NCBI RefSeq assembly: GCF_000144625.1 | Contig: NC_014376.1 | Span: forward strand, 1,612,001-1,676,000 | Origin: [Clostridium] saccharolyticum WM1 | GTDB taxonomy: Bacteria > Bacillota > Clostridia > Lachnospirales > Lachnospiraceae | Length of the DNA stretch: 64,000 nucleotides | Direction of reading: 5' to 3' | Shown: positions 1 through 64,000 of the stretch, piece after piece | Layout of the letters: each line of letters starts with the position of its first letter | How positions within the stretch are numbered: the first letter of the stretch is position 1 | Translations under genes and position numbers: made by a program | The notes under the pieces: model-generated | The model's database searches: none | What the model saw: only the letters and a program-made list of their open reading frames with translations | What the model was told of the DNA's origin: nothing

Positions 1-484
1 AATGGGTAAAATGACGGCAGCCACCTCGACCAGCGGTCTGTTTATGAAAAAAAAGGGAAGGGTAGGAGACTCTCCAATATCCGGTTCCGGATTCTATGCC
101 GACAGCAGAAAAGGAGCCGCCAGCGCCACCGGCCTGGGAGAGGATCTGATGAAAGGCTGTATTTCTTATGAGATTGTCCGTCTTATGGGAGAGGGGATGC
201 ATCCTCAGGATGCCTGTGAAACAGCGGTGTACCGCCTGGACAGGGAACTTCGGGAACGCCGGGGCGAAGCAGGCGACATATCTCTTATTGCCATGAATCC
301 GAAGGGAGAGTGGGGCGTTGCCACAAATATAGAGGGATTTTCCTTTGCAGTGGTCACTGAGGAACTGGAACCCACGGTATACTTAGTAACCCGGGAGCGG
401 GACGGCCGATGTACTTATGAGAAAGCTTCTGATGAATGGATGGAAAATTATATGAAGACGCGTATGGCGCCTATGGTGGAGTAA
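1..484 (+). CDS. Asparaginase / N4-(beta-GlcNAc)-L-asparaginase family protein, C-terminal part (5' truncated by window edge)
   Basis: This is the C-terminal part of an Ntn-hydrolase of the isoaspartyl peptidase / glycosylasparaginase family, which hydrolyses asparagine amide or isoaspartyl bonds. The visible piece matches the region just after the catalytic threonine: a strand ending in AATSTSGL, then GRVGDSPISGSGFYAD, then GAASATGLGEDLM, which is characteristic of the beta subunit. The autocleavage threonine (the family's HDTxG motif) should lie just upstream, outside the window, so activity cannot be judged. The ATG at 2 is probably internal. The gene ends 3 bases before the M20 peptidase, so the two are likely co-transcribed and may act together on small peptides. 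Confidence 0.85.
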   Translation, partial: MGKMTAATSTSGLFMKKKGRVGDSPISGSGFYADSRKGAASATGLGEDLMKGCISYEIVRLMGEGMHPQDACETAVYRLDRELRERRGEAGDISLIAMNPKGEWGVATNIEGFSFAVVTEELEPTVYLVTRERDGRCTYEKASDEWMENYMKTRMAPMVE

Positions 485-487
485 GGT

Positions 488-1645
488 ATGGAATACGGAC
501 AGATGGAAAATGAATCAGATAAAATAATTCTGGACTGGGTGGACCGGCTGAAGGACCGGTTCATCCCCAGTGTCCTGGAGCTGGTGCGCATTGACAGTGT
601 GGAAAGGGAGGCTTATGATGGCGCTCCCTTTGGCAGGGAAGTGAAGCGTGCCTTGGAATGCGCCCTGGACATCAGCAGACAGCTGGGGTTTGACACGGTG
701 AACCTGGATCATTATATGGGCTATGCCCAGTATGGCAGAGGAGAAAACTATGTCTGCGCCATTGGTCATGTGGATGTGGTTCCGGCAGGAGAAGGCTGGA
801 AGCATCCGCCCTTCAGCGGTTATACGGAGAACGGAGTGATATACAGCAGGGGAGTGCTGGATAATAAAGGGCCGATTATGGCCTGCCTCTATGGTCTGGC
901 CGCTATTAAGGAGGCAGGAATTTCCCTTAAGAATCCGGTGCGTATCATCTTCGGATGCGACGAAGAAACCGGGTTTGAGGACCTGAAATATTATCTTTCC
1001 AAGGAGAAACCGCCTCTTTATGGTTTTACACCGGACTGTAAGTATCCGGTGGTGTACAGTGAGCGGGGCAGGGCACTGGTGCGGATCACAGGAAGTCTTA
1101 AGCAGCTGGAAGGATTTTTTGAGTTTGTAAATAAATATTTTATAGGAGCCAGGAATACAGGAGACCGGCTGGGGATTGACTTTAGTCACCAGGAATATGG
1201 AGTGATGGAGATGCGGGGATATAAGCTGGGCGTGGCTTCAGACCGTTTCAGCGGCAAGAGACAGGCAGCCTTTGATGTCACCTTAAGTTATCCGGGAGGA
1301 GTCACCATAGAAGAAATCATGAAACGGATCTGCAATAAGGCAGAGGCAGAGGGGCTTATTGCTCAGCTGGTTCATAATTATGATCCGGTAGTATTTCCAA
1401 AGGACACACCCATGGTAAAAGCCATGCAGGAGAGTTATGAACGGGTCACTGGACTTGACGGCACCCCTGTAACCACCACCGGGGGGACTTATGCCAAGGC
1501 CATGCCGGGCATTGTCCCCTTTGGTCCAAGCTTTCCGGGTCAGAAAGGCATCAGCCACAATCCCAATGAATGGATGAGTGTGGATGATCTGATGACCAAT
1601 GCAAAGGTCTATGCACTGGCTCTGTACCGCCTGGGACAATTATAA
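488..1645 (+). CDS. M20 family metallodipeptidase (PepV/Sapep-like)
   Basis: This is a cytoplasmic zinc peptidase of family M20 that probably cleaves dipeptides. Metal-ligand motifs are clear: GHVDVVP (His94, Asp96), GVLDNKGP (Asp125), GCDEETG (Glu159-Glu160), and a late His in GISHNPNEW. At 385 residues it is shorter than the usual 450-470 of PepV, and the shortfall lies in the lid/dimerisation region between about residues 180 and 330. The start is the ATG at 488, whose GGAG ribosome binding site overlaps the end of the preceding asparaginase-like gene, implying coupling. The exact substrate is not evident; Xaa-His or beta-Ala dipeptides are only possibilities. Confidence 0.85.
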   Translation: MEYGQMENESDKIILDWVDRLKDRFIPSVLELVRIDSVEREAYDGAPFGREVKRALECALDISRQLGFDTVNLDHYMGYAQYGRGENYVCAIGHVDVVPAGEGWKHPPFSGYTENGVIYSRGVLDNKGPIMACLYGLAAIKEAGISLKNPVRIIFGCDEETGFEDLKYYLSKEKPPLYGFTPDCKYPVVYSERGRALVRITGSLKQLEGFFEFVNKYFIGARNTGDRLGIDFSHQEYGVMEMRGYKLGVASDRFSGKRQAAFDVTLSYPGGVTIEEIMKRICNKAEAEGLIAQLVHNYDPVVFPKDTPMVKAMQESYERVTGLDGTPVTTTGGTYAKAMPGIVPFGPSFPGQKGISHNPNEWMSVDDLMTNAKVYALALYRLGQL

Positions 1646-1663
1646 GAGATGGAGGACACAAGG

Positions 1664-1780
1664 ATGTTGGTAATTTGCAGCAGCAGCTGCTATGATGCTT
1701 CCGGCAAGGACCGGATTGCAGACTCTGCCACCGATTGGAATGTGGTACTTCAAGAGCGTATGGGTGAACAGGGGAGATAG
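1664..1780 (+). CDS. Small ORF (38 aa) with strong ribosome binding site, unknown
   Basis: A 38-codon ORF starts with ATG at 1664, eight bases after GGAGG (1651-1655), and ends at a TAG at 1778-1780, four bases before the yitT-like start at 1785. The peptide begins MLVICSSSCYDASGKDRIAD and has no recognisable domain, signal peptide or membrane segment. Its good SD and its stop just in front of the next start suggest a coupled leader ORF or the remnant of a larger gene. I do not recognise it, and it may be non-functional. Confidence 0.35.
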   Translation: MLVICSSSCYDASGKDRIADSATDWNVVLQERMGEQGR

Positions 1781-1784
1781 GGCA

Positions 1785-2657
1785 ATGCTTTCAAAATACA
1801 AGAAAAATGTGATGGTCCGAAGACTGATAACCATTGGGGCAGTGATTGCATCGGCTTTTCTTCAGACCTATGTCATCCAGGTTTTCATCCGGCCTGCCAG
1901 CTTACTCTCCAGCGGATTTACCGGAGTGGCTATCCTGATTGACCGGATCGCCTCCCTGTACGGCCGCAATATCTCCACATCCTTTGGGATGCTGGCTTTA
2001 AATATTCCAGTGGCCATTCTGTGCAGCAGAAGCATCAGTATGCGTTTTACCTTTTACTCCATGATGCAGGTCTTCCTGGCCAGCTTATTTCTAAAGATAT
2101 TCCGCTTTGAGGCCCTGTTTAACGACGTGCTGCTGAATGTTGTGTTCGGCGGGTTTCTGTATGGACTTTCCATAGTCATTGCTCTCCGGGGAAATGCCTC
2201 TACCGGAGGAACGGATTTCATAGCATTGTATGTTTCCCAAAAAACGGGCCGGTCCATCTGGGAATATGTGTTTGCCGGAAATTGTGTAATCCTTTGCATT
2301 TTCGGATACTTGTTTGGCTGGATGTATGCCGGATATTCTATTTTGTTTCAGTTCGTTTCAACGAAAGCCATATCTACCTTCCACCACAGGTATGAGCGGG
2401 TGACACTTCAGATAACCACTTCCAGGGCAGAGGAGATCATTGAGGAATATGTTAAACAGTACCGGCACGGCATTTCTTATGTGAATGCAGTGGGAGGTTA
2501 CAGCCATAAAAGCATGTATCTTCTTCATACGGTGGTTTCTTCCTATGAAGTCAATGACATTGTCCATCTCATGCGGGAAACAGATTCCCATGTGATTGTG
2601 AATATGATTAAGACAGAGAATTTCTACGGCGGTTTTTATCAGGCGCCTATGGAATAG
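1785..2657 (+). CDS. YitT family membrane protein (DUF161 + DUF2179)
   Basis: This 290-residue protein has about five or six hydrophobic segments in its N-terminal two thirds, then a soluble C-terminal domain of about 80 residues (from TFHHRYERVTLQITT onward). That is the DUF161-DUF2179 layout of the Bacillus YitT/YpjC family. Conserved signatures include RPASLLSSGFTGVAILIDR near the start and GGTDFIALYVS midway. The function of the family is not established. The start at 1785 is chosen because AGGGGAG lies eight bases upstream and the protein then has the family length; an earlier in-frame ATG at 1692 has no ribosome binding site. Confidence 0.85.
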   Translation: MLSKYKKNVMVRRLITIGAVIASAFLQTYVIQVFIRPASLLSSGFTGVAILIDRIASLYGRNISTSFGMLALNIPVAILCSRSISMRFTFYSMMQVFLASLFLKIFRFEALFNDVLLNVVFGGFLYGLSIVIALRGNASTGGTDFIALYVSQKTGRSIWEYVFAGNCVILCIFGYLFGWMYAGYSILFQFVSTKAISTFHHRYERVTLQITTSRAEEIIEEYVKQYRHGISYVNAVGGYSHKSMYLLHTVVSSYEVNDIVHLMRETDSHVIVNMIKTENFYGGFYQAPME

Positions 2658-2697
2658 CTTTTCAAACAGGATTCGGTGAGGAAAATTAAATTTACTA

Positions 2698-2726
2698 TTG
2701 ATAGTCATTCTCTTTTTAGATAAAAT
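2698..2726 (+). promoter_or_regulatory. Predicted sigma-A promoter for first tusA-like gene
   Basis: TTGATA (2698-2703) and TAAAAT (2721-2726) are separated by 17 bases, a good vegetative promoter about 80 bases ahead of the TusA-like start at 2809. Confidence 0.5.
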
Positions 2727-2808
2727 GAATCTGTATCCGGTTATAAGTTCTAGTTCTTTATTAGGAACAGCAGCTTACAACGCATTGGAATGTGCAGAAG
2801 GAGTAGTT

Positions 2809-3030
2809 ATGGTTAAAATCGATTGCCTGGGTGATATGTGCCCGGTGCCTGTTTTGAGATTAAAAACAGTCATTGATTCCTTAAAAAACGGGGAAGAATG
2901 TATGCTGGTTACGGATCATAGCTGTACGATTTCTAATATTGAAGCGTTTTGCAAGGTTCATCATTTAACGTATGATACGGATGAAGTTATGAATGGTGTA
3001 TGGGAAATCACCATTTCTGCTAACAAATAG
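2809..3030 (+). CDS. TusA/SirA-like sulfur carrier protein (first copy)
   Basis: This 73-residue protein is of the TusA (SirA, YedF) family, small proteins that carry a persulfide on a conserved cysteine. It has the family N-terminal motif DCLGDMCPVPVL (Cys11 is the CP-motif carrier) and the C-terminal GVWEITISA strand. The ATG at 2809 follows AGAAGGAG and gives the family length. It has its own promoter and runs convergently into the LysR gene, overlapping it by 11 bases. A second TusA-like gene sits at 4886, so the carrier is duplicated around the regulator. Whether it handles sulfur or selenium cannot be told from sequence. Confidence 0.85.
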   Translation: MVKIDCLGDMCPVPVLRLKTVIDSLKNGEECMLVTDHSCTISNIEAFCKVHHLTYDTDEVMNGVWEITISANK

Positions 3031-3919
3031 TCTCTTTTAGTATTGTTTCAATATATTTGATAAGTTTTGACGATTCATAATTCAGAGGAACGCTGGCTGC
3101 ATTTTTAATGGAATAATAATCATTATCAAATTCCAGACAGTGGCATTCTATAATGCGAAGCTGCTTATTGTAGATCTCCTTCTTAATTGCCATATAGGGA
3201 AGAAACGCAAGCCCGAATCCATTAATGGCGGACAGTTTAATGGATTCTGTGGAATCAAGAGTATATGGGATATGCAGCTGATTGATGCGGATTCCGTTTT
3301 TGCTCAGCATTTTATCCAGTACCTGTCTTGTTTTTTGGGTTTTCACCAGCATCAGCAGAGGATAATGAGAAAGATCCTGGCAGTTCAACTGGGAAGGAAC
3401 CTTCATTTTTTCTCCTGCAACCAGAAAAACACGGTCGGAAAACACCTTTCTTGCAGATAGGTTTTTATCCTTGGGCCTGCCGATGATAATTCCCATATCA
3501 GCGAAGCCTTTTGATATTTTTTCTTCTATGATTCTGCTGGACATCATTTCCATGTTCAGCGTATATTCGGGGTATTTGTTTTTTACATGGTAAACAGTAC
3601 AAGGCAGGGCATAGGAATATACACAGGGAGAGGCAAGAATGTGCAGGGTCTTATTTTGATTTTGTGCATTGGTAATATCGGCCAGCATTCTATCATACGA
3701 CGATAATATTTCTAAAGCCCGGTTATAGACAATCATCCCAATGTTAGTCGGAATCACACCTTGATAGTTCCGTTCGAAAAGACGTGCACTGAATTCCTGT
3801 TCCATAACACGCAGCTGCTGGCTTAATGCAGACTGACTGATGTTCATTTCTTCCGCTGTTTTTGAGATACTGCCGGACTCCACTATTTTAATAAACATTT
3901 TCAGGTTATGAATGTTCAT
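3020..3919 (-). CDS. LysR family transcriptional regulator of the sulfur module
   Basis: This is a 299-residue LysR-type regulator. The N-terminal winged helix (residues 1-60) contains SGSISKTAEEMNISQSALSQ, followed by the linker helix and a periplasmic-binding-like effector domain (about 90-295). It is divergent from the YeeE-TusA-YeeE-flavoprotein genes and convergent with the first tusA, so it most likely controls the sulfur module. The start at 3919 is preferred over the upstream ATG because AAAGGCGGG precedes it and the family motif then begins near residue 1. The effector is unknown; CysB/CysL-type sulfur metabolites are a reasonable guess. Confidence 0.85.
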   Translation of the reverse strand: MNIHNLKMFIKIVESGSISKTAEEMNISQSALSQQLRVMEQEFSARLFERNYQGVIPTNIGMIVYNRALEILSSYDRMLADITNAQNQNKTLHILASPCVYSYALPCTVYHVKNKYPEYTLNMEMMSSRIIEEKISKGFADMGIIIGRPKDKNLSARKVFSDRVFLVAGEKMKVPSQLNCQDLSHYPLLMLVKTQKTRQVLDKMLSKNGIRINQLHIPYTLDSTESIKLSAINGFGLAFLPYMAIKKEIYNKQLRIIECHCLEFDNDYYSIKNAASVPLNYESSKLIKYIETILKETIC

Positions 3920-4049
3920 GTTAACCCGCCTTTCTGAATTTAACTCCAAAACCAGTTAATAGAGCTGTTAAAATCTTAACAGTTCTTTTTTTGTATTTTT
4001 ATTATAGCAGATATCAATGGGTGTGGCTAGTGCGATAAAATAATGGGAT

Positions 4050-4064
4050 ATAAGTAAATCTTAT
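4050..4064. promoter_or_regulatory. Candidate LysR box (T-N11-A palindrome)
   Basis: ATAAG-taaat-CTTAT is a perfect 5-bp inverted repeat fitting the LysR T-N11-A consensus. It lies in the divergent interval between the LysR gene and the YeeE operon, about 108 bases before the GTG at 4172. AT-rich hexamers TATAAT occur downstream near 4108 and 4134. Confidence 0.4.
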
Positions 4065-4171
4065 GACATATCAGATTCTTGATTAACTGATTTTTAATAA
4101 GTGTGGTATAATTTAAATTGTGATTTTGTTATAATATTAACAAATACTATTTTAAAGAAAGGGGGATTTAC

Positions 4172-4858
4172 GTGTCAGAGGTTAACACAAGCGTAAGTGG
4201 GGAAAGAGTGCGTAAGCCAAGAAAACCCAAGAAAAGCCAGATTCCATATGCAATTTTGGTTACGATCCTGATCATTGCTTTTGGTTTTTATTTGGCAGGA
4301 GGGAGCAATAAGCTGCCTGTTTATTGGGGATTCGGTATTGCATTCGGGTACATCCTGCAGCGTTCCAGGTTCTGCTTTACGGCGGCATTCCGCGACCCTT
4401 GTATCACCGGAAGCACATCCGTAACAAGGGCCGTATTGGTAGCGGTAGCAGTAGCCAGTGTAGGTTTCTGGGCAATCAAGTATGCCAGTGTCATGGCAAA
4501 TGCGGAATCCAATTTCAGCATGACCGGCGTGGCGCCCATCGGTTTGCCCTTGGCTGTCGGTGCGGTTATGTTTGGTATCGGAATGGTCATTGCCGGTGGC
4601 TGTGCATCAGGAACCCTGATGCGCGTTGGAGAGGGCTTTGCCATGCAGATGCTGTCTTTGGTGTTCTTCATAGCAGGTTCTTTCTGGGGCGCACACGACA
4701 TGAACTTCTGGAGTAAATTCAATGAAAATGCTCCGAAGATCTTTTTGCCGGACGTGTTTGGCTGGTTTGGCGCAATCGTTGTACAGGGATTGATTATTGT
4801 TCTGTTATACATAGCCGCCGTCAAATGGCAGGAAAAGAAAATGGGAAGTGCAGAATAA
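4172..4858 (+). CDS. YeeE/YedE-type sulfur transporter, N-terminal half (separate gene)
   Basis: This is a membrane protein of the YeeE/YedE family, whose characterised member TsuA imports thiosulfate. It carries the family cysteine motifs QRSRFCFTAAFRD (about residues 63-75) and GGCASGTLMRVGEG (about 142-155), with about five transmembrane segments after a basic N-terminus of 25 residues. At 228 residues it is one half of a typical TsuA; the other half is encoded at 5137, with a tusA in between. Translation starts at GTG 4172 behind AAAGGGGG. Thiosulfate is the expected substrate; selenium-linked YedE proteins look similar, so substrate identity is open. Confidence 0.8.
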   Translation: MSEVNTSVSGERVRKPRKPKKSQIPYAILVTILIIAFGFYLAGGSNKLPVYWGFGIAFGYILQRSRFCFTAAFRDPCITGSTSVTRAVLVAVAVASVGFWAIKYASVMANAESNFSMTGVAPIGLPLAVGAVMFGIGMVIAGGCASGTLMRVGEGFAMQMLSLVFFIAGSFWGAHDMNFWSKFNENAPKIFLPDVFGWFGAIVVQGLIIVLLYIAAVKWQEKKMGSAE

Positions 4859-4885
4859 AATTTATTTTTAAAGGAGATATATCAC

Positions 4886-5113
4886 ATGGCTGAATTTACA
4901 TTAGATTGTCTGGGAGAGGCGTGTCCGGTCCCGCTTATGAAAACGGAAAAGAAGATCAGTGAGTTATCGGTTGGAGACGTATTGATCGTATCCATTGATC
5001 ATAGCTGTGCAATGAAAAATGTTCCTGAGTGGGCAAGAAAGCAGGGACATAACGTAGAAATCGAAGAAGTGGATGATGGAGAATGGGAAATTGTCATTGA
5101 AAAGACGAAGTAG
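4886..5113 (+). CDS. TusA-like sulfur carrier (second copy, TsuB-like)
   Basis: This 75-residue TusA-family protein has the motif DCLGEACPVPLMKTEKK (carrier Cys13). The start at 4886 follows AAAGGAGATATATC. It lies between the two halves of a YeeE-type transporter, the arrangement expected of TsuB, which accepts sulfur from the transporter on the cytoplasmic side. It resembles the gene at 2809 but keeps different flanking residues, so the two are paralogs rather than a recent exact duplication. Confidence 0.85.
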   Translation: MAEFTLDCLGEACPVPLMKTEKKISELSVGDVLIVSIDHSCAMKNVPEWARKQGHNVEIEEVDDGEWEIVIEKTK

Positions 5114-5136
5114 ATAACTTCTGTGAAAGCAGGTGA

Positions 5137-5691
5137 ATGATTTTGAAACAATTTTTTATTAAGCTTGGTGATCATCCGATTTACAAGAAGCTGTTAAAAG
5201 AACCCTTGACCTATGTGGCAGGAGCCGTTTTACTGGCCGTCTTTCAAATCGCCCACTTTGCAGCCCTGGGAAGCGGCTGGGGTGTCACAAGCGCATTTGC
5301 CAACTGGGGCACCTGGAATTACAAAGCTCTTGGCGGTGATGCAAGCGGCTGGGTATACTATGCTTCTGAAAAAATGCAGAAGGAACTCAATACCAGCTTT
5401 CTGGCAGACGGGGGTTCCATCCGCAATCTAGGCATTGTATTGGGAGCCTTTGCGGCAACGTTATTTGCATCACAGTTTAAGGTCAAGAAGATCAAGTCGT
5501 TGCGGCAGGTCGTTGCGGCTGTTCTTGGCGGCTTGTTAATGGGTTATGGGGCAAGACTTGCCAATGGCTGTAATATAGGAGCGTTATTTACCGCAATTTC
5601 TGCTTTTTCCTTATCCGGTTGGGTATTTGGGGCATTTCTGCTGGTAGGTGCTTTTCTGGGAAGCAAATTATTAGCCAAATATTTTATGTGA
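5137..5691 (+). CDS. YeeE/YedE-type sulfur transporter, C-terminal half (separate gene)
   Basis: This 184-residue membrane protein has about four or five hydrophobic segments. It has the family motif GGLLMGYGARLANGCNIGAL (about residues 128-147), the counterpart of the GGC motif in the first half. It probably assembles with the product of 4172 into one channel. The start could be ATG 5137 or TTG 5143; the SD AGGTGA is only three bases from the ATG, so TTG 5143 is a real alternative. It is 23 bases downstream of the TusA gene and belongs to the same operon. Confidence 0.75.
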   Translation: MILKQFFIKLGDHPIYKKLLKEPLTYVAGAVLLAVFQIAHFAALGSGWGVTSAFANWGTWNYKALGGDASGWVYYASEKMQKELNTSFLADGGSIRNLGIVLGAFAATLFASQFKVKKIKSLRQVVAAVLGGLLMGYGARLANGCNIGALFTAISAFSLSGWVFGAFLLVGAFLGSKLLAKYFM

Positions 5692-5808
5692 TTTGTAATC
5701 ATGGGGCGATCATATCTGATTGCCCCTGTCATATAAATGCCCGGTTTTGGAAAAAAGAAAAACGGCTGTGAAAACTGAATAAAAGTATTCAGAAAGGAAC
5801 AGGTTAAA

Positions 5809-7029
5809 ATGACTAAAAAAACAGAATCATATGATGTGGTGATTATAGGAGGCGGAGCAGCCGGCTTAACTGCAGGAATCTATTGCGGCAGAGCCAAGCT
5901 AAAAACCTTAATCATAGAAAAAACCCTGGTAGGAGGGCTTGCCACTTATACCAATGAAATAGAGAACTATCCCGGCTTTCCGGATGGGGCTACAGGTCTT
6001 GGACTTATGGATTTATTTCATAAACAGGCCAAAAAATTTGGCGTAGAGTTTAAATTAACGGATGTAAAATCCGTATCCCTGGCAGGGGATATGAAGCAGG
6101 TAGAAACGTTCCGTACCATTTACCAGGCAAAGGCCGTGATTATCGGAAGCGGCGGAAAACCCCGTCTGACCGGTGCGAAAAATGAGGACTTATATCTTTA
6201 TGATAAAGGGATCTCGTTCTGCGCCACCTGTGATGCTGCGGCAAATACAGGGAAAACGGTTATGGTGATCGGAAGCGGTGATGCAGCCATTGAAGAGGGG
6301 ATATTTTTAACCAAATTTGCAGATAAGGTTATCGTATCTGTTATGCATGAGAATGGCAAAATGGACTGTAATGAGATTGCAAAGGCACAGGCTCTTTCCA
6401 ATCCTAAAATGGAATTTCTCTGGAATACGGTTGTTGACCGCTTTGAGGGGGACGAAAGGCTGCACACGGTTGTGTTAAAGAATTTAAAGACAGAGGAAAA
6501 AATTCCTGTCTCCGTGGACAGTTGTTTCCTGTTTATCGGTTATCTGCCAAATACAGAATTATTCCGTGATATTCTGGACATGAACAGGGGAGGCTATCTC
6601 ATAACCAATGAACGGATGGAAACAAATATACCTGGAGTATTTGCCGTAGGAGATGTACGGGACAAATACTTAAAACAGGTCGCAACGGCAGTGGGAGATG
6701 GAGCTGTTGCCGGCTACGGTGCAGAAAAATATGTATCGGAAAGTGAAATTTTTGAAAAGCAGATAATGAATGAAGGAAGACCCTCCCTCGTGTATCTTTA
6801 TAATGCAATCGATCCCCAGGCAAGAGAGCTGCTGCCGGTTTTTAAAGAGTATGAACAGGAGCATGGTGACCTAAGGGTATCCTGCATTGATATTTATAAA
6901 TCAGATGGAATTGCGAAACGCCTTGATGTTGAGAATACCCCCTGTATGGTGTGGATCAAAGAGAGCCGGATCATGGAAAAGTATTATGGTGAAATGACTC
7001 GTGACCGCATTCTTGACATTTGCAGGTAA
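5809..7029 (+). CDS. Thioredoxin-reductase-like FAD/NADPH oxidoreductase with C-terminal thioredoxin-like domain
   Basis: Residues 1-300 are a complete thioredoxin reductase fold: FAD motif GGGAAGLTAG (14-23), redox pair CATC (Cys138, Cys141), NADPH motif GSGDAAIEEG (155-164) and the second FAD motif GVFAVGDVRD. Ordinary TrxB stops near residue 310; here about 95 more residues follow. They look like a thioredoxin fold (LVYLYNAI strand, VENTPCMVWIK cis-proline region) but have no CxxC. It ends the YeeE-TusA operon and may reduce sulfur or selenium carried by TusA. The domain assignment of the tail is inference from motif layout. It lies 117 bases downstream of the transporter gene. Confidence 0.8.
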   Translation: MTKKTESYDVVIIGGGAAGLTAGIYCGRAKLKTLIIEKTLVGGLATYTNEIENYPGFPDGATGLGLMDLFHKQAKKFGVEFKLTDVKSVSLAGDMKQVETFRTIYQAKAVIIGSGGKPRLTGAKNEDLYLYDKGISFCATCDAAANTGKTVMVIGSGDAAIEEGIFLTKFADKVIVSVMHENGKMDCNEIAKAQALSNPKMEFLWNTVVDRFEGDERLHTVVLKNLKTEEKIPVSVDSCFLFIGYLPNTELFRDILDMNRGGYLITNERMETNIPGVFAVGDVRDKYLKQVATAVGDGAVAGYGAEKYVSESEIFEKQIMNEGRPSLVYLYNAIDPQARELLPVFKEYEQEHGDLRVSCIDIYKSDGIAKRLDVENTPCMVWIKESRIMEKYYGEMTRDRILDICR

Positions 7030-7061
7030 GCAAGATGCAATGGATCTGCATATGATTCCTA

Positions 7062-7097
7062 CGTCCTGGAGCCAGGCCTGGCCCGGGGCGTTTTTTC
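7062..7097 (+). terminator. Probable rho-independent terminator after the flavoprotein gene
   Basis: An imperfect GC-rich stem (CGTCCTGG paired with the CCCGGGGCG side, containing GCCAGGCCTGGC) is followed by TTTTTTCT. It ends the sulfur operon 35-70 bases after the stop at 7029. Confidence 0.5.
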
Positions 7098-7247
7098 TAG
7101 TATTTTCCGGCGTGTATAGCTCCATACTTTTCAATAGACTCTAAAACGGTGCCGGAAGATTATATTGCAGCGGCAATGACATTTAATCCTTATCTTTAAA
7201 TATATTATAAGAAGGCAGAACGTAAGAACGCATTGAAAGGAGAGCAG

Positions 7248-7367
7248 ATGGACCGGACCATTTTCCGTTTTGGGAGTAAAAGCCTCCGGCATGGGGACCC
7301 AGGGAGTAAAGTATACATAGAAGCCATGACCAGACCAAAAGCAATCACCATTAATAAAACAGAATAA
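7248..7367 (+). CDS. Small ORF (39 aa), unknown
   Basis: ATG 7248 follows GAAAGGAG with good spacing and opens 39 codons rich in basic and hydroxyl residues (MDRTIFRFGSKSLRHGD...). It stands alone between the sulfur operon terminator and the glycine riboswitch. No domain or export signal is seen. The SD is convincing but the peptide resembles nothing I know, so it could be a chance ORF or relic. Confidence 0.25.
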   Translation: MDRTIFRFGSKSLRHGDPGSKVYIEAMTRPKAITINKTE

Positions 7368-7428
7368 ATGGAATCAGGGCTTACTTAGAATGAAAGCTTC
7401 CTGAATTGGTCTTTTGTGTAAAAAATCA

Positions 7429-7457
7429 TTGACAGTGCAAAAGTACTCTGATAATAT
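7429..7457 (+). promoter_or_regulatory. Predicted sigma-A promoter of the glycine cleavage operon
   Basis: TTGACA (7429-7434) and TAATAT (7452-7457) are spaced by 17 bases, directly ahead of the glycine riboswitch. Confidence 0.6.
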
Positions 7458-7469
7458 CAATAATAAATA

Positions 7470-7620
7470 ACGGATGATGAATTTGAGAGAGAGCACAAAT
7501 CTGTGCCGCCGAAGGGGAACGCAGAAACTCTCAGGCAAAAGGATCAGATTCGGACGTAACTCTGGAGAACATTTATGTACCGAAGAAGTCAATCTTTCAG
7601 GTAAAAGGACAGAGGCAGGC
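7470..7620 (+). ncRNA. Tandem glycine riboswitch (gcvT motif), two aptamers
   Basis: The first aptamer contains GCCGAAGGGGAACGCA and AACTCTCAGGCAAAAGGA, and the second contains ACCGAAGAAGTCAATC and TTTCAGGTAAAAGGACAGA. These are hallmark cores of the glycine-binding gcvT RNA, joined by a short linker around 7550-7565. The RNA sits between a promoter and a terminator hairpin, upstream of all glycine cleavage genes. By family precedent, glycine binding would prevent termination and turn the operon on. Confidence 0.93.
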
Positions 7621-7659
7621 AGGAATATCCAATAGAGATATTTCTTTCTGCCTTTTTTT
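7614..7659 (+). terminator. Riboswitch-controlled terminator hairpin
   Basis: GGCAG...GAATATC pairs with GATATTTC...CTGCC and is followed by seven T residues. It lies directly after the second glycine aptamer and is probably its expression platform. Confidence 0.75.
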
Positions 7660-7714
7660 GTGCGGATAAACAGGTGACTTCCTATTATCATATAAATTCA
7701 AGGAGGATTAATAC

Positions 7715-8797
7715 ATGGAACGAAAAACACCGCTTTATGAAATGCATCGGAAGTATCATGGCAAAATGGTCCCTTTTGCCGGATATCTTCTTCCCATTCA
7801 GTATGAAGAGGGAATCATAAAGGAGCATATGGCAGTTAGAACTGGAGCAGGGCTGTTTGATGTTTCCCATATGGGAGAAATAATCTGTAAGGGAACTGAT
7901 GCACTTGAGAATCTGCAGCGGATGCTGACCAATGATTTTACCGGTATGGCAGACGGCCAGGCAAGATACAGCCCTATGTGCAATGAAATGGGCGGGACAG
8001 TGGATGACCTGATTGTATATAAGAAAAAGGCTGAGGAGTATTTTATCGTCGTAAATGCTTCCAATAAAGAAAAGGATTACCGGTGGATGCTGGATCATAA
8101 ATTTGGAGAAGTGGTGTTTGAAGATATTTCCGATGATATCACCCAGATTGCCCTGCAGGGTCCCAAATCCCAGGAAATACTGAGGAAGCTGACCGGGGAC
8201 ATTCCTGAAAAATATTATTATGGTAATTTCAATGGAAGGGTTGCCCAAATCCCGTGTATCGTATCCAGAACCGGTTATACAGGGGAGGACGGTTTTGAGC
8301 TTTATTTAGACAATACATATGCTGAGACCATGTGGGAAACGCTTATGGAGGCAGGGAAGGAATACGGACTGATCCCCTGCGGGCTGGGGGCCAGAGATAC
8401 CTTAAGGCTGGAGGCGGGCATGCCTCTGTATGGACATGAAATGAACGATGAAATCAATCCGGTGGAAACCGGACTGGGATTTGCCGTGAAAATGAAGAAG
8501 GAGGATTTTATCGGCAAAAGCCATTTGCCGGATAAGGATTCCCTCTTAAGAAAGCGGGTAGGATTAAAGGTAACAGGACGCGGGATCATACGGGAACAGG
8601 AAGAGGTGCTTGTAAACGGAAAAAAGGCAGGCTTTACTACATCCGGAACCCACTGCCCCTATCTGGGGTATCCGGCTGCCATGGCCATTCTGGATAAGGA
8701 ATATGCAATAGAAGGTACAAAAGTAACGGTAATCGTCCGGGGAAGGGACGTTGAGGCGGAAGTGGTACCTCTTCCATTCTATAAAAAATCAAAATAA
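7715..8797 (+). CDS. gcvT: Glycine cleavage system T protein (aminomethyltransferase)
   Basis: The T protein moves the methylene group from the aminomethyl-lipoyl arm of GcvH to tetrahydrofolate, releasing ammonia. The 360 residues match the family length. Signatures include DVSHMGEI near residue 47, the central RTGYTGEDGFELY, and GLGARDTLRLEAGMPLYGHE, which shape the folate site and active cleft. The ATG at 7715 follows AAGGAGG. It is the first gene of the riboswitch-controlled operon, with about 95 bases from the terminator hairpin. Confidence 0.97.
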   Translation: MERKTPLYEMHRKYHGKMVPFAGYLLPIQYEEGIIKEHMAVRTGAGLFDVSHMGEIICKGTDALENLQRMLTNDFTGMADGQARYSPMCNEMGGTVDDLIVYKKKAEEYFIVVNASNKEKDYRWMLDHKFGEVVFEDISDDITQIALQGPKSQEILRKLTGDIPEKYYYGNFNGRVAQIPCIVSRTGYTGEDGFELYLDNTYAETMWETLMEAGKEYGLIPCGLGARDTLRLEAGMPLYGHEMNDEINPVETGLGFAVKMKKEDFIGKSHLPDKDSLLRKRVGLKVTGRGIIREQEEVLVNGKKAGFTTSGTHCPYLGYPAAMAILDKEYAIEGTKVTVIVRGRDVEAEVVPLPFYKKSK

Positions 8798-8804
8798 TCC
8801 CATG

Positions 8805-8891
8805 GGGAATCACCCTGTGGGTTTACCAGGACGCCCTGACAAGCCGGGCGGCCCTGCCCGGAAAACATGGGCAATAAAAGAAAAAGGAGAA
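8805..8891 (+). repeat. Two-hairpin RBS-linked intergenic repeat, copy ahead of gcvH
   Basis: The sequence shows GGAATCACCC-TGTGGGTTTACC, then GGGCGG-CCCTGCCC and AACATGGGCAATAAAAG, then AAAAAGGAG just before gcvH. It is a longer, diverged member of the family best seen ahead of dapB, purF and the DUF1836 gene. Confidence 0.5.
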
Positions 8892-8897
8892 TAAAGC

Positions 8898-9281
8898 ATG
8901 AAGGTATTGGAAAATCTGGTTTACACAAAATCACATGAATGGGTAAGGTTTGAAGATGAAACCACAGCTTTGGTGGGCCTTACGGATTACGCACAGCAGT
9001 CATTGGGAGGGCTTGTTTTCGTTAATCTGCCGGAAGAAGGAGATGAGACGACAGCCGGTGAAGTATTTGCTGATGTGGAATCCGTAAAAGCTGTTTCCGA
9101 TGTGTATTGTCCGGTAACCGGAGTTGTATCAGAAATCAATGAGGAACTTCTGGATGCACCGGAAAAGATCAATGAGGCCCCGTATGAGGCTTGGTTTGCA
9201 AAGATCACCGATATTACGGATAAGGAAGAATTCTTAAGTCCTGAGGAGTACGGAGAATTTGTAAAAAAAGAAATGGAATAA
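8898..9281 (+). CDS. gcvH: Glycine cleavage system H protein
   Basis: This is the lipoyl carrier that shuttles the aminomethyl intermediate among the P, T and L proteins. It has 127 residues, the standard length. The lipoylated lysine is Lys64 in [12 protein letters not shown], within a barrel-sandwich fold, and the N-terminal SHEWVRFE motif is present. Start ATG 8898 follows AAAAAGGAG. Lysine 64 would be modified by the lipoate ligase encoded at 12063. Confidence 0.97.
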
Positions 9282-9294
9282 AGGAGGTCTGCAT

Positions 9295-10614
9295 ATGGGT
9301 TCATTTATACCGGCAACCGACCAGGACAGAAAAGAAATGCTGTCTGCGATCGGAATCAACAGCATCGAAGACCTTTTCGGGCAGCTTCCAAAGGAAGTGA
9401 TGTTACAGGATGGATTGAATCTCCCCCGGGGGATGTCTGAAATGGAAGTAAGCAAAAAAATGGAAGGCATTGCGGCAAAGAACACGGAGTTTCCGGTAAT
9501 ATTCAGGGGAGCGGGTGCGTACAGGCACTATATCCCTTCCATAGTGAAAAGTGTGTTGTCTAAGGAAACGTTATACACGGCTTATACCCCGTACCAGGCG
9601 GAAATCAGCCAGGGGATCTTACGATCCATATTTGAATACCAGACAATGATCTGCGAGATTACGGGAATGGATACGGCCAATGCCTCCGTGTATGACGGAG
9701 GGTCAGCGGCAGCAGAAGCGGTAGCGATGTGCAGGGACAGAAAGAAAAACAAGGCCTTTGTTTCTGCGGCAGTTCATCCCCATGTCATGGAGACCATAAA
9801 GACTTATTGTTTTGGAAATGGGATGGAACTTAGGGTGATTCCTGAAAAGGACGGTATCACGGATCTGGATTTTCTAAAGGAACATCTGGATGATCAGGCA
9901 GCATGTATCTATATTCAGAATCCCAATTATTACGGCAGTCTGGAACCGGCCGGGGAAATCGGAACCATAGCAAAGGAAGCCGGTGCACGCTATATCATGG
10001 GCGTAAATCCAATTTCCCTGGGAATCATAAAGACGCCGGGAGAATATGGTGCAGATGTTGCAGTAGGAGAGGGGCAGCCTCTGGGACTGCCTCTGGCATT
10101 CGGCGGTCCATATATTGGTTTCATGGCCTGCACGAAAGAACTGACCAGAAAGCTGCCCGGAAGAATTGTGGGAGAAACCGTTGATTCCAACGGAAAGACA
10201 GGATATGTCCTGACTCTCCAGGCGCGGGAACAGCATATAAGAAGAGAAAAAGCATTAAGCAACATCTGCTCAAACCAGGCGCTTTGTGCTTTGGCAGCAG
10301 GAGTCTATTTATCAGCTATGGGAGCAGAAGGACTGAAACAAACAGCCATACAGTGTATGTCAAAGGCTCACTATCTGGCAGACCAATTACAAGCAATCGG
10401 ATATCCGGTTGTAAACCGGGGAGAGTTTTTTCATGAATTTGTGACCATTTCAAAAATTCCTGCGGAACAGGTAATGGAGCTGCTGGAGGAACAGGGAATC
10501 CTGGGCGGCTATCCCTTAACTGGTGAAAGAGCCGGGCAGATTTTATGGTGCTGTACGGAATTGAATGCAAAGAATGACATGGACCGTGTCGTTGGCATTC
10601 TGAAGGAGGTGTAA
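9295..10614 (+). CDS. gcvPA: Glycine dehydrogenase (decarboxylating) subunit 1
   Basis: This is the N-terminal subunit of the two-gene P protein, the PLP enzyme that decarboxylates glycine and loads the aminomethyl group onto GcvH. The 439 residues start [16 protein letters not shown], the usual opening of this subunit, and contain [12 protein letters not shown] and [13 protein letters not shown]. It has the aminotransferase-like fold but not the PLP lysine, which sits in gcvPB. It is 13 bases after gcvH, with AGGAGG upstream. Confidence 0.96.
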
Positions 10615-10618
10615 GGGG

Positions 10619-12079
10619 ATGCTGATATTTGAAAAGGGGCAGAAAGGAAGAAGAATGACCATTCTGCCGGAATGCGATGTGCCGGTGAGACTGCCGGAGG
10701 AAGACTGCCGTAGAAAAAAGAACATGCACCTTCCCCAGGTATCTGAAAATGATATAAGCAGGCATTATACGGAAGCCGCAAAAATGGCATATGGAGTCAA
10801 TGACGGATTTTATCCTCTGGGTTCCTGCACCATGAAATATAATCCAAAAATCAATGAAGATATGGCTTCGCTTCCAGGATTTGCAAACATCCATCCTCTT
10901 CAGCCGGAGCATACGGTTCAGGGCTGCATGGAGGTTTTGAAAACAGCAGAAAATTATCTGTGTGAGATCACGGGAATGGACCGCATGACCTTTCAGCCGG
11001 CTGCAGGAGCTCACGGTGAATTTGTGGGGTTATTGCTGATAAAAGCATATCATGAGAGCCGGGGAGACGGTAAAAGAACAAAGATCATAGTACCTGATTC
11101 TGCACATGGGACCAATCCTGCCAGTGCGTCCATGGTGGGCTATTCCGTGATCAGTATTCCTTCTTCAAGAGACGGCGGGGTGGATCTGGAGGAACTGAAA
11201 AAGGCAGTGGGGGAAGATACGGCTGGGCTGATGCTGACCAATCCCAACACCTTAGGCCTTTTTGACAGAAATATTCTGGAAATAACAAAAATCGTTCATG
11301 AAGCAGGAGGGCTGGCTTATTATGACGGAGCAAATCTAAACGCAGTCATGGGAATGGTTAGACCAGGGGATATGGGCTTTGATGTGGTACACTTAAATCT
11401 TCATAAAACCTTTTCTACTCCTCATGGAGGCGGCGGTCCCGGCAGCGGGCCGGTGGGGTGCAAGAATCTGCTGGCTGGATTTTTGCCCAACAACCTGGTG
11501 GAAGAGGAAAACGGATATACCTTTAAAAGTCCTGCGCAGAGCATCGGACAGGTGAAAAATTTCTACGGAAACTTTCTGATCGTTGTCAGGGCCATGACCT
11601 ATTTATTCATGCTTGGAAAGGAAGGAATTCCGGAAGCTTCCAAGCATGCGGTATTAAACGCCAATTATATGATGGCAAAATTAAAGGATGGATATGACAT
11701 GGCATATCCGGGACCCTGTATGCATGAGTTTGTTATGAGTCTGGCCAGACTTAAAAAAGAAACCGGTGTATCAGCTATGGACATAGCAAAAGGACTTTTA
11801 GACCATGACATCCATCCCCCGACCATGTATTTCCCTCTGATCGTATCAGAGGCGTTAATGGCGGAGCCGACGGAAACGGAATCAAAGGAAACCCTGGATC
11901 ACGTGATTTCTGTACTTCTGGACCTTTATGAAACAGCCGGATCCCATCCGGAAATCCTTCATCTGGCGCCTGTCCATACACCGGTCACCAGGCTTGATGA
12001 AGTGAAAGCAGCCAGAAATTTAATGTTAAAGTATGACTTTGCAGATAAGGAAAACCATAACGATGATACAGAATATTAA
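10619..12079 (+). CDS. gcvPB: Glycine dehydrogenase (decarboxylating) subunit 2
   Basis: This is the C-terminal subunit of P protein and carries the PLP lysine: Lys263 in [20 protein letters not shown]. The 486 residues match the family. Other signatures are [12 protein letters not shown] and [13 protein letters not shown]. The start at 10619 is four bases after the gcvPA stop, behind AAGGAGGTG in the end of gcvPA. The 3' end overlaps the lipoate ligase start by 17 bases, so the operon is tightly coupled. Confidence 0.96.
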
Positions 12080-13061
12080 ATATTTCGACGGAAGCGGTTT
12101 TGACCCCTATTTAAACCTGGCCATAGAGGAATATTTAATGGAAACAACAGAGGAGGACACTTGTATCTTATACCTATGGCAGAATGAAAATACTGTTGTA
12201 ATCGGCAGGAACCAGAATCCATGGAAGGAATGCAGGATCCGGGAACTGGAAGAGGATGGCGGACATCTGGTGAGAAGATTATCAGGAGGCGGTGCCGTAT
12301 TCCATGACCTTGGCAATTTAAACTTTACGTTTCTTGTCCGAAAGAACCATTATGATCAGGATAAGCAGCTGGAGGTTATATTAAGTGGGGTCAGAAAAGT
12401 AGGAATCCATGCAGAGAAATCCGGAAGAAATGATATTACCGTATCAGGAAGGAAATTTTCCGGAAATGCCTTTTACACCCGAGGGGAGAAGTGCTATCAT
12501 CATGGAACTCTCCTGGTCCATGCTGATATGCAGAAGCTTTCCCAATATCTGCAGGTTTCAAAGGAGAAGCTGGCACTAAAAGGAGTGGACTCCGTCAAAT
12601 CAAGGGTAACCAATCTTTCCGAGTATGAGCCTGGCCTGACCATTCAAACCCTGAAGAATAAGCTGCTGGAGGCATTTGAGGAAACCTATGAACGTAAGGC
12701 GGTTTACTGCAGCCAGGAGGATTTGGATCCCAAAGCCTTGTCAGATGGAAGAAAGAAATTTTCCTCCTGGGATTGGCTGTACGGACGCAGCATGGACTTT
12801 CAGTACGAGCTGTCAAAACGGTTTGCCTGGGGGAACGGAATCTGGCAGTTTCAGGTGAACAATGGGATCGTAAAGGATCTGCAGTTGTTTTCCGATTCTA
12901 TGGAGCCGGATCTGGTAGACAGGATCCCCGGATATATAAAGGGAAGCAGATACGAATATAAGGATATCTGTCACAGACTGGATCAGGTGCCGGCAGAGAC
13001 CCAGACCCAGTCAATCATAATAAATGATTTAAAAGAGTTTTTTGCCGCTGCTGAATTATAG
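12063..13061 (+). CDS. lplA: Lipoate-protein ligase A
   Basis: This enzyme activates lipoate with ATP and attaches it to lysines of carrier proteins, here presumably GcvH. The 332 residues have the biotin/lipoate ligase core with [20 protein letters not shown] (about residues 71-90) and [10 protein letters not shown], followed by the accessory C-terminal domain of bacterial ligases (from about 240). The start at 12063 is chosen over an upstream in-frame ATG at 12033 because the family begins just before the [18 protein letters not shown] motif. No lipoyl synthase is visible nearby, suggesting lipoate scavenging. Confidence 0.92.
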
Positions 13062-13079
13062 AAGCCAGGGAGGGATTGA

Positions 13080-14492
13080 ATGGATGTCATATATGATCTG
13101 CTTGTTATTGGTGCAGGCCCCGGAGGATATGTGGCGGCAATAAAAGCTGCAAAGCTGGGGATGAAGACCGGGTTGATAGAAAACCGGGAAGTGGGAGGTA
13201 CCTGTTTAAACCGGGGGTGTGTTCCTGCAAAGGCTTTGCTGCATGCTGCCAAATTATATCAGGAGGTTCTGTCCGGAGAACGGTTCGGAATTGTTTCCAA
13301 AGAGGTGAGTTATGATTACGGCAAAGTATTGTCCTATAAAAATGAAACCTCTGAAAGCCTCAGACTTGGTGTGGAACAGCTCCTTAAGGGAAATAAAATA
13401 GAACAGATCCATGGAACCGGGACGCTGATAAAGGATGGAAGAGTCAGGGTTAAGACAGAGGAGGAAGAACGGATCCTTCAGGCAAAGAATATCTTACTGG
13501 CCACAGGTTCCAAGCCCTCTTTTCCTCCTATAGAGGGAATCCGCCTTCCGGGAGTCATGACCAGCGATGATATGTTTCTACTTGATCATGTGCCGGAAAG
13601 TCTGGTTATTATAGGCGGCGGGGTCATTGGTGTGGAATTTGCCACCGTATTCTCTTCCTTTGGTTCCAGGGTCACCATACTGGAAGCAGAAGATAAACTT
13701 CTGCCCGGCCTGGATAAAGAAATATCACAGAATGTTAAGATGCTTTTGAAAAAGAGAGGCGTCACCATCCATACCAGAGCGTTTGTCCGGAAAATTGAAA
13801 CAGAGGGCCTTGATTTTATCTGTACTTTTACGGAGAAGGGGAAGGAGAAAGAGAAAACAGAGGTCTTAAAGACACCGTGTCTGCTTTCGGCAGCCGGACG
13901 TATCCCCATGACGGAAGGTCTGCTGGAGGATGGGACATTACTGGAAATGGACCGGGGCAGAATAAAGGTAAGTAAAAACTTTGAAACAAGTATGCCGGGC
14001 GTGTTTGCCATCGGAGATGTCATCGGAGGTATCCAGCTGGCCCATGCTGCAAGCGCCCAGGGGATCTGCGCGGTAGAATGGATGAATGGGAAAGAGCCGT
14101 CTATTGATCTGTCAGTCGTTCCGTCCTGTGTATATACAGACCCTGAAATTGCATGTGTAGGTATGACGGAAGAGGATGCAAAAGAAAAGGGAATTGAGAC
14201 CGTAACCGGAAGATTCTTAACCCATGCCAACAGTAAATCATTGATAACAAAAGAAGAAAGAGGTTTTGTTAAGGTTGTAGCAGATAAGGAAACCAATGTA
14301 CTGCTGGGAGCACAGATGATGTGTGCCAGAGCGACGGACATGATTGGGGAAATGGGGACCGCCATATCCAATAAGCTTACTGCAAAGCAGCTTTTAAAGG
14401 CCATGCGTGCCCATCCTACCTATAATGAATCCATAGGGGAAGCGTTGGAGGACTGCATTGGCGGAGCCATTCATGCACTGCCCCGAAAATAA
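13080..14492 (+). CDS. lpdA: Dihydrolipoyl dehydrogenase (glycine cleavage L protein)
   Basis: This FAD enzyme reoxidises dihydrolipoyl-GcvH with NAD. The 470 residues hold GAGPGGYVAA for FAD, the redox disulfide GGTCLNRGCVPAK (Cys42, Cys47), the NAD motif IGGGVIGVEFA near 180, GVFAIGDVIGG, and the C-terminal HPTYNESIGEA catalytic His-Glu. All active residues are present. AGGGAGGG precedes the ATG at 13080. It is the last gene of the operon, 18 bases after lplA. Confidence 0.96.
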   Translation: MDVIYDLLVIGAGPGGYVAAIKAAKLGMKTGLIENREVGGTCLNRGCVPAKALLHAAKLYQEVLSGERFGIVSKEVSYDYGKVLSYKNETSESLRLGVEQLLKGNKIEQIHGTGTLIKDGRVRVKTEEEERILQAKNILLATGSKPSFPPIEGIRLPGVMTSDDMFLLDHVPESLVIIGGGVIGVEFATVFSSFGSRVTILEAEDKLLPGLDKEISQNVKMLLKKRGVTIHTRAFVRKIETEGLDFICTFTEKGKEKEKTEVLKTPCLLSAAGRIPMTEGLLEDGTLLEMDRGRIKVSKNFETSMPGVFAIGDVIGGIQLAHAASAQGICAVEWMNGKEPSIDLSVVPSCVYTDPEIACVGMTEEDAKEKGIETVTGRFLTHANSKSLITKEERGFVKVVADKETNVLLGAQMMCARATDMIGEMGTAISNKLTAKQLLKAMRAHPTYNESIGEALEDCIGGAIHALPRK

Positions 14493-14612
14493 TTCATTGT
14501 AATATCAGACAGTCCCTATTTTACATTTTTTGCCGCTATATTTATGAAACCGAAATCTTCTGCATAGTTTCTCAGGAAATACAAAAACTAATGGCAGATA
14601 GGAGGTATCATT

Positions 14613-14816
14613 ATGGCAAAAGCAGGTATGAGAAGACCAAGTCCCTATGATTCAAACAACCATGGTACAGAGAATCATGAGAAAATGCATCGTCCAAAAA
14701 ATGAGCAGGCCCGGGTCCCGGAAATTCAGGGCGCAGCCAAGAATGGAAATGACAAGGCCGGTCCGGTCAATGCCCCAAACTGGGCCAGAGACGATTACAA
14801 AACAGGAAACAAATAG
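14613..14816 (+). CDS. Small hydrophilic protein (67 aa), unknown
   Basis: This 67-residue, highly polar, probably disordered protein is rich in Asn, Lys, Gly and Pro (starts MAKAGMRRPSPYDSNNHGTE). There are no membrane segments or cysteines. The ATG at 14613 follows AGGAGG and the gene is bounded by its own terminator, so it is likely expressed. It resembles small stress or spore-associated clostridial proteins only in composition; no function is assigned. Confidence 0.65.
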   Translation: MAKAGMRRPSPYDSNNHGTENHEKMHRPKNEQARVPEIQGAAKNGNDKAGPVNAPNWARDDYKTGNK

Positions 14817-14820
14817 AAAG

Positions 14821-14851
14821 ATAGAGACCTAACTCGTTAGGTCTCTATTTT
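14821..14851. terminator. Bidirectional terminator hairpin
   Basis: ATAGAGACCTAAC and GTTAGGTCTCTAT form a perfect 13-bp stem followed by TTTTG. It sits between convergent genes (the 67-aa ORF and the MATE gene) and can serve both. Confidence 0.8.
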
Positions 14852-14866
14852 GTCATATGCTTATCA

Positions 14867-16234
14867 TTATTTAAGCTCCAATTTCCTTAACACGCTTTTA
14901 AACTGAGTGGCAAACAGGATACTTGTTATTGTGACAGCAATCATATCTGCTATAGGCTCTGCGAAAAATACCGCAGCCACCTTATTTTCAAAAAACAATG
15001 GCAATATAAATATAAGTGGAATTAAAAGGATTATTTTACGCAAAACAGCAAGAAATACAGATGTTTTTGCATTTCCCAATGCGATAAAGGTCTGCTGGCA
15101 ACTGATTTGGATTCCAAATAGAAAAGAAGCAGCCATGTAAATTCTCATTGATTTTATAGAAATTTGAATCAAACCGACATCTTTGGTAAAAAATCTGGCA
15201 AAAACTTGTGGAGTTAACATTGCAACTGCCCACAATCCTATGGAATAAATGAGAGATACCTTAAGCAGTAACAAAAATGCTTCTTTGACCCTGGTACCAT
15301 TCGCTGCTCCATAGTTAAAGCTGATAATGGGTGTGGCTCCCTGGGTAAGTCCGGCTAATGGAAGCATGGAAAATTGCATAACACTAGAAAGGATTGTCAT
15401 GGCGCCGACTGCTAAATCTCCGCCATATTTAAGCAGTGATGTATTAAATGATACGGCTAAAATACTTTCAGTTGATTGCATAATAAATGGTGATAATCCA
15501 AGAGCAACACAAGGCATCAGCACCTTAAAATCAATCTTTAAATCTTTTCTCCTGATTTTTAGCAGAGTCTTATCTCCTGTAAGAAATTTTATAACCCACA
15601 ATGCAGAAACACCCTGTGATATTATGGTTGCCAGCGCAGCACCTTTTACACCCATATGAAACTTAAAAATAAAGATTGGATCTAATATAATGTTTAAAAC
15701 TGCTCCAACCAGTACCGTAAGCATGCTTGTCTTGGCAAACCCTTGTGCAGTAATAAATGCATTTAATCCTAAAGCTAGTTGTACAAACAATGTTCCGCAC
15801 GCATAGATGTTTAAATAATCCAAAGCATACTTTATTGTATTTTCACTGGCCCCAAATGCCATTAACAATTTCTCTCCGAATATAAGGACTGCAGCTGTTA
15901 ATGTTACTGAAAGAAACACGAGTGCAGTGGTACAATTTCCAAGTATTTTTTCAGCAGCCTGTTTTTCCCCTTTTCCCATCTTAATCGAAGAGAGTGGTGC
16001 ACCTCCCATACTGACTAAAGCAGCAAATGCTGATATTACCATAATCAGCGGCATTGTAACACCTATTGCAGTTAATGCAGCAGCTCCTGTGTCAGAAATA
16101 TGTCCAATATACATTCTATCCACCATATTGTACAAAAGGTTGATAATCTGTGCTGTAATTGCAGGAAAAGCCATGTCAAAGAGTAATTTACTTATGCTTT
16201 TAGTTCCTAATTCACTTTGTTGTTTATTTTCCAT
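14867..16234 (-). CDS. MATE family multidrug efflux transporter
   Basis: This 455-residue transporter is predicted to have 12 membrane helices and is of the MATE (NorM/DinF-like) family, which exports cationic drugs using ion gradients. Family signatures are PAITAQIINLLYNMVDRMYIG near the N-terminus, the repeat-half motif LPLAGLTQGATPIISFNYGA, and GLNAFITAQG. The start at 16234 is chosen because it overlaps the MarR stop by 11 bases and gives the family N-terminus; two upstream in-frame ATGs lie inside the MarR gene. Co-transcription with MarR implies drug-responsive control. Confidence 0.88.
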   Translation of the reverse strand: MENKQQSELGTKSISKLLFDMAFPAITAQIINLLYNMVDRMYIGHISDTGAAALTAIGVTMPLIMVISAFAALVSMGGAPLSSIKMGKGEKQAAEKILGNCTTALVFLSVTLTAAVLIFGEKLLMAFGASENTIKYALDYLNIYACGTLFVQLALGLNAFITAQGFAKTSMLTVLVGAVLNIILDPIFIFKFHMGVKGAALATIISQGVSALWVIKFLTGDKTLLKIRRKDLKIDFKVLMPCVALGLSPFIMQSTESILAVSFNTSLLKYGGDLAVGAMTILSSVMQFSMLPLAGLTQGATPIISFNYGAANGTRVKEAFLLLLKVSLIYSIGLWAVAMLTPQVFARFFTKDVGLIQISIKSMRIYMAASFLFGIQISCQQTFIALGNAKTSVFLAVLRKIILLIPLIFILPLFFENKVAAVFFAEPIADMIAVTITSILFATQFKSVLRKLELK

Positions 16235-16706
16235 CTCTTCTGTTATCCTCATATGTTTCATATTGATCAACGATGTTTTGATACATTTTATTTAATACTG
16301 TTTCCATTACCTCATTTTCTTCCTCAGTAATATTGCAGGAAAGAACAGCAAAAAACTCCTGTTGAACAGCATATAATTTTTTCATGATAGGAGTAGCGGC
16401 CGGTTGTATTATTAGATAAATACATCGTCTGTCTGTTTTATCTGCCTCATAAGACAGATAACCCTTTCGATATAGAGAATCCACGGATTTAGATATCATA
16501 GACTTTGACATGGCACGATATCTGGCTATATCGCTTGCTGTATTAAGTGAGTTATTATTATACAAAAATAAGAGTACGTCAATTTCATTTTGCGTCAGGT
16601 GTAATTCCTCTGTTAAATGATAAAACATTTTTTCATACACCTTTTTTAACTTCCAGTTAAATCGTAATAAAAAGCTTTTTTTACCATCTATTCCGTTCCT
16701 TTTCAT
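16224..16706 (-). CDS. MarR family transcriptional regulator
   Basis: This 160-residue winged-helix repressor has the MarR core: LHLTQNEIDVLLFLYN, TASDIARYRAMSKSMISKSV (recognition helix) and the wing KADKTDRR-like segment (EADKTDRRCIYL), followed by a C-terminal dimerisation helix. It is translated ahead of the MATE pump and likely represses both. The start at 16706 follows GAGGTG; an ATG at 16721 lacks an SD. A palindrome overlaps its promoter. Confidence 0.88.
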   Translation of the reverse strand: MKRNGIDGKKSFLLRFNWKLKKVYEKMFYHLTEELHLTQNEIDVLLFLYNNNSLNTASDIARYRAMSKSMISKSVDSLYRKGYLSYEADKTDRRCIYLIIQPAATPIMKKLYAVQQEFFAVLSCNITEEENEVMETVLNKMYQNIVDQYETYEDNRRDGK

Positions 16707-16728
16707 ATAGATGCACCTCATGCAGAAT

Positions 16729-16750
16729 AATAGTTCAACATTGAACTATT
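16729..16750. promoter_or_regulatory. Perfect palindromic operator of the MarR-MATE operon
   Basis: AATAGTTCAA-CA-TTGAACTATT is a perfect 10-bp inverted repeat with a 2-base spacer, placed between the -10 box and the MarR start codon. This size and position fit autorepression by a MarR dimer. Confidence 0.75.
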
Positions 16751-16775
16751 ATAACATATTTATTTATTTTTTCAA
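16748..16775 (-). promoter_or_regulatory. Sigma-A promoter of the MarR-MATE operon
   Basis: On the minus strand TTGAAA (16770-16775) and TATAAT (16748-16753) are separated by 16 bases. The -10 overlaps the edge of the palindrome. Confidence 0.7.
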
Positions 16776-17005
16776 TACTGATTTCAGTACTTTGCTTATG
16801 CAAGTATGTTCATGGAATATTTAACGGAATTAGAGAATGTATGATTAGATACAATGGTTTATTGAACCTTGAAATATCATGTTTTCCGTAAGTGACAGAT
16901 GTGTTTCAATGGAAGTGCTTTGTGCTAAGCAGAAAATAGACCTGCGCCGTTTTGTCCTAAAAGGGAAAAAATTTCACTTTTTCTGCCCTCTTTTGTAAAC
17001 ATAAA

Positions 17006-17042
17006 CCGCTGCCCTGTGCAATCGGGTGCAACCGGGCAGCGG
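17006..17042. terminator. Strong GC-rich hairpin, possible terminator
   Basis: CCGCTGCCC...GGGCAGCGG with inner TGCA/TGCA pairing forms a strong stem-loop in the otherwise gene-poor stretch 16780-17157. T tracts are weak on both strands, so it may be a terminator of the permease/EFR1 transcript or a relic. Nothing else is supported in that stretch. Confidence 0.4.
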
Positions 17043-17157
17043 CTTTCGATATCTTTTGTAAGATCACGGTATATGTAATGATTTGTTTTGTCTGCTATTC
17101 TTTTAGGTAATCCATAACCCCTTGCCAGAGCATATCTTTGGTGGGAATATAATCCTC

Positions 17158-17685
17158 TTAGCACTGAGTTTTGGCCTTTTCACTCATTTCTTTTAAGTTA
17201 TAGCCGTCTTTTAAAACAGAAAACTTCATAATACCAGGAGAAAGCACTTTGCTTGGACAATCGTAAATGCATTTCAGACACCACATACAGTTGCCTCCGA
17301 ATTTAGGAATCCCTATTGCGTCCTGATGTTTTTTTGCCGGACATTCCCTCGCGCACATTCCGCATTTGGTACATGCCTGGGATGGACGTATGGATAAACC
17401 GGAAATTTTTGCACCAAAGTGTTCTAAACTGCCGATAAAAGCAAAAATACCATCAGGAAACCGGGGACTTGTAAGGTGCACATTGCCTGTTAAAATTTCT
17501 GTGATGGCCTGAGCCACCTTTTGGGGTATAGCATTAATTAACTGGAGATTTAATTGGTAATCAGCCTGAGCGGCAAAATTAGACGGCATGACAAACATTT
17601 TTTCGTCCAGCGTTCCGCAATAGAGGCTAAGCGGAAAGCATATACGGGAGAGAAAATAATCAGCAGATCCGTTGCTTTTCCCAAT
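17158..17685 (-). pseudogene. Decayed EFR1-type flavodoxin-ferredoxin protein (truncated, internal deletion and frameshift)
   Basis: The downstream part (17598-17158) encodes two 4Fe-4S motifs, CTKCGMCARECP and CMWCLKCIYDCP, preceded by MFVMPSNF, as in EFR1 family proteins that fuse a flavodoxin to a ferredoxin domain. Upstream, in another frame, 17685-17605 encodes TDLLIIFSPVYAFRLASI and ERWTK, the flavodoxin segment of the same family. The two blocks abut near 17600, so about 40-50 residues are missing and the frame shifts. The first third of the protein is also lost: the remnant starts directly at the permease stop codon. It is a clear gene relic, not a functional ferredoxin. Confidence 0.75.
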
Positions 17686-19047
17686 TCATAAAAGTCTCCT
17701 GTGAAATAAATTTGTTCGAAAAAGCAAAGCGCCTAAGGCCATGATAACAAAAAACACAATCAGATAAGCAACTGCAGCAATTCCGTGGGCAAACCAGGCG
17801 GCAGCGATCATAAATACACAGCCTGCAAGGGAGAGGCAGGGCATTAATACCCGGTTAAAGAAATTAAGCTCTTTGCCTTTAACCATGAACATAATAAAAA
17901 TAGGGATGTACAGGGCATAAATTGTGATAATAGGCAATTCGGAAGAATCAAAGCGGAAGAACCCAAACCAGTTGGAGGATAAGTTTGCACCATAAAAATA
18001 AAACAGCCAGATGCCGCATAGAAATAATCCCATGATTGCGGAATTTACTGGCATATTGGTTGCCGGATCGATCTGGCTGAAAACCCATGGTTTAGGGCCA
18101 AGGCCTCTGGCGGCAATGGAATAGATTCCCCGGGTACAGCCAAGCATCAGCCCATTTAAGGTCCCCAGGCATGAAATAATAACAAATACAAACAACAGGG
18201 AACCGCCTGCTGAAGAGAAAACCGTCTGGAATGCCAGCTTGGCACCGGATTCTCCTCCGGCCATCATCAGTTCATTTTTAATAGTACCGGCCAGCCCAAT
18301 GTAATACAGGATATATATTGACATGGTAATAAAGGTGCCTGCGATCAAAGCCAGTGGAAGATTTTTCTTTGCGTTTCTTAATTCTGCGTTGATACAGGTA
18401 GCTATGATCCAGCCTTCATAAGCAAAGCTGGCTGCAACAATAGCCGTAAATAATCCGTTAGAGGAGCTTTGGGACACGTAATGAGTGAAATTGTACATGG
18501 TCATACCGCTTCGGACTCCTGCAAAGGTTCCAACCACTGCCATTAAAAAGAGGGGAATCAGTTTGATGACCGTAGTGCTTACCTGGAATTTTCCGGCCAA
18601 AACAGGTGATAATGCATTCATAGTAAAGCTTGAAACCAGGTAAAGACAGGCAATGGTCATACATTCTCCGCCGGTAATGGAAAAGCCGAAAATTACACAG
18701 GTATACCGGGCGGAAACCCACGCCAGTACCGAGGTTATTGTAGGATAATAAATCGCTGCCATAAACCAGCCCACATAGTAGGCATAGGTTTTCCCCATAG
18801 CTGCTTCCGCATAATCCACCACTCCGTTAATATACTGATATTTGGTAGCCATGACAGAAAACGTATACGCACAGGAAATCATAATGATACCGCCGATCAC
18901 CCATGCCAGGATGCCCTGCTTTAAATTGCCTCCGGTTGCAGTAAGGATCTTTTCCGCTTTAAAAAACACGCCGCTGCCGATGACGATACCTACAACCATT
19001 GCGATCGCTGTAAAAAGACCATATTTTTTTTCTAACTTCGGTTCCAT
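17686..19047 (-). CDS. APC family amino acid permease
   Basis: This 453-residue integral membrane protein has about 12 hydrophobic segments. The N-terminus GLFTAIAMVVGIVIGSGVFF is the APC superfamily helix 1 with its GSG substrate loop. Other matches are AYAYYVGWF-like segments and SFAYEGWIIATCINAEL in helix 6, where amino acid transporters bind substrate. It probably imports or exchanges an amino acid, specificity unknown. It lies alone; the EFR1 relic adjoins its stop codon, which hints at a deletion that brought the two together. Confidence 0.87.
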   Translation of the reverse strand: MEPKLEKKYGLFTAIAMVVGIVIGSGVFFKAEKILTATGGNLKQGILAWVIGGIIMISCAYTFSVMATKYQYINGVVDYAEAAMGKTYAYYVGWFMAAIYYPTITSVLAWVSARYTCVIFGFSITGGECMTIACLYLVSSFTMNALSPVLAGKFQVSTTVIKLIPLFLMAVVGTFAGVRSGMTMYNFTHYVSQSSSNGLFTAIVAASFAYEGWIIATCINAELRNAKKNLPLALIAGTFITMSIYILYYIGLAGTIKNELMMAGGESGAKLAFQTVFSSAGGSLLFVFVIISCLGTLNGLMLGCTRGIYSIAARGLGPKPWVFSQIDPATNMPVNSAIMGLFLCGIWLFYFYGANLSSNWFGFFRFDSSELPIITIYALYIPIFIMFMVKGKELNFFNRVLMPCLSLAGCVFMIAAAWFAHGIAAVAYLIVFFVIMALGALLFRTNLFHRRLL

Positions 19048-19498
19048 AATTTAACCAGTCCTATCTCATAGGATTCCTTTTTTCGTTATTCTTTCATCTT
19101 CAAAGTAATCATTGCCATAATACCAGGTTTTAACATATTACAATAATTTTTTTTGCGATGAAACTTTTTTTATTCTAACATAAAATTGTTTATTATTCAG
19201 CAAGAATTTTCTTTTTTAGAATTTTTTTTGGTAGATATATCTATTTGCAGAAAGACGCAAAACACATGCATTTATTTGGAAGAAGTATAGGCTTTCCGCT
19301 GGGGGACTGACGGAATTCAGGACAAGTTCAAAGCCTTTCAAAGGGAGGCCTCCGGGATTGACATAAACCCTGAAGATAAGGTATGATAAGTATCAAATAT
19401 CAGGGTCCAGAACGTCATGGATCCCGGTCCCGGAAGACAGTACCTGCAAAGCCTGACAGTGCCCAGGGTGCTTAAAAGGGAGGAAGGAGAGCAGTGCC
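19048..19498. other. Intergenic region between permease and ArsR gene
   Basis: These 451 bases hold an AT-rich promoter zone for the permease (19080-19250) and, from about 19290 to 19390, a short coding-like run (TDGIQDKFKAFQREASGIDI on the plus strand, ending at a TGA at 19387) without start codon or SD. The latter may be a gene remnant. No complete gene is supported. Confidence 0.4.
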
Positions 19499-20419
19499 AT
19501 GGCAAAAATTAAGGAATTTACCCTGGAAAATATTAAAGAAATCTGTGAATTTGGCAAAGCGGTCTCATCGCCTGTCCGGCTGGAGATCATAAAACTGTTA
19601 TATCAGGATAATTATTCCATAAGCCAGATTGCAGATGCTCTTGGTCTTCCCCAGTCCAGTGCTGCCTTTCATTTGAAGCTTCTGGAAGCAGCGGATTTAA
19701 TCCGTATGGAGGAACAGCCAGGGAGTCATGGGACCATGAAGGTATGCAGCCGGAAACAGGATTATGCCAATCTCTGTTTTCTGCCCAGAAGCAGCCAGAT
19801 CAATCAGGTGTTAAGCATTGAGATGCCTGTGGGCGCATTTGTGGGCTGCAGTATTTTTCCCACCTGCGGTTTATACACGCCCAATGGAGTCGTTGGTATG
19901 GAGGATAAGGTATACAGCTTTTATCTTCCGGAACGGATGGAGGCAGGTCTTTTATGGACGTCTAAAGGGTATGTGGAATATAAGTTCCCCAATCAGCTGC
20001 CTGCGGGTAAACAACCGGTGCGTTTGTCCTTTTCTATGGAAATATGCTCCGAGGCGCCTGGGTATGCAGAGGACTGGAAGTCTGATATCACCTTGTGGGT
20101 AAACGGCATAGAGTGTGCCACATGGTGCTGCCCCGGAGATTTTGGGTCAAGAAGAGGGAGGCTTACACCTGCCCTGTGGCCCAACGGTTCTACTCAATAT
20201 GGTATTCTGGTAAAGTGGGAGATTAGGGGAGACGGAAGCTATATGAATGGAGAGCGGGTCTCAAAAGTCAGAATCAGTGATATTTGGCTTTCGGAAAACG
20301 CTTTTGTCACCATGACCATGGGAAATAAAAAAAATGCAAAGTACGAAGGCGGCTTTAATCTCTTTGGAAAGACCTTCGGTGATTACCCCCAGGATATTCT
20401 TATGGAGATCGAATTTTGA
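19499..20419 (+). CDS. ArsR-type regulator fused to a large C-terminal ligand-like domain
   Basis: Residues 15-85 form an ArsR winged helix (SSPVRLEIIKLLYQ, SISQIADALGLPQSSAAFHLKLL). The remaining 220 residues are a beta-rich domain with many Trp, Cys and Gly residues; I do not recognise it by motif. Ordinary ArsR repressors stop near 110 residues, so this is a fusion. It lies directly upstream of the sugar ABC transporter and GH2 glycosidase and probably senses a sugar or its derivative. GGAAGGAG precedes the ATG at 19499. Metal-binding motifs of classical ArsR are absent. Confidence 0.8.
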   Translation: MAKIKEFTLENIKEICEFGKAVSSPVRLEIIKLLYQDNYSISQIADALGLPQSSAAFHLKLLEAADLIRMEEQPGSHGTMKVCSRKQDYANLCFLPRSSQINQVLSIEMPVGAFVGCSIFPTCGLYTPNGVVGMEDKVYSFYLPERMEAGLLWTSKGYVEYKFPNQLPAGKQPVRLSFSMEICSEAPGYAEDWKSDITLWVNGIECATWCCPGDFGSRRGRLTPALWPNGSTQYGILVKWEIRGDGSYMNGERVSKVRISDIWLSENAFVTMTMGNKKNAKYEGGFNLFGKTFGDYPQDILMEIEF

Positions 20420-20565
20420 TGATAAATGGAGAACCATGAAACAACTGTTTGGAAATTGTGGTTATTTTCCCGGCAGTTGTTTTTTGTTGCCTTTCTCCCG
20501 GAATGGGGAGGACTTAGATTATAACAGGAATTCTATTTTTTTGAATAAAGGTAATTCATAATAAA

Positions 20566-20585
20566 ACAGTAATACTGTTGCTAAT
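20566..20585. promoter_or_regulatory. Candidate operator 1 (CAGTAAT repeat)
   Basis: The site is CAGTAATACTGTTGCTAAT, centred on the perfect inverted repeat ACAGT-AAT-ACTGT. It recurs 104 bases downstream at 20671 with two substitutions. Likely a target of the ArsR-type protein encoded upstream. Confidence 0.5.
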
Positions 20586-20628
20586 GTAAAATATAAACAA
20601 AATAAATCAAAAATTAGGGGTTAATATA

Positions 20629-20657
20629 TTGACTTACACAATAAAAAGGTGTATGGT
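20629..20657 (+). promoter_or_regulatory. Predicted sigma-A promoter of the sugar ABC operon
   Basis: TTGACT (20629-20634) and TATGGT (20652-20657) are spaced by 17 bases. Operator 2 begins 13 bases downstream of the -10. Confidence 0.5.
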
Positions 20658-20670
20658 TGATGTATTAAAT

Positions 20671-20689
20671 CAGTAATGCTGTTGTTAAT
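20671..20689. promoter_or_regulatory. Candidate operator 2 (CAGTAAT repeat)
   Basis: CAGTAATGCTGTTGTTAAT matches operator 1 at 17 of 19 positions and lies just after the -10 box, a position suited to repression. Confidence 0.5.
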
Positions 20690-20764
20690 TCGACTTTTTG
20701 TGCGAAAAGGCAACAGGCTGTTTTATGGTATGTGAAGCAAAATGAGCAAAATAAGGAGGTAATT

Positions 20765-22168
20765 ATGAGAAGGGGTAAAAAATGGATGGCTGCCTTAGGT
20801 GCAGCGGCAGTGGTTATGGCAGCATTATCAGGATGCGGACGCAGCGCATCAACGCAGACGAGCGGGGGGACTCAGGCGGCACAAGAGAGCAAGGAGACTG
20901 CTTCAGGAGAAACTTCAGCAGCTGCGGAAGAGACAAAGAATGTCAATGACGACGGAACGGTCAACAATCCGGAGCAGGTGGCTGTGGATGCCAACAAGCT
21001 GGTCATGTGGTCCTTATTCAGCGGCGGTGACGGCGGCTTTATGTCAAAGATGATCGAGGAATATAACGGTACCAATCCAACCAAGCAGGTACAGTCCATC
21101 ATGTTGGTATGGGCGGATTATTATACAAAGCTTCAGACAGCCGTTGCTGCCGGAAAAGGACCGGATATCGGCATATCCCATGCCTCCTCTTTGCCGCAGT
21201 TGGTGGAAGACGGTGTGGTGCAGCCCATCACTTCCTATCTTGATGAGCTGGGGATCGATTTAAGCCAGCATTATTCCCAGGCTTCCATTGATGCAGTGAC
21301 CTTTGGCGGTGAGGTCTATGCGGTTCCATTGGACACTCATGCAGAGATTATGTATTTTAACAAAGGCATATTGGAGCAGGCCGGCGTGGCATTAAATGGG
21401 GCCGGAGGGGTTGACATTAAAAATGCAGATGATTTTTATGCCATCTGCGATAAAATCAAGGCTGTGATTCCGGAAGATGGCTCTACGATCGCCATCACCA
21501 GCAACGGAGACGATCCTTACCGCTTATGGTGGGCTGCTTATTTCCAAATGGGAGGAGCCCCTATTGTCAGCGATGACGGCAAGTCTGTCACTCTTGATAA
21601 GGAAAAGGCTGTTAAGGCGGCAGAGTTTGTAAAGGGGCTTTATGACAAAGGCTATGTTAAGGAAGGGATTGATGACCACCAGAAATTCTTCCAGAGCGGA
21701 AAAGCAGGTATCTGCATCGGCGGAACCTGGGCGGTAGGCGCTTTTGAGCAGACGGATAACTTAAACTTTGTACCGGTGGCATTTCCCAAGCTTTTTGATA
21801 CAGATAACTGCTGGGCAGATTCCCACACCTTTATTCTTCCTGCAAAGAAAGCAAGGAATGAGGCTGACAGCAAGGCTGCCGTTGAATTCATGGCAGCTGC
21901 CTCCATGAAAGGCGGAGTGACCTGGGCAAGCTCCGGCCAGATTCCGGCTTGCAAAGAGGTTCTTGCAAGTGATGAATATAAGGCTCTTCCATACAGAAGC
22001 AGCTACATGTCAGAGGTTGAGAAAGCAGTTCTTCCGGCTAAGGTATCTACCTTTAACGGAATGAAGAAGGGCATGATCGACAGCCTTGATACCATCTGGA
22101 CGGGAAAAGGAGATGCTGCTTCCGGTATAGATGCGCTTTATGATGAGCTTGAATCAAACCTTCCGTAA
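20765..22168 (+). CDS. Sugar ABC transporter substrate-binding lipoprotein
   Basis: This is a 467-residue extracellular solute-binding protein (family 1, MalE-like) anchored as a lipoprotein. The signal peptide has a basic start, a hydrophobic core and lipobox LSGC (Cys25), followed by a Ser/Thr/Glu-rich linker to about residue 70. The body contains LVMWSLFSGGDGGFMSKMI and GKAGICIGGTWAVGAFE, typical of carbohydrate-binding members. The start at 20765 follows AAGGAGGT; an earlier in-frame ATG at 20732 would extend past the signal peptide. It feeds the two permeases downstream. No ATPase is encoded here, so a shared MsmX-type ATPase is likely. Confidence 0.92.
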   Translation: MRRGKKWMAALGAAAVVMAALSGCGRSASTQTSGGTQAAQESKETASGETSAAAEETKNVNDDGTVNNPEQVAVDANKLVMWSLFSGGDGGFMSKMIEEYNGTNPTKQVQSIMLVWADYYTKLQTAVAAGKGPDIGISHASSLPQLVEDGVVQPITSYLDELGIDLSQHYSQASIDAVTFGGEVYAVPLDTHAEIMYFNKGILEQAGVALNGAGGVDIKNADDFYAICDKIKAVIPEDGSTIAITSNGDDPYRLWWAAYFQMGGAPIVSDDGKSVTLDKEKAVKAAEFVKGLYDKGYVKEGIDDHQKFFQSGKAGICIGGTWAVGAFEQTDNLNFVPVAFPKLFDTDNCWADSHTFILPAKKARNEADSKAAVEFMAAASMKGGVTWASSGQIPACKEVLASDEYKALPYRSSYMSEVEKAVLPAKVSTFNGMKKGMIDSLDTIWTGKGDAASGIDALYDELESNLP

Positions 22169-22182
22169 TAACTGCATAACAG

Positions 22183-22205
22183 AGGGGGGATATTTCCCCC
22201 CTTTT
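22183..22205 (+). terminator. Attenuating hairpin between binding protein and permease genes
   Basis: GGGGGGA and TCCCCCC form a 7-bp stem with a 4-base loop, followed by TTTT. Such hairpins commonly lower permease expression relative to the binding protein. Confidence 0.6.
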
Positions 22206-22219
22206 ATAAAAGGAATTGT

Positions 22220-23140
22220 ATGGTTGGGGAGGACAGGGATTTGAGCAGAAGCAGAAAAATAAGAGATATGGTTACGGGCCTTGGATTGTGCTTTCCTTTT
22301 TTGGCCTTATATACGGTCTTTACCATTTGGCCGGTGGTCCAGGGGCTGTATGTGAGCCTGCATAAGTGGTCCCTAATGGGTAAGGTAAAATTCATAGGAC
22401 TGGATAATTACATTAAATTTTTATCGGATCAGAAGTTTGTTGACGCATTGAAGCATACGGTCATCTTTGTCGGTCTTTCTGTACCCTTTCTGGTGATCAT
22501 GGCTTTGATACTGGCCCTGTTTGCCAACAGGCCGGTAAAGATCAGGCGGGGGTTAAGGATTGCATATTATCTTCCCAGCATTATTTCCGTTTCCGTTGCG
22601 TCTTTTATTGCAAAATATATGTTTGCGCCCTATATGGGCTTTGTAAACGGAATACTTCATCTGACGGGTCTTTTAGGTCCTGGATCGGAAATACAATGGC
22701 TGATTGACACCAATCATGCATGGGCAGTCGTTACCATAATGACCGTATGGTGGACGGTAGGGTTTTCCATGCTTTTATATTTATCTGCTCTGCAGGAAAT
22801 TTCTCCGGAGATTTACGAGGCTGCGGAAATCGACGGAGCAGCAAAATGGCAGCAGTTATTGTCCATTGTCCTGCCTCTGTTAAAGCCCACCACTTACTTA
22901 ATCGTTATGCTGCAGATCATTGCAAGCTTTAAGGTGTTCGGCCAGATTCAGTTAATCACGGCGGGAGGACCGGCAGGAAGCACAAAGCCCTTGATCCAGT
23001 ACATTTATGAAACGGGATTTACGAAAAACAATATGGGCTATGCCGCTGCCATGTCCTATGTGCTGTTTGCCATTCTGGTGGTTTGCACCCTCATCCAGAA
23101 GGCGGTTCAGAAAAGGGGGGAAATGAAAGATGAAGCATAA
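22220..23140 (+). CDS. Sugar ABC transporter permease (MalF-like)
   Basis: This 306-residue inner-membrane permease has six predicted helices. The N-terminal helix FPFLALYTVFTIWPVVQGLY and the EAA loop EIYEAAEIDGAAKWQQLLSI (about residues 197-216) identify it as a MalF/UgpA-type carbohydrate permease. AAAGGAAT precedes the ATG at 22220, and an alternative TTG lies 24 bases further on. Its 3' end overlaps the next permease by 11 bases. Confidence 0.93.
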   Translation: MVGEDRDLSRSRKIRDMVTGLGLCFPFLALYTVFTIWPVVQGLYVSLHKWSLMGKVKFIGLDNYIKFLSDQKFVDALKHTVIFVGLSVPFLVIMALILALFANRPVKIRRGLRIAYYLPSIISVSVASFIAKYMFAPYMGFVNGILHLTGLLGPGSEIQWLIDTNHAWAVVTIMTVWWTVGFSMLLYLSALQEISPEIYEAAEIDGAAKWQQLLSIVLPLLKPTTYLIVMLQIIASFKVFGQIQLITAGGPAGSTKPLIQYIYETGFTKNNMGYAAAMSYVLFAILVVCTLIQKAVQKRGEMKDEA

Positions 23141-23960
23141 GAAAATAAAGGCAGGAAGTATTGTTTTGACTCTTCTGTCCGCCGGGCTGGCTGTCATGTT
23201 TCTGGCACCTGTGATCTGGGCCTTTTTTGTATCCCTGCAGTATGAAGGGAAGCAGATTAAAAGCGTGGTCAGCTGGTTCTCTCCTCCCTATACCTTAGGG
23301 AATTATCTGGACCTGATTATCGGCTCTGATGTTGCCAAGTGGCTGCTTAATTCCGTAATTGTTGCGGTGCTGGTTACGGTTTTGACTATCCTTTTTTCCT
23401 CTATGGCCGCCTATGCCCTGTCAAAAATTAAATTTATGGGAAGAAATAAACTTTATTTTTACTTTTTGCTGGGACTCATGGTTCCCGGAGAAGCGACCAT
23501 TGTTCCGCTGTTTATCACGGCTAACAGCATGCACTTAATTGATTCTTACGCAGGTCTGCTTCTGCCTTCTGTGGCAGTATCCATGAATCTGATCATCATG
23601 GTTACTTTTTTTAAGGGAATTCCGGATTCCCTCATAGAAGCCGCAAGAATTGACGGCGCCGGAGAGCTCACGATTTTCGCCAGGATCATCATGCCCTTAT
23701 CAAAGGCGGTGCTTTCCACGATCAGCATTTTCGCATTTATCGGAAGCTGGAATAATTATCTGTGGCCTCTGCTTTGTGCCATGGACAGCAGTAAATTTAC
23801 ATTGCCTGTTGGAATTCCCATTTTCGCCGGAACTTACACCGTAGATTATGTGAAGCCAATGACGGCCAATATGATTGCTTCCATACCTGCCATGATTATT
23901 TATCTGATTTTTGAAAAGCAGATCGTGCAGGGAATTACCATGTCCGGCGTTAAGGGCTGA
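23130..23960 (+). CDS. Sugar ABC transporter permease (MalG-like)
   Basis: This 276-residue partner permease has six predicted helices and the EAA motif SLIEAARIDGAGELTIFARI (about residues 167-186), typical of MalG/UgpE proteins. It pairs with the 22220 product to form the membrane channel. Translation starts at 23130 within the end of the previous gene, behind GGGGGG, so the two are coupled. Confidence 0.93.
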   Translation: MKHKKIKAGSIVLTLLSAGLAVMFLAPVIWAFFVSLQYEGKQIKSVVSWFSPPYTLGNYLDLIIGSDVAKWLLNSVIVAVLVTVLTILFSSMAAYALSKIKFMGRNKLYFYFLLGLMVPGEATIVPLFITANSMHLIDSYAGLLLPSVAVSMNLIIMVTFFKGIPDSLIEAARIDGAGELTIFARIIMPLSKAVLSTISIFAFIGSWNNYLWPLLCAMDSSKFTLPVGIPIFAGTYTVDYVKPMTANMIASIPAMIIYLIFEKQIVQGITMSGVKG

Positions 23961-23972
23961 CATGCGTATTAA

Positions 23973-24030
23973 AGAAACACCTGAAAGGTGTACCTTCCTG
24001 CCTTACAAAAGGCGGGAAAGAGGAAAGGAG
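23973..24030 (+). repeat. Two-hairpin RBS-linked intergenic repeat, copy ahead of the GH2 gene
   Basis: GAAACACC-TGAA-AGGTGTACCTTCCTGCC followed by AAAAGGCGGGAAAGAGGAAAGGAG. Both arms of the family are visible: ACACC/GGTGT and GCC/GGC, with the AAGAGGAAAGGAG ribosome binding site at the end. Confidence 0.65.
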
Positions 24031-24040
24031 ATACAATTAC

Positions 24041-25840
24041 ATGCGATGCTATCAAAAGGACTATCCAAGACCGCAATTTGTCCGTAAGGACTGGACCAGC
24101 TTAAATGGTATCTGGGACTTCGGTTTTGACGACGACAATAAAGGAGAAACCGAAGGCTGGTATAAGGGGTTCCTGGGGGAACAGGAGATATGCGTACCCT
24201 TTACTTATGAAACAAAGAAAAGCAACATTCATGACGAAGGGGTCCATCATTTTGTGTGGTATGGCCGCAGGTTTCAGGCAGAAAAAGAGAAATTAACCGG
24301 AAATAAACTGCTTCTGCATTTTGAGGGAAGTGATTTCCTTACAAAAGTATGGATCAATGGCCAGTTTGCCGGAGCGCACGAAGGAGGATATTCCCGCTTT
24401 TCCTTTGATATCTCAAATCTTGTAACAGATGGGGAAAACCTTGTGGTTGTAAAAGCGGAGGACCATCTGGACCCTCAGCAGCCCAGAGGAAAGCAGCGGT
24501 GGGTTCCGGAAAACTTCGGTTGCTGGTATGTTCAGACAACAGGGATCTGGAAGACCGTTTGGATGGAGTATGTACCGGACATCAGCTTACGCTCCGTGAA
24601 AATGACCCCCAATTTACCAGAGGGCAGACTGGAACTGGAATATACTGTGGATTGTCCCGAAGTTCTTGACGGAAGAAGACTGGAGGTGGAGGCAGCCGTA
24701 AGCTATGAGGGCAGGTTTGTTACAAGGATTCTGACTGCCATAGGGAAAAATCCTACAAAGGTTTCCATTGATCTGGAAGCAGCTGAGGCAGACGATCCTT
24801 GGGGGATACGCACATGGTCTCCTGCGGAACCACGTCTGTATGACATTCGTTTCCTCACCCGGTATGACGGAGAAGTGTGTGACGAGGCAGGGTCATATTT
24901 TGGGATGCGGGAGATTCGGATCGAAGGTACCAACGTTCTTCTCAACGGGGCACCGTTGTACCAGAGGCTGATCCTTGACCAGGGGTATTGGGAAGACACC
25001 CATCTGACGCCCCCGGATGAGGAAGCGCTGATCCAGGATATTGAAAAGATCCATGCCCTGGGTTATAACGGTTTAAGAAAGCATCAAAAAACAGAGGATG
25101 AAAGGTTCCTTTACTGGTGTGACGTAAAGGGGATGCTGGTCTGGAGCGAGGCCCCGGCCGCTTACGTATATTCCGACCGGGCAGTGGAGCTGTTTACAAG
25201 GGAATGGATGGATATTGTAAAGCAGAATTATAATCATCCTTCCATTATAACCTGGACTCCTATCAATGAATCCTGGGGAGTGCCTCAGGTTGAGACAAAC
25301 AGAACGCAGCAGCATTTTACGGAGGGAATTTATCATCTGACCAAAAGCATGGACCAATACCGCCCGGTGATTGTAAATGACGGCTGGGAGCATACGGTTT
25401 CCGACATAATCACCCTTCACGACTATGAAGAGAAGGGGGAGGTACTAAAAAAACGTTACACCCAATACAAGGATGAGATTATGACGGCAGAGATTTACCA
25501 CTCCACTTCTAAATCGGCTTTTGCCAACGGCTTTTCCTACAAGGGCCAGCCGGTGATAATCAGTGAATTTGGAGGCATCGCATTTGACCGTGACAAGGAG
25601 GGCTGGGGGTATGGGAATAAGGTTATTACAAAAGAGGATTTTTTAAAACGGTTTGACAGCATTACAACGGCCATTAAGGAGATTCCCTATGTATGCGGTT
25701 ATTGCTATACACAGGTTACAGATGTTCAGCAGGAGGTCAATGGATTAATGGATATCAGAAGAAACGCTAAGGTGGATCCTGAGAGAATAAAGGAAATTAA
25801 TGAGAGAAGAGTGGCCTATTGGAGGGATGAACTCCGTTAG
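24041..25840 (+). CDS. Glycoside hydrolase family 2 protein (beta-glucuronidase/beta-galactosidase type)
   Basis: This 599-residue enzyme has the three-domain GH2 layout: N-terminal sugar-binding jelly roll (about 1-180, with VWINGQFAGAHEGGYSRFSF), an immunoglobulin-like domain (180-290) and a TIM barrel (290-599). The acid/base is Glu410 in TWTPINESWG and the nucleophile is Glu509 in VIISEFGG; both are present. No signal peptide is seen, so it acts in the cytoplasm on sugars brought in by the ABC system upstream. Whether it cleaves glucuronides, galactosides or mannosides is not clear. It ends the operon. Confidence 0.9.
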   Translation: MRCYQKDYPRPQFVRKDWTSLNGIWDFGFDDDNKGETEGWYKGFLGEQEICVPFTYETKKSNIHDEGVHHFVWYGRRFQAEKEKLTGNKLLLHFEGSDFLTKVWINGQFAGAHEGGYSRFSFDISNLVTDGENLVVVKAEDHLDPQQPRGKQRWVPENFGCWYVQTTGIWKTVWMEYVPDISLRSVKMTPNLPEGRLELEYTVDCPEVLDGRRLEVEAAVSYEGRFVTRILTAIGKNPTKVSIDLEAAEADDPWGIRTWSPAEPRLYDIRFLTRYDGEVCDEAGSYFGMREIRIEGTNVLLNGAPLYQRLILDQGYWEDTHLTPPDEEALIQDIEKIHALGYNGLRKHQKTEDERFLYWCDVKGMLVWSEAPAAYVYSDRAVELFTREWMDIVKQNYNHPSIITWTPINESWGVPQVETNRTQQHFTEGIYHLTKSMDQYRPVIVNDGWEHTVSDIITLHDYEEKGEVLKKRYTQYKDEIMTAEIYHSTSKSAFANGFSYKGQPVIISEFGGIAFDRDKEGWGYGNKVITKEDFLKRFDSITTAIKEIPYVCGYCYTQVTDVQQEVNGLMDIRRNAKVDPERIKEINERRVAYWRDELR

Positions 25841-25870
25841 GAATATTCCTGAAAAAAGCTGCTTATATAA

Positions 25871-25906
25871 CAACAGCCACTATCATAAAAGTGGCTGTTG
25901 CTTTTT
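25871..25906 (+). terminator. Terminator of the carbohydrate operon
   Basis: CAACAGCCACT and AGTGGCTGTTG form a perfect 11-bp stem with an 8-base loop, then CTTTTT. Positioned 30 bases after the GH2 stop. Confidence 0.9.
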
Positions 25907-26093
25907 ACTTTGCTGGGATTATGGATTGAACGTAAGCGAGCATTTCCGCTTTTGACTGGATCGAATGAGTGTGATCTATGATCTGCTGCTGTGCTTGTGG
26001 TGCCAGAGAGAAAAAGTAATCCATAGCCTGATATTCTTCAAGCGCTAAACCTAGGCCAACCGGCAATTCTGTGCCGCTTTTATATTTTTCCAT
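25905..26093 (-). CDS. Small clostridial protein (62 aa), unknown
   Basis: The start at 26093 follows GAGG with eight-base spacing and gives a 62-residue soluble protein, beginning MEKYKSGTELPVGLGLALE. It has a compact pattern seen in small clostridial proteins: an LPVGLGLAL motif, then AMDYFFSLAPQAQQQIIDHT and SKAEMLAYVQSI. I recall similar short proteins in related clostridia, but no function is known. The longer ORF upstream lacks an SD. Confidence 0.65.
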   Translation of the reverse strand: MEKYKSGTELPVGLGLALEEYQAMDYFFSLAPQAQQQIIDHTHSIQSKAEMLAYVQSIIPAK

Positions 26094-26203
26094 ATTAAAA
26101 CCTCTTCTGATTCTTGCTGTTTCTTCAGTGATATGGGATATTATTAATCCTTTTTGGAAAATTATACATAGGACAGAGGCGGGATAGGAGAGGGTGGATT
26201 GAG

Positions 26204-26791
26204 CTATAGGATGAACCACCATACAAGGGTTGTGACCCCGGCACCGATGATGCAGCAGATGATATCATTCATCGTATCCACAAGCCCGGCCGGCTGAATT
26301 GCTTTTTCAGATACATGGTTAACAGAAGCGTTGACCTTTTGCCATCTCTGAGCGTTTCCGTGAGAGATACAATCGCTTATATATTCAAGTACTTCCCAAA
26401 TTACATGAAGTGTGATAGAAAAGGTAAAGCCAAAGAACAGAATCACCAATTTCATGATACCGGAGCTTATACCGGCAAAAGCAATACCAAAGCCTACAAA
26501 TCCGACTCCTGACAGGAAATGCAGAGCCCGGTCCCACCATTTATATTTATCATAAAAATAGAGAGAAGTGCCAAGGTACAAAGCCATAAATAGGATGATC
26601 CAATACACGAAGATGCTGAAGGCATCAATTTTTATTTGAAATAGAGCATGTGATAATTCTGGTAAAAAGGATAATGCAAATACTAGGAAAAGGGATTTCA
26701 GCAACTTGAAATCCCTTTTGAACATATGATAAACTGCCAGCGCAAATAAAGTACAGCGAAAAATAATTTCACAGAGATTCAAAAGATTCAT
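26204..26791 (-). CDS. Membrane protein, YjdF/DUF2238-like
   Basis: This 195-residue protein has about six hydrophobic segments. Polar motifs are YDKYKWWDRALHFLSG, HVIWEVLEY and GLVDTMNDIICCIIGA, a set resembling the DUF2238 (YjdF) family of unknown function. GAGGTGATAAT precedes the ATG at 26791. The membership is from memory of motifs and not certain. No functional partner is apparent among the neighbours. Confidence 0.6.
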   Translation of the reverse strand: MNLLNLCEIIFRCTLFALAVYHMFKRDFKLLKSLFLVFALSFLPELSHALFQIKIDAFSIFVYWIILFMALYLGTSLYFYDKYKWWDRALHFLSGVGFVGFGIAFAGISSGIMKLVILFFGFTFSITLHVIWEVLEYISDCISHGNAQRWQKVNASVNHVSEKAIQPAGLVDTMNDIICCIIGAGVTTLVWWFIL

Positions 26792-26893
26792 ATTATCACC
26801 TCACCAGATGAGTATGTACAGTGGGTGAGAAAAATATTCCTATCTGGAAACGATACACTGTCCATTATAAAAATAAAATGATATCCTTGTTTC

Positions 26894-27223
26894 TTAAAAA
26901 CGAAATTCCTCCTCAACCAGCTTATTTGCATATTCTTCCACTGATTTTTCAATTCTGCGAAAGGTTTCAAGAACCTCTTTTCCTTTTTCCGTTAAACGGG
27001 TTCCTCCCCGTTCATTTCCGCCCTTTTCCGATATAACAACAGGAAATCCCAATTCTTCTTCCAGGGTCCGGATCATCCGGATGGCCTTTGGATAGGAAAT
27101 TCCTGTTTGCTCTGTTGCTTTTTTAATAGATTTATAAAGTTCAATGGCATCCAGCATTTCTTTAACGCCTTTCCCAATGAAAATTCTATCTTTACCGATC
27201 CTTACTCTTGTAATTACGCGCAT
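26894..27223 (-). CDS. ModE-like N-terminal winged-helix regulator
   Basis: This 109-residue DNA-binding protein matches the ModE N-terminal domain: FIGKGVKEMLDAIELYKSIK, then TGISYPKAIRMIRTLEEELG, and GGNERGGTRLTEKGKEVLE. It lacks the molybdate-binding (MOP) domains of full ModE, so it cannot sense molybdate in the same way. No molybdate transporter lies near. GAGGTGATG precedes the ATG. The target is unknown; its own promoter or the divergent small membrane ORF are candidates. Confidence 0.75.
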   Translation of the reverse strand: MRVITRVRIGKDRIFIGKGVKEMLDAIELYKSIKKATEQTGISYPKAIRMIRTLEEELGFPVVISEKGGNERGGTRLTEKGKEVLETFRRIEKSVEEYANKLVEEEFRF

Positions 27224-27443
27224 GATTCATCACCTCATTTTTACTATACAAAGTTTTTTGATTTGTGACAAGAGTATTGTGGAAAAAATAAAATTTTTCA
27301 GAGAAAAACAAAGAAGGATCCTATGCTGCTTTTTCCACAGTTCAATGCGGTGACAGGGATTAAAATACTGTTAAAATTTCCCGTTTCCACTTCCTTTCTC
27401 GGACATTATTCATTAGAATATGGAGGGGGAAGGAGGGGAATCT

Positions 27444-27587
27444 ATGAATGCCTTTGTTGTTATATTGATTGTCATTTATGCGGTCATAGGTGGGTTGTCC
27501 ACCCTGTATCTGTTTTTGAGCATGCCTGCGGTTATTATATGGAAGTTTTACCGGAAGTTTAAATATCACATATCTTTATTGAATTAA
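27444..27587 (+). CDS. Small single-helix membrane protein (47 aa)
   Basis: ATG 27444 follows AAGGAGGGGAA and opens 47 codons. The peptide has one long hydrophobic segment (about residues 3-33) and a basic tail KFYRKFKYH, so it is probably an inner-membrane peptide with its C-terminus in the cytoplasm. No homolog is recognised. It is divergent from the ModE-like regulator and followed by a hairpin. Confidence 0.5.
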   Translation: MNAFVVILIVIYAVIGGLSTLYLFLSMPAVIIWKFYRKFKYHISLLN

Positions 27588-27615
27588 TGGATGCATAAAA
27601 TCCAAATTTCATTTT

Positions 27616-27661
27616 AGGGTGTCCTGAACTATTGTTTTCAAATGATAGAAAGGGACACCCT
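27616..27661 (+). terminator. Hairpin after the 47-aa ORF
   Basis: AGGGTGTCC and GGGACACCCT pair around a loop with an inner CTAT/ATAG stem. The T tract is short, so termination is plausible but not certain. Confidence 0.45.
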
Positions 27662-27750
27662 TATGCGTGTATAATTGCTCCATAGCCGGAAGAGTACGGC
27701 AGCTTAAAAAGGCGATTGCAATGACGGAATGACGGCACTGCGAAGTCTCT

Positions 27751-29430
27751 TTAAACATTGGTAAGCCGGCGAAACAGATTGTTTACATCCAACTGTCCAT
27801 ATCCCCATATGTTATTTGGATAAACAGTACCGGTTTCACGCTTGGCACCTCGGATCAGAAGGCGGTTTACATCATATCCGGTCATAGAAGTATAATTCCC
27901 TCTGGGAATGGCCCATTCCAGGATCATGGCAACGGCGCCGGCTGTGTGAGCGGCTGCGGCTCCTGTTCCGGTGATTGAACCATACTGGTTCCCCGGACCG
28001 GAGATGGCACAGGGAAGCTGATAGCCGGGAGCGGCTATATCTGGTTTCACCAGGCCGTTTCTGGTATAACCTCTGCTTGATTCAATTAGTATGCTGTCAT
28101 TAATTTGGTTATAAGCCGAAACCGTTAGTTGATGGAGTCCGTTACCAGGAGAAGTTATGGTGGTATCCGGATTTGGACTGAGAAAAAAGGTTTCATTGGA
28201 AATAAGATCACCGGAAGGCAGCCAGCAATGGAAGGATATGGGTTCGTTTTCTGTGCTTTGTACCCGAATGCTCCAGACCCCTGGCAGGGGATCTTTAAAG
28301 CGAATCAGGATCAGCTGATCACCTGTCTCCTCTTCAAAAATAAAGTTATTAACCCAGATGACACTTGGAGTGAAAATAAAGTTGAACATTCTGCAGGAAC
28401 CGATGCTGGGATAAATCATTTGAGTGGATTCCCGGTTTGGCGAAGAAACATCTACGGCAAGCCTTCCGAAAGCATAGGGCCATATCTCCATGGAAAACAA
28501 TTTATCTTGTTCCCCGACTCTTAATTCAAAGTCATTATAAAAGGGTGCCTGTGCGGTATTGTTATAGTAATGTCTGCGGTTGTTTCCCTCGTTTCCGGCG
28601 GAAACGGAAAGACCAATTCCTGGAAGCCTGCCCAAATAGTTTAGATAATTACTAAGAGCGCCGCTTCCTTCATGCCCTTCCTGGCTGCTTCCCATGGCAA
28701 TGCATATAACCAACGGACGGCTTATACTTTGTGCATATGCAATTAAGTAGCGTATTCCAAGTATAATGTCGGATTCCTGAAAGCAAAGGATGTCATCCGG
28801 CACAAAAAAGATTTCCTTTAGATTCTGCTTAGCATCCTTTAGCTTTACAACGACCAGTTCGGATTCCGGTACAATACCGGAAAAGGTTTCATCTGCATTA
28901 GGCCTTCCGGCTATTACACTTGCAATGGATGTGCCATGGCCGTTGGTGTCTACGGAAGGTACAATGGATAAGGGGTTATCTGATCTCAAGGCAAGATTAA
29001 TAAGCTCTCTTTTATACTCAGTTCCAAAGGTAAATCCTTGGGGAGGGGAACTTCCCTGTATGGACTGATCCCAGATAGAAAGGATCCTGGTGGTGTTATC
29101 ATTATAAAGGAAGGTCTGATGCTGGTAATCGATTCCGGTATCGATGACTCCAACGATGATTCCCCTCCCAAACATGCCCAAAAAGGGATTTCTCTGTACG
29201 GTGCCGATTCCTGATTTTTCGATGCTGACACTAGACGTTGGCACATAAAGAGTGGGGAAGCTGTGATAAGGATACACACCCAGGTTGCAGGGATCTGAGT
29301 TTGTCGTAGGGATGTGAAGAAGAGAGTGCCTGAAATTCAGCGTAGTAATGTTATCCCCGGTAGAGTACATGGGGATGGAGACATTATTAATAATAAGGTC
29401 ATAAAAGTTATTGTCCAGAACTTTTTCCAA
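27751..29430 (-). CDS. S8 (subtilisin) family protein, probably catalytically altered
   Basis: This 559-residue subtilase-fold protein lacks a signal peptide, as in clostridial Csp-type proteases that act on spore cortex hydrolases. Asp97 (GVIDTGID), His165 (NGHGTSIA) and the oxyanion Asn280 (SAGNEGN) are present. The serine motif, normally GTSxA, reads GTGAAAAHTAGAVA, so position 490 is glycine and the nucleophile appears missing. An insertion of about 130 residues between Asn280 and the serine motif is a Csp-like feature. It may be a pseudoprotease, like CspC and CspA of C. difficile, or use another serine. The gene stands alone on the minus strand. Confidence 0.8.
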   Translation of the reverse strand: MEKVLDNNFYDLIINNVSIPMYSTGDNITTLNFRHSLLHIPTTNSDPCNLGVYPYHSFPTLYVPTSSVSIEKSGIGTVQRNPFLGMFGRGIIVGVIDTGIDYQHQTFLYNDNTTRILSIWDQSIQGSSPPQGFTFGTEYKRELINLALRSDNPLSIVPSVDTNGHGTSIASVIAGRPNADETFSGIVPESELVVVKLKDAKQNLKEIFFVPDDILCFQESDIILGIRYLIAYAQSISRPLVICIAMGSSQEGHEGSGALSNYLNYLGRLPGIGLSVSAGNEGNNRRHYYNNTAQAPFYNDFELRVGEQDKLFSMEIWPYAFGRLAVDVSSPNRESTQMIYPSIGSCRMFNFIFTPSVIWVNNFIFEEETGDQLILIRFKDPLPGVWSIRVQSTENEPISFHCWLPSGDLISNETFFLSPNPDTTITSPGNGLHQLTVSAYNQINDSILIESSRGYTRNGLVKPDIAAPGYQLPCAISGPGNQYGSITGTGAAAAHTAGAVAMILEWAIPRGNYTSMTGYDVNRLLIRGAKRETGTVYPNNIWGYGQLDVNNLFRRLTNV

Positions 29431-29652
29431 ATTTCAGCCTCCAGGTCTGGTTTGAAAGGAGCATTTGTTTTATATTATGCAGCAGGAGTGCTATTATGAG
29501 CAGCATAAAGGTTTGTTTTATTCAATACTTATGAAAGATTTTTACATCAGGGACCGGATAGAATGCTTGAAAATGATTATCCTATTCAGATTGGTCATTA
29601 TACAAAAAAAATTATCATATATTGTAAATAATATAGATAGCGGAGACAAAAT

Positions 29653-31005
29653 GTGAATTTCGCTGTAAACAAGTATCTGCAGAAGTCATACATGCAGCAG
29701 GCTCCAAATAAGCAAAGAGAGCTTGATCCCAATCGAATTAGCGTCCCTGTAGGTTATCAGATAGAAGTCTTTGCTCAAGGATTAAACGCACCAATTGGTA
29801 TGGTTTTCACAGAAAATGGAGATATGCTAATTGCTGATTCCGGAATTGCAACAATGAATCCCCGGGTTTTACGTATCAGCAATGGAAGCCTCCAGGTGAT
29901 TGCGGATGGCTTTAATGTTCCCCTTACTGGAATTAATTATAAAAATGGACGCATTTATGTATCCCATAAAGGTAAGGTAACGATTATTCATCCTAATGGA
30001 GGAAGGCAGGATATCATCAGCGGCTTGCCAAGCAACGGGGACTATTCCAATAATCGGGTAGAGTTTGGCAATGATGAGAAAATTTACTTTGGACAGGGAA
30101 CAACAACGAATTCCGGTGTAGTAGGTCTTGATAATGACTGGGTTTTGGAGCATCCCTATTTACACGATTATCCCGGTTCCTATATATTCCTTAACTACGC
30201 TAATTTTGAAACTAAAAATGTGTTGATACCAGCCATGGATTCGGCTGTTACGGGAGCGTTTTCCCCTTTTGGGGTTCCCAATATCCAACAATACCAAGTG
30301 AAAGAAGGCAGACTTTTAGCTTCAGGCAGTGTAATAAGGGCAAATTTGGATGGCTCTGGAATCGAACAGGTTGCATGGGGGCTTCGCAATCCGTTTTGTA
30401 TGAAATTTGATGACTTAAATCGGCTGATTATATCAAATCAGGGCATGGATACCAGAGGGAGCAGACCGATTGCCAATGCCTTGGACGAATTGCATTTGTT
30501 TAATAAAGGGGCATGGTATGGCTGGCCGGATTATTCAGGAGGAGCTCCTGTTACAATGCCCAGGTTTGTTCCTATTAGAGGCAGAAAGCCAGAATTATTG
30601 CTTCATACCATACCGTCAGTGCCTCCGACACCCATTGCAGTTTTTCCGTCAGGCTCCAATATAATGGGATTTGATTTTAACAGGTCATCAGATTTTGGAC
30701 TGATTGGTGATATTTATATTGCGTGTTTTGGGGGTGTCCAATACGAAGAATCCAACGATTATATTCGTTCCGGTGTTGGACATAGGATATTGAGAGTGAA
30801 TGTTGTCAATGGAGATATTGCAACATTTGCCATAAATAAATCAGGATTTCCGGAAGAAAGGGGGCTGAGCCGTCCCACTGATGTTATTTTCGGACCTGAC
30901 GATTCCATGTATATATCAGATATGGCAATCGCTGATTTAGAGATGCAAAATGTTTATCTGCCATACACAGGAGTCATATGGAGGGTAAGAAAAATAATGA
31001 TGTAA
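29653..31005 (+). CDS. Beta-propeller protein of the glucose/sorbosone dehydrogenase-like family
   Basis: This 450-residue protein is predicted to form a six-bladed propeller like PQQ-dependent soluble sugar dehydrogenases. Repeating motifs include GLNAPIGMVFTENGDMLIAD, GLRNPFCMKFDDLNRLIISN and GLSRPTDVIFGPDDSMYISD. There is no signal peptide, unlike the usual periplasmic members, and PQQ synthesis is not expected in such an anaerobe, so the activity may not be a dehydrogenase. Translation appears to start at GTG 29653 behind GGAG; the ATG two bases earlier is followed at once by TGA. It lies divergent from the subtilase. Confidence 0.7.
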   Translation: MNFAVNKYLQKSYMQQAPNKQRELDPNRISVPVGYQIEVFAQGLNAPIGMVFTENGDMLIADSGIATMNPRVLRISNGSLQVIADGFNVPLTGINYKNGRIYVSHKGKVTIIHPNGGRQDIISGLPSNGDYSNNRVEFGNDEKIYFGQGTTTNSGVVGLDNDWVLEHPYLHDYPGSYIFLNYANFETKNVLIPAMDSAVTGAFSPFGVPNIQQYQVKEGRLLASGSVIRANLDGSGIEQVAWGLRNPFCMKFDDLNRLIISNQGMDTRGSRPIANALDELHLFNKGAWYGWPDYSGGAPVTMPRFVPIRGRKPELLLHTIPSVPPTPIAVFPSGSNIMGFDFNRSSDFGLIGDIYIACFGGVQYEESNDYIRSGVGHRILRVNVVNGDIATFAINKSGFPEERGLSRPTDVIFGPDDSMYISDMAIADLEMQNVYLPYTGVIWRVRKIMM

Positions 31006-31076
31006 CTCTTTGGTTTGCCAGATGATTGAAATGGAATTACCATTGTAATGAACGGCATGGAGCATTTAGGTTGAGC

Positions 31077-31105
31077 CAGCAAGGAATATATCATAAACCT
31101 TGCTG
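31077..31105 (+). terminator. Hairpin downstream of the propeller gene
   Basis: CAGCAAGG and CCTTGCTG form an 8-bp stem with a 13-base loop. There is no T run, so it is only a possible terminator. Confidence 0.35.
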
Positions 31106-31232
31106 ACTTAGCTGTAATAATTAAACATTGCTCTGACTTTTTAATCTACAGATTGTTGGTACTATTCACTTTATCAATTGGGTATTTTGAAGAAAATGGA
31201 TAAATTAGATGTGGTGCCAATACGATATGGGA

Positions 31233-31433
31233 TTAGGCGATGTGTACATTTACAGCCTGTAAGCCGCGAGCGCCGTTCGTAGTTTCAAAAATAACTGACT
31301 GGCCATCTTCTAAAGACTTGAAGCCTTCCATAGCAAGACCGGAGAAATGAACGAATATATCGTTGCCTTCTTCATCGCAGATAAAACCGAATCCCTTTTG
31401 TGCATTAAACCATTTTACTGTACCTTTTTTCAT
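31233..31433 (-). CDS. cspA: Cold-shock protein (CspA/CspB family)
   Basis: This 66-residue OB-fold RNA/DNA chaperone has both RNA-binding motifs: KGFGFI (RNP1, residues 13-18) and DIFVHF (RNP2, 25-30). It opens [18 protein letters not shown], the family consensus. It melts RNA structure at low temperature. AAGGAGG lies just upstream of the ATG at 31433. Its leader contains a long imperfect stem (31483-31532) that may serve as a thermosensor, as in other csp mRNAs. The interval 31434-31802 otherwise holds only AT-rich promoter sequence and an inverted repeat. Confidence 0.95.
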
Positions 31434-31482
31434 GAAAGATACCTCCTTATAAAATTATAATTATTTTAATAAAATAAAAAAT

Positions 31483-31532
31483 CGCATATAAGTGTAAATC
31501 ATCAATAGAATCATGACTTACAAATACATGCG
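31483..31532 (-). promoter_or_regulatory. Structured 5' leader of the cold-shock gene
   Basis: CGCATATAAGTGTAAATCAT and ATCATGACTTACAAATACATGCG-type arms pair imperfectly over about 20 positions (perfect blocks CGCAT, TGTAA, TCAT), 50 bases upstream of the cspA start. Cold-shock mRNAs often have such long folded leaders. Confidence 0.45.
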
Positions 31533-31752
31533 AAATCAAAACTTTATTTAAAATACCGGTTTAGTGTAACATGGCATTGCAAAGAAGTCAAGCAAAATAT
31601 ATCGTATATTTTTCATACCTCAAACGACACTTATCCACAATATTGTGGAAATAATTGTGGATTGATTGATAATGTCTGAAAAATCGACACAAAACTGCAA
31701 ATTATTACATGTTTATCGAAAAGATATTTCACTGGGTGGTACAATTTTCAAG

Positions 31753-31793
31753 GCCCCTGGTAAATACAAGGATTTCTTGTATTTACCAGGGGC
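31753..31793. repeat. 18-bp perfect inverted repeat (family copy 1)
   Basis: GCCCCTGGTAAATACAAG-gattt-CTTGTATTTACCAGGGGC. A related imperfect copy lies at 32471-32513. Neither strand has a clear T run, so it is not a simple terminator, though it follows the cupin gene stop. Confidence 0.7.
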
Positions 31794-31802
31794 GGGCAAT
31801 AA

Positions 31803-32282
31803 TTAATAATGATTAGTATCTGCTTCTGCAACAGCTTTTGTTTGGTGAATAGTACCCCAAGGGTGATGGGGAGGTGCATAAATAGAGAATAATTTTAAAG
31901 GAAGCTCGCCGGTATTAATCACATTGTGCCAGATTCCTGCGGGAATAAAAATAGCACTGTTTGTAAAAATGGGCTGTTGAAAATATAAACAATCCCTTTG
32001 GTTCCCCATTTGAACCACCCCTTGACCGGATTCAATGTACAAAAATTGATCGTCATCCGGATGAATCTCTAATCCTATTTCGTCACCTGCCTGGATGCTC
32101 ATTAAGGTGAGTTGTAAATGATTACCTGTCCATAAGGCAGTGCGAAACGTGTCATTATTCATGGCAGCCTTGTTAATATCGATAGTAAACGGATTTGGGC
32201 CGTAATCCGTTGGTGCTAAAGGCCGAGACCTGAAGCGGTTGTTATCCAGGTTGTTAGGAGATGTGTAATTATAGTTTAACAT
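31803..32282 (-). CDS. Cupin domain protein
   Basis: This 159-residue single-domain cupin has the metal-binding motifs EIGLEIHPDDDQFLYIESGQ (first cupin motif) and IPAGIWHNVINTGELPLKLF (second). In mannose-6-phosphate isomerase-like cupins, such histidines hold a metal ion; the enzyme activity here is not known. The start at 32282 follows AGAGGAAAA; the upstream ATG at 32330 has no SD. It lies between the two copies of an inverted repeat and close to tRNA genes. Confidence 0.8.
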   Translation of the reverse strand: MLNYNYTSPNNLDNNRFRSRPLAPTDYGPNPFTIDINKAAMNNDTFRTALWTGNHLQLTLMSIQAGDEIGLEIHPDDDQFLYIESGQGVVQMGNQRDCLYFQQPIFTNSAIFIPAGIWHNVINTGELPLKLFSIYAPPHHPWGTIHQTKAVAEADTNHY

Positions 32283-32470
32283 TTTTCCTCTAAAAAATAT
32301 AATTTTGTAAATTATATGAAAAGTGTTCAAAGATATGTCTATATTAAAAATAAGAGAGAAGGGGACAAATAAAACTACATTGAAATTGACTTAGGATAAG
32401 GGGAACTGCAAATTCTCCTGAGCAATTATCATAATGCGGACAATTAATTATTAAGATTGGGTGAAAGAAA

Positions 32471-32513
32471 GGACCCTGGTATTTACAAGAAAATCTTGCA
32501 TTTACTAGAGTCC
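32471..32513. repeat. Imperfect inverted repeat (family copy 2)
   Basis: GGACCCTGGTATTTACAAG-aaaat-CTTGCATTTACTAGAGTCC aligns closely with the copy at 31753 (shared CCCTGGTA..TACAAG core). It lies nine bases downstream of the tRNA-Val 3' end. Confidence 0.6.
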
Positions 32514-32521
32514 TAAGATAC

Positions 32522-32595
32522 TGGAAGTAATGGGGCTCGAACCCATGGCCTTTCGCGTGTGAGGCGAACGCTCGTCCCAGCTGAGCTATACTTCC
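32522..32595 (-). tRNA. tRNA-Val (CAC)
   Basis: Cloverleaf on the minus strand: acceptor GGAAGTA/TACTTCC, D arm GCTC..GAGC, anticodon stem TTCGC/GCGAA with loop CTCACAC (anticodon CAC), T arm ATGGG-TTCGAGC-CCCAT, discriminator A. CCA is not encoded. It reads GTG. Confidence 0.93.
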
Positions 32596-32600
32596 ATTCA

Positions 32601-32673
32601 TGGAGATAGCGAGACTCGAACTCGTGGCCTATGCGTTGCGAACGCATCGCTCTCCCAGCTGAGCTATATCCCC
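32601..32673 (-). tRNA. tRNA-Ala (CGC)
   Basis: Cloverleaf on the minus strand: acceptor GGGGATA/TATCTCC with the G3-U70 pair that identifies alanine, D arm GCTC..GAGC, anticodon stem ATGCG/CGCAT with loop TTCGCAA (anticodon CGC), T arm ACGAG/CTCGC, discriminator A. It reads GCG. It is the upstream member of a two-tRNA transcript with tRNA-Val, five bases apart. Confidence 0.93.
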
Positions 32674-32759
32674 ATAACTAAATTATAGCACGATGATTGG
32701 GAATTACAAGTATTATTTGTGCAAATAAAACATGAAATTACATCATTTCTATTCTGATC

Positions 32760-33707
32760 TTAAAGAATGATATTTGCCTGGCAGCCATCCAGCCAATTCG
32801 CGATATTGTCAAATACGATTTTAGCCCTGGCTTCCATGGATTGTTCCGATGCAAAGGCTACATGAGGGGTAACGATGGTGTTTTTGCTTTTAAGAAGCGG
32901 ATGGTCCGGGTCAAGAGGAGGCTCTGTCTCAAATACGTCGATTCCAGCGCCGGAAAGGTAGCCGTTATTTAAGGCTTCCGCCAAAGCACTGGAATCCACC
33001 ACAGGTCCTCTGGCAGCATTGACTAAGTAAGCGCCTTTTTTCATTTTTGCGATAGTTTCCCGGTTAATTAAATGGCGTGATTCCTCGTTTAAAGGACAAT
33101 GGAGGCTTACGATATCAGAGCGGGATAACAGCTCATCTAAGGATACAAATTCCATAAAGGAAGGCTCATTGCCATTTAAATGGCGCTTGTAACCCAGAAC
33201 CTTACAACCAAAGGCAGATAAGAGCTCTGCAGTTCTTATTCCGATTGCACCGGCTCCTATGATTCCTGCGGTTTTTCCCATAAGCTCAAAGCCCACCAGG
33301 CCATCCTTGGTCTTTCCTTTCCGGCAGCGGGCTTCCACCTGAGGGACGTTGCGGAGAAGAGAGAGGATCAGACAGATGGTAAGCTCTGCTACGGCTTCTG
33401 TGGAATATCCGGCAGCATTGCTGACCTTGATACCCTTTGCCCTGGCGGCTTCCAGGTCCACATGGTCGACTCCTGTAAATGCAACATCTATGAATTTTAA
33501 ATGCTCGCAGGCAGATATTACCTGACCGGACAAAGGCATATTGGCGATCATAATCACATCTGCTTGTCTGGCCCGTTCAATCTGGACTTCAGGATCAATA
33601 TTCTTTGGGTAGGCAGCAAAGTGGTGGCCGGCATCAGTCAGCGGCTTTGCGTATTCATTCAGAAGAACGTCCGGGATGCCCAGGGATTCTAATAAAACGA
33701 TGTTCAT
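32760..33707 (-). CDS. D-2-hydroxyacid dehydrogenase (NAD-dependent)
   Basis: This 315-residue enzyme reduces 2-keto acids or oxidises D-2-hydroxy acids. It has the NAD motif GIIGAGAIGIRTAELL (about residues 146-161), the substrate-site Arg in NAARGPVVDSSAL, the catalytic Glu in DVFETEPPLDPDHPLL and the catalytic His in TPHVAFAS. The start at 33707 follows TTGGAGTG. Glyoxylate/hydroxypyruvate reductase or SerA-like activity is possible; the short form lacks the ACT domain of SerA. Confidence 0.88.
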   Translation of the reverse strand: MNIVLLESLGIPDVLLNEYAKPLTDAGHHFAAYPKNIDPEVQIERARQADVIMIANMPLSGQVISACEHLKFIDVAFTGVDHVDLEAARAKGIKVSNAAGYSTEAVAELTICLILSLLRNVPQVEARCRKGKTKDGLVGFELMGKTAGIIGAGAIGIRTAELLSAFGCKVLGYKRHLNGNEPSFMEFVSLDELLSRSDIVSLHCPLNEESRHLINRETIAKMKKGAYLVNAARGPVVDSSALAEALNNGYLSGAGIDVFETEPPLDPDHPLLKSKNTIVTPHVAFASEQSMEARAKIVFDNIANWLDGCQANIIL

Positions 33708-33806
33708 AGAGTTCACTCCAATCATTGTAAGAATTACAGGACCGCACAAAGGACGGCCCTGCAACTCTTATTATAGCACTGATGGAAGGATTAAAAAAGA
33801 TAGGAT

Positions 33807-34814
33807 TTATTTGGCTGCCTTTTCCGAGTAGACTGTGGTCACAAGTGTTTCATAGGGAACCCGTTCCTTTAATTGTCCGGATTCCTCCAGAATATTTTCC
33901 AGAAGCTCAAAGCTCTCTTTTTCAAACACGGTATCCTTTTTCCAGGTATCCTGAGCCTTATAGCGGTCAACTATGGCTGCTATGGTGGCTACATCGGTTT
34001 CTTTAAATTGAGGCTGTATCACTTTTGCAATCTCTTCGGAAGAATGGGAATTCACGTATTCCAATCCTTTTTGAATGGCATTGGTGAATTTCTGAATGGT
34101 TTCCGGATTCTTATCCAGATAGCTTTTCTTTGCGCTATAGGCGGTGTAAGGAATATAACCGGAATCAACGCCCAGGGAGGCCACTACATGGCCGTTGCCT
34201 TCTTTTTCAAGACCAGTGGCAAATGGCTCGAATTCCACGGTATAGTCTGCGTCATTGCTGGTAAAGGCTGCTGCAGTGAGGCCAAAGCTTATGCTCTGGT
34301 CAATGGCCAGGTCTGTAGCAGGATCCATTCCATTTTTCTTCAGGATGTACTCAAAGACCATTTCCGGCATTCCTCCGGCTCTTCCGCCCAGTACCTTCTT
34401 GCCTTTTAAATCCGTCCACTGAAAGTCAGGCTGAGGTTCCCTTCCTACAAGAAAGTTTCCGGCTCTCTGAGTTAGCTGTGCAAAGTTGACGGCATAGTCT
34501 TTCGAACCGTTTGCGTAAGTATAGATGCTGGCTTCAGAACCCATGAATCCGATATCGGCATCGCCTGATATCAGGGCAGTCATGACCTTATCGGCACCGG
34601 CTCCGTTGACTAAAGTCAGGTTAATGCCTTCATCTTCAAAATATCCCAGTTCAATGGCTGAATATTGGGGAGCGTAGAAAATGGAGTGGGCAACTTCATT
34701 TAGTGTGACAGGAGTCAATTCAGATGCTTTTGCCTTTGAGCCGCAGGCAGTCAGGCTGAGCAAAGTAGTTCCGGTGAGTATGGCCGCCAGAAAAAAGTGA
34801 TAGGCTTTTCTCAT
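33807..34814 (-). CDS. NMT1/SsuA-like ABC substrate-binding lipoprotein (orphan)
   Basis: This 335-residue binding protein of the nitrate/sulfonate/thiamine-precursor type (NMT1/THI5 fold) has a lipoprotein signal: basic start, hydrophobic core, lipobox LTAC (Cys24). Its core motifs are FYAPQYSAIELGYFEDEGI and the LKGKKVLGGRAGGMPE phosphate- or anion-loop region. No permease or ATPase lies near, so it is an orphan. A truncated lipoprotein with a similar signal peptide sits immediately upstream, which suggests a once larger ABC locus. Substrate unknown: sulfonate, taurine or aromatic precursor. Confidence 0.85.
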   Translation of the reverse strand: MRKAYHFFLAAILTGTTLLSLTACGSKAKASELTPVTLNEVAHSIFYAPQYSAIELGYFEDEGINLTLVNGAGADKVMTALISGDADIGFMGSEASIYTYANGSKDYAVNFAQLTQRAGNFLVGREPQPDFQWTDLKGKKVLGGRAGGMPEMVFEYILKKNGMDPATDLAIDQSISFGLTAAAFTSNDADYTVEFEPFATGLEKEGNGHVVASLGVDSGYIPYTAYSAKKSYLDKNPETIQKFTNAIQKGLEYVNSHSSEEIAKVIQPQFKETDVATIAAIVDRYKAQDTWKKDTVFEKESFELLENILEESGQLKERVPYETLVTTVYSEKAAK

Positions 34815-34892
34815 AAAATCCTCCTTAGGGAAATCTTACTACTACATTTTATTAAGAGAATATGGGAAGGTACTTTGTCTTGTAAAAAAATT

Positions 34893-35024
34893 TTATATTT
34901 CAGTTGTCGAGGAAGATACATGATAAAAAAGCGGCCTTATCTGTTTTCTGCCCGAGGTTCTGCAGCTTGTCAGGGAGACAGCCAGCATAAATGCCGCCAG
35001 AAGTAAGGCGATTGTCTTTTTCAT
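34893..35024 (-). pseudogene. Truncated lipoprotein (signal peptide plus short tail), 43 aa
   Basis: On the minus strand ATG 35024, behind GAAAGGATG, encodes MKKTIALLLAAFMLAVSLTS followed by Cys21, a complete lipoprotein signal with lipobox LTSC. The frame stops after only 22 more residues of unremarkable sequence. It lies 79 bases upstream of a full-length substrate-binding lipoprotein and looks like the 5' remnant of a paralog after a deletion. It could still be expressed as a short lipopeptide. Confidence 0.6.
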
Positions 35025-35178
35025 ATCGTGCATCCTTTCTTAGTGTCTCCTAGTGGCATTGTATGAAGCCGGTCAGGCTGCTGTTCCGGTCATTTATTTA
35101 TTTCTGTATTTTAGGATAGAATAAGAAGAGAAACTGTGATATACTGCTATAGTAAAATTTACAAACAGGAGAAATATA
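35025..35178. other. Divergent promoter interval, no gene
   Basis: AT-rich spacer between the truncated lipoprotein and the HAD gene; the SD AACAGGAGAAATATA lies at its right end. The rest of 34815-34892 is also non-coding. No gene is supported. Confidence 0.4.
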
Positions 35179-35988
35179 ATGGACTATCGGATGATCGTGC
35201 TGGATTTGGATGGGACGCTGACGAACCGGAATAAGGAGATCACGCCCAGGACCAAGGAGGCACTTTTTGAATTAAAACGACAGGGTGGAATTATCGTACT
35301 GGCTTCCGGACGGCCTACATACGGGGTGATGCCCCTTGCCCGGGAATTGGAGCTTCATGAATCCGGCGGATATATTTTATCCTTTAACGGAGGGCGTATT
35401 ATCGACTGCAAAACCGGGGAAACGGTTTTTGCAAAGGAACTGCCGGTATCGTCCAATGCCAGAATTATACGCATGGCTGAGGATCATGGGGTGAACATCC
35501 TGACTTATGAGAATGATCTGATTGTGACGCCCAATGCCCGGGATGAATACGTGGAAAAGGAGGCCGCCATCAATAAGCTGGAAGTAAAAGAAGTGGAGGA
35601 TATGGAGGCTTATGTGCAGTTTCCCGTTGTAAAGTTCCTGATGCTTGAAGAAGGAGATTTCCTTGCCATGGTAGAGCCAAAGGTTAAAGCGGCTTTGGGG
35701 CGGGATTACAGCGTTTACCGTTCAGAACCATATTTTCTGGAAATACTGCCAAAAGGGATCGACAAAGCGGCAAGTCTGGAACGCCTGCTTTTACGGCTGG
35801 GCATGAAGCGGGATGATATGATTGCCTGCGGAGACGGCTACAATGATTTATCCATGATCCAGTATGCAGGTCTTGGCGTTGCCATGGAGAATGCCGTACT
35901 TCCGGTAAAGACGGCAGCTGATTATGTGACCTGCTCCAATAATCATGACGGAGTGGCTCATGTTGTTGAAAAATTTATGCTTTCCTAA
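35179..35988 (+). CDS. HAD superfamily (Cof-type) phosphatase
   Basis: This 269-residue haloacid dehalogenase-like hydrolase of the Cof (type IIB) group dephosphorylates sugar phosphates or flavin-like substrates. Motif I is LDLDGTLT (Asp9, Asp11), motif II lies in LASGRPTYG, a lysine in the cap-proximal ILPKGIDKAASLE and motif IV is CGDGYNDLSMIQYAG. The C2B cap domain fills residues 85-190. CAGGAGAAATATA precedes the ATG. Substrate unknown. Confidence 0.92.
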   Translation: MDYRMIVLDLDGTLTNRNKEITPRTKEALFELKRQGGIIVLASGRPTYGVMPLARELELHESGGYILSFNGGRIIDCKTGETVFAKELPVSSNARIIRMAEDHGVNILTYENDLIVTPNARDEYVEKEAAINKLEVKEVEDMEAYVQFPVVKFLMLEEGDFLAMVEPKVKAALGRDYSVYRSEPYFLEILPKGIDKAASLERLLLRLGMKRDDMIACGDGYNDLSMIQYAGLGVAMENAVLPVKTAADYVTCSNNHDGVAHVVEKFMLS

Positions 35989-36073
35989 TGTTTGCGGAGG
36001 GTGGACTTTACAACTTTAGTATGTTAAAATGCATCTGAGAGCAAAAACAAGAAAAAGGGGATTGATTGATATT

Positions 36074-36376
36074 ATGAATAAAAAGATTAAGACAGATGCG
36101 GTCGATCATCTGTTTGAAGCCATTTTAACTTTGAAAACACCGGAAGAGTGTTATACCTTTTTTGAGGATGTGTGTACGGTCAATGAACTGTTAAGCTTAT
36201 CCCAAAGGTATGAGGTGGCTAAAATGCTGCGGGAGGGCCGCACCTATTTGGAAATTGCGGAAAAGACGGGGGCATCTACCGCGACAATCAGCCGGGTGAA
36301 CCGTTCTTTGAATTATGGTAACGATGGGTATGATATGGTGTTTAAGCGTTTGGAAGAGGAAAAAAGAGAAGGCTGA
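36074..36376 (+). CDS. YerC/YecD family TrpR-related protein
   Basis: This 100-residue DNA-binding protein has the TrpR-like fold used by YerC of Bacillus. Signatures are TPEECYTFFEDVCTVNELL and the helix-turn-helix LREGRTYLEIAEKTGASTAT followed by ISRVNRSLNYG. The ATG at 36074 has only a distant AAAAGGGG; a TTG 12 bases earlier has better spacing and is an alternative start. Family regulatory targets are unknown. Confidence 0.85.
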   Translation: MNKKIKTDAVDHLFEAILTLKTPEECYTFFEDVCTVNELLSLSQRYEVAKMLREGRTYLEIAEKTGASTATISRVNRSLNYGNDGYDMVFKRLEEEKREG

Positions 36377-36423
36377 TACAAACAGGGACAAGCCTGGAGT
36401 TAGCACTTGCCCCTGTTTGTATC
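36375..36423 (+). terminator. Hairpin terminator after the YerC-like gene
   Basis: GATACAAACAGGG and CCCTGTTTGTATC form a 13-bp stem with an inner CAAG/CTTG pair. It begins at the gene's stop codon. A T run is lacking, so it may act as a 3' stabiliser. Confidence 0.6.
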
Positions 36424-36505
36424 ATACCATAAACCTGGGGTCCTTAATCTCATTCTCTGTTTACGCCGATGAGCAAGCTCATTTACGTTCCCCTGGTCTA
36501 TTGTA

Positions 36506-37126
36506 TTATTTTTTCTTTTTTATGTTCACAGGATCGGTCTCCCTTAAATCATCAATGATCTGTTCAATGATCTGCTTCTTTAAGTATACATCAAAGGAAA
36601 GCTCACAGATCCAGGAAAAAAGCCGGAGATATTCCAGATCATCACCCTGGAGCCCCTTATCTTCAAAGGTTTTACCGGCGTGAAGGTATTTTTGGGTAAT
36701 ATCCTCCTTGATGCGGTCTATATCCCCTTCCACCTGGGAGAAGATTTCCCTGTAGATGTCCTCCAAAGGAATCCCTTCCGAAGAATTAAAATGCTTTTCC
36801 GTAATTGGGCGGAAGAGCTGCTCAATATCATGGAAGGAAAGCAGATTTTTGAAATAATATATAAATATGAGGAGCAAAATGTGCTCTCTGGAATATTTCT
36901 TTTTATTGGGAGCCGGAAGGAGATTATTCTTTGCATAATTATTGATCATGGTCTTAGTCAGGACCTTGTCTTCCGGATAGCGTTTGGTATCTTTTAAATG
37001 CTCATCCATAAAGGTAGTGACCTGGTCCATGTACAAATCGATGTTGGGAATGGACTCCGGCCTGATGTGGTCTAAGGATTCCAGATACTTTCGGATGTCC
37101 TGCATTCTTTCTTCGTTGGTCTTCAT
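36506..37126 (-). CDS. DUF1836 domain protein
   Basis: This 206-residue soluble protein belongs to the DUF1836 family of clostridial proteins with a MerR-like N-terminal helix-turn-helix (KTMINNYAKNNLLPAPNKKK) and a helical body (REHILLLIFIYYFKNLLSFHDIEQ-like segment). Its role is unknown; the fold suggests DNA binding. The start at 37126 follows AGAGGAAAACAT, part of the dispersed two-hairpin element. The longer ORF runs through that element and is not translated in the predicted frame. Confidence 0.8.
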   Translation of the reverse strand: MKTNEERMQDIRKYLESLDHIRPESIPNIDLYMDQVTTFMDEHLKDTKRYPEDKVLTKTMINNYAKNNLLPAPNKKKYSREHILLLIFIYYFKNLLSFHDIEQLFRPITEKHFNSSEGIPLEDIYREIFSQVEGDIDRIKEDITQKYLHAGKTFEDKGLQGDDLEYLRLFSWICELSFDVYLKKQIIEQIIDDLRETDPVNIKKKK

Positions 37127-37200
37127 ATGTTTTCCTCTTTCCTGCCCATGCCTCCTGGGCATAAAAGTATGCCCGCAGGGTACAGGCCTTCCGCACGGCT
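37127..37200 (-). repeat. Two-hairpin RBS-linked intergenic repeat, copy ahead of the DUF1836 gene
   Basis: On the minus strand: CTGTACCCTGCGGGCATAC, TTTTATGCCCAGGAGGCAT, GGGCAGGAAAGAGGAAAAC, then ATATG. The TGCCC/GGGCA arms and the AGGAAAGAGGAAA RBS match the copies at dapB and purF. Confidence 0.75.
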
Positions 37201-37389
37201 GTTGCCGTACATGAGGGATGATCCCCTTTGTCATATCATATTATATAGTATTCAATACCAGATGACAAGGGGTAAAAATATATAATGCACTAAATTTTTT
37301 TGAGAATACCAAAAAAAGATTCTTGACTTTTGACGAATGTGTGCTAATCTAGAATTATCAGAGAGATGAACGAAAGGAGATAAAAAATT

Positions 37390-37773
37390 ATGAAAAAAGT
37401 ATTAGCAACAGAAAAAGCACCGGCAGCAATCGGCCCTTATTCTCAGGGCGTTCGCGGAGGTGATTACGTATTTATATCTGGACAGCTTCCTATTGACCCT
37501 GCTACAGGTGAGTTTGCAGGAGATGATATCGTATCCCAGACAAGACAGTCCCTGACAAATATCAAATCCATTCTGGATAGCGAAGGCTTAACGATGGCTA
37601 ACGTGGTTAAGACAACCGTTCTATTAAAGAATATCAGCGAATTTGGCGCCATGAACGAGGTTTATGCTTCATTTTTTGAAGGGGAATGCCCGGCAAGAGC
37701 TGCATATGAAGTAGCAGCCCTTCCAAAGAACGCTTTGGTTGAAATCGAAGCTATCGCTTACTGCGGCAAGTAA
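37390..37773 (+). CDS. ridA: RidA family enamine/imine deaminase
   Basis: This 127-residue RidA/YjgF protein hydrolyses reactive 2-aminoacrylate-type enamines made by PLP enzymes. Signatures are KAPAAIGPYSQGVRGGDYVF near the N-terminus, the SGQLPIDPATGE loop, the catalytic Arg in CPARAAYEVAALPKNALVEI and the C-terminal EIEAIA. A promoter (TTGACT, 16 bases, TAATCT) lies at 37323-37350 and AAAGGAG precedes the ATG. It is single-gene, with its own terminator. Confidence 0.95.
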   Translation: MKKVLATEKAPAAIGPYSQGVRGGDYVFISGQLPIDPATGEFAGDDIVSQTRQSLTNIKSILDSEGLTMANVVKTTVLLKNISEFGAMNEVYASFFEGECPARAAYEVAALPKNALVEIEAIAYCGK

Positions 37774-37881
37774 TATACAGGCCCAGAATAGCAGATATGG
37801 CTGCCGGATCATTTTCTGAGAATTTGATTTAAGGGAACGAAAGCAGGGAGTACGGCTCTTTAAGATGCTTAAAAGCATTTC

Positions 37882-37901
37882 AGAGAGCTTTGCTCTCTTT
37901 T
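37882..37901 (+). terminator. Terminator after ridA
   Basis: AGAGAGC-TTT-GCTCTCT followed by TTTTTG, 108 bases after the ridA stop. Confidence 0.7.
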
Positions 37902-37975
37902 TGCATTTTAAGTAAACATAAGGCATATTTCAAGTGCAGTTGTAGAAATAAAGGGCTTTTTGCGAAAGAAATGGG

Positions 37976-38050
37976 TTGCATATTGACGGACTTATATTAT
38001 AATTAATTAGAAAGTCCGATTTGTTTTTGGCTCATCGGACGGCTGTTTTT
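37976..38050 (+). promoter_or_regulatory. Promoter followed by a terminator-like hairpin, leader of folC
   Basis: TTGCAT (37976-37981) and TATAAT (37998-38003) are spaced by 16 bases. A stem GTCCGAT/ATCGGAC at 38014-38040 and a T run at 38046 follow at once. This reads as an attenuator or very short RNA about 190 bases ahead of folC. The remaining leader (38051-38237) has no supported gene. Confidence 0.45.
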
Positions 38051-38237
38051 CCGGAACATGGTTTTATCAGGTTTATGTTCAGAAGGAAAATCAGGTCTGA
38101 AAATGAGGTTGAAAGAAAAGCAGCATTCAACCTTGCGTTTGGAAACAGTGTGCCCCACTTCAACGGGCATCATCTGGATATGCAAGGATATCCCTTTGAT
38201 TCATTAATATGCAAATATGGAAGATGGTATTCTAACG

Positions 38238-39563
38238 ATGAAGATTGAAGAAACGGCAGAAGAATATTTAAGCCGGATTCCCATGTGGACCAGAAAGAAA
38301 AATTCTCTTGAAGATATCCGGAAGTTTCTTTGGGAAATGGGAGAACCGGATGAAGGGATGCAAATTTTTCATGTGGCAGGTACCAATGGAAAAGGGTCGG
38401 TATGTGCATTTTTACAGTCTGTGTTAAGAACGGCAGGCTGCAGGGTAGGTACTTTTACTTCTCCGCATCTCATGGAAATCAGAGAGCGTTTCTGTATCAA
38501 TGGTGAGATGGTGGCGGAGGAAGTTTTCGAAGAAAGCTACAGAGCCGTCAGAATGCTTTCCCGGAGTATGATGGAGAAAGGGTATTGCCACCCGTCTTAT
38601 TTTGAGTTTTTATTTTATATGGCGATGGACATGTTCCGAAAAACGGAAATGGATATTGTAATCCTGGAAACAGGCCTTGGAGGGAGGCTGGACACCACCA
38701 ATGTCATTCGGTCCCCCCTGGTATCTGTGATCACCTCCATCAGCCTGGATCATATGGAATATCTGGGAAATACCATTGAAAAGATCGCATGGGAGAAGGC
38801 TGGAATTATAAAGAGAGGGGTCCCGGTAGTTTTTGACGGAAACGAAAGGACATCGTCTCAGGTCATCCGCAGCAGGGCGAAGGAGATTGGCTCTCCCTTT
38901 TATGAGGTGGACAGGCAGGGGTATGAAATAACCGGCTGGAGAGATAAGGGGTGCCAGGCCAGATTTTATAAAGCCGGGGGGGATTTTATCGAAGTGAACG
39001 TTCCCTCCGTTGCAGAATATCAGGTTATGAACGCCTTTCTTTCATATAAAGCTCTTGAGGCAGCAAGGCTTAAGGAGGTTATGGGCCTTGAGATTTCCCC
39101 TGGGCAGCTGAAGGAAGGAATTGCTCATATGTACTGGCCGGGCAGAATGGAAGAGGTGCTTCCTGGGGTATATCTGGACGGAGCCCATAATCCGGGCGGC
39201 ATCAGGGCCTTTACCCAAGCGGCAGCCGGTTTGTGTGAAGCCGGGAAGAAACGGGCAACTTTGTTGTTTTCGTCAGTATCCGATAAGGATCATAATAAAA
39301 TGATTAAGGAAATTGCAGGGGCGCTGCCTCTTGATTTGGTGGCGGTGGCTCATATACACTCGGAAAGAGGACTTGAAACGGAGATCCTGCTTAAGGAGTT
39401 TCAAAATGCCTGCGGCTGCGGTGTGAAGGGATTTCCGTCAGTGGAAGAGGCAGTTTTATACATGCTTCATATAAAGGATGAAGGGCATCTGTTGTTTTGT
39501 GTGGGTTCCCTTTACCTTATGGGGGAGATAAAAGCGGTTTTAAGGAGGAACTCCATTCCATGA
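38238..39563 (+). CDS. folC: Folylpolyglutamate synthase / dihydrofolate synthase
   Basis: This 441-residue Mur-ligase-type enzyme adds glutamate to folates using ATP. The P-loop is GTNGKGS (about residues 46-52), with the folate-binding FTSPHLMEIRERFCI, ETGLGGRLDTTNV and the ADP-site LDGAHNPGGI. The ATG at 38238 gives the usual IPMWTRKKN N-terminus; an earlier ATG at 38217 is possible, since neither has a strong SD. Folate polyglutamates serve the glycine cleavage and purine pathways encoded in this window. Confidence 0.93.
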   Translation: MKIEETAEEYLSRIPMWTRKKNSLEDIRKFLWEMGEPDEGMQIFHVAGTNGKGSVCAFLQSVLRTAGCRVGTFTSPHLMEIRERFCINGEMVAEEVFEESYRAVRMLSRSMMEKGYCHPSYFEFLFYMAMDMFRKTEMDIVILETGLGGRLDTTNVIRSPLVSVITSISLDHMEYLGNTIEKIAWEKAGIIKRGVPVVFDGNERTSSQVIRSRAKEIGSPFYEVDRQGYEITGWRDKGCQARFYKAGGDFIEVNVPSVAEYQVMNAFLSYKALEAARLKEVMGLEISPGQLKEGIAHMYWPGRMEEVLPGVYLDGAHNPGGIRAFTQAAAGLCEAGKKRATLLFSSVSDKDHNKMIKEIAGALPLDLVAVAHIHSERGLETEILLKEFQNACGCGVKGFPSVEEAVLYMLHIKDEGHLLFCVGSLYLMGEIKAVLRRNSIP

Positions 39564-39600
39564 ATACCTGGATGCCCGGAAAAGATGGGCAGGAAAGAGG
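39555..39600 (+). repeat. Two-hairpin RBS-linked intergenic repeat, partial copy
   Basis: TGAATACCTGGATGCCCGG, AAAAGATGGGCAGGAAAGAGGAAA, just ahead of the ATG at 39608. The ATGCCC/GGGCA arm and the AGGAAAGAGG RBS are intact; the first arm is lost or diverged and overlaps the end of folC. Confidence 0.65.
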
Positions 39601-39607
39601 AAAGCAT

Positions 39608-39748
39608 ATGATCGATTTTGAAGCTGAGATTGACAGTTACAGGCCAAGCCTGGAGGTTGATGCCATAGAAGATGCCATTGTAAGAAGTGATCTGACGGAT
39701 ATGAATGATCTGATGATGGATCTTATAAAAGAAATCAACAAGGAATAG
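39608..39748 (+). CDS. Small acidic protein (46 aa), unknown
   Basis: This 46-residue acidic peptide begins MIDFEAEIDSYRPSLEVDAI and ends in DLMMDLIKEINKE, predicted mostly helical. The ATG follows AAAGAGGAAAGC with seven-base spacing. It lies between folC and a TPR protein, 11 bases ahead of the latter. It may form a small complex with the TPR protein, but this is only positional inference. Confidence 0.6.
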   Translation: MIDFEAEIDSYRPSLEVDAIEDAIVRSDLTDMNDLMMDLIKEINKE

Positions 39749-39759
39749 GCGGTTAAACT

Positions 39760-41082
39760 ATGGATTATGAAAGAAAAACCAGGGTGATTGCAAACAGCTA
39801 TTATAACATGGGGCTGGAACGGGCAAAACTCAGGGACTTGTCAGGCGCTTCTGAATGCCTGAAAAAAAGCCTTCATTTCAATAAATATATGACAGATGCA
39901 AGAAACCTTTTGGGCCTGATTTATTATGAGGTCGGAGAGGTGGGAGAAGCCCTTGTGCAATGGGTAATCAGCATGAACTTACAGCCTGAGGAAAACCGCG
40001 CAGATCAATATCTTGGCCAGATACAGAGAAAGTCAGGCGCTATGGAGACGGAGCGGCGTGCAGTGAGAAGGTTCAACCAGGCACTGATCTATGCCCAGAA
40101 CGGAAGTGAAGATCTTGCCATTCTGCAGCTAAACAAGGTTACGGAAAGCAAGCCGAACTATGTGAAGGCCCAGCTTTTGCTGGCGCTCTTATGCATTGCA
40201 AGGGAAGATTATCAGAAAGCAGGAAAAGCAGTTTATAAGGTATTGCAGATTGACCGCAATCATCCCAAGGCTCTATATTACAAGTCTTTAGTCAAGGATG
40301 GGGGGGGAAGCCCCAAAACCAAATATGAAAAGGAACCGGAAAAACGAAAGCTGAAAAATGTGCTTTCCCACAGGCAGATGGAAGATGACGATGTGATCAT
40401 CCCTCCAAGCTATCGGGAAAATACAAAAGACCAGGCGGTGTGGAATATACTTGCCGGACTTTTGCTGGGGGCTGCTGTGATCTTTTTTCTGGTAATGCCG
40501 GCCAATACAAAATCCATTAATGAAAGCCATAACAAGGAAATGTTAAAATACAGCGAAGCCTTAAGCCAGGCCAGCCAAAAGGCCGACAGCCTGGCAGGGC
40601 AGCTGGAAGCTTTGGAAGCGGAGAAAAAGACTGCAGAGGCATCTCTGGCCTCCCTTACCAGTGATTCAGACAGCGTTCTTGCCCAATATCAGGCCGTGAT
40701 CGGAATCCTCCAGGCTTATAAGAAGGATGATTTCCCGGCTGCGGTACGGATTTATGCAGGGCTGAACCCGGATCTTATTACTTCCGCCGATGTCCAGGCA
40801 GTAATCGGTGAGATAAGAAAAGACATGGCTGAGAAGGGGTGTCCGATTCTGGAAGGTCTTGGGGACAAGGCAGCAGAGGCGGGAGATCCTCAGAATGCCC
40901 TTGTTTATTATTCAAAATGCATTGATTTAAAACCGGACAGTTGGCAGGCAAAATATAAGACTGCAGTCATTTATAAAGGAATGGATCAGAAGGAACAGGC
41001 CAACGGGCTGTTCTCCGACATCATAAATAACAGCAAAGATGAAGAGCTATCTGCTAAGGCAAAATCAGAACGTGGTTTTTAG
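39760..41082 (+). CDS. TPR-repeat membrane protein
   Basis: This 440-residue protein has several tetratricopeptide-like repeats in residues 1-160 (for example NSYYNMGLERAKLRDLSGAS and LRDLSGASECLKKSLHFN), a single membrane helix at about 227-245 (VWNILAGLLLGAAVIFFLVM), a coiled coil from 255-310 (NKEMLKYSEALSQASQKAD) and more TPR-like helices at the C-terminus. So the first repeats are cytoplasmic and the coiled coil is outside, or the reverse. It immediately precedes spoIIAA, and proteins of this position are common in Lachnospiraceae, but no role is known. Confidence 0.8.
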   Translation: MDYERKTRVIANSYYNMGLERAKLRDLSGASECLKKSLHFNKYMTDARNLLGLIYYEVGEVGEALVQWVISMNLQPEENRADQYLGQIQRKSGAMETERRAVRRFNQALIYAQNGSEDLAILQLNKVTESKPNYVKAQLLLALLCIAREDYQKAGKAVYKVLQIDRNHPKALYYKSLVKDGGGSPKTKYEKEPEKRKLKNVLSHRQMEDDDVIIPPSYRENTKDQAVWNILAGLLLGAAVIFFLVMPANTKSINESHNKEMLKYSEALSQASQKADSLAGQLEALEAEKKTAEASLASLTSDSDSVLAQYQAVIGILQAYKKDDFPAAVRIYAGLNPDLITSADVQAVIGEIRKDMAEKGCPILEGLGDKAAEAGDPQNALVYYSKCIDLKPDSWQAKYKTAVIYKGMDQKEQANGLFSDIINNSKDEELSAKAKSERGF

Positions 41083-41222
41083 GCAGCAGAATGCATGGAA
41101 AGACACTACAGAAGAGAATTTTTTTGTGGTGTCTTCTTTTGTTCTCAGGAACTCTTCCGGGGAACAATGGAGTTCTTTTCTGGTATTACGGGCAGACAAT
41201 GAAGAATGGAGGAGTATTGCAT

Positions 41223-41564
41223 ATGAATCAACCATACTTTACATATGAAGCAGATGGACAGACCTTGATTATCCATCTGCCGGAGGAGTTGGATCATCAT
41301 AACTGTTCAGGGCTTAAATACGAAACCGATTTAATCCTTTCTGAGAACTATATCAGGCGCATTGTTTTCGATTTTTCAAAAACCAGGTTCATGGATTCTT
41401 CGGGAGTGGGTATTTTGCTGAACAGATATAAGCAGATGGCTTTAAGCGGGGGGACCGTAAGCCTCTACGGAGCAGGTCCCCAGGCTCTCCGCATTCTAAA
41501 AATAGGGGGCATTTTAAAATTAATGAAATTATATGACTCTAAGGAAGCAGCAGTCACAGGTTGA
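41223..41564 (+). CDS. spoIIAA: Anti-sigma F factor antagonist SpoIIAA
   Basis: This 113-residue STAS protein releases sigma F from SpoIIAB when dephosphorylated, in the forespore. The phosphorylated serine is Ser59 in RFMDSSGVGILLNRYK, equivalent to B. subtilis Ser58. The start at 41223 follows GGAGGAGTATTGC; a longer in-frame ORF begins at 41091 but has no SD. It heads the spoIIA operon. A sigma H promoter is expected upstream but I could not find a convincing one between 41083 and 41222. Confidence 0.93.
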   Translation: MNQPYFTYEADGQTLIIHLPEELDHHNCSGLKYETDLILSENYIRRIVFDFSKTRFMDSSGVGILLNRYKQMALSGGTVSLYGAGPQALRILKIGGILKLMKLYDSKEAAVTG

Positions 41565-41574
41565 GGAGGAACGT

Positions 41575-42009
41575 ATGTCAGAACAGAATAAACCAGAAAT
41601 TCTGAAAATGGAATTGGAGGCCCTGTCAAAGAATGAAGAATTTGCCAGAGTGGCAGTGGCTGTTTTTATGGCAAGGTTAAACCCCACTCTGGAAGAAGTG
41701 GATGATGTAAAAACAGCCGTGTCGGAGGCAGTCACAAATGCGGTCATCCATGGATATCAGGGGAAGGGAGGAATCATTTACCTGGAAGTAGAGATTGACG
41801 GGTTGGAAATATCTGTGACCGTAAAGGATACAGGTATCGGAATCCCAGATATCAAACTGGCCATGGAACCTATGTATACCACAGATCCGGATGGAGAACG
41901 GTCAGGCATGGGATTTTCCTTTATGGAAGCTTTTATGGATCAGGTAGAAGTAAAGTCGGCGACCGGCGAAGGGACAGCCGTGACCATGAAAAAGAAGATT
42001 AGCGGGTGA
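41575..42009 (+). CDS. spoIIAB: Anti-sigma F factor / serine kinase SpoIIAB
   Basis: This 144-residue GHKL-fold protein binds and inhibits sigma F and phosphorylates SpoIIAA with ATP. The N box is EAVTNAVIHGY, G1 is VKDTGIGIPD and G2 is GERSGMGFSFM. The start at 41575 follows GAGGAGG, 10 bases after the spoIIAA stop. Its end overlaps the sigF start by four bases. Confidence 0.95.
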   Translation: MSEQNKPEILKMELEALSKNEEFARVAVAVFMARLNPTLEEVDDVKTAVSEAVTNAVIHGYQGKGGIIYLEVEIDGLEISVTVKDTGIGIPDIKLAMEPMYTTDPDGERSGMGFSFMEAFMDQVEVKSATGEGTAVTMKKKISG

Positions 42010-42728
42010 GCCTTATGGATGAGACCATGAGATTGATACAAATGGCTCACGAAGGAGATAAAGCGGCAAGGGATCAGCTTGTGACCGACAATTTCGGGCT
42101 GGTTTGGAGCATTGTACGCAGATTTACAGGGCGTGGATATGAGGCTGAAGATTTATTTCAGATAGGCAGCATAGGACTGATGAAGGCTATCGATAAATTC
42201 GACTTGTCCTATGAGGTGAAGTTTTCTACTTATGCTGTTCCCATGATCACAGGAGAGATCAAACGTTTCTTAAGAGATGACGGGATGATTAAGGTCAGCC
42301 GTTCCATTAAGGAGATGGGGCTAAAAGTAAAAAATGTCAGGGAGGAATTAATATATCGCCTGGGAAGAGAGCCAACGGTAGAAGAAATTGCAGGAGAAAT
42401 CGGGGCCAGCAAGGAAGAAGTGGCAGCTTCCATTGAGGCTGGAGCAGAAGTGGAATCCTTATACCGTTCTGTAAACAAAAATGACGAAAACAGCATTTTA
42501 CTTATTGATAAAATTGAAGAAGAAAGTTCCGCGCAGGAAGAACTTTTAAACCGCATGGTGTTACGGGAGCTATTAACGGCGCTTTCCGACAAGGACAGGG
42601 AAATCATTATCAGGCGTTATTATTATAATGAGACTCAAAGCCAGATTGCGGCAAAGCTTGGGATATCCCAGGTTCAGGTTTCCAGGCTGGAAAAAAAGAT
42701 TTTAAAACAGATGAGGGAAAAATTGTAG
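42006..42728 (+). CDS. sigF: RNA polymerase sigma F factor (SpoIIAC)
   Basis: This 240-residue sigma factor directs early forespore transcription. It contains region 2 (DLFQIGSIGLMKAIDKFD with core binding, then SYEVKFSTYAVPMITGEIKR), region 3 (KEMGLKVKNVREELIYRLG) and region 4 (ETQSQIAAKLGISQVQVSRL, the -35 helix-turn-helix). The start is GTG 42006, overlapping spoIIAB; ATG 42015 is an alternative. It is followed by the spoVA genes, likely transcribed by sigma F and sigma G. Confidence 0.96.
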   Translation: MSLMDETMRLIQMAHEGDKAARDQLVTDNFGLVWSIVRRFTGRGYEAEDLFQIGSIGLMKAIDKFDLSYEVKFSTYAVPMITGEIKRFLRDDGMIKVSRSIKEMGLKVKNVREELIYRLGREPTVEEIAGEIGASKEEVAASIEAGAEVESLYRSVNKNDENSILLIDKIEEESSAQEELLNRMVLRELLTALSDKDREIIIRRYYYNETQSQIAAKLGISQVQVSRLEKKILKQMREKL

Positions 42729-42757
42729 AATAAAATAATTTTATACGGCTCATACTA
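42728..42757 (+). promoter_or_regulatory. Candidate forespore (sigma F/sigma G) promoter for the spoVA genes
   Basis: GAATA (42728-42732) and CATACTA (42751-42757) are spaced by 18 bases, matching the forespore consensus G[HAT]ATR-N17-18-CATnHTA. It starts within the sigF stop region and lies 36 bases ahead of the 53-aa ORF. Confidence 0.5.
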
Positions 42758-42792
42758 GCTTTGAAAAACCAGAGAAAAGGATGTGAGCACGT

Positions 42793-42954
42793 ATGGAATC
42801 CATAAAACATAAGCTTGTCATGGCGCTTCTTGTGTTATGCCTGATTGCAGTGGCTGCTGCTATCTGGTACATGATTGCTGTTATGCCGGATGGGGCGGAA
42901 AAAGAAGGGACGCTTGTAGAAGCCATTCCGGGATTGGAGATGATGGTTTCATGA
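42793..42954 (+). CDS. Small membrane protein between sigF and spoVAA (53 aa)
   Basis: ATG 42793 encodes 53 residues with a single hydrophobic helix (about 8-30, KHKLVMALLVLCLIAVAAAI) and an acidic tail. GAAAAGGATG precedes it. Its TGA overlaps the spoVAA ATG in ATGA, so it is coupled to spoVAA. It is not one of the named spoVA proteins I know. As the first gene after the forespore promoter, it may be a spore membrane component or a leader ORF. Confidence 0.55.
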   Translation: MESIKHKLVMALLVLCLIAVAAAIWYMIAVMPDGAEKEGTLVEAIPGLEMMVS

Positions 42955-43577
42955 GCAAGACCGTATATTTGAATATCAGCCAGATTACAGAGGTCCGGCA
43001 CAAAGAGATCCAGTTAAAGGATGTGGCAGACGTTTATTGTGACGATTCGGCTATTATGAATAAGTGCAAAGCTCTTCGGATAAAAACCATCCATCTGGAC
43101 CGCAATAAGCGGTATATCGAAAGCACTCTGGATGTCATTAAGAAACTGATGGAAATGGATTCGACTCTCCAGATCAATAATGTGGGAGAGGTAAACTTTA
43201 TCATAGACTACCATAAGCCGAAGCCCCCCAGCTGGGCCTGGCAGTGGGCCAAAACCATTTTTGTCTGTATCATTTGTTTCTGCGGCGCATCCTTTGCCAT
43301 TATGACCTTTAATAATGACGCCAGTGTTTCGGATGTTTTCAAGGAAATTTACCGGATCATCATGAAGCAGGAGTCCAGCGGATTCACGATTTTGGAGGTC
43401 AGCTATTCCGTTGGACTGGCCATTGGAATCGTGGGATTTTTCAATCATTTCGCAAAATACAAGATTAATACTGATCCGACGCCGCTGGAGGTGGAAATGC
43501 GGCTTTACGAAGACAATATCAGTAAGACCCTGATTCAGAACGATGGAAGAAAGGAGTCGGATATTGATGTTTCTTAA
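42951..43577 (+). CDS. spoVAA: Stage V sporulation protein AA
   Basis: This 208-residue protein has a soluble N-terminal domain (about 1-95, VYLNISQITEVRHKEIQLK) and two C-terminal membrane helices (WAKTIFVCIICFCGASFAIM and VGLAIGIVGFF). That is the SpoVAA layout, part of the channel that loads and releases dipicolinic acid in the spore inner membrane. It starts at 42951 in the ATGA overlap. Confidence 0.88.
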   Translation: MSKTVYLNISQITEVRHKEIQLKDVADVYCDDSAIMNKCKALRIKTIHLDRNKRYIESTLDVIKKLMEMDSTLQINNVGEVNFIIDYHKPKPPSWAWQWAKTIFVCIICFCGASFAIMTFNNDASVSDVFKEIYRIIMKQESSGFTILEVSYSVGLAIGIVGFFNHFAKYKINTDPTPLEVEMRLYEDNISKTLIQNDGRKESDIDVS

Positions 43578-43992
43578 AGAAGTATTTCTTGTTTTTATTG
43601 GGCTCAGCGCTGGCGGCATTATAGCAGCCGGCGTTTTTGCTTTTTTAGCAATAATCGGCATATTTCCCAGGCTGATTGGAATCACACATACGAAAAAGCA
43701 TATTTTGCTTTATGAGTCCTTTATCATTCTTGGGGGAGTTCTTGGGAATATCTGGGATATCTATGAATTTCCCATAGGATTTGGGGGAAATCCGGTTCTT
43801 GGTATATACGGTCTGTCTGCTGGAATCTTCGTGGGTATCCTTGTTATGTCCCTTGCGGAAACGTTGAAGGCCCTTCCTGTGATGAGCCGAAGGATTCATC
43901 TGGCCGTTGGACTGCAGTATCTGATCCTTTCTCTCGGTCTTGGAAAAATGATGGGATCCCTGCTTTATTTTACAGGAAATCTCGGAAAGTAA
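43567..43992 (+). CDS. spoVAB: Stage V sporulation protein AB
   Basis: This 141-residue integral membrane protein has about four hydrophobic segments and is the SpoVAB component of the dipicolinate channel. The start at 43567 overlaps spoVAA by 11 bases and follows AAAGGAGT. Position between spoVAA and spoVAC supports the assignment. Confidence 0.88.
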   Translation: MFLKEVFLVFIGLSAGGIIAAGVFAFLAIIGIFPRLIGITHTKKHILLYESFIILGGVLGNIWDIYEFPIGFGGNPVLGIYGLSAGIFVGILVMSLAETLKALPVMSRRIHLAVGLQYLILSLGLGKMMGSLLYFTGNLGK

Positions 43993-44027
43993 CAGGATGT
44001 AAAGGATTTACAGAATGGAGGAAAATC

Positions 44028-44480
44028 ATGGAAATAAACAAAAAAGCATATGAAGCTTATGTAAAAGAGGTGACACCGGTCCATAAAAAATTTCCGGGAA
44101 TTATAAAGGCTTTTCTGGTAGGTGGAACCATATGTATTTTTGGCCAGTTTGTTACAACCTTATTTATGAATGCGGGTCTGGAAAAGGAGGCGGCATCAGC
44201 CTGGACCACTCTGGTTCTGATCGCGGCCAGTGTCATCCTCACCGGATTTAACATTTATCCCAAGATTACAAAGTTTGGGGGAGCGGGAGCCCTGGTGCCA
44301 ATCACGGGATTTGCCAATTCCGTAGTGGCTCCGGCGGTGGAATTTAAGGCGGAGGGTCAGGTATTCGGAATCGGCTGTAAGATATTTACGATTGCCGGTC
44401 CTGTCATACTATATGGAATATTAAGCTCCTGGGTCCTTGGGATCATCGCCTATGTGTTAAAGGCTTTTAGCATGCTGTAG
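44028..44480 (+). CDS. spoVAC: Stage V sporulation protein AC
   Basis: This 150-residue protein has about four membrane helices and the SpoVAC start motif YVKEVTPVHKKFPGIIKAFL. It has the conserved GGAGALVPITGFANSVVAPA and GQVFGIGCKIFTIAGPVILYG. In Bacillus, SpoVAC behaves as a mechanosensitive channel for dipicolinate release. AATGGAGGAAAATC precedes the ATG. Confidence 0.95.
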   Translation: MEINKKAYEAYVKEVTPVHKKFPGIIKAFLVGGTICIFGQFVTTLFMNAGLEKEAASAWTTLVLIAASVILTGFNIYPKITKFGGAGALVPITGFANSVVAPAVEFKAEGQVFGIGCKIFTIAGPVILYGILSSWVLGIIAYVLKAFSML

Positions 44481-44512
44481 GAGTGAAACCGGTCAAGAAA
44501 TGGAGAGAGAAA

Positions 44513-45535
44513 ATGCAGATAGGAAAAGCAAGTATTAAATTTGAAGAACCTCCGATTATTGAAAGCATGGCATCCATAGTCGGAAAAAAAGAAGGCCAGG
44601 GTCCCCTGGGAAAATTATTTGATGTTGTGGAGCAGGATGACATGTTTGGGGCGGACACATGGGAAAAGGCGGAAAGCGCCCTCCAAAAGCAGACGGCTGA
44701 TCTGGCCATTGAAAAAGGGGATATCCGGAAAAAGGACATCCGTTATTTGTTTGCAGGGGATCTTTTGGGCCAGCTTATTGCCACTTCTTTTGGAACGGTG
44801 GATTTGGAAATCCCTCTGTTCGGCTTATTTGGAGCCTGCTCTACCATGGGAGAGGCTCTTAACCTGGGGGCAATGACTGTTGCAGGAGGCTATGCGGACA
44901 AGGTCATGGCTATGGCTTCCAGTCATTTTGCAACGGCTGAAAAACAATTTCGTTTTCCATTGAGTTATGGGAACCAAAGGCCGTATTCCGCCTCATGGAC
45001 TGTCACCGGCTGCGGTGCAGTGGTGCTTGCCAAGCATAGGAAGGAAGGAATTGCAGCCGTTACCGGGATCACAACCGGACGTATGGTGGATATGGGCATC
45101 AAGGACTCTATGAATATGGGAGCTGCCATGGCTCCTGCTGCTTTTCACACCATTCAGCAGAACTTTGATGATTTTCAGGTGGATGAATCCTATTATGATA
45201 AAATCATTACAGGAGATTTAGGACAGGTAGGACGGACCATCCTCCTTGATTTTATGAAAAATAAGGGGCATGACCTGGAAACGGTTCATATGGATTGTGG
45301 AATAGAGATGTATAACAGCGAAGAGCAGGACACCCATGCGGGAGGAAGCGGCTGCGGCTGTGCGGCTTCCACATTGTGCTCCTATATACTTCCGAAAATT
45401 CAAAACGGTACATGGAAACGGGTCTTGTTTGTTCCCACAGGCGCCCTTCTTTCCACAGTAAGCTTTAACGAAGGTGAGACGATCCCGGGAATTGCGCATG
45501 CGGTCGTGATCGAGAATATGGGAAACTTATCATAA
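44513..45535 (+). CDS. spoVAD: Stage V sporulation protein AD
   Basis: This 340-residue soluble thiolase-fold protein binds dipicolinic acid at the outer face of the spore inner membrane. It includes FGACSTMGEALNLGAMTVAG (nucleophile elbow region) and QDTHAGGSGCGCAASTLCSY. The start at 44513 is chosen over 44483, since GGAGAGAAA lies just before it and the protein then begins MQIGKASIKFEEPP, as in orthologs. Confidence 0.95.
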   Translation: MQIGKASIKFEEPPIIESMASIVGKKEGQGPLGKLFDVVEQDDMFGADTWEKAESALQKQTADLAIEKGDIRKKDIRYLFAGDLLGQLIATSFGTVDLEIPLFGLFGACSTMGEALNLGAMTVAGGYADKVMAMASSHFATAEKQFRFPLSYGNQRPYSASWTVTGCGAVVLAKHRKEGIAAVTGITTGRMVDMGIKDSMNMGAAMAPAAFHTIQQNFDDFQVDESYYDKIITGDLGQVGRTILLDFMKNKGHDLETVHMDCGIEMYNSEEQDTHAGGSGCGCAASTLCSYILPKIQNGTWKRVLFVPTGALLSTVSFNEGETIPGIAHAVVIENMGNLS

Positions 45536-45537
45536 AC

Positions 45538-45612
45538 AGGCACTCTGGGGATGTGTCTGTTGAAAGACAACCTTCATGTCCGGAGATTATGGGCAATAAA
45601 GAAGAAAGGAGA
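45538..45612 (+). repeat. Two-hairpin RBS-linked intergenic repeat, diverged copy ahead of spoVAE
   Basis: GGCACTCTGGGGATGTGTCT, AACCTTCATGTCC, ATTATGGGCAATAAAGAAGAAAGGAG. The ATGTCC..GGGCAATAAA arm resembles the gcvH copy (GGGCAATAAAAG), with the RBS at the end. Confidence 0.45.
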
Positions 45613-45617
45613 AAGCC

Positions 45618-45974
45618 ATGGATTACTTGAAAGCGTTTATAGTAGGAGGAGTGATCTGCGCTCTGGTGCAGATTCTGATGGACAATACAAAGCTGATGCC
45701 GGGCCGCATCATGGTACTTCTAGTGGTCACAGGAAGCATTCTGGGAGCACTTGGGATCTATCAGCCCTTTGCAGAATGGGCCGGAGCCGGAGCCACGGTT
45801 CCGCTTCTGGGCTTCGGAAACACCTTATGGAAAGGTGTTTGGAAGAGCATGGGAGAGGATGGGTTCCTGGGGATTTTTAAAGGAGGATTTACTGCCAGTG
45901 CAGTCGGGATTTCCGGAGCACTGATTTTCGGATATCTGGGATCTATTTTGTTCAAGCCCAAAATGAAGAGTTGA
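45618..45974 (+). CDS. spoVAE: Stage V sporulation protein AE
   Basis: This 118-residue membrane protein has about three or four helices, starting MDYLKAFIVGGVICALVQIL. It is the last spoVA gene here (the AE-b type of the AC-AD-AE unit). AAAGGAGAAAGCC precedes the ATG at 45618. It is followed by a strong terminator shared with the penicillin-binding protein gene. Confidence 0.92.
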   Translation: MDYLKAFIVGGVICALVQILMDNTKLMPGRIMVLLVVTGSILGALGIYQPFAEWAGAGATVPLLGFGNTLWKGVWKSMGEDGFLGIFKGGFTASAVGISGALIFGYLGSILFKPKMKS

Positions 45975-46006
45975 TATTGCTGTGGGAAAAGAAGATTGCT
46001 TATAAA

Positions 46007-46052
46007 ATATGCCGCAACAGCCAAACTGGCTGTTGCGGCATATTTATGTTTT
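46007..46052. terminator. Strong terminator between spoVAE and the PBP gene
   Basis: ATATGCCGCAACAGCCA and TGGCTGTTGCGGCATAT form a perfect 17-bp stem with a 3-base loop, then TTATGTTTTT on the plus strand. It can also end the convergent PBP transcript. Confidence 0.9.
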
Positions 46053-48739
46053 TAATAGCCTCCCCAAGGTGGAATCTGTGTTGCACCTCCTGGATTGGTG
46101 TATCCCGGATTCTGAGGCGTATATCCCGGATTCTGAGAGGGATATCCAGGTTCGTATTGCTGGGGGCTTCCGCCGGATGAGTTCTGGCCATCTCCCGGAG
46201 GAAGAATGATGGAATTGGCGGAATGGATGGTACAGTATCCTGGCATAGCGTATTTGGAATCATCCGTTGCCCCTTCCTCTCCCGCAGGGATAGCCATGAA
46301 AATAGCAGTGGTCCGTTCCGGACAATAAGGAGTAGGCAGCCGGTGGGATACAGAGCAGACCGTGGCACGTACATGATTGTTGCATACATCAGTAGGAACG
46401 GTACCCTTTGCAAAAAATTCAGTATATACCGCATTGCCTCTGGGGTCATTGGTACAGACTCCTGAGACTGCCAGCTTGCCGGATTTGCGGCAGATCTGTG
46501 CGGTTTCAATGCTGTCCGGCACTGTAAATCCAGGATCAGACATACCTTCATGGACTCTGGTCATGATCTTCCGCCAGATACCCTTATGGAAAGATGTGCC
46601 TCCATTTTGCTTGGTCAGCTTCTGGTTGTCATCGCAGCCGGCCCATATACCTGCCGTATAATAGGGGGTATAGCCTACGAACCAGATATCATTGTTTGCT
46701 GTGGTGGTACCGCTTTTTCCTGCTGCCGACATGCCGGGTATACGGGCAGCGGCACTGGTGGAGCTTGGTCCGGAGCTTGAGAACTTTCTGCTGCTTTCCA
46801 TGGAGTCTGCCATGGCATCAGTCAGAAGGAATGCGGTGGAATCCTTTAATACCCGGTGGGTTTCCGGTGTATTATCGATTAACACCTTGCCGTCATGATC
46901 CAGGATCCTGGTAAAGAATATGGGTTTTTTGTATACTCCTCCATTGGCTATGGTGGCAAAGGCTCCGGTCAGCTCTAAGTTGGAAACACCGGTAGTGATT
47001 CCTCCAAGGGCCAGGGCCGGGTTATAATCCGTATCGGTCAAGGATGTGATGCCGAAATTCTTGGCATATTCCACCCCAAGCTGAGGGGTAACGGTTTCCA
47101 TCAGGCAGCGTACGGCCACGATGTTCATGGAATAGATGATTCCTTCCCGAATGCTTGAGTAGCCCTGATAGCCGGAGCTGTACCAGTTGGAAAATGTTTT
47201 ATTACCCACTGTGTAAACGGAATCGTAATAAACAGTACCCAGGGTGGCTCCACAGGTATCCATGGCAGGGGCAAAGGCAGTCAAGACCTTAAATGTGGAT
47301 CCTGGCTGACGGTATGTGTTGCTGGCCCGGTTTAAGGTCAGACTGGCAGTTTTCTGTCCCCGTCCGCCGCTTATGGCTTTTACTTCACCAGTTTTCTGGT
47401 CCATGAGAACGAAGGAAGCCTGAGGCTGTAGTGTCTTATGAAGGCTTTCTCCCAGAATGGTATCCCCGTCCTGTAAAAGATAAGCCTTGTATCCTTCAAT
47501 ATCAGCCTGAACGGCTTCTTCAGAATTATATAAGCCGTCATATCCCGTATCCCCATTTTCCCGGTGGTAATGCTTTATATTTTCCTGGGAGTAATGGGTG
47601 GTGGTTCCATCCTTATGGGTAACAGAGAGTCTGTATTCAATGGAATATCTGGCAGCGGAATAGTTTTCAGGATTGTTGATTTCCTCATCTACAATCGTCT
47701 GGAGCTTTGGGTCCTGAGTCGTATAAATGGACAGACCGCCGCTGTAAAGCAGGTTATGGGCTTGGGTGTCTGTATAACCAAGCTGGTCCTTCATTGCCTT
47801 TTTGACCTGCTCCACCAGTTCATCCGTGAAATAGCTGTATGGGGAGGAGGTTTCCTTGGTGGCGGTGTCTACATTCTGGATTCTGGAATAGACATCGTCG
47901 GCCAGAGCCTTATCCTCCTCTTCCTTTGTAATGTATCCCTGGTCAAGCATGTATTGGAGAATTACCTTTTGCTTGTCCGAATTGGCCTTTTGTCCTGTGA
48001 TAGGGTTAAACTTTGACGGGTTCTGGGTGATCCCTGCAAGGACTGCGCATTCCGATAAGGTCAGATCCGATACTTCCTTATTGAAGTATCTCCTGGCCGC
48101 CACCTTGACTCCCAGGGAATTGTTGCCCAGGTTAATGGTATTTAAGTAATTGGTAATGATCTGTTCTTTGGACATAGCCCCGTCCAGCTTGACGGCTAAA
48201 AACCATTCCTGCAGCTTTCGTTCCAGCCGTTCCCCAAAGCTTTTTTCCATACCGCCGCCGAAGACGCTGTTTTTAATCAGCTGCTGGGTAATGGTGCTTC
48301 CTCCGCCTGCGCTGGAATCGCCTGTGAGAACGCCCTTGACGGCTCGCATAATGGAACGCAGGTCGATTCCGTTGTGGTCCCAGAACCGGGCATCTTCATA
48401 AGATACAAAAGCATTGATGAGATTCTTTGGCAGCTCATCGTAGCTGGCCTCCTCCCGGTTAGAGCCTGCGGTCACCAGAGTTTCAGTAACATTGCCGGCG
48501 CTGTCATAGACGGTTGTTGCATATTCATTGGGAACAATGGTTGCGATATCTACTTCAGGAGCATTGTCTATGATACCTTTTGCCATGCCAAAACCGATGC
48601 TTGCAGCGACAATGCCGCCAAATAAGCACAGCACAAATAAGCTTTTAAAAAAAGCAAGAAAGACCTTGGTGGTGTATTTCCTTGCTTTCGAATTGGCAGA
48701 TCTGATTTTTTTCTCTGTCGATTGTTTGCCGTAATTCAT
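46052..48739 (-). CDS. Class A penicillin-binding protein (transglycosylase/transpeptidase)
   Basis: This 895-residue bifunctional peptidoglycan synthase has an N-terminal membrane helix (about 27-55), a GT51 glycosyltransferase domain (about 75-260, catalytic Glu115 in SYEDARFWDHNGID and STITQQLIKN) and a transpeptidase domain (about 440-730). Motifs are SxxK in QPGSTFKVLT (Ser481), SMN in YSMNIVAVR and KSGT in AGKSGTTTAN. A flexible C-terminal tail of about 60 residues is rich in Pro, Gly, Tyr and Gln with PGY repeats. It belongs to the PBP1A family. The ATG follows GGAGGTTTCC. The tail is typical of clostridial members but not conserved. Confidence 0.95.
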   Translation of the reverse strand: MNYGKQSTEKKIRSANSKARKYTTKVFLAFFKSLFVLCLFGGIVAASIGFGMAKGIIDNAPEVDIATIVPNEYATTVYDSAGNVTETLVTAGSNREEASYDELPKNLINAFVSYEDARFWDHNGIDLRSIMRAVKGVLTGDSSAGGGSTITQQLIKNSVFGGGMEKSFGERLERKLQEWFLAVKLDGAMSKEQIITNYLNTINLGNNSLGVKVAARRYFNKEVSDLTLSECAVLAGITQNPSKFNPITGQKANSDKQKVILQYMLDQGYITKEEEDKALADDVYSRIQNVDTATKETSSPYSYFTDELVEQVKKAMKDQLGYTDTQAHNLLYSGGLSIYTTQDPKLQTIVDEEINNPENYSAARYSIEYRLSVTHKDGTTTHYSQENIKHYHRENGDTGYDGLYNSEEAVQADIEGYKAYLLQDGDTILGESLHKTLQPQASFVLMDQKTGEVKAISGGRGQKTASLTLNRASNTYRQPGSTFKVLTAFAPAMDTCGATLGTVYYDSVYTVGNKTFSNWYSSGYQGYSSIREGIIYSMNIVAVRCLMETVTPQLGVEYAKNFGITSLTDTDYNPALALGGITTGVSNLELTGAFATIANGGVYKKPIFFTRILDHDGKVLIDNTPETHRVLKDSTAFLLTDAMADSMESSRKFSSSGPSSTSAAARIPGMSAAGKSGTTTANNDIWFVGYTPYYTAGIWAGCDDNQKLTKQNGGTSFHKGIWRKIMTRVHEGMSDPGFTVPDSIETAQICRKSGKLAVSGVCTNDPRGNAVYTEFFAKGTVPTDVCNNHVRATVCSVSHRLPTPYCPERTTAIFMAIPAGEEGATDDSKYAMPGYCTIHSANSIILPPGDGQNSSGGSPQQYEPGYPSQNPGYTPQNPGYTNPGGATQIPPWGGY

Positions 48740-48901
48740 AGGAAACCTCCTTTACCGAATCATTATACCAAAAATTGTCGTACAATTCAACACTTACCAT
48801 TTTTGGAGATAATCAGACAAAATATACATGGAAGCTTGCATGGGATTGGACTTTTGGATATAATGGAAGGAATCGGTCAACAGGAAGAAATGAGGATATT
48901 T

Positions 48902-49555
48902 ATGAGGAAGGCTTACAGGATTTTGTATCAGGGCGGTACTGGAGAAATTACGGAGAAAAAGTCCCGGTTCATTGCCAATTTAAAGCCTGTGGAAAGAGAA
49001 GAAGAAGCCCTGGCTTTTATAGAGGAAACAAGAAAAAGGTATTGGGATGCAAGGCATAACTGCTACGCCTGGATCATAGGCAGGGGCGGGGAAGAAAAGC
49101 GCTTAAGCGATGACGGGGAACCTGGTCAGACAGCGGGAAAACCCATGATGGATGTTCTGGAAGGCGAGAAACTAGTAAACCTTTGCGCAGTGGTGACCCG
49201 GTATTTTGGAGGAACTCTTCTTGGCACGGGAGGCCTGGTAAGAGCTTACTCCAAGGCAGTTCAGGAAGGCCTTAAGGCCTGTACCCCTATGACTGTGGAA
49301 CCGGCAGTGAAGCTTTCTGTCTTAACGGACTATAATGGTATTGGCAAGATCCAGTATCTGCTGGGGCAGAGGGAGATTGCGACTCTTGGTATTGAATATA
49401 CAGACCGGGTGGAGCTTACGGCCCTGGTACCTGACGAGGCCCTGGACCATCTCCGGGCAGATCTTACAGAGGCCACCAGCGGAAGAGCCGTTCTCCTTGT
49501 AACAGGGGAGGTTTATTACGGGATTTTTAATAAGGACGTGATACTGTTTCCGTGA
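48902..49555 (+). CDS. YigZ/IMPACT family protein
   Basis: This 217-residue protein has the two-domain IMPACT/YigZ layout: an N-terminal alpha/beta domain with EKKSRFIANLKPVEREEEAL, DARHNCYAWIIG and SDDGEPGQTAGKPMMDVLEG and YFGGTLLGTGGLVRAY, then a DUF1949 domain (about 140-205). The role is unknown (possibly ribosome- or translation-linked). GAGG lies six bases upstream of ATG 48902; ATG 48890 is an alternative. It is divergent from the PBP gene. Confidence 0.9.
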   Translation: MRKAYRILYQGGTGEITEKKSRFIANLKPVEREEEALAFIEETRKRYWDARHNCYAWIIGRGGEEKRLSDDGEPGQTAGKPMMDVLEGEKLVNLCAVVTRYFGGTLLGTGGLVRAYSKAVQEGLKACTPMTVEPAVKLSVLTDYNGIGKIQYLLGQREIATLGIEYTDRVELTALVPDEALDHLRADLTEATSGRAVLLVTGEVYYGIFNKDVILFP

Positions 49556-49658
49556 TAAGGGAGAGAAGCTTGAAATAAACTGTCGAAAAAGGAGGAAAAA
49601 ATCTTGCAATATGATATATAGGATGATATACTGGATAATTGTGATAATGTAAATGAAA

Positions 49659-49687
49659 CTAAGGGCGGATCTGGTCCTTAGTTTTTT
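49659..49687 (+). terminator. Terminator after yigZ-like gene
   Basis: CTAAGG and CCTTAG form a 6-bp stem around an 11-base loop, followed by six T residues. The remaining 49688-49798 is the typA leader, with another weak hairpin around GGCCGGTATACC. Confidence 0.7.
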
Positions 49688-49798
49688 ATGATATGGGAAC
49701 AGGATTGCCTGTATTATAAAAATGTACTTTGGCCGGTATACCCTATGAATGGCCGGGGTACATTCTTTGTTTAAAGAGTAGAAAGAAGAGTACAGTTT

Positions 49799-51640
49799 AT
49801 GAAGATGAAAAGAGAAGACGTAAGAAATGTGGCAATTATTGCCCACGTCGATCATGGCAAAACAACCCTGGTGGACGCACTGCTTAAGCAAAGCGGCATT
49901 TTCCGTGAAAATCAGGAAGTCATGGAGCGGGTCATGGATTCCAATGATATTGAGAGAGAGCGGGGAATCACCATTTTATCCAAGAATACGGCTGTTCATT
50001 ACAGCGGGACCAAGATCAACATTATTGATACCCCAGGCCATGCGGATTTTGGCGGTGAGGTAGAGCGTGTTTTAAAAATGGTAAACGGAGTGATCCTGGT
50101 GGTGGATGCCTATGAGGGCGTTATGCCCCAGACAAAGTTCGTCCTTCGGAAAGCACTGGAGCTGGGACTGTCTGTGGTGACCTGCATTAATAAAATCGAC
50201 CGCCCGGAGGCAAGGCCCCAGGAGGTAGAAGAAGAAGTCTTAGAGCTTCTCATGGACCTTGATGCCAATGAAGAGCAGTTGGACTGTCCCTTTATCTATG
50301 CTTCTGCGAAAGCCGGATTTGCCAAAAAGGAGCTTGAGGATCCGGAAGCTGACATGGGTCCGCTGTTTCAGACTGTTATCGATCATATTCCGGCTCCCGA
50401 AGGAGATCCGGATGCCTCCACCCAGCTTCTCATCAGCACCATTGACTACAATGAATACGTTGGCCGTATCGGCGTAGGCAAAGTGGATAACGGAAGGATC
50501 AGGGTGAATCAGGAATGCGTAATCGTAAACCACCATGACCCGGATAAATTCCGCAAGGTAAAGGTTGGAAAACTTTATGAATACGAAGGCCTTAACAAGG
50601 TAGAGGTCCAGGAGGCCACCATAGGAGCCATTGTGGCGATATCCGGTATTACGGATATCCATATCGGGGATACCCTCTGCTCTTCGGATAAGCCGGAGGC
50701 GATTCCGTTCCAGAAGATTTCAGAACCAACCATTGCCATGAATTTCATGGTAAATGACAGCCCTCTTGCCGGACAGGAAGGAAAGTACATCACCTCCCGC
50801 CATATCAGGGAGCGCTTATTTAAAGAGCTGAATACGGATGTCAGCCTTCGTGTGGAGGAGACCGATTCTCCAGACTGCTTTAAGGTTTCCGGCCGGGGAG
50901 AGCTTCATTTGTCTGTTCTGATTGAGAACATGAGAAGAGAAGGCTTTGAATTTGCTGTCAGCAAGGCAGAGGTTTTGTACCGCTATGATGAGAGGAACCA
51001 TAAGCTGGAGCCTATGGAGATCGCCTATGTGGACGTTCCGGAGGAATTTACAGGTGCCGTTATCCAGAAGCTGACAAGCCGTAAGGGAGAGCTTCAGGGT
51101 ATGAGTCCTGCCAACGGAGGCTATACAAGACTGGAGTTTGCCATTCCTTCCAGAGGACTTATCGGTTACCGGGGAGAGTTCATGACGGATACAAAAGGAA
51201 ACGGAATCATGAATACGGCATTTGACGGCTACGCACCTTTTAAGGGAGAGTTGTCCTACCGGAAGACGGGATCCCTCATTGCCTATGAATCAGGGGAATC
51301 CATTACCTACGGCCTGTTTGGCGCCCAGGAGAGGGGAAGTCTGTTTATCGGACCAGGCGTAAAGGTTTATTCCGGTATGGTTGTGGGACAAAATCCAAAG
51401 GCGGAAGACATTGAGATTAATGTATGTAAGACGAAAAAACTGACCAACACCCGTTCTTCCAGTGCGGATGAGTCTCTTAAGCTGACACCGCCTAGGGAAA
51501 TGAGCCTGGAACAGTGCCTTGACTTTATTGATACCGATGAACTTCTGGAGATCACCCCTTCCAATCTTCGGATCAGAAAGAAAATTTTAGACCCAACCTT
51601 AAGAAAAAGGTCTTCTCTCAACAAAAAATCATTGGCGTAA
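49799..51640 (+). CDS. typA: Translational GTPase TypA/BipA
   Basis: This 613-residue ribosome-associated GTPase supports translation and assembly at low temperature and under stress. G1 is AHVDHGKTTLVD, G3 is DTPGHADFGGE and G4 is NKIDRPEARP. It then has the EF-G-like domain 2, domains III and V and the BipA-specific C-terminal domain (SSSADESLKLTPPREMSLEQ). The length is the family norm. The GAAGAG SD is modest. Single-gene unit with its own terminator. Confidence 0.97.
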   Translation: MKMKREDVRNVAIIAHVDHGKTTLVDALLKQSGIFRENQEVMERVMDSNDIERERGITILSKNTAVHYSGTKINIIDTPGHADFGGEVERVLKMVNGVILVVDAYEGVMPQTKFVLRKALELGLSVVTCINKIDRPEARPQEVEEEVLELLMDLDANEEQLDCPFIYASAKAGFAKKELEDPEADMGPLFQTVIDHIPAPEGDPDASTQLLISTIDYNEYVGRIGVGKVDNGRIRVNQECVIVNHHDPDKFRKVKVGKLYEYEGLNKVEVQEATIGAIVAISGITDIHIGDTLCSSDKPEAIPFQKISEPTIAMNFMVNDSPLAGQEGKYITSRHIRERLFKELNTDVSLRVEETDSPDCFKVSGRGELHLSVLIENMRREGFEFAVSKAEVLYRYDERNHKLEPMEIAYVDVPEEFTGAVIQKLTSRKGELQGMSPANGGYTRLEFAIPSRGLIGYRGEFMTDTKGNGIMNTAFDGYAPFKGELSYRKTGSLIAYESGESITYGLFGAQERGSLFIGPGVKVYSGMVVGQNPKAEDIEINVCKTKKLTNTRSSSADESLKLTPPREMSLEQCLDFIDTDELLEITPSNLRIRKKILDPTLRKRSSLNKKSLA

Positions 51641-51651
51641 AATGTAATATT

Positions 51652-51714
51652 AAGGAGAATGCTGCCCTCATTAACCGAAAATTCGGCAATGCGGCGGCGT
51701 TCTCCTTCTTTTTC
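51652..51714 (+). terminator. Terminator after typA
   Basis: AAGGAGAATGCTGCC and GGCGGCGTTCTCCTT pair with two mismatches around a loop that contains a smaller CCGAA/TTCGG hairpin; CTTTTTCT follows. Confidence 0.85.
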
Positions 51715-51843
51715 TTGGACATTCTGCCTTGTTGTGTCGATATTTTTGGATTGTTTTCTATCATTTTAGGGGATTCTATCACATAAATTTAATATTAGCT
51801 GTGAAGCATATTAGCAAATAAGTGAAAGAAGAGGGGAAATACA

Positions 51844-52470
51844 ATGTCAGAAAAAATGATTGAAAACAACAAAGTGAGCGTTATCGGAGAAATCATCTCC
51901 GGCTTCACCTTCAGCCATGAAGTATTTGGAGAAGGATTCTATATGGTGGATGTTGCGGTAAACCGTCTCAGCGAACAGGCAGATGTGATACCGCTCATGA
52001 TTTCAGAACGTCTGATCGACGTGGAAGGGGACTACACCGGTTTAACGGTGGAATCCATTGGCCAGTTCCGTTCCTATAACCGTCATGAAGGAACGAAAAA
52101 CAGACTGGTGCTTTCTGTTTTTGTAAGGGAGATCCATTTTATAGAAGAGTTTACAGATTATACGAAGACCAATCAGATTTTTCTCGATGGATATATATGC
52201 AAAGCTCCCATTTACAGGAAAACGCCTTTGGGAAGGGAAATTGCGGACCTGCTCCTGGCGGTTAACCGCCCATATGGAAAATCAGATTACATACCCTGCA
52301 TCGCATGGGGGAGAAATGCCAGATATGCTTCAGGATTTTCGGTAGGAACCAGAGTTAAAGTATGGGGAAGGGTCCAGAGCAGGGAATACACCAAAAAATT
52401 AAGTGAAACAGAGTGTGAAAAGAGAGTGGCTTACGAAGTTTCGGTCAGCAAGCTGGAGTGTGCGGAATAA
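51844..52470 (+). CDS. ssb: Single-stranded DNA-binding protein with two OB-like halves
   Basis: This 208-residue protein has two SSB-like OB segments: residues 8-100 (VSVIGEIISGFTFSHEVFGE) and 110-205 (QIFLDGYICKAPIYRKTPLG with IPCIAWGRNARYAS and VWGRVQSREY). It lacks the acidic DDDIPF tail of canonical SSB. Two-OB SSB-like proteins are found in Lachnospiraceae. The canonical SSB of the cell is probably encoded elsewhere, so this may be a paralog. The start at 51844 follows GAGGGGAAATACA. Confidence 0.75.
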   Translation: MSEKMIENNKVSVIGEIISGFTFSHEVFGEGFYMVDVAVNRLSEQADVIPLMISERLIDVEGDYTGLTVESIGQFRSYNRHEGTKNRLVLSVFVREIHFIEEFTDYTKTNQIFLDGYICKAPIYRKTPLGREIADLLLAVNRPYGKSDYIPCIAWGRNARYASGFSVGTRVKVWGRVQSREYTKKLSETECEKRVAYEVSVSKLECAE

Positions 52471-52484
52471 AGCTGCTATATATA

Positions 52485-52590
52485 AATCAGGGAATGCCTT
52501 CCAGGCATCCCTTTATGCCCGGTAAAAGCATGTGCAATAGAAAAGAACGCCTGCAGGCTCCCTTGATGCGCAAAAGGCATGTGTAATATT
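52485..52590 (+). repeat. Two degenerate tandem copies of the two-hairpin repeat
   Basis: First copy: GGGAATGCCTTCCAGGCATCC, CTTTATGCCC, AAAAGCATGTGCAATAG. Second: GAACGCCTGCAGGCTCCC, TTGATGCGC, AAAAGGCATGTGTAATA. Both keep the order arm, CCTTTATGCCC-like spacer, arm. They lie 110-215 bases ahead of the cobO-like gene and not at its start codon. Nothing else is found in 52471-52698. Confidence 0.55.
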
Positions 52591-52698
52591 AAGGAAATGG
52601 TAAGAAAACTTGCAAAATAATTAAAATTATGATACGATAAGCAGGTTCTAACATAATATGTAAATAATTGCTTTTTGGCTGTTATGAGGTGCTGAAAG

Positions 52699-53202
52699 AT
52701 GAGTAGAGGTGCGATACAGGTTATATACGGGGAAGGAAAAGGTAAGACAGCGGCTGCAGTAGGTATGGGAATCGCAGCCCTGGCCCAAAATAGAACTGTT
52801 ATTATGATACAGTTTTTAAAGGGATGCTCTGGCCGGACTTCATTTGATGTTATAAAATGCCTGGAGCCTGAGATGAAAATATTCCGGTTTGAAAAGTCCG
52901 ATTGCTTTTTTGAAAGCCTTTCTAAAGAACAGCAGGAGGAAGAACGGAGAAATATCCGTAACGGCCTGAATTTTGCAAAAAAGGTCGTTTCAACCGGGGA
53001 GTGCGATATGCTGATCCTGGATGAGATTCTTGGGCTTCTGGACCAGAAAATCATAGAGCCGGAGGAGCTGACAAAGCTGCTTCAGTCCAAAGTTGATGAT
53101 ATGGAGGTCCTATTAACCGGTAAGGTATTTCAAAAGGAAATAGAACCTTATGTAGACAGTATTCTGGAAATCAAACATGTTAAAGTTGACAACACAAAAT
53201 AA
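52699..53202 (+). CDS. Corrinoid adenosyltransferase (CobO/BtuR-like)
   Basis: This 167-residue protein of the CobA/CobO/BtuR family transfers the adenosyl group of ATP to cob(I)alamin to make coenzyme B12. The N-terminal P-loop is VIYGEGKGKTAAAVG (Gly11-Thr17), with IQFLKG and the Walker B-type MLILDEI. It is a little shorter than typical (about 180-200). GAGGTG precedes the ATG. No cobalamin synthesis genes are near, suggesting corrinoid salvage. Confidence 0.87.
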   Translation: MSRGAIQVIYGEGKGKTAAAVGMGIAALAQNRTVIMIQFLKGCSGRTSFDVIKCLEPEMKIFRFEKSDCFFESLSKEQQEEERRNIRNGLNFAKKVVSTGECDMLILDEILGLLDQKIIEPEELTKLLQSKVDDMEVLLTGKVFQKEIEPYVDSILEIKHVKVDNTK

Positions 53203-53214
53203 TAATGATAGTAT
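53186..53214 (+). promoter_or_regulatory. Sigma-A promoter of the lysine riboswitch-dap operon
   Basis: TTGACA (53186-53191) and TAGTAT (53209-53214) are spaced by 17 bases. The -35 lies inside the end of the cobO-like gene. Confidence 0.65.
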
Positions 53215-53232
53215 GGTAACATACATAATAGA

Positions 53233-53393
53233 GTAGAGGTTGCGTTGCTTATTAGTACTCTGTCCGATGTATCAGGTACAGATGAGGGCAGGGGGAAGGA
53301 AGAAACGCCGAAGAACGGTATGGCCTGAGCGTACTTGTTCTGGGCATATGGTTAAGAGCCATATGACTGTCATCCAATTGGATGGGGAGCTAC
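53233..53393 (+). ncRNA. Lysine riboswitch (L box)
   Basis: Closing helix GTAG/CTAC, core AGAGGTTGCG, AGTACTCTGTCC, AGGGGGAAGGAAGAAACGCCGAAG-type (read as GGGGGAAGG ... GCCGAAG), CATATGGTTAAGAGCCATATG hairpin, GACTGTCATCC and GGGGAGCTAC match the L-box. It sits between a promoter and a terminator, upstream of dapA, and should repress dapA-dapB when lysine is abundant. Confidence 0.92.
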
Positions 53394-53429
53394 TTAAAGA
53401 AAGATGAGATTACCAGATTCTGAACTTTA

Positions 53430-53461
53430 AGAGCTGACCCTGTTGTCAGCTCTGTTTTTTA
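53430..53461 (+). terminator. Terminator controlled by the lysine riboswitch
   Basis: AGAGCTGAC and GTCAGCTCT form a 9-bp stem with a 6-base loop, followed by a G and a run of T residues. It is 37 bases after the aptamer. Confidence 0.85.
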
Positions 53462-53570
53462 TTCCTGGAAAATTTTGCTCTATGAATAAAATGCTTTGCG
53501 GAACAGAGAAGACATCGGGCCGGATGAAAGTTTACTATGTATGACGAAAAAGAATCAGGAGGATGATATT

Positions 53571-54455
53571 ATGGCAATTTTTGAAGGGGCAGGTGTAGCC
53601 CTTGTTACACCATTTAAGGAAAACGGGGAAGTTAACTATGAAAAACTGGAAGAGCTGACAGAAGAGCAGATCGCATTAGGAACAGATTCTATCATTGTAT
53701 GCGGTACAACAGGCGAAGCGTCCACCATGACTCATGAGGAGCACTTAGAGGCGATTAAATTCGTGTGTGATGTGACGAGAAAAAGAATTCCTGTCATTGC
53801 AGGAACCGGCTCCAATTGCACGGATACGGCTGTTTACCTGTCTAAGGAAGCTCAAAGGAACGGCGCGGACGGGCTTCTCCTCGTTTCTCCTTACTATAAT
53901 AAAGCAACTCAGAACGGGCTGAAGGCTCATTTTAAGGCAGTTGCCGGTGAAGTAAAGATTCCTATTCTTCTATATAATATTCCAGCGAGGACCGGAGTTA
54001 ATATTACTGCCGAGACCATAGCGGATTTGTGCCTAAATGTCCCCAACATTGTGGGAGTAAAAGAGGCAAGCGGCAATTTTTCTGCGATAGCGGATTTAAT
54101 GAATCTTACGGACGGCCGGGTGGATCTGTATTCCGGCAATGATGACCAGATCGTCCCCATGCTTTCTTTGGGAGGGAAAGGGGTTATTTCTGTTCTCTCC
54201 AACATTGCACCGGCTCAGACTCACGAAATCTGTGAGGCTTATTTTGCTGGAGATGTGAAGCGGAGCGCCGCACTGCAGCTGGCTGCAATACCTCTTATCA
54301 ATGCCTTATTCTGCGAAGTAAATCCCATTCCGGTAAAGGCAGCCTTAAATTTAATGGGGAAAGGTGCTGGCCCTATGCGTCTGCCTCTTACTGAGATGGA
54401 ACCTAAGAATCAGGAACGATTAAAACAAGCCATGATTGCGTATGGAATTCTGTGA
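53571..54455 (+). CDS. dapA: 4-hydroxy-tetrahydrodipicolinate synthase
   Basis: This 294-residue enzyme condenses pyruvate and aspartate semialdehyde, the first lysine/diaminopimelate-specific step and the source of dipicolinate for spores. Signatures are GTTGEASTMTHEEHLE, the Schiff-base lysine in VGVKEASGNF, the Tyr in LYNIPARTGVNI and GNDDQIVPMLSLG. The start at 53571 follows CAGGAGGATGATATT; an upstream ORF start at 53496 lacks an SD. Confidence 0.97.
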   Translation: MAIFEGAGVALVTPFKENGEVNYEKLEELTEEQIALGTDSIIVCGTTGEASTMTHEEHLEAIKFVCDVTRKRIPVIAGTGSNCTDTAVYLSKEAQRNGADGLLLVSPYYNKATQNGLKAHFKAVAGEVKIPILLYNIPARTGVNITAETIADLCLNVPNIVGVKEASGNFSAIADLMNLTDGRVDLYSGNDDQIVPMLSLGGKGVISVLSNIAPAQTHEICEAYFAGDVKRSAALQLAAIPLINALFCEVNPIPVKAALNLMGKGAGPMRLPLTEMEPKNQERLKQAMIAYGIL

Positions 54456-54474
54456 CCGGTAAATGATACAAAAT

Positions 54475-54578
54475 GAGGAAACACCCTTCGGGTATCCCTT
54501 TATGCCAAAAAAACCTGGGCAGGAAAGAGGAAACACCCTGGGGGTATCCCTTTATGCCCAAAAAGCCTGGGCAGGAAA
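54475..54578 (+). repeat. Exact 52-bp tandem duplication of the two-hairpin RBS element, ahead of dapB
   Basis: Two units (54475-54526 and 54527-54578) each read GAGGAAACACCC, GGGTATCCCTTTATGCC, a short A-rich loop, then CCTGGGCAGGAAA. They differ in a few loop bases. The third GAGGAA (54579) is the dapB RBS. The family consensus hairpins are ACACCC/GGGTAT and TGCCC/GGGCA. Confidence 0.85.
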
Positions 54579-54586
54579 GAGGAAAC

Positions 54587-55345
54587 ATGATTAGGATGAT
54601 AATGCACGGCTGTAACGGGGCCATGGGACAAGTGGTGACCGGGATTGCAGCAGAGGAAAAGAATATAGTCATTGTTGCGGGAATCGATCCCCATGATACC
54701 GGTCAGAATCCATATCCGGTATTTCCGTCTCTTGAGTCTTGTAACATAGAAGCAGATGTGATCGTTGATTTTACTTCCTCCAAAGCGGTGGATGGTCTTC
54801 TTGATTACAGCGTCAGGAAAGAAATACCGGTGGTAGTATGTACCACAGGGCTTTCTGAGGAGCAGATGAAAAAGCTGGAAGAGGCTGCAAATCATGTAGC
54901 AGTACTTAAGTCAGCCAACATGTCTCTTGGAGTCAACCTGCTTATGAAGCTGGTAAAAGACGCAGCCCAGATTCTTGCGGCAGCAGGATTTGACATTGAA
55001 ATATTGGAAAAGCATCACAATAAGAAACTGGATGCCCCCAGCGGAACTGCCCTTGCCCTGGCAGATTCCATCAATGAAGCTATGGATCAGGAGTTTCATT
55101 ATGTATACGACAGAAGTCAGGTCAGAAAGGCCAGAGACAAAAAAGAGATCGGGATCCAGTCCGTCCGGGGAGGAACCATCGTCGGAGAACATGATGTGAT
55201 TTTTGCAGGAACGGATGAGATCGTCACCTTCCATCATACTGCCTATTCCAAAGCGATTTTTGCAAAAGGCGCTGTCTCCGCAGCAAAGTTCCTGGCAGGA
55301 AAAGCCCCGGGATTCTATACCATGAAAGATGTAATAGATTCTTAA
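54587..55345 (+). CDS. dapB: 4-hydroxy-tetrahydrodipicolinate reductase
   Basis: This 252-residue NAD(P)H enzyme reduces the DapA product. It has the nucleotide motif MHGCNGAMGQVV, the DFTSSKAVDGLLDYSV region, CTTGLSEEQMKKLEE, the substrate loop SANMSLGVNLLMKLV, EKHHNKKLDAPSGTALALAD with the conserved Lys/His residues and GTDEIVTFHHTAYSK. Start ATG 54587 is directly after the duplicated repeat, whose final GAGGAAAC provides the SD. It is the second gene of the lysine-regulated unit. Confidence 0.95.
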   Translation: MIRMIMHGCNGAMGQVVTGIAAEEKNIVIVAGIDPHDTGQNPYPVFPSLESCNIEADVIVDFTSSKAVDGLLDYSVRKEIPVVVCTTGLSEEQMKKLEEAANHVAVLKSANMSLGVNLLMKLVKDAAQILAAAGFDIEILEKHHNKKLDAPSGTALALADSINEAMDQEFHYVYDRSQVRKARDKKEIGIQSVRGGTIVGEHDVIFAGTDEIVTFHHTAYSKAIFAKGAVSAAKFLAGKAPGFYTMKDVIDS

Positions 55346-55421
55346 AAATTCCAAAATTTCCCACCATAATTCATTCGGCCTTTACACATACTAATCGTAG
55401 AAAATGAAAGGAGAATGTATT

Positions 55422-55739
55422 ATGAAGAGAATAAAACCATTTGCAATCGCACTGATTGTCATTATGACAGTCATGTGTCTGTCAGCCTGCGGTACCACCA
55501 AGAATAACGATGGAACTTCAGCAGGTACAACAGCAGCTACTACCCAGACTACAGCAGCAACAACAAAGACTGATACTACCAGCGCTGCTGATACAACAGG
55601 TGCCGGAGCTTCTACAACTGGTGCGAATGAAAGCACCGGAGTGGTTAATGGTGCTGTTAACGATGTAGAAAAAGGAGTAGACAAAATAACAGGGGAAAGC
55701 AATGGCCAGCCAACCACTGAAGTCACAAAGGCTCCATAA
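55422..55739 (+). CDS. Threonine/serine-rich lipoprotein, unknown
   Basis: This 105-residue protein has a lipoprotein signal (lipobox LSAC, Cys23) and then about 60 residues rich in Thr, Ala, Gly and Ser (TTAATTQTTAATTKTDTTSA), a likely unstructured spacer, ending in a VVNGAVNDVEKGVDKITGE segment. The latter resembles small clostridial lipoproteins. AAAGGAGAATGTATT precedes the ATG at 55422. Role unknown; exposed on the cell surface. Confidence 0.75.
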   Translation: MKRIKPFAIALIVIMTVMCLSACGTTKNNDGTSAGTTAATTQTTAATTKTDTTSAADTTGAGASTTGANESTGVVNGAVNDVEKGVDKITGESNGQPTTEVTKAP

Positions 55740-55751
55740 TAAAAAAAATAT

Positions 55752-55791
55752 GAAAAAGCTTCAGGCAGGAATTCCATGCTTGAAGCTTTTT
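55752..55791 (+). terminator. Terminator after the lipoprotein gene
   Basis: AAAAAGCTTCA and TGAAGCTTTTTT form an A/U-flanked stem, with the descending T tract as part of the arm. Confidence 0.85.
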
Positions 55792-55937
55792 TAATTATAA
55801 GTTATAATAAAATTATCAAGTCTTGCTGTATTTTCAATCATTTCTATTTTTATTTTTATCAAAAACCTATATTCCGGCCGGATATCCAGAACATTTTAAT
55901 TTAGTAAGGGCCTGCTTGGCAGGGAGGCAGAACAAAT

Positions 55938-56309
55938 ATGAAAGGGAAATTTGATTATTTTAAATATCAGCGGTATAATAAGAAAAGAAAAAAAACCTGG
56001 AGAAACCTTAAGCGGTTTATTCCCCACGAAGAGAGCCGGATCCTGCGCTTAAGAAAAAGCCTGCTGCTTCTTCTTGCTTTGGAAGGTACGGCACTTACTT
56101 TGCTGTATGGAGGTATGATTGGAGATAATGAAAACGGATTTCTGTTTTTCGGTTATGAAACAAAGGAAGAGAAGGAAGTGACGGCGGAAGCTTTCTGGGC
56201 CAGAAAAACCGGAGAAACCAGGGAGCGGGGACTATCCGTTGACTGGAAGGACGGCACGTTGAAACTCTGGCAGAAGGTGGAGCGGGTGATTCTTCAGGGA
56301 CCTGATTGA
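55938..56309 (+). CDS. Hypothetical membrane-anchored protein (123 aa)
   Basis: This 123-residue protein has a strongly basic N-terminus (about residues 1-45, KKRKKTWRNLKRF), one membrane helix (about 43-62, LLLLLALEGTALTLLYGG) and an acidic, charged C-terminal tail probably outside the cell. The ATG lies about 18 bases after AGGGAGG, so spacing is only fair. No domain is recognised; it lies between the lipoprotein and the purine genes. Confidence 0.55.
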   Translation: MKGKFDYFKYQRYNKKRKKTWRNLKRFIPHEESRILRLRKSLLLLLALEGTALTLLYGGMIGDNENGFLFFGYETKEEKEVTAEAFWARKTGETRERGLSVDWKDGTLKLWQKVERVILQGPD

Positions 56310-56357
56310 GAAATAAAATCCCATGATGGTCATAAGTATTTATAATAATAAAACCAG

Positions 56358-56386
56358 TTGCAATCCCATTTTTACTGTATTATAAT
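56358..56386 (+). promoter_or_regulatory. Predicted sigma-A promoter of the purC-purF unit
   Basis: TTGCAA (56358-56363) and TATAAT (56381-56386) are spaced by 17 bases, 70 bases ahead of purC. No purine riboswitch was seen in this leader. Confidence 0.6.
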
Positions 56387-56455
56387 TTCTACTGAAACAC
56401 CATAGTTTTATTTGAAAAACTTATAAATTAATTCAGAAAAGGACAGGTGGATACC

Positions 56456-57163
56456 GTGGAGAAAAAAGAACTGCTGTATGAGGGAAAAGCGAAAAAGGTT
56501 TATACGACAGAAGACCCCGATGTATTGATCGTTTCATACAAAGATGATGCAACCGCATTTAATGGTCTTAAAAAAGGCACGATTGTGGGTAAAGGCGCGG
56601 TCAACAACCGGATGACAAACTTTATCTTCAAGAAGCTGGAAGCCAAAGGCGTTCCCACCCACCTGGTGGAAGAGTTAAATGACCGTGAGACTGTGGTGAA
56701 GAAAGTGGAGATCATTCCTCTTGAGGTAATCATCAGAAACTATTCCGCAGGAAGCTTTGCTAAAAAGATGGGTATGGAAGAAGGCATAAAATTCGCCTGC
56801 CCCACACTTGAATTCAGTTATAAAAACGACGATTTGGGTGATCCGTTCATTAACAGCTATTATGCCCTGGCCCTGGAGCTGGCGACTCAGGATGAGATCG
56901 ATAAAATCACGGAATATGCCTTTAAAGTAAATGAAGTGCTTAAAGAATATTTCGATCGTTTAAATATTGATTTAATCGATTTTAAGATAGAATTCGGCCG
57001 TTACCATAATCAGGTTATTCTGGCTGATGAGATCTCCCCGGATACATGCAGGCTGTGGGATAAGGATACCCACGAAAAGCTGGATAAGGACCGTTTCCGC
57101 AGGGATTTGGGCGGTGTGGAAGACGCATATGAGGAAGTATTCCGCCGCCTGGGCATCCGGTAA
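56456..57163 (+). CDS. purC: Phosphoribosylaminoimidazole-succinocarboxamide synthase
   Basis: This 235-residue SAICAR synthase performs the ATP-dependent addition of aspartate to CAIR in purine synthesis. It begins [18 protein letters not shown] and contains [31 protein letters not shown] and [13 protein letters not shown]. Translation starts at GTG 56456, in line with the family; a second GTG three codons earlier is possible. AAAGGACAGGTGG precedes it. Confidence 0.95.
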
Positions 57164-57167
57164 GCAG

Positions 57168-57230
57168 CATAGAGAGGAACAACCAACGGGTGTACCTTTA
57201 TACTTAAATAGCATGGGCTGGAAAGAGGAA
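57168..57230 (+). repeat. Two-hairpin RBS-linked intergenic repeat, copy ahead of purF
   Basis: GAGAGGAACAACC-AAC-GGGTGTACCTTTATAC, then AGCATGGGCTGGAAAGAGGAAAG before the purF ATG at 57240. The first arm is diverged but the GTGTACCTTTAT spacer and GGAAAGAGGAAA RBS are intact. Confidence 0.65.
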
Positions 57231-57239
57231 AGATATCAG

Positions 57240-58682
57240 ATGAATAACGAATGGGATTTCAATTTAGAGGAAGAGTTGCATGAGGAATGCGGCGTATTCG
57301 GAATGTATGATTTTGATGGTTGCGACGTTTCTTCCACCATTTATTATGGACTGTTTGCATTGCAGCACAGAGGCCAGGAAAGCTGCGGAATTGCTGTCAG
57401 CGAAACGGAAGGTCCCAAGGGAAAGGTAAACGCCCATAAGGGGATGGGATTATGCAACGAGGTCTTTACCCCGGAAATTTTAGAAAACCTCCGGGGCAAT
57501 ATCGGCGTAGGCCATGTTCGTTATTCTACTGCAGGCAGCAGCACACGGGAAAATGCCCAGCCTCTTGTGCTCAATTATTTAAAAGGAACTCTGGCTATGG
57601 CCCATAACGGTAATCTGGTCAATGCGCCGGAGTTAAGACGTGAGCTTGAATATAACGGTGCCATTTTCCAGACAACCATTGATTCAGAGGTGATTGCCTA
57701 TCACATTGCCCGGGAGAGGGTGAAGGCTGCCACGGTTGAGGCTGCAGTTGCAAATGCCATGAAAAAGATCCAGGGGGCTTATTCCCTTGTCATTATGAGT
57801 CCCCGTAAAATGATCGGGGTCAGAGATCCTTATGGATTTAAGCCGCTGTGCATTGGAAAGCGTGATAATGCCTATATCCTGGTATCGGAAAGCTGCGCTC
57901 TTGATACCATAGGCGCAGAGTTTGTCAGGGATGTCCGTCCTGGGGAAATCGTGACCATAACAAAGGAAGGAATCGTTTCTGATACAAGCCTCTGCCCTGA
58001 AGATAAGTCAAAGGAAGCCAGATGTATTTTTGAATATATTTATTTTGCAAGACCGGACAGTGTATTTGACGGTGTCAGTGTCTATCATTCCAGGGTGTGG
58101 GCAGGCCGTGCCCTTGCCTTGGATTCCCCGGTGGAAGCGGACTTGGTCGTGGGGGTTCCTGAGTCGGGGAATGCCGCAGCCCTGGGTTATTCCCTTCAGT
58201 CCGGGATTCCTTATGGGACTGCATTTGTAAAGAATTCTTATGTAGGCAGGACATTTATCAAGCCAAAACAGAGCAACCGGGAATCCTCCGTAAGGATTAA
58301 GCTGAATGTGCTGAGGGAAGCCGTAATGGGGAGGCGTGTTATCATGATCGATGACTCCATAGTAAGGGGAACCACCAGCGCCCTCATCGTTAATATGCTT
58401 CGGGAGGCAGGAGCAAAGGAGGTTCATGTAAGGATCAGTTCCCCTCCGTTTCTTCATCCCTGCTATTTTGGAACTGACATACCAAACGAAGAACAGCTGA
58501 TCGCACATAACAGGACCATTGAGGAGATCCGGAAGGTTCTGGGAGCGGATTCCCTGTCTTATTTAAAGCTTGAACGGCTGAATGAAATGGCGGAAGGACT
58601 TCCGATCTGCAATGCCTGTTTTAGCGGTAATTATCCCATAGAGCCTCCCAAGGAGGATATCAGGGGAGAACACAGTGAGTAG
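57240..58682 (+). CDS. purF: Amidophosphoribosyltransferase
   Basis: This 480-residue enzyme makes phosphoribosylamine from PRPP and glutamine, the committed purine step. An N-terminal propeptide of 16 residues precedes the catalytic Cys17 (EECGVFGMYDF), as in the Bacillus type. The glutaminase domain has GHVRYSTAGSS and AHNGNLVNAPELR, the PRPP loop is MIDDSIVRGTTSA and ICNACFSGNYP contains candidate Fe-S cysteines. The start at 57240 follows AAAGAGGAAAG. Confidence 0.95.
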   Translation: MNNEWDFNLEEELHEECGVFGMYDFDGCDVSSTIYYGLFALQHRGQESCGIAVSETEGPKGKVNAHKGMGLCNEVFTPEILENLRGNIGVGHVRYSTAGSSTRENAQPLVLNYLKGTLAMAHNGNLVNAPELRRELEYNGAIFQTTIDSEVIAYHIARERVKAATVEAAVANAMKKIQGAYSLVIMSPRKMIGVRDPYGFKPLCIGKRDNAYILVSESCALDTIGAEFVRDVRPGEIVTITKEGIVSDTSLCPEDKSKEARCIFEYIYFARPDSVFDGVSVYHSRVWAGRALALDSPVEADLVVGVPESGNAAALGYSLQSGIPYGTAFVKNSYVGRTFIKPKQSNRESSVRIKLNVLREAVMGRRVIMIDDSIVRGTTSALIVNMLREAGAKEVHVRISSPPFLHPCYFGTDIPNEEQLIAHNRTIEEIRKVLGADSLSYLKLERLNEMAEGLPICNACFSGNYPIEPPKEDIRGEHSE

Positions 58683-58697
58683 GAACATGAATGATTA

Positions 58698-58756
58698 GAA
58701 CCGGGGACCGCCGGTCCGGCTGGGTTATCCAGCCAGGAGGTCCCCGGTTCCTCTTC
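58698..58756 (+). terminator. Terminator after purF
   Basis: GAACCGGGGACC and GGTCCCCGGTTC form a perfect 12-bp stem; the loop holds a second hairpin CTGG/CCAG. CTCTTCCC follows. Confidence 0.85.
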
Positions 58757-58817
58757 CCATGAAATAAAAAATATGTTATCATAAATTATAATTAACCCAA
58801 GGAGGAATTTAACAACC

Positions 58818-60248
58818 ATGACAGATAGATACCAAAGCCCGCTGTCTGAGCGCTATGCAGGCAAGGAGATGCAGTCCATCTTTTCCCCGGACAGAAAATT
58901 CAAGACATGGAGAAGGCTGTGGGTTGCCCTGGCGGAAGTGGAAAAGGAGCTTGGACTTCCCATCAGTTCAGAGCAGATAGATGAATTAAAGGCCCATCAG
59001 GATGATATCAATTACGATGTGGCGACACAGAGGGAAAAAGAAGTACGTCATGATGTTATGTCTCATGTATATGCATATGGCATCCAGTGTCCAAAGGCCA
59101 AGGGGATCATCCATCTGGGAGCCACATCCTGCTATGTGGGCGATAATACGGATATTATTATAATGACAGAAGCCTTGAAGCTGGTCCGCAGAAAGCTTTT
59201 AAATGTCATTGATGAGCTGGCACGGTTTGCTGAGAAATATAAGGATCTGCCTACCCTGGCCTTTACCCACTTCCAGCCGGCTCAGCCAACGACAGTTGGG
59301 AAAAGAGCTGCTCTCTGGCTTCACGATCTGACCATGGATCTGGAGGACCTGGATTATATTCTCGGCTCCATCCGCCTTCTTGGTTCCAAGGGGACTACAG
59401 GGACTCAGGCCAGCTTTCTGGAATTGTTTGACGGAAACATGGACAAGGTGAGAAGGGCGGATGACATGATTGCGGAAAAGCTGGGATTTTCCGGCTGCTA
59501 TCCGGTTTCCGGCCAGACCTACTCCAGGAAGGTGGACAGCCGTGTGGTGAATGTTCTGGCAGGTATTGCACAAAGTGCCCATAAATTTTCCAATGATATC
59601 CGCCTCCTTCAGCATTTAAAAGAAGTGGAAGAGCCATTTGAAAAGAGTCAGATCGGTTCTTCTGCCATGGCTTATAAGCGCAATCCCATGAGAAGTGAGC
59701 GAATGGCCTCTCTTTCCAATTATGTCATGGCAGATGTGATGAACCCCATGCTGGTTTCCTCCACCCAGTGGTTTGAGAGAACTCTTGACGATTCTGCCAA
59801 TAAACGTTTAAGCATTCCGGAAGGCTTTCTGGCTGTGGATGGAATTTTAGACCTTTATTTAAATGTGGTGGATGGGCTTGTGGTATATCCAAAAGTCATT
59901 GAGAAGCACATGATGGCTGAGCTTCCCTTCATGGCTACGGAAAATATCATGATGGATGCAGTAAAGGCCGGAGGAGACAGGCAGGAGCTTCATGAACGGA
60001 TCAGGGAGCTTTCCATGGAAGCAGGACGGAATGTGAAGGTCAACGGCCTTGATAACAACTTGCTGGAGCTGATTGCTGCAGATTCTTCCTTTAATCTTTC
60101 CCTGGAGGATTTAAAAAAGAGCATGGATCCCAAAAGATATGTCGGCTGTGCCCCGGCGCAGGTAACCGCTTATCTGGAAGAGATTGTAAAGCCCCTTCTG
60201 AAGGAAAACAGGGACATACTTGGAATGAAAGCAGAAATTCACGTATAA
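58818..60248 (+). CDS. purB: Adenylosuccinate lyase
   Basis: This 476-residue fumarase/aspartase-superfamily enzyme cleaves SAICAR and adenylosuccinate to release fumarate, serving two steps of the purine pathway. The signature SSAMAYKRNPMRSERM, the early substrate loop IHLGATSCYVGDNTD and THFQPAQPTTVGKRAALW are present. GGAGGAATTTAACAACC precedes the ATG at 58818. It is the length of the long bacterial/animal type. Confidence 0.96.
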   Translation: MTDRYQSPLSERYAGKEMQSIFSPDRKFKTWRRLWVALAEVEKELGLPISSEQIDELKAHQDDINYDVATQREKEVRHDVMSHVYAYGIQCPKAKGIIHLGATSCYVGDNTDIIIMTEALKLVRRKLLNVIDELARFAEKYKDLPTLAFTHFQPAQPTTVGKRAALWLHDLTMDLEDLDYILGSIRLLGSKGTTGTQASFLELFDGNMDKVRRADDMIAEKLGFSGCYPVSGQTYSRKVDSRVVNVLAGIAQSAHKFSNDIRLLQHLKEVEEPFEKSQIGSSAMAYKRNPMRSERMASLSNYVMADVMNPMLVSSTQWFERTLDDSANKRLSIPEGFLAVDGILDLYLNVVDGLVVYPKVIEKHMMAELPFMATENIMMDAVKAGGDRQELHERIRELSMEAGRNVKVNGLDNNLLELIAADSSFNLSLEDLKKSMDPKRYVGCAPAQVTAYLEEIVKPLLKENRDILGMKAEIHV

Positions 60249-60255
60249 AGGGTTT

Positions 60256-60299
60256 ACAGGCAGACGTCAGAAATATTAAGAAGTCTGCCTGTGTTTTTC
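60256..60299 (+). terminator. Terminator after purB
   Basis: ACAGGCAGAC and GTCTGCCTGT form a 10-bp stem with a 17-base loop, then TTTTTC. Confidence 0.85.
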
Positions 60300-60325
60300 T
60301 TGATTTTCCATAGCAGGAGGAATTC

Positions 60326-61219
60326 ATGAGCAGTAATTTGGAATACTATAAGGTGTTTTATTATGTGGCCCAGCTTGAAAGCATAACATTGGCAGCGGAA
60401 AAGCTGTGCATCTCCCAGCCGGCGGTGAGCCAGGCGGTAAGGCAGTTGGAGAAAGCTCTGGACAGCCAGCTTTTTCTGCGGACTTCCAAAGGCGTCCGTC
60501 TGACACGGGAGGGGGAATTTTTTTACGGATATGTGAAATCCGGTTTAGAAAGTATCTGGCACGGGGAAAGTATGTTAAAAAGGCTGAAGGATTTAGAGAC
60601 AGGAGAGGTGCGGATCGGGGCCAGTGATATGACCCTTCAGTTTTATCTACTGCCTTATCTGGAGAAATTCCATGAGCTGTATCCAGGCATCAAGGTAAGC
60701 GTTTCCAACGGGCCTACGCCTGAGACTCTCCGGTATTTGTATGAGGGAAAGATTGATTTTGGGGTGGTCAGCACTCCCTTTGAAGCAAAAAGTGAGGTCA
60801 TGCGCATTGATGTAAAAGAAATTAAGAATGTGTTTGTGGCTGGAGATAATTTCCGCTATTTAAAAGATCAGGAACTGGATTATGAAATTTTAAAAGAACT
60901 GCCCTGTATTTTCCTTGAAAAAAATACCAGTACCAGGACATTTATGGATGAATATCTGTCTGGCCGGGGCATAACGGTAGAGCCGGAGTTTGAACTTTCC
61001 ACCAGTGACATGATCGTTCAGTTTGCCATGCGGAATCTGGGAATCGGATGTGTTATGTCGGGATTTGCACAGATGGAGCTGGAAAAGGAGAATCTAGTGG
61101 AGTTAAAGTTCCGTGATGAAATGCCGAAGCGTCATTTTACCATAGTCACAGACAGTAAGACAACCGTTTCTCCTGCCGGGAAGCGCCTTTTGCAGTTAAT
61201 GACTAGTGATATAAGCTGA
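60326..61219 (+). CDS. LysR family transcriptional regulator
   Basis: This 297-residue LysR-type regulator has the N-terminal helix-turn-helix SITLAAEKLCISQPAVSQAV (about residues 18-37) and a Rossmann-type effector domain. It sits between purB and purA and may respond to a purine or amino acid metabolite, but no target can be assigned. GCAGGAGGAATTC precedes the ATG at 60326. Confidence 0.9.
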   Translation: MSSNLEYYKVFYYVAQLESITLAAEKLCISQPAVSQAVRQLEKALDSQLFLRTSKGVRLTREGEFFYGYVKSGLESIWHGESMLKRLKDLETGEVRIGASDMTLQFYLLPYLEKFHELYPGIKVSVSNGPTPETLRYLYEGKIDFGVVSTPFEAKSEVMRIDVKEIKNVFVAGDNFRYLKDQELDYEILKELPCIFLEKNTSTRTFMDEYLSGRGITVEPEFELSTSDMIVQFAMRNLGIGCVMSGFAQMELEKENLVELKFRDEMPKRHFTIVTDSKTTVSPAGKRLLQLMTSDIS

Positions 61220-61320
61220 AATTATGTAAAATATAAATAATATTGATTTTACTTATGAGTTTTCCTGAGTTATCATAGGTAAGTAAAAGGCATTTTTTCA
61301 CTCGAAGGAGGAACAATCAA

Positions 61321-62598
61321 ATGGTAAGAGCAATCGTAGGAGCTAACTGGGGCGACGAAGGCAAAGGCAAGATTACGGATATGCTGGCAAAGGAATCGGA
61401 TATTATCATCCGTTACCAGGGAGGCAGCAATGCAGGACACACCATCATCAACAATTATGGCAAATTCGCCCTTCACCTTCTGCCGTCTGGCGTATTCTAT
61501 CATCATACCACCAGCGTCATCGGCAATGGCGTGGCATTAAATATCCCGTTTCTGGTAAAAGAAATCCAGGATCTGGTAAGCAAGGGCGTTCCCAAACCTG
61601 AAATCCTGGTTTCCGACCGGGCTCAGATCCTGATGCCGTATCACATTTTGTTTGACCAGTATGAAGAGGAGCGCCTTGGCAAAAAGTCCTTTGGCTCCAC
61701 AAAATCAGGGATTGCACCATTTTATTCCGATAAATATGCGAAGATCGGATTCCAGGTCAGCGAGCTTTTTAATGAAGAATCCTTAAAGGAAAAGGTGGAA
61801 CGGGTTTGTGAAACAAAGAATGTTTTAATGGAGCACCTTTATCACAAACCGGCCATTGATCCAGAAGAGTTATTTAAAACCCTGCTGGAATACCGGGAAA
61901 TGGTGAAGCCTTATGTATGTGATGTATCCAAATATCTTCATGAAGCCATAAAAGCCGGCAAGAACATTCTTTTGGAAGGCCAGCTTGGATCGTTAAAGGA
62001 TCCAGACCATGGAATTTATCCCATGGTAACCTCTTCCTCTACTCTTGCGGCTTATGGCGCCATCGGCGCAGGCATTCCGCCCTATGAGATTAAGAATATC
62101 ACCACCGTGGTTAAAGCCTATTCCAGCGCAGTAGGAGCAGGAGCTTTTGTCAGCGAGATATTCGGAGAGGAAGCTGACGAGCTGAGACGCCGGGGCGGCG
62201 ACGGCGGCGAATACGGTGCAACCACAGGAAGACCAAGACGTATGGGGTGGTTTGACGCGGTTGCATCCAGGTACGGATGCCGGATCCAGGGTTCTACGGA
62301 AGTCGCACTTACTGTTCTTGACGTGCTGGGTTATCTGGATGAGCTTCGTATCTGTGTGGGCTATGAAATCGACGGAAAGGTGACTAAGGATTTCCCCACA
62401 ACCGTAGAGCTTAACCGGGCGAAACCGGTATATACCACCCTTCCTGGCTGGAAATGTGAGATCAGGGGAATTAAGAACTACGGGGACCTTCCGGAAAACT
62501 GCAGAAATTATATTGAATTTATTGAGAAAGAGCTGGAAACGCCAATTACCATGGTTTCCAATGGACCGGGAAGAGACGAGATTATTTACCGCAGATAA
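61321..62598 (+). CDS. purA: Adenylosuccinate synthase
   Basis: This 425-residue GTP-dependent enzyme makes adenylosuccinate from IMP and aspartate, the first AMP-specific step. Signatures are the P-loop GANWGDEGKGKITDML, QGGSNAGHTI, FGSTKSGIAPFYSDKYAKIG, LLEGQLGSLKDPDHGIYPMV and the C-terminal GRDEII. GAAGGAGGAACAATCAA precedes the ATG. With purB it completes AMP synthesis. Confidence 0.97.
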   Translation: MVRAIVGANWGDEGKGKITDMLAKESDIIIRYQGGSNAGHTIINNYGKFALHLLPSGVFYHHTTSVIGNGVALNIPFLVKEIQDLVSKGVPKPEILVSDRAQILMPYHILFDQYEEERLGKKSFGSTKSGIAPFYSDKYAKIGFQVSELFNEESLKEKVERVCETKNVLMEHLYHKPAIDPEELFKTLLEYREMVKPYVCDVSKYLHEAIKAGKNILLEGQLGSLKDPDHGIYPMVTSSSTLAAYGAIGAGIPPYEIKNITTVVKAYSSAVGAGAFVSEIFGEEADELRRRGGDGGEYGATTGRPRRMGWFDAVASRYGCRIQGSTEVALTVLDVLGYLDELRICVGYEIDGKVTKDFPTTVELNRAKPVYTTLPGWKCEIRGIKNYGDLPENCRNYIEFIEKELETPITMVSNGPGRDEIIYRR

Positions 62599-62620
62599 TC
62601 TGACGGAGCATTATAAAAAT

Positions 62621-62664
62621 GGAGAACGGGAAAAAGCGTCAGCTTTTTTCCGTTCTCCGTTTTT
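62621..62664 (+). terminator. Terminator after purA
   Basis: GGAGAACGG and CCGTTCTCC form a 9-bp stem extended by AAAAAGC/GCTTTTTT-type pairing, then GTTTTTA. Confidence 0.9.
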
Positions 62665-62716
62665 AATGTGAGCCGGTTGGGCACAAAAATGTAAGAGATA
62701 TATTGAATTCAATATA

Positions 62717-62932
62717 TCAAATACGATCTGAATCTGATTTGCTTGTTTTAAGCACCCGGGCAACCAACTGAGCGGCATAAAGAAGGACCGGGATAACCGC
62801 TGATGAAATAATGGCGGCCATGAGCCAGTTTTTTGATTCCGGGCTGTGAGAAAAGGCGGATATAAGGGCAATGACGTACATGGCAAGAATGATGAAAAGT
62901 CCGGCCAAAGCCAGGAGACGTTTCCATTTCAC
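62717..62932 (-). CDS. Small membrane protein (71 aa), unknown
   Basis: This protein has two membrane helices (about LLALAGLFIILAMYVIALI and AIISSAVIPVLLYAAQLVA) and a basic C-terminus. The likely start is GTG 62932, eight bases after GAGG; an upstream GTG at 62941 overlaps the SD itself. The gene is convergent with purA, about 50 bases beyond its terminator. Function unknown. Confidence 0.6.
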   Translation of the reverse strand: MKWKRLLALAGLFIILAMYVIALISAFSHSPESKNWLMAAIISSAVIPVLLYAAQLVARVLKTSKSDSDRI

Positions 62933-63113
62933 AGGAATCACCTCGCTTTCTGAACAAGTTTAATTTCTCCTATTATAGCTTATCATAGGAGAAATTAAAA
63001 GAAGAGCTTTCTATTGTTTATAAAATCTTTCAATTTGAAACCTGTACTTTTCTTATGAAATATAGTAAGATTTTAGTTATAAAAAACGGAAGACCGGAAG
63101 GAGTGCAGAACTC

Positions 63114-64000
63114 TTGAGGAAACAATGGATAGCGGCGGCATGTATCCTTCTCAGTATTGGAAGCATGATGACTTCCATGGCTGCGGAGGAGAAGCAGCCG
63201 AAAGTAAGCGGAGCCCAGCAGCCGGAAGTAAGCGGAGCCCAGCAGCCGGAAGTAAGCGGAGCCCAGCAGCCGGAAGTAAGCGGAACCCAGCAGGCGGCAG
63301 TGTCGGACTGGCAGTGGCTTGAAGAACCTGATGGCTGGAAATATGTCAATGCCGCGGGAGAATTTAAGAAAAACTGCTGGGAAGAGATTGATGGATATTG
63401 GTATTACTTTCAATATAACGGATTTATGGCTTCGGACTGGACCAGGATCGGCGGGATGAACTACTGCTTTTCTGAGTCTGGGGAGCAAATGCTTGGATGG
63501 TGTTACAACGATGAGGAAGAGAAGTGGCATTATTATAAAGAAGACGGTACGGCTCAGAAGGGCTGGTATCAGGATGACAGGAAAAACTGGTACTGGTTTT
63601 CCATAAAAGGGGAGATGGCGGCCTCCGGTTATAAGAATATCTCAGGAAAACGGTACTATTTCTTTGACAATGGACAGTTGGCAGCCAATCAGTTTGTCGG
63701 TCTTTTCTATATGGACGAAAATGGCCAGCGAAACAAAGAATTCGATATCACTCTTGATGGTAAGAAAACTTCATCATCCGTATCTTCTGAGGCAAAGGAT
63801 GCTTTTACGGAGGCCTCTAAGAACATTCCCAGGGATTGGATCAAGAAATTTACGGATCAGGGCTGGGAGATTATCTATTATCCGGGAAAACAGTATCTCT
63901 CTGCTCCAATGACAGAAAGCGGCATTTATTACGTATGCCATAAGCTGGATATCAATTATAAAAAAATAAAAATATGCCAGCCGGAAGATTTGACAGCAGC
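63114..64000 (+). CDS. Secreted cell-wall-binding-repeat protein (3' truncated by window edge)
   Basis: Translation probably starts at TTG 63114, ten bases after GGAAGGAG; there is no in-frame ATG before the signal core. The signal peptide runs to about residue 24 (ACILLSIGSMMTSMAA). Four copies of an octapeptide related to PEVSGAQQ follow, then about five choline-binding-type (CW_binding) repeats: GWKYVNAAGEFKKNCW, GYWYYFQYNGFMASDW, KWHYYKEDGTAQKGWY, NWYWFSIKGEMAASGY and KRYYFFDNGQLAANQF. A new domain starts near residue 230 (DAFTEASKNIPRDWIKKFTD). It probably anchors to cell-wall polymers. The catalytic or functional part lies beyond the window. Confidence 0.8.
   Translation, partial: MRKQWIAAACILLSIGSMMTSMAAEEKQPKVSGAQQPEVSGAQQPEVSGAQQPEVSGTQQAAVSDWQWLEEPDGWKYVNAAGEFKKNCWEEIDGYWYYFQYNGFMASDWTRIGGMNYCFSESGEQMLGWCYNDEEEKWHYYKEDGTAQKGWYQDDRKNWYWFSIKGEMAASGYKNISGKRYYFFDNGQLAANQFVGLFYMDENGQRNKEFDITLDGKKTSSSVSSEAKDAFTEASKNIPRDWIKKFTDQGWEIIYYPGKQYLSAPMTESGIYYVCHKLDINYKKIKICQPEDLTA
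63201..63296 (+). repeat. Four tandem 24-bp repeats in the secreted protein gene
   Basis: Units at 63201, 63225, 63249 and 63273 encode an octapeptide related to PEVSGAQQ. The central units are identical and the first and last are slightly diverged. It forms an extracellular spacer and can vary in copy number by slippage. Confidence 0.95.

Follow-up and report, generated by a model that had tools for sequence, protein, structure and literature searches.

A short element ahead of unrelated genes

Why should genes of unrelated function in one stretch of DNA be preceded by the same short, structured sequence, and how did that sequence come to lie just ahead of their start codons? An earlier note on the window (the whole 64-kb stretch analysed here) placed such an element at eight sites. 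All eight are confirmed by the sequence and by a covariance model (R1), with the element doubled before dapB and degenerate before cobO. R1 was trained on seven copies from the window itself, so that the R1 scores of seven of the nine copies listed below are high by construction; the gcvH and spoVAE copies lay outside the training set and are independent matches. The gene names in the window are putative, being those of the earlier note or assigned here.

8804..8884, + strand: copy before gcvH, a long form with an additional internal hairpin (R1 29.9 bits, E 1.4e-5)
23971..24027, + strand: copy before the GH2 gene, whose ORF runs from 24041 (R1 64.1 bits, training sequence)
37130..37189, - strand: copy before the DUF1836 gene (R1 68 bits, training sequence)
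39545..39604, + strand: copy before the 46-aa ORF, orf46, with its ATG at 39608 (R1 71.2 bits, training sequence)
45547..45608, + strand: divergent copy before spoVAE (R1 28.6 bits, E 3.3e-5)
52488..52549, + strand: degenerate copy in the cobO spacer (R1 62.9 bits, training sequence)
54475..54534, + strand: dapB tandem copy 1 (R1 78.8 bits, training sequence)
54527..54586, + strand: dapB tandem copy 2, with the ATG at 54587 (R1 79.7 bits, training sequence)
57173..57232, + strand: copy before purF, with the ATG at 57240 (R1 68.9 bits, training sequence)

The tail of the second dapB copy is a Shine-Dalgarno (SD)-like motif that adjoins the start, and the orf46 copy overlaps the 3' end of the preceding ORF. 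The cobO copy stops 149 nt ahead of the ATG.

The suggestion that these copies belong to a repeat family was upheld by a search of the 4,662,871-base genome, in which R1 matches at least 141 places at E<=1 (among the best 150 of 1660 candidates), a clear excess over the roughly one place expected by chance, even with model E-values that are rough. A second model (R2), built from 116 matches in stretches of the same genome, finds at least 139 places at E<=0.01 (best 150 of 2612 candidates). Both counts are floors, because the gcvH copy, found locally, is absent from both lists. The 141 R1 places fall into 98 clusters, 70 of them single, 16 double, 9 triple and 3 fourfold, so that 28 of the 98 hold two to four copies. 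Neighbouring copies lie 43-96 nt apart, most commonly 50-53, and the overlap between them is the purine end; tandem copies have AGGAAA-like ends in common. No identical pair occurs among the unlinked copies compared, the closest differing by an edit distance of 4 in the window's genome (G000) and 3 in relatives, and very recent movement is therefore not seen in this set.

Structure of the repeat unit

The unit is about 52 nt long and consists of two hairpins with a ribosome-binding motif at the end. Hairpin 1 has six paired positions and a 3-nt loop; hairpin 2 has five pairs, with a loop of 7-9 nt in most copies, and is entered by a conserved stretch, ACCnnTATG. The 3' end is a purine tail, (G)GAAAGAGGAAA; the genome has 19 exact matches to the tail AGGAAAGAGGAAA versus 2 to the reversed motif. 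The single shared layout described in the earlier note stands as a common plan but not in every detail: the gcvH copy is longer, the spoVAE copy is divergent, and the orf46 copy is without the ACACC/GGTGT arms. At the orf46 site of two relatives, the arms read by eye are TCCAT/ATGGA (G014) and, in the second unit, CCAT/ATGG (G008).

The two-hairpin structure was assigned on an alignment of the seven window copies with ends set by eye (A2), and covariation was scored on 110 matches drawn from relatives and from genomes of other genera, leaving aside copies of the genome on which R2 was trained (A7). Hairpin 1 is paired in 83.4% of cells in A7 and hairpin 2 in 95.0%; their 45 and 20 double-change cells, respectively, were each reached by 0/500 shuffles, and slid controls score below both. 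One of the six pairs of hairpin 1 is open in 70 of 102 copies. The arms differ by genus (TGTCC/GGACA, TGGCA/TGCCA, TGCGC/GCGCA and TGGCC/GGCCA), and although kinship alone can beat shuffles, this variety argues for a real constraint, as judged from sequence. Best-match copies from 20 other Lachnospiraceae genomes preserve the layout, with a bias toward the consensus that comes from sampling regions around high-scoring matches.

Most single copies have unremarkable predicted folds. The GH2 copy is the strongest of the seven folded (z -4.78, with 0/200 shuffles equally stable), followed by the DUF1836 copy (z -2.25), and the remaining five range from -0.51 to -1.48. A terminator role was also considered, and by eye no U-run is present 3' of the hairpins in the printed copies. 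An alternative hairpin, ATGC/GCAT, that would compete with TGCCC/GGGCA was rejected: a first test on 37 copies gave 6/2000 shuffles for full pairing and 294/2000 for mean pairing, and with 186 copies the association of positions 31 and 39 lacked significance (152/1000).

Location at translation starts

The element was said to lie at translation starts, and this is borne out across the genome. For the 95 of the 98 clusters that were read, a start was scored when a same-strand ATG opening at least 45 codons lay no more than 25 nt downstream. By this measure 85/95 clusters end just before a start, compared with 8-27/95 when positions are shifted by -300 to +400 nt and 9/95 on the opposite strand. 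Among the ten exceptions are two in which more decayed units follow (by eye). A same-strand frame of at least 80 codons ends within 400 nt upstream in 86/95 clusters and within 50 nt in 57/95. Most copies thus sit between co-directional genes, mostly inside operons. In the other genera sampled, an ATG frame follows no more than 25 nt behind 19 of the 25 last units and is missing there from 6.

The preference for SD sites looks stronger than the motif alone would predict in the window: with copies masked, 11 of the 50 intergenic [AG]GGAA motifs lie no more than 20 nt from a gene start, against 85/95 for the clusters, in a control that draws longest-ORF starts from one window and so undercounts true SDs. 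A preference beyond the motif implies either that selection purges other insertions or that SDs are favoured targets.

The earlier note also held that the element carries its own SD. This is true of part of the clusters. Counting cores of at least 4 nt spaced 3-14 nt from the ATG in the 85 clusters, an SD-like core is provided by the tail only in 35 and by both tail and host sequence in 10, but by host or junction sequence only in 31; the other 9 have neither. Distances from element to ATG cluster by eye at about 0-4 and 7-16 nt. Taken with the tally, these distances indicate two arrangements, one in which the element supplies the SD and one in which it directly precedes the host GGAG. We infer that the element may affect translation.

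The genes downstream are diverse. Of 94 downstream proteins, 20 were chosen as recognisable and then domain-scanned, several of them incomplete: recF, glutamate racemase, era, dapF, cysS, alr, a gyrA/parC-type topoisomerase, smc, mutL, def, dnaG, ysxC, clpX, clpP, argB, mnmA, gatC, aspS, rplB and metK, with the topoisomerase and smc scoring under curated thresholds. No shared pathway is apparent among these 20.

Occupied and empty sites in relatives

Orthologous positions were compared over a stretch of about 20 kb in 20 Lacrimispora relatives, matching window positions 38-58 kb, in which gene order is largely preserved. Presence or absence of the element at orthologous starts had been singled out as informative, and all nine sites compared (dapB, purF, orf46, cobO, DUF1836, spoVAE and three filled only in relatives) are polymorphic, with none fixed; neither this result nor the excess of copies in the genome goes against the mobile-repeat idea of the earlier note. 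The dapB site is empty in 18/20 relatives and filled in 2/20, the empty form reading TATACATATGGAGGAAAACATG (G001) versus TATGAGGAAA-[unit]-ACATG in a filled one (G002). In four of the empty relatives (G014, G013, G008 and G006), the purine stretch here is slightly longer and could be a footprint. The purF site is empty in 16/20 and filled in 4/20. At orf46, 15 of 17 resolved relatives are empty, with AACGGATATG in place of the filled AAAGCATATG, and the element is present in G014 and G008.

All 10 resolved relatives are empty before the DUF1836 gene. The cobO spacer is short and holds no copy in 14/20 relatives, and the other six have degenerate-looking copies, just one of which (G006) is scored by R2. 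Among 18 relatives resolved at spoVAE, 11 have short empty spacers, one has a copy (G001), and six have other inserts or a remnant. The three sites filled only in relatives have 11, 16 and 13 empties, and the window's genome is empty at two of them.

An element that lies ahead of starts yet is missing at the same starts in sister species seems to insert where translation begins without making the gene unreadable. In the cleanest cases, the unit starts directly after a target GRAA or GGTAA (by eye). The species with filled sites are rich in copies and those with empty sites are poor in them, a pattern in keeping with gains; at any single site, an empty-looking form could also stem from precise loss between the end repeats. 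The idea that the element replaces the start region of a gene is weak: judged by the empty sites, the unit went into the SD or next to it, with small changes between tail and ATG.

Distribution among genomes

A search of related Lachnospiraceae, also called for earlier, recovers the family beyond the window's genome. R1 at E<=0.001 matches 25/25 Lacrimispora genomes, with 2 to at least 90 places per genome, and 0/36 genomes of other genera. R2 finds matches in 53/397 genomes of the family, representing 45/334 genera and including the window's own genome and one other of its genus. A class-wide sample at E<=1e-4 gave 3/391: the same genome, one congener and one genome of another family. In both the family and the class searches the best 13-14 candidates per genome were considered, and absences there are weak evidence. 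A 70-base stretch of the window that includes a dapB copy gave no hits among phage or plasmid records, and one consensus pattern of the element has no exact match in viral contigs.

Probable origin and spread of the repeat

Many dispersed copies and polymorphism between relatives identify the general kind, a short interspersed repeat of bacteria, and together with the arrays they speak for movement or copying of the element. The earlier interpretation is partly supported, and its guess at the nature of the repeat was largely right. The explanation that we consider probable is a short interspersed repeat family of Lachnospiraceae that inserts in sense orientation downstream of a GRAA-like motif coinciding with or adjoining the SD, leaves a usable SD behind and multiplies locally. 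In such a process, the unit would enter at or next to the SD, and translation of the gene would persist, with the tail or the host GGAG directly behind it acting as SD; insertion ahead of essential genes would thus be tolerated. Arrays would lengthen and shorten via recombination or slippage at the repeated purine ends. Template switching at this microhomology, or a putative enzyme, may carry the unit to new sites, and switching at AGGAAA-like sequences would account for the arrays as well as for the single orientation and the preference for SDs. In the mRNA, the two hairpins may act on initiation as a structured spacer before the SD, either modulating or insulating it.

Evidence at the insertion ends is modest. 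Purine repeats to the left and right of the unit match slightly better than in shuffles over 7 nt (4.27 vs 4.11; 62/5000), a weak correlation, and over 13 nt (3/5000; 61/5000 for single copies alone). This slight likeness falls short of demonstrating a faithful target-site duplication, and the right purine end reads as part of the unit. Neither a mobilising enzyme nor a transposition intermediate turned up, the enzyme sought being the Y1 transposase (PF01797), which has no match in two copy-rich genomes; in that respect the spread without a transposase proposed in the earlier note may hold.

A bolder form of this explanation is possible but tentative: the element may home to SDs, inserting selectively at ribosome-binding sites, restoring the site that it interrupts and spreading without a dedicated transposase through copying between short purine ends of SD-like sequence. 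If true, it would be a translation-level counterpart of the self-splicing intron, and many copies might come to tune the translation of essential operon genes. The element precedes genes for ribosomal protein L2, MetK, DnaG, ClpX, ClpP and AspS. In the literature consulted, the usual positions of repeat families are gene ends or general spacers; a family ahead of genes such as these would show how a repeat can get into that part of an operon which is most tightly constrained. Where one sister species has the element at a gene and another does not, the two also offer a natural pair for studying leader structure and translation.

A rather unlikely alternative is a cis-regulatory regulon, in which the hairpin pair binds one RNA-binding factor for translational control of about 100 genes and copies are retained for regulation, with turnover like that of other regulatory sites. 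Strictly sense placement before starts fits such a system, as do the compensatory changes in both hairpins, the conserved ACCnnTATG and the similar layout across genera. However, presence varies between species at 9/9 sites, copy number ranges from 2 to at least 90 inside one genus, and the 20 scanned genes, which span repair, tRNA charging, cell wall, protease and ribosome functions, have no theme.

Mobilisation as a REP or REPIN by an IS200-like tyrosine (Y1) transposase is improbable. REPs are described as carrying a GTAG/CGTC tag and lying mostly 3' of genes, and REPINs as inverted doublets tied to RAYT (PMC3733652, PMC3116915). The resemblance, in the portions of these reports consulted, is that both are short, palindromic, intergenic and of high copy number, with many copies plausibly transcribed and some in tandem (PMC3733652, PMC3116915), and a Y1 domain is found in 20/25 Lacrimispora genomes. 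Yet Y1 (PF01797) has no match in two single-contig genomes, G014 and G009, with at least 89 and at least 90 places, although they may have lost a transposase. In addition, GTAG or CGTC is present in the first 12 nt of 2/95 clusters, and no pair of opposite-strand places, such as inverted doublets would form, lies within 300 nt among the 141 places listed. Unlike REPs and REPINs as characterized in those portions, the element is untagged, its units are direct, and it adjoins the next start though it lies mostly between genes.

Most improbable is an SD-sequestering switch (a thermosensor or riboswitch) in which CCUUU pairs with the tail AAAG(A)GG: this longer helix, predicted in folds of 4/7 copies and paired in 77.1% of cells, is weakly supported at the level of sequence, since shuffles pair 75.4% (11/500 as high as observed), reach the covariation score in 16/500 and the double-change cells in 65/500, and in other genera the place of CCUUU is taken by CCATT, CCTGT or CCAGT.

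Comparison with known repeats and leaders

The probable reading of an interspersed repeat that inserts beside SDs invites comparison with described families. The earlier statement that no named family fits agrees with Rfam 15, which includes structured leaders before genes and has no family at gathering score for the window copies. At E<=10, there are seven sub-threshold matches at six loci, none of them a bacterial leader; mir-204 (E 4.8) and XIST_A_REPEAT (E 6.5), which overlap copies, look like chance. No description of the element was recognised in the open-licence PMC literature, as judged from titles, abstract openings and passages.

The terminal inverted repeats of MITEs are lacking in the printed copies, both ends being GAGGAAA-like in the same direction (by eye). 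The pneumococcal BOX, RUP and SPRITE repeats resemble the element, in the sections of their description considered, in being structured, interspersed and narrowly distributed, with past proliferation, and BOX is modular (PMC3049150). In the same sections, BOX and RUP are credited with terminal inverted repeats and target duplications, and SPRITE with enrichment at gene 3' ends, and none of the three is placed at the SD (PMC3049150).

A parallel in placement is offered by the TAACTGA repeats of marine Beggiatoaceae, which, in the parts of the report considered, likewise occur as tandem sets in large numbers per genome, mostly in forward orientation a few nt ahead of starts, patchy among species and with no pattern of gene function (PMC4679880). 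There the unit is a bare 7 nt with little SD character, and SDs are rare nearby (PMC4679880). Unlike that heptamer, so far as those parts describe it, the element has a unit of 52 nt that comprises two covarying hairpins, ends in an SD-like tail and is repeated at a spacing of 43-96 nt.

Pairing asymmetry in hairpin 1

At model positions 8 and 20 of hairpin 1, C faces A in 105 of the 179 copies in the unit alignments A3 and A7, and G-U was found at these positions in none of the 179. Read on the opposite strand, this C/A pair is a G-T wobble. The asymmetry is reversed at positions 7 and 21 in the same alignments, with 20 G-U and no A-C.

Long, tandem and decayed units

The repeat unit also has a long form, marked by an extra hairpin within the loop of hairpin 2, where the insert runs, in order, ACGCCC...GGGGC and then CTGCCC...GGGCA (by eye). 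The short form could be a deletion product of the long form. The long-form units were recognized as such by eye, as was a second, decayed unit that follows the copy in the cobO spacer and reads GAACGCCTGCAGGC...TGTAATATTAAGGAAA:

8804-8884, plus strand: long form, before gcvH
G000:C1:3132-3216 (genome holding the window): long form
L116 278-384 (stretch from a relative): long form
L117 8606-8688 (stretch from a relative): long form
52545-52597, plus strand: decayed unit, cobO spacer

In three Lacrimispora relatives (G014, G013 and G008), the counterpart of the minus-strand locus at 48739, whose gene product begins MNYGKQ, carries arrays of units. As judged by eye, the hairpin-2 loops are near-identical among all units of one species and differ from species to species, a pattern of concerted change inside each array.

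Other features of the neighboring loci

By eye, the spacer upstream of spoVAE contains one or two other inverted repeats, GCAGAAATATTTG... and CCCGCATTCATAATTTGGCG..., in five relatives (G009, G002, G014, G013 and G006; stretches L116, L117, L118, L119 and L121). More than one family of repeats may therefore favor this spacer as an insertion hot spot.

The 46-aa ORF is probably a real small gene, because its sequence and position are conserved in the 17 relatives compared (by eye). The window also holds two riboswitch aptamers, one of them upstream of what is presumably dapA:

39608-39748, plus strand: 46-aa ORF
7474-7556, plus strand: glycine riboswitch aptamer, upstream of the ORF at 7715
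53226-53400, plus strand: lysine riboswitch aptamer, upstream of the ORF at 53496 (presumed dapA)
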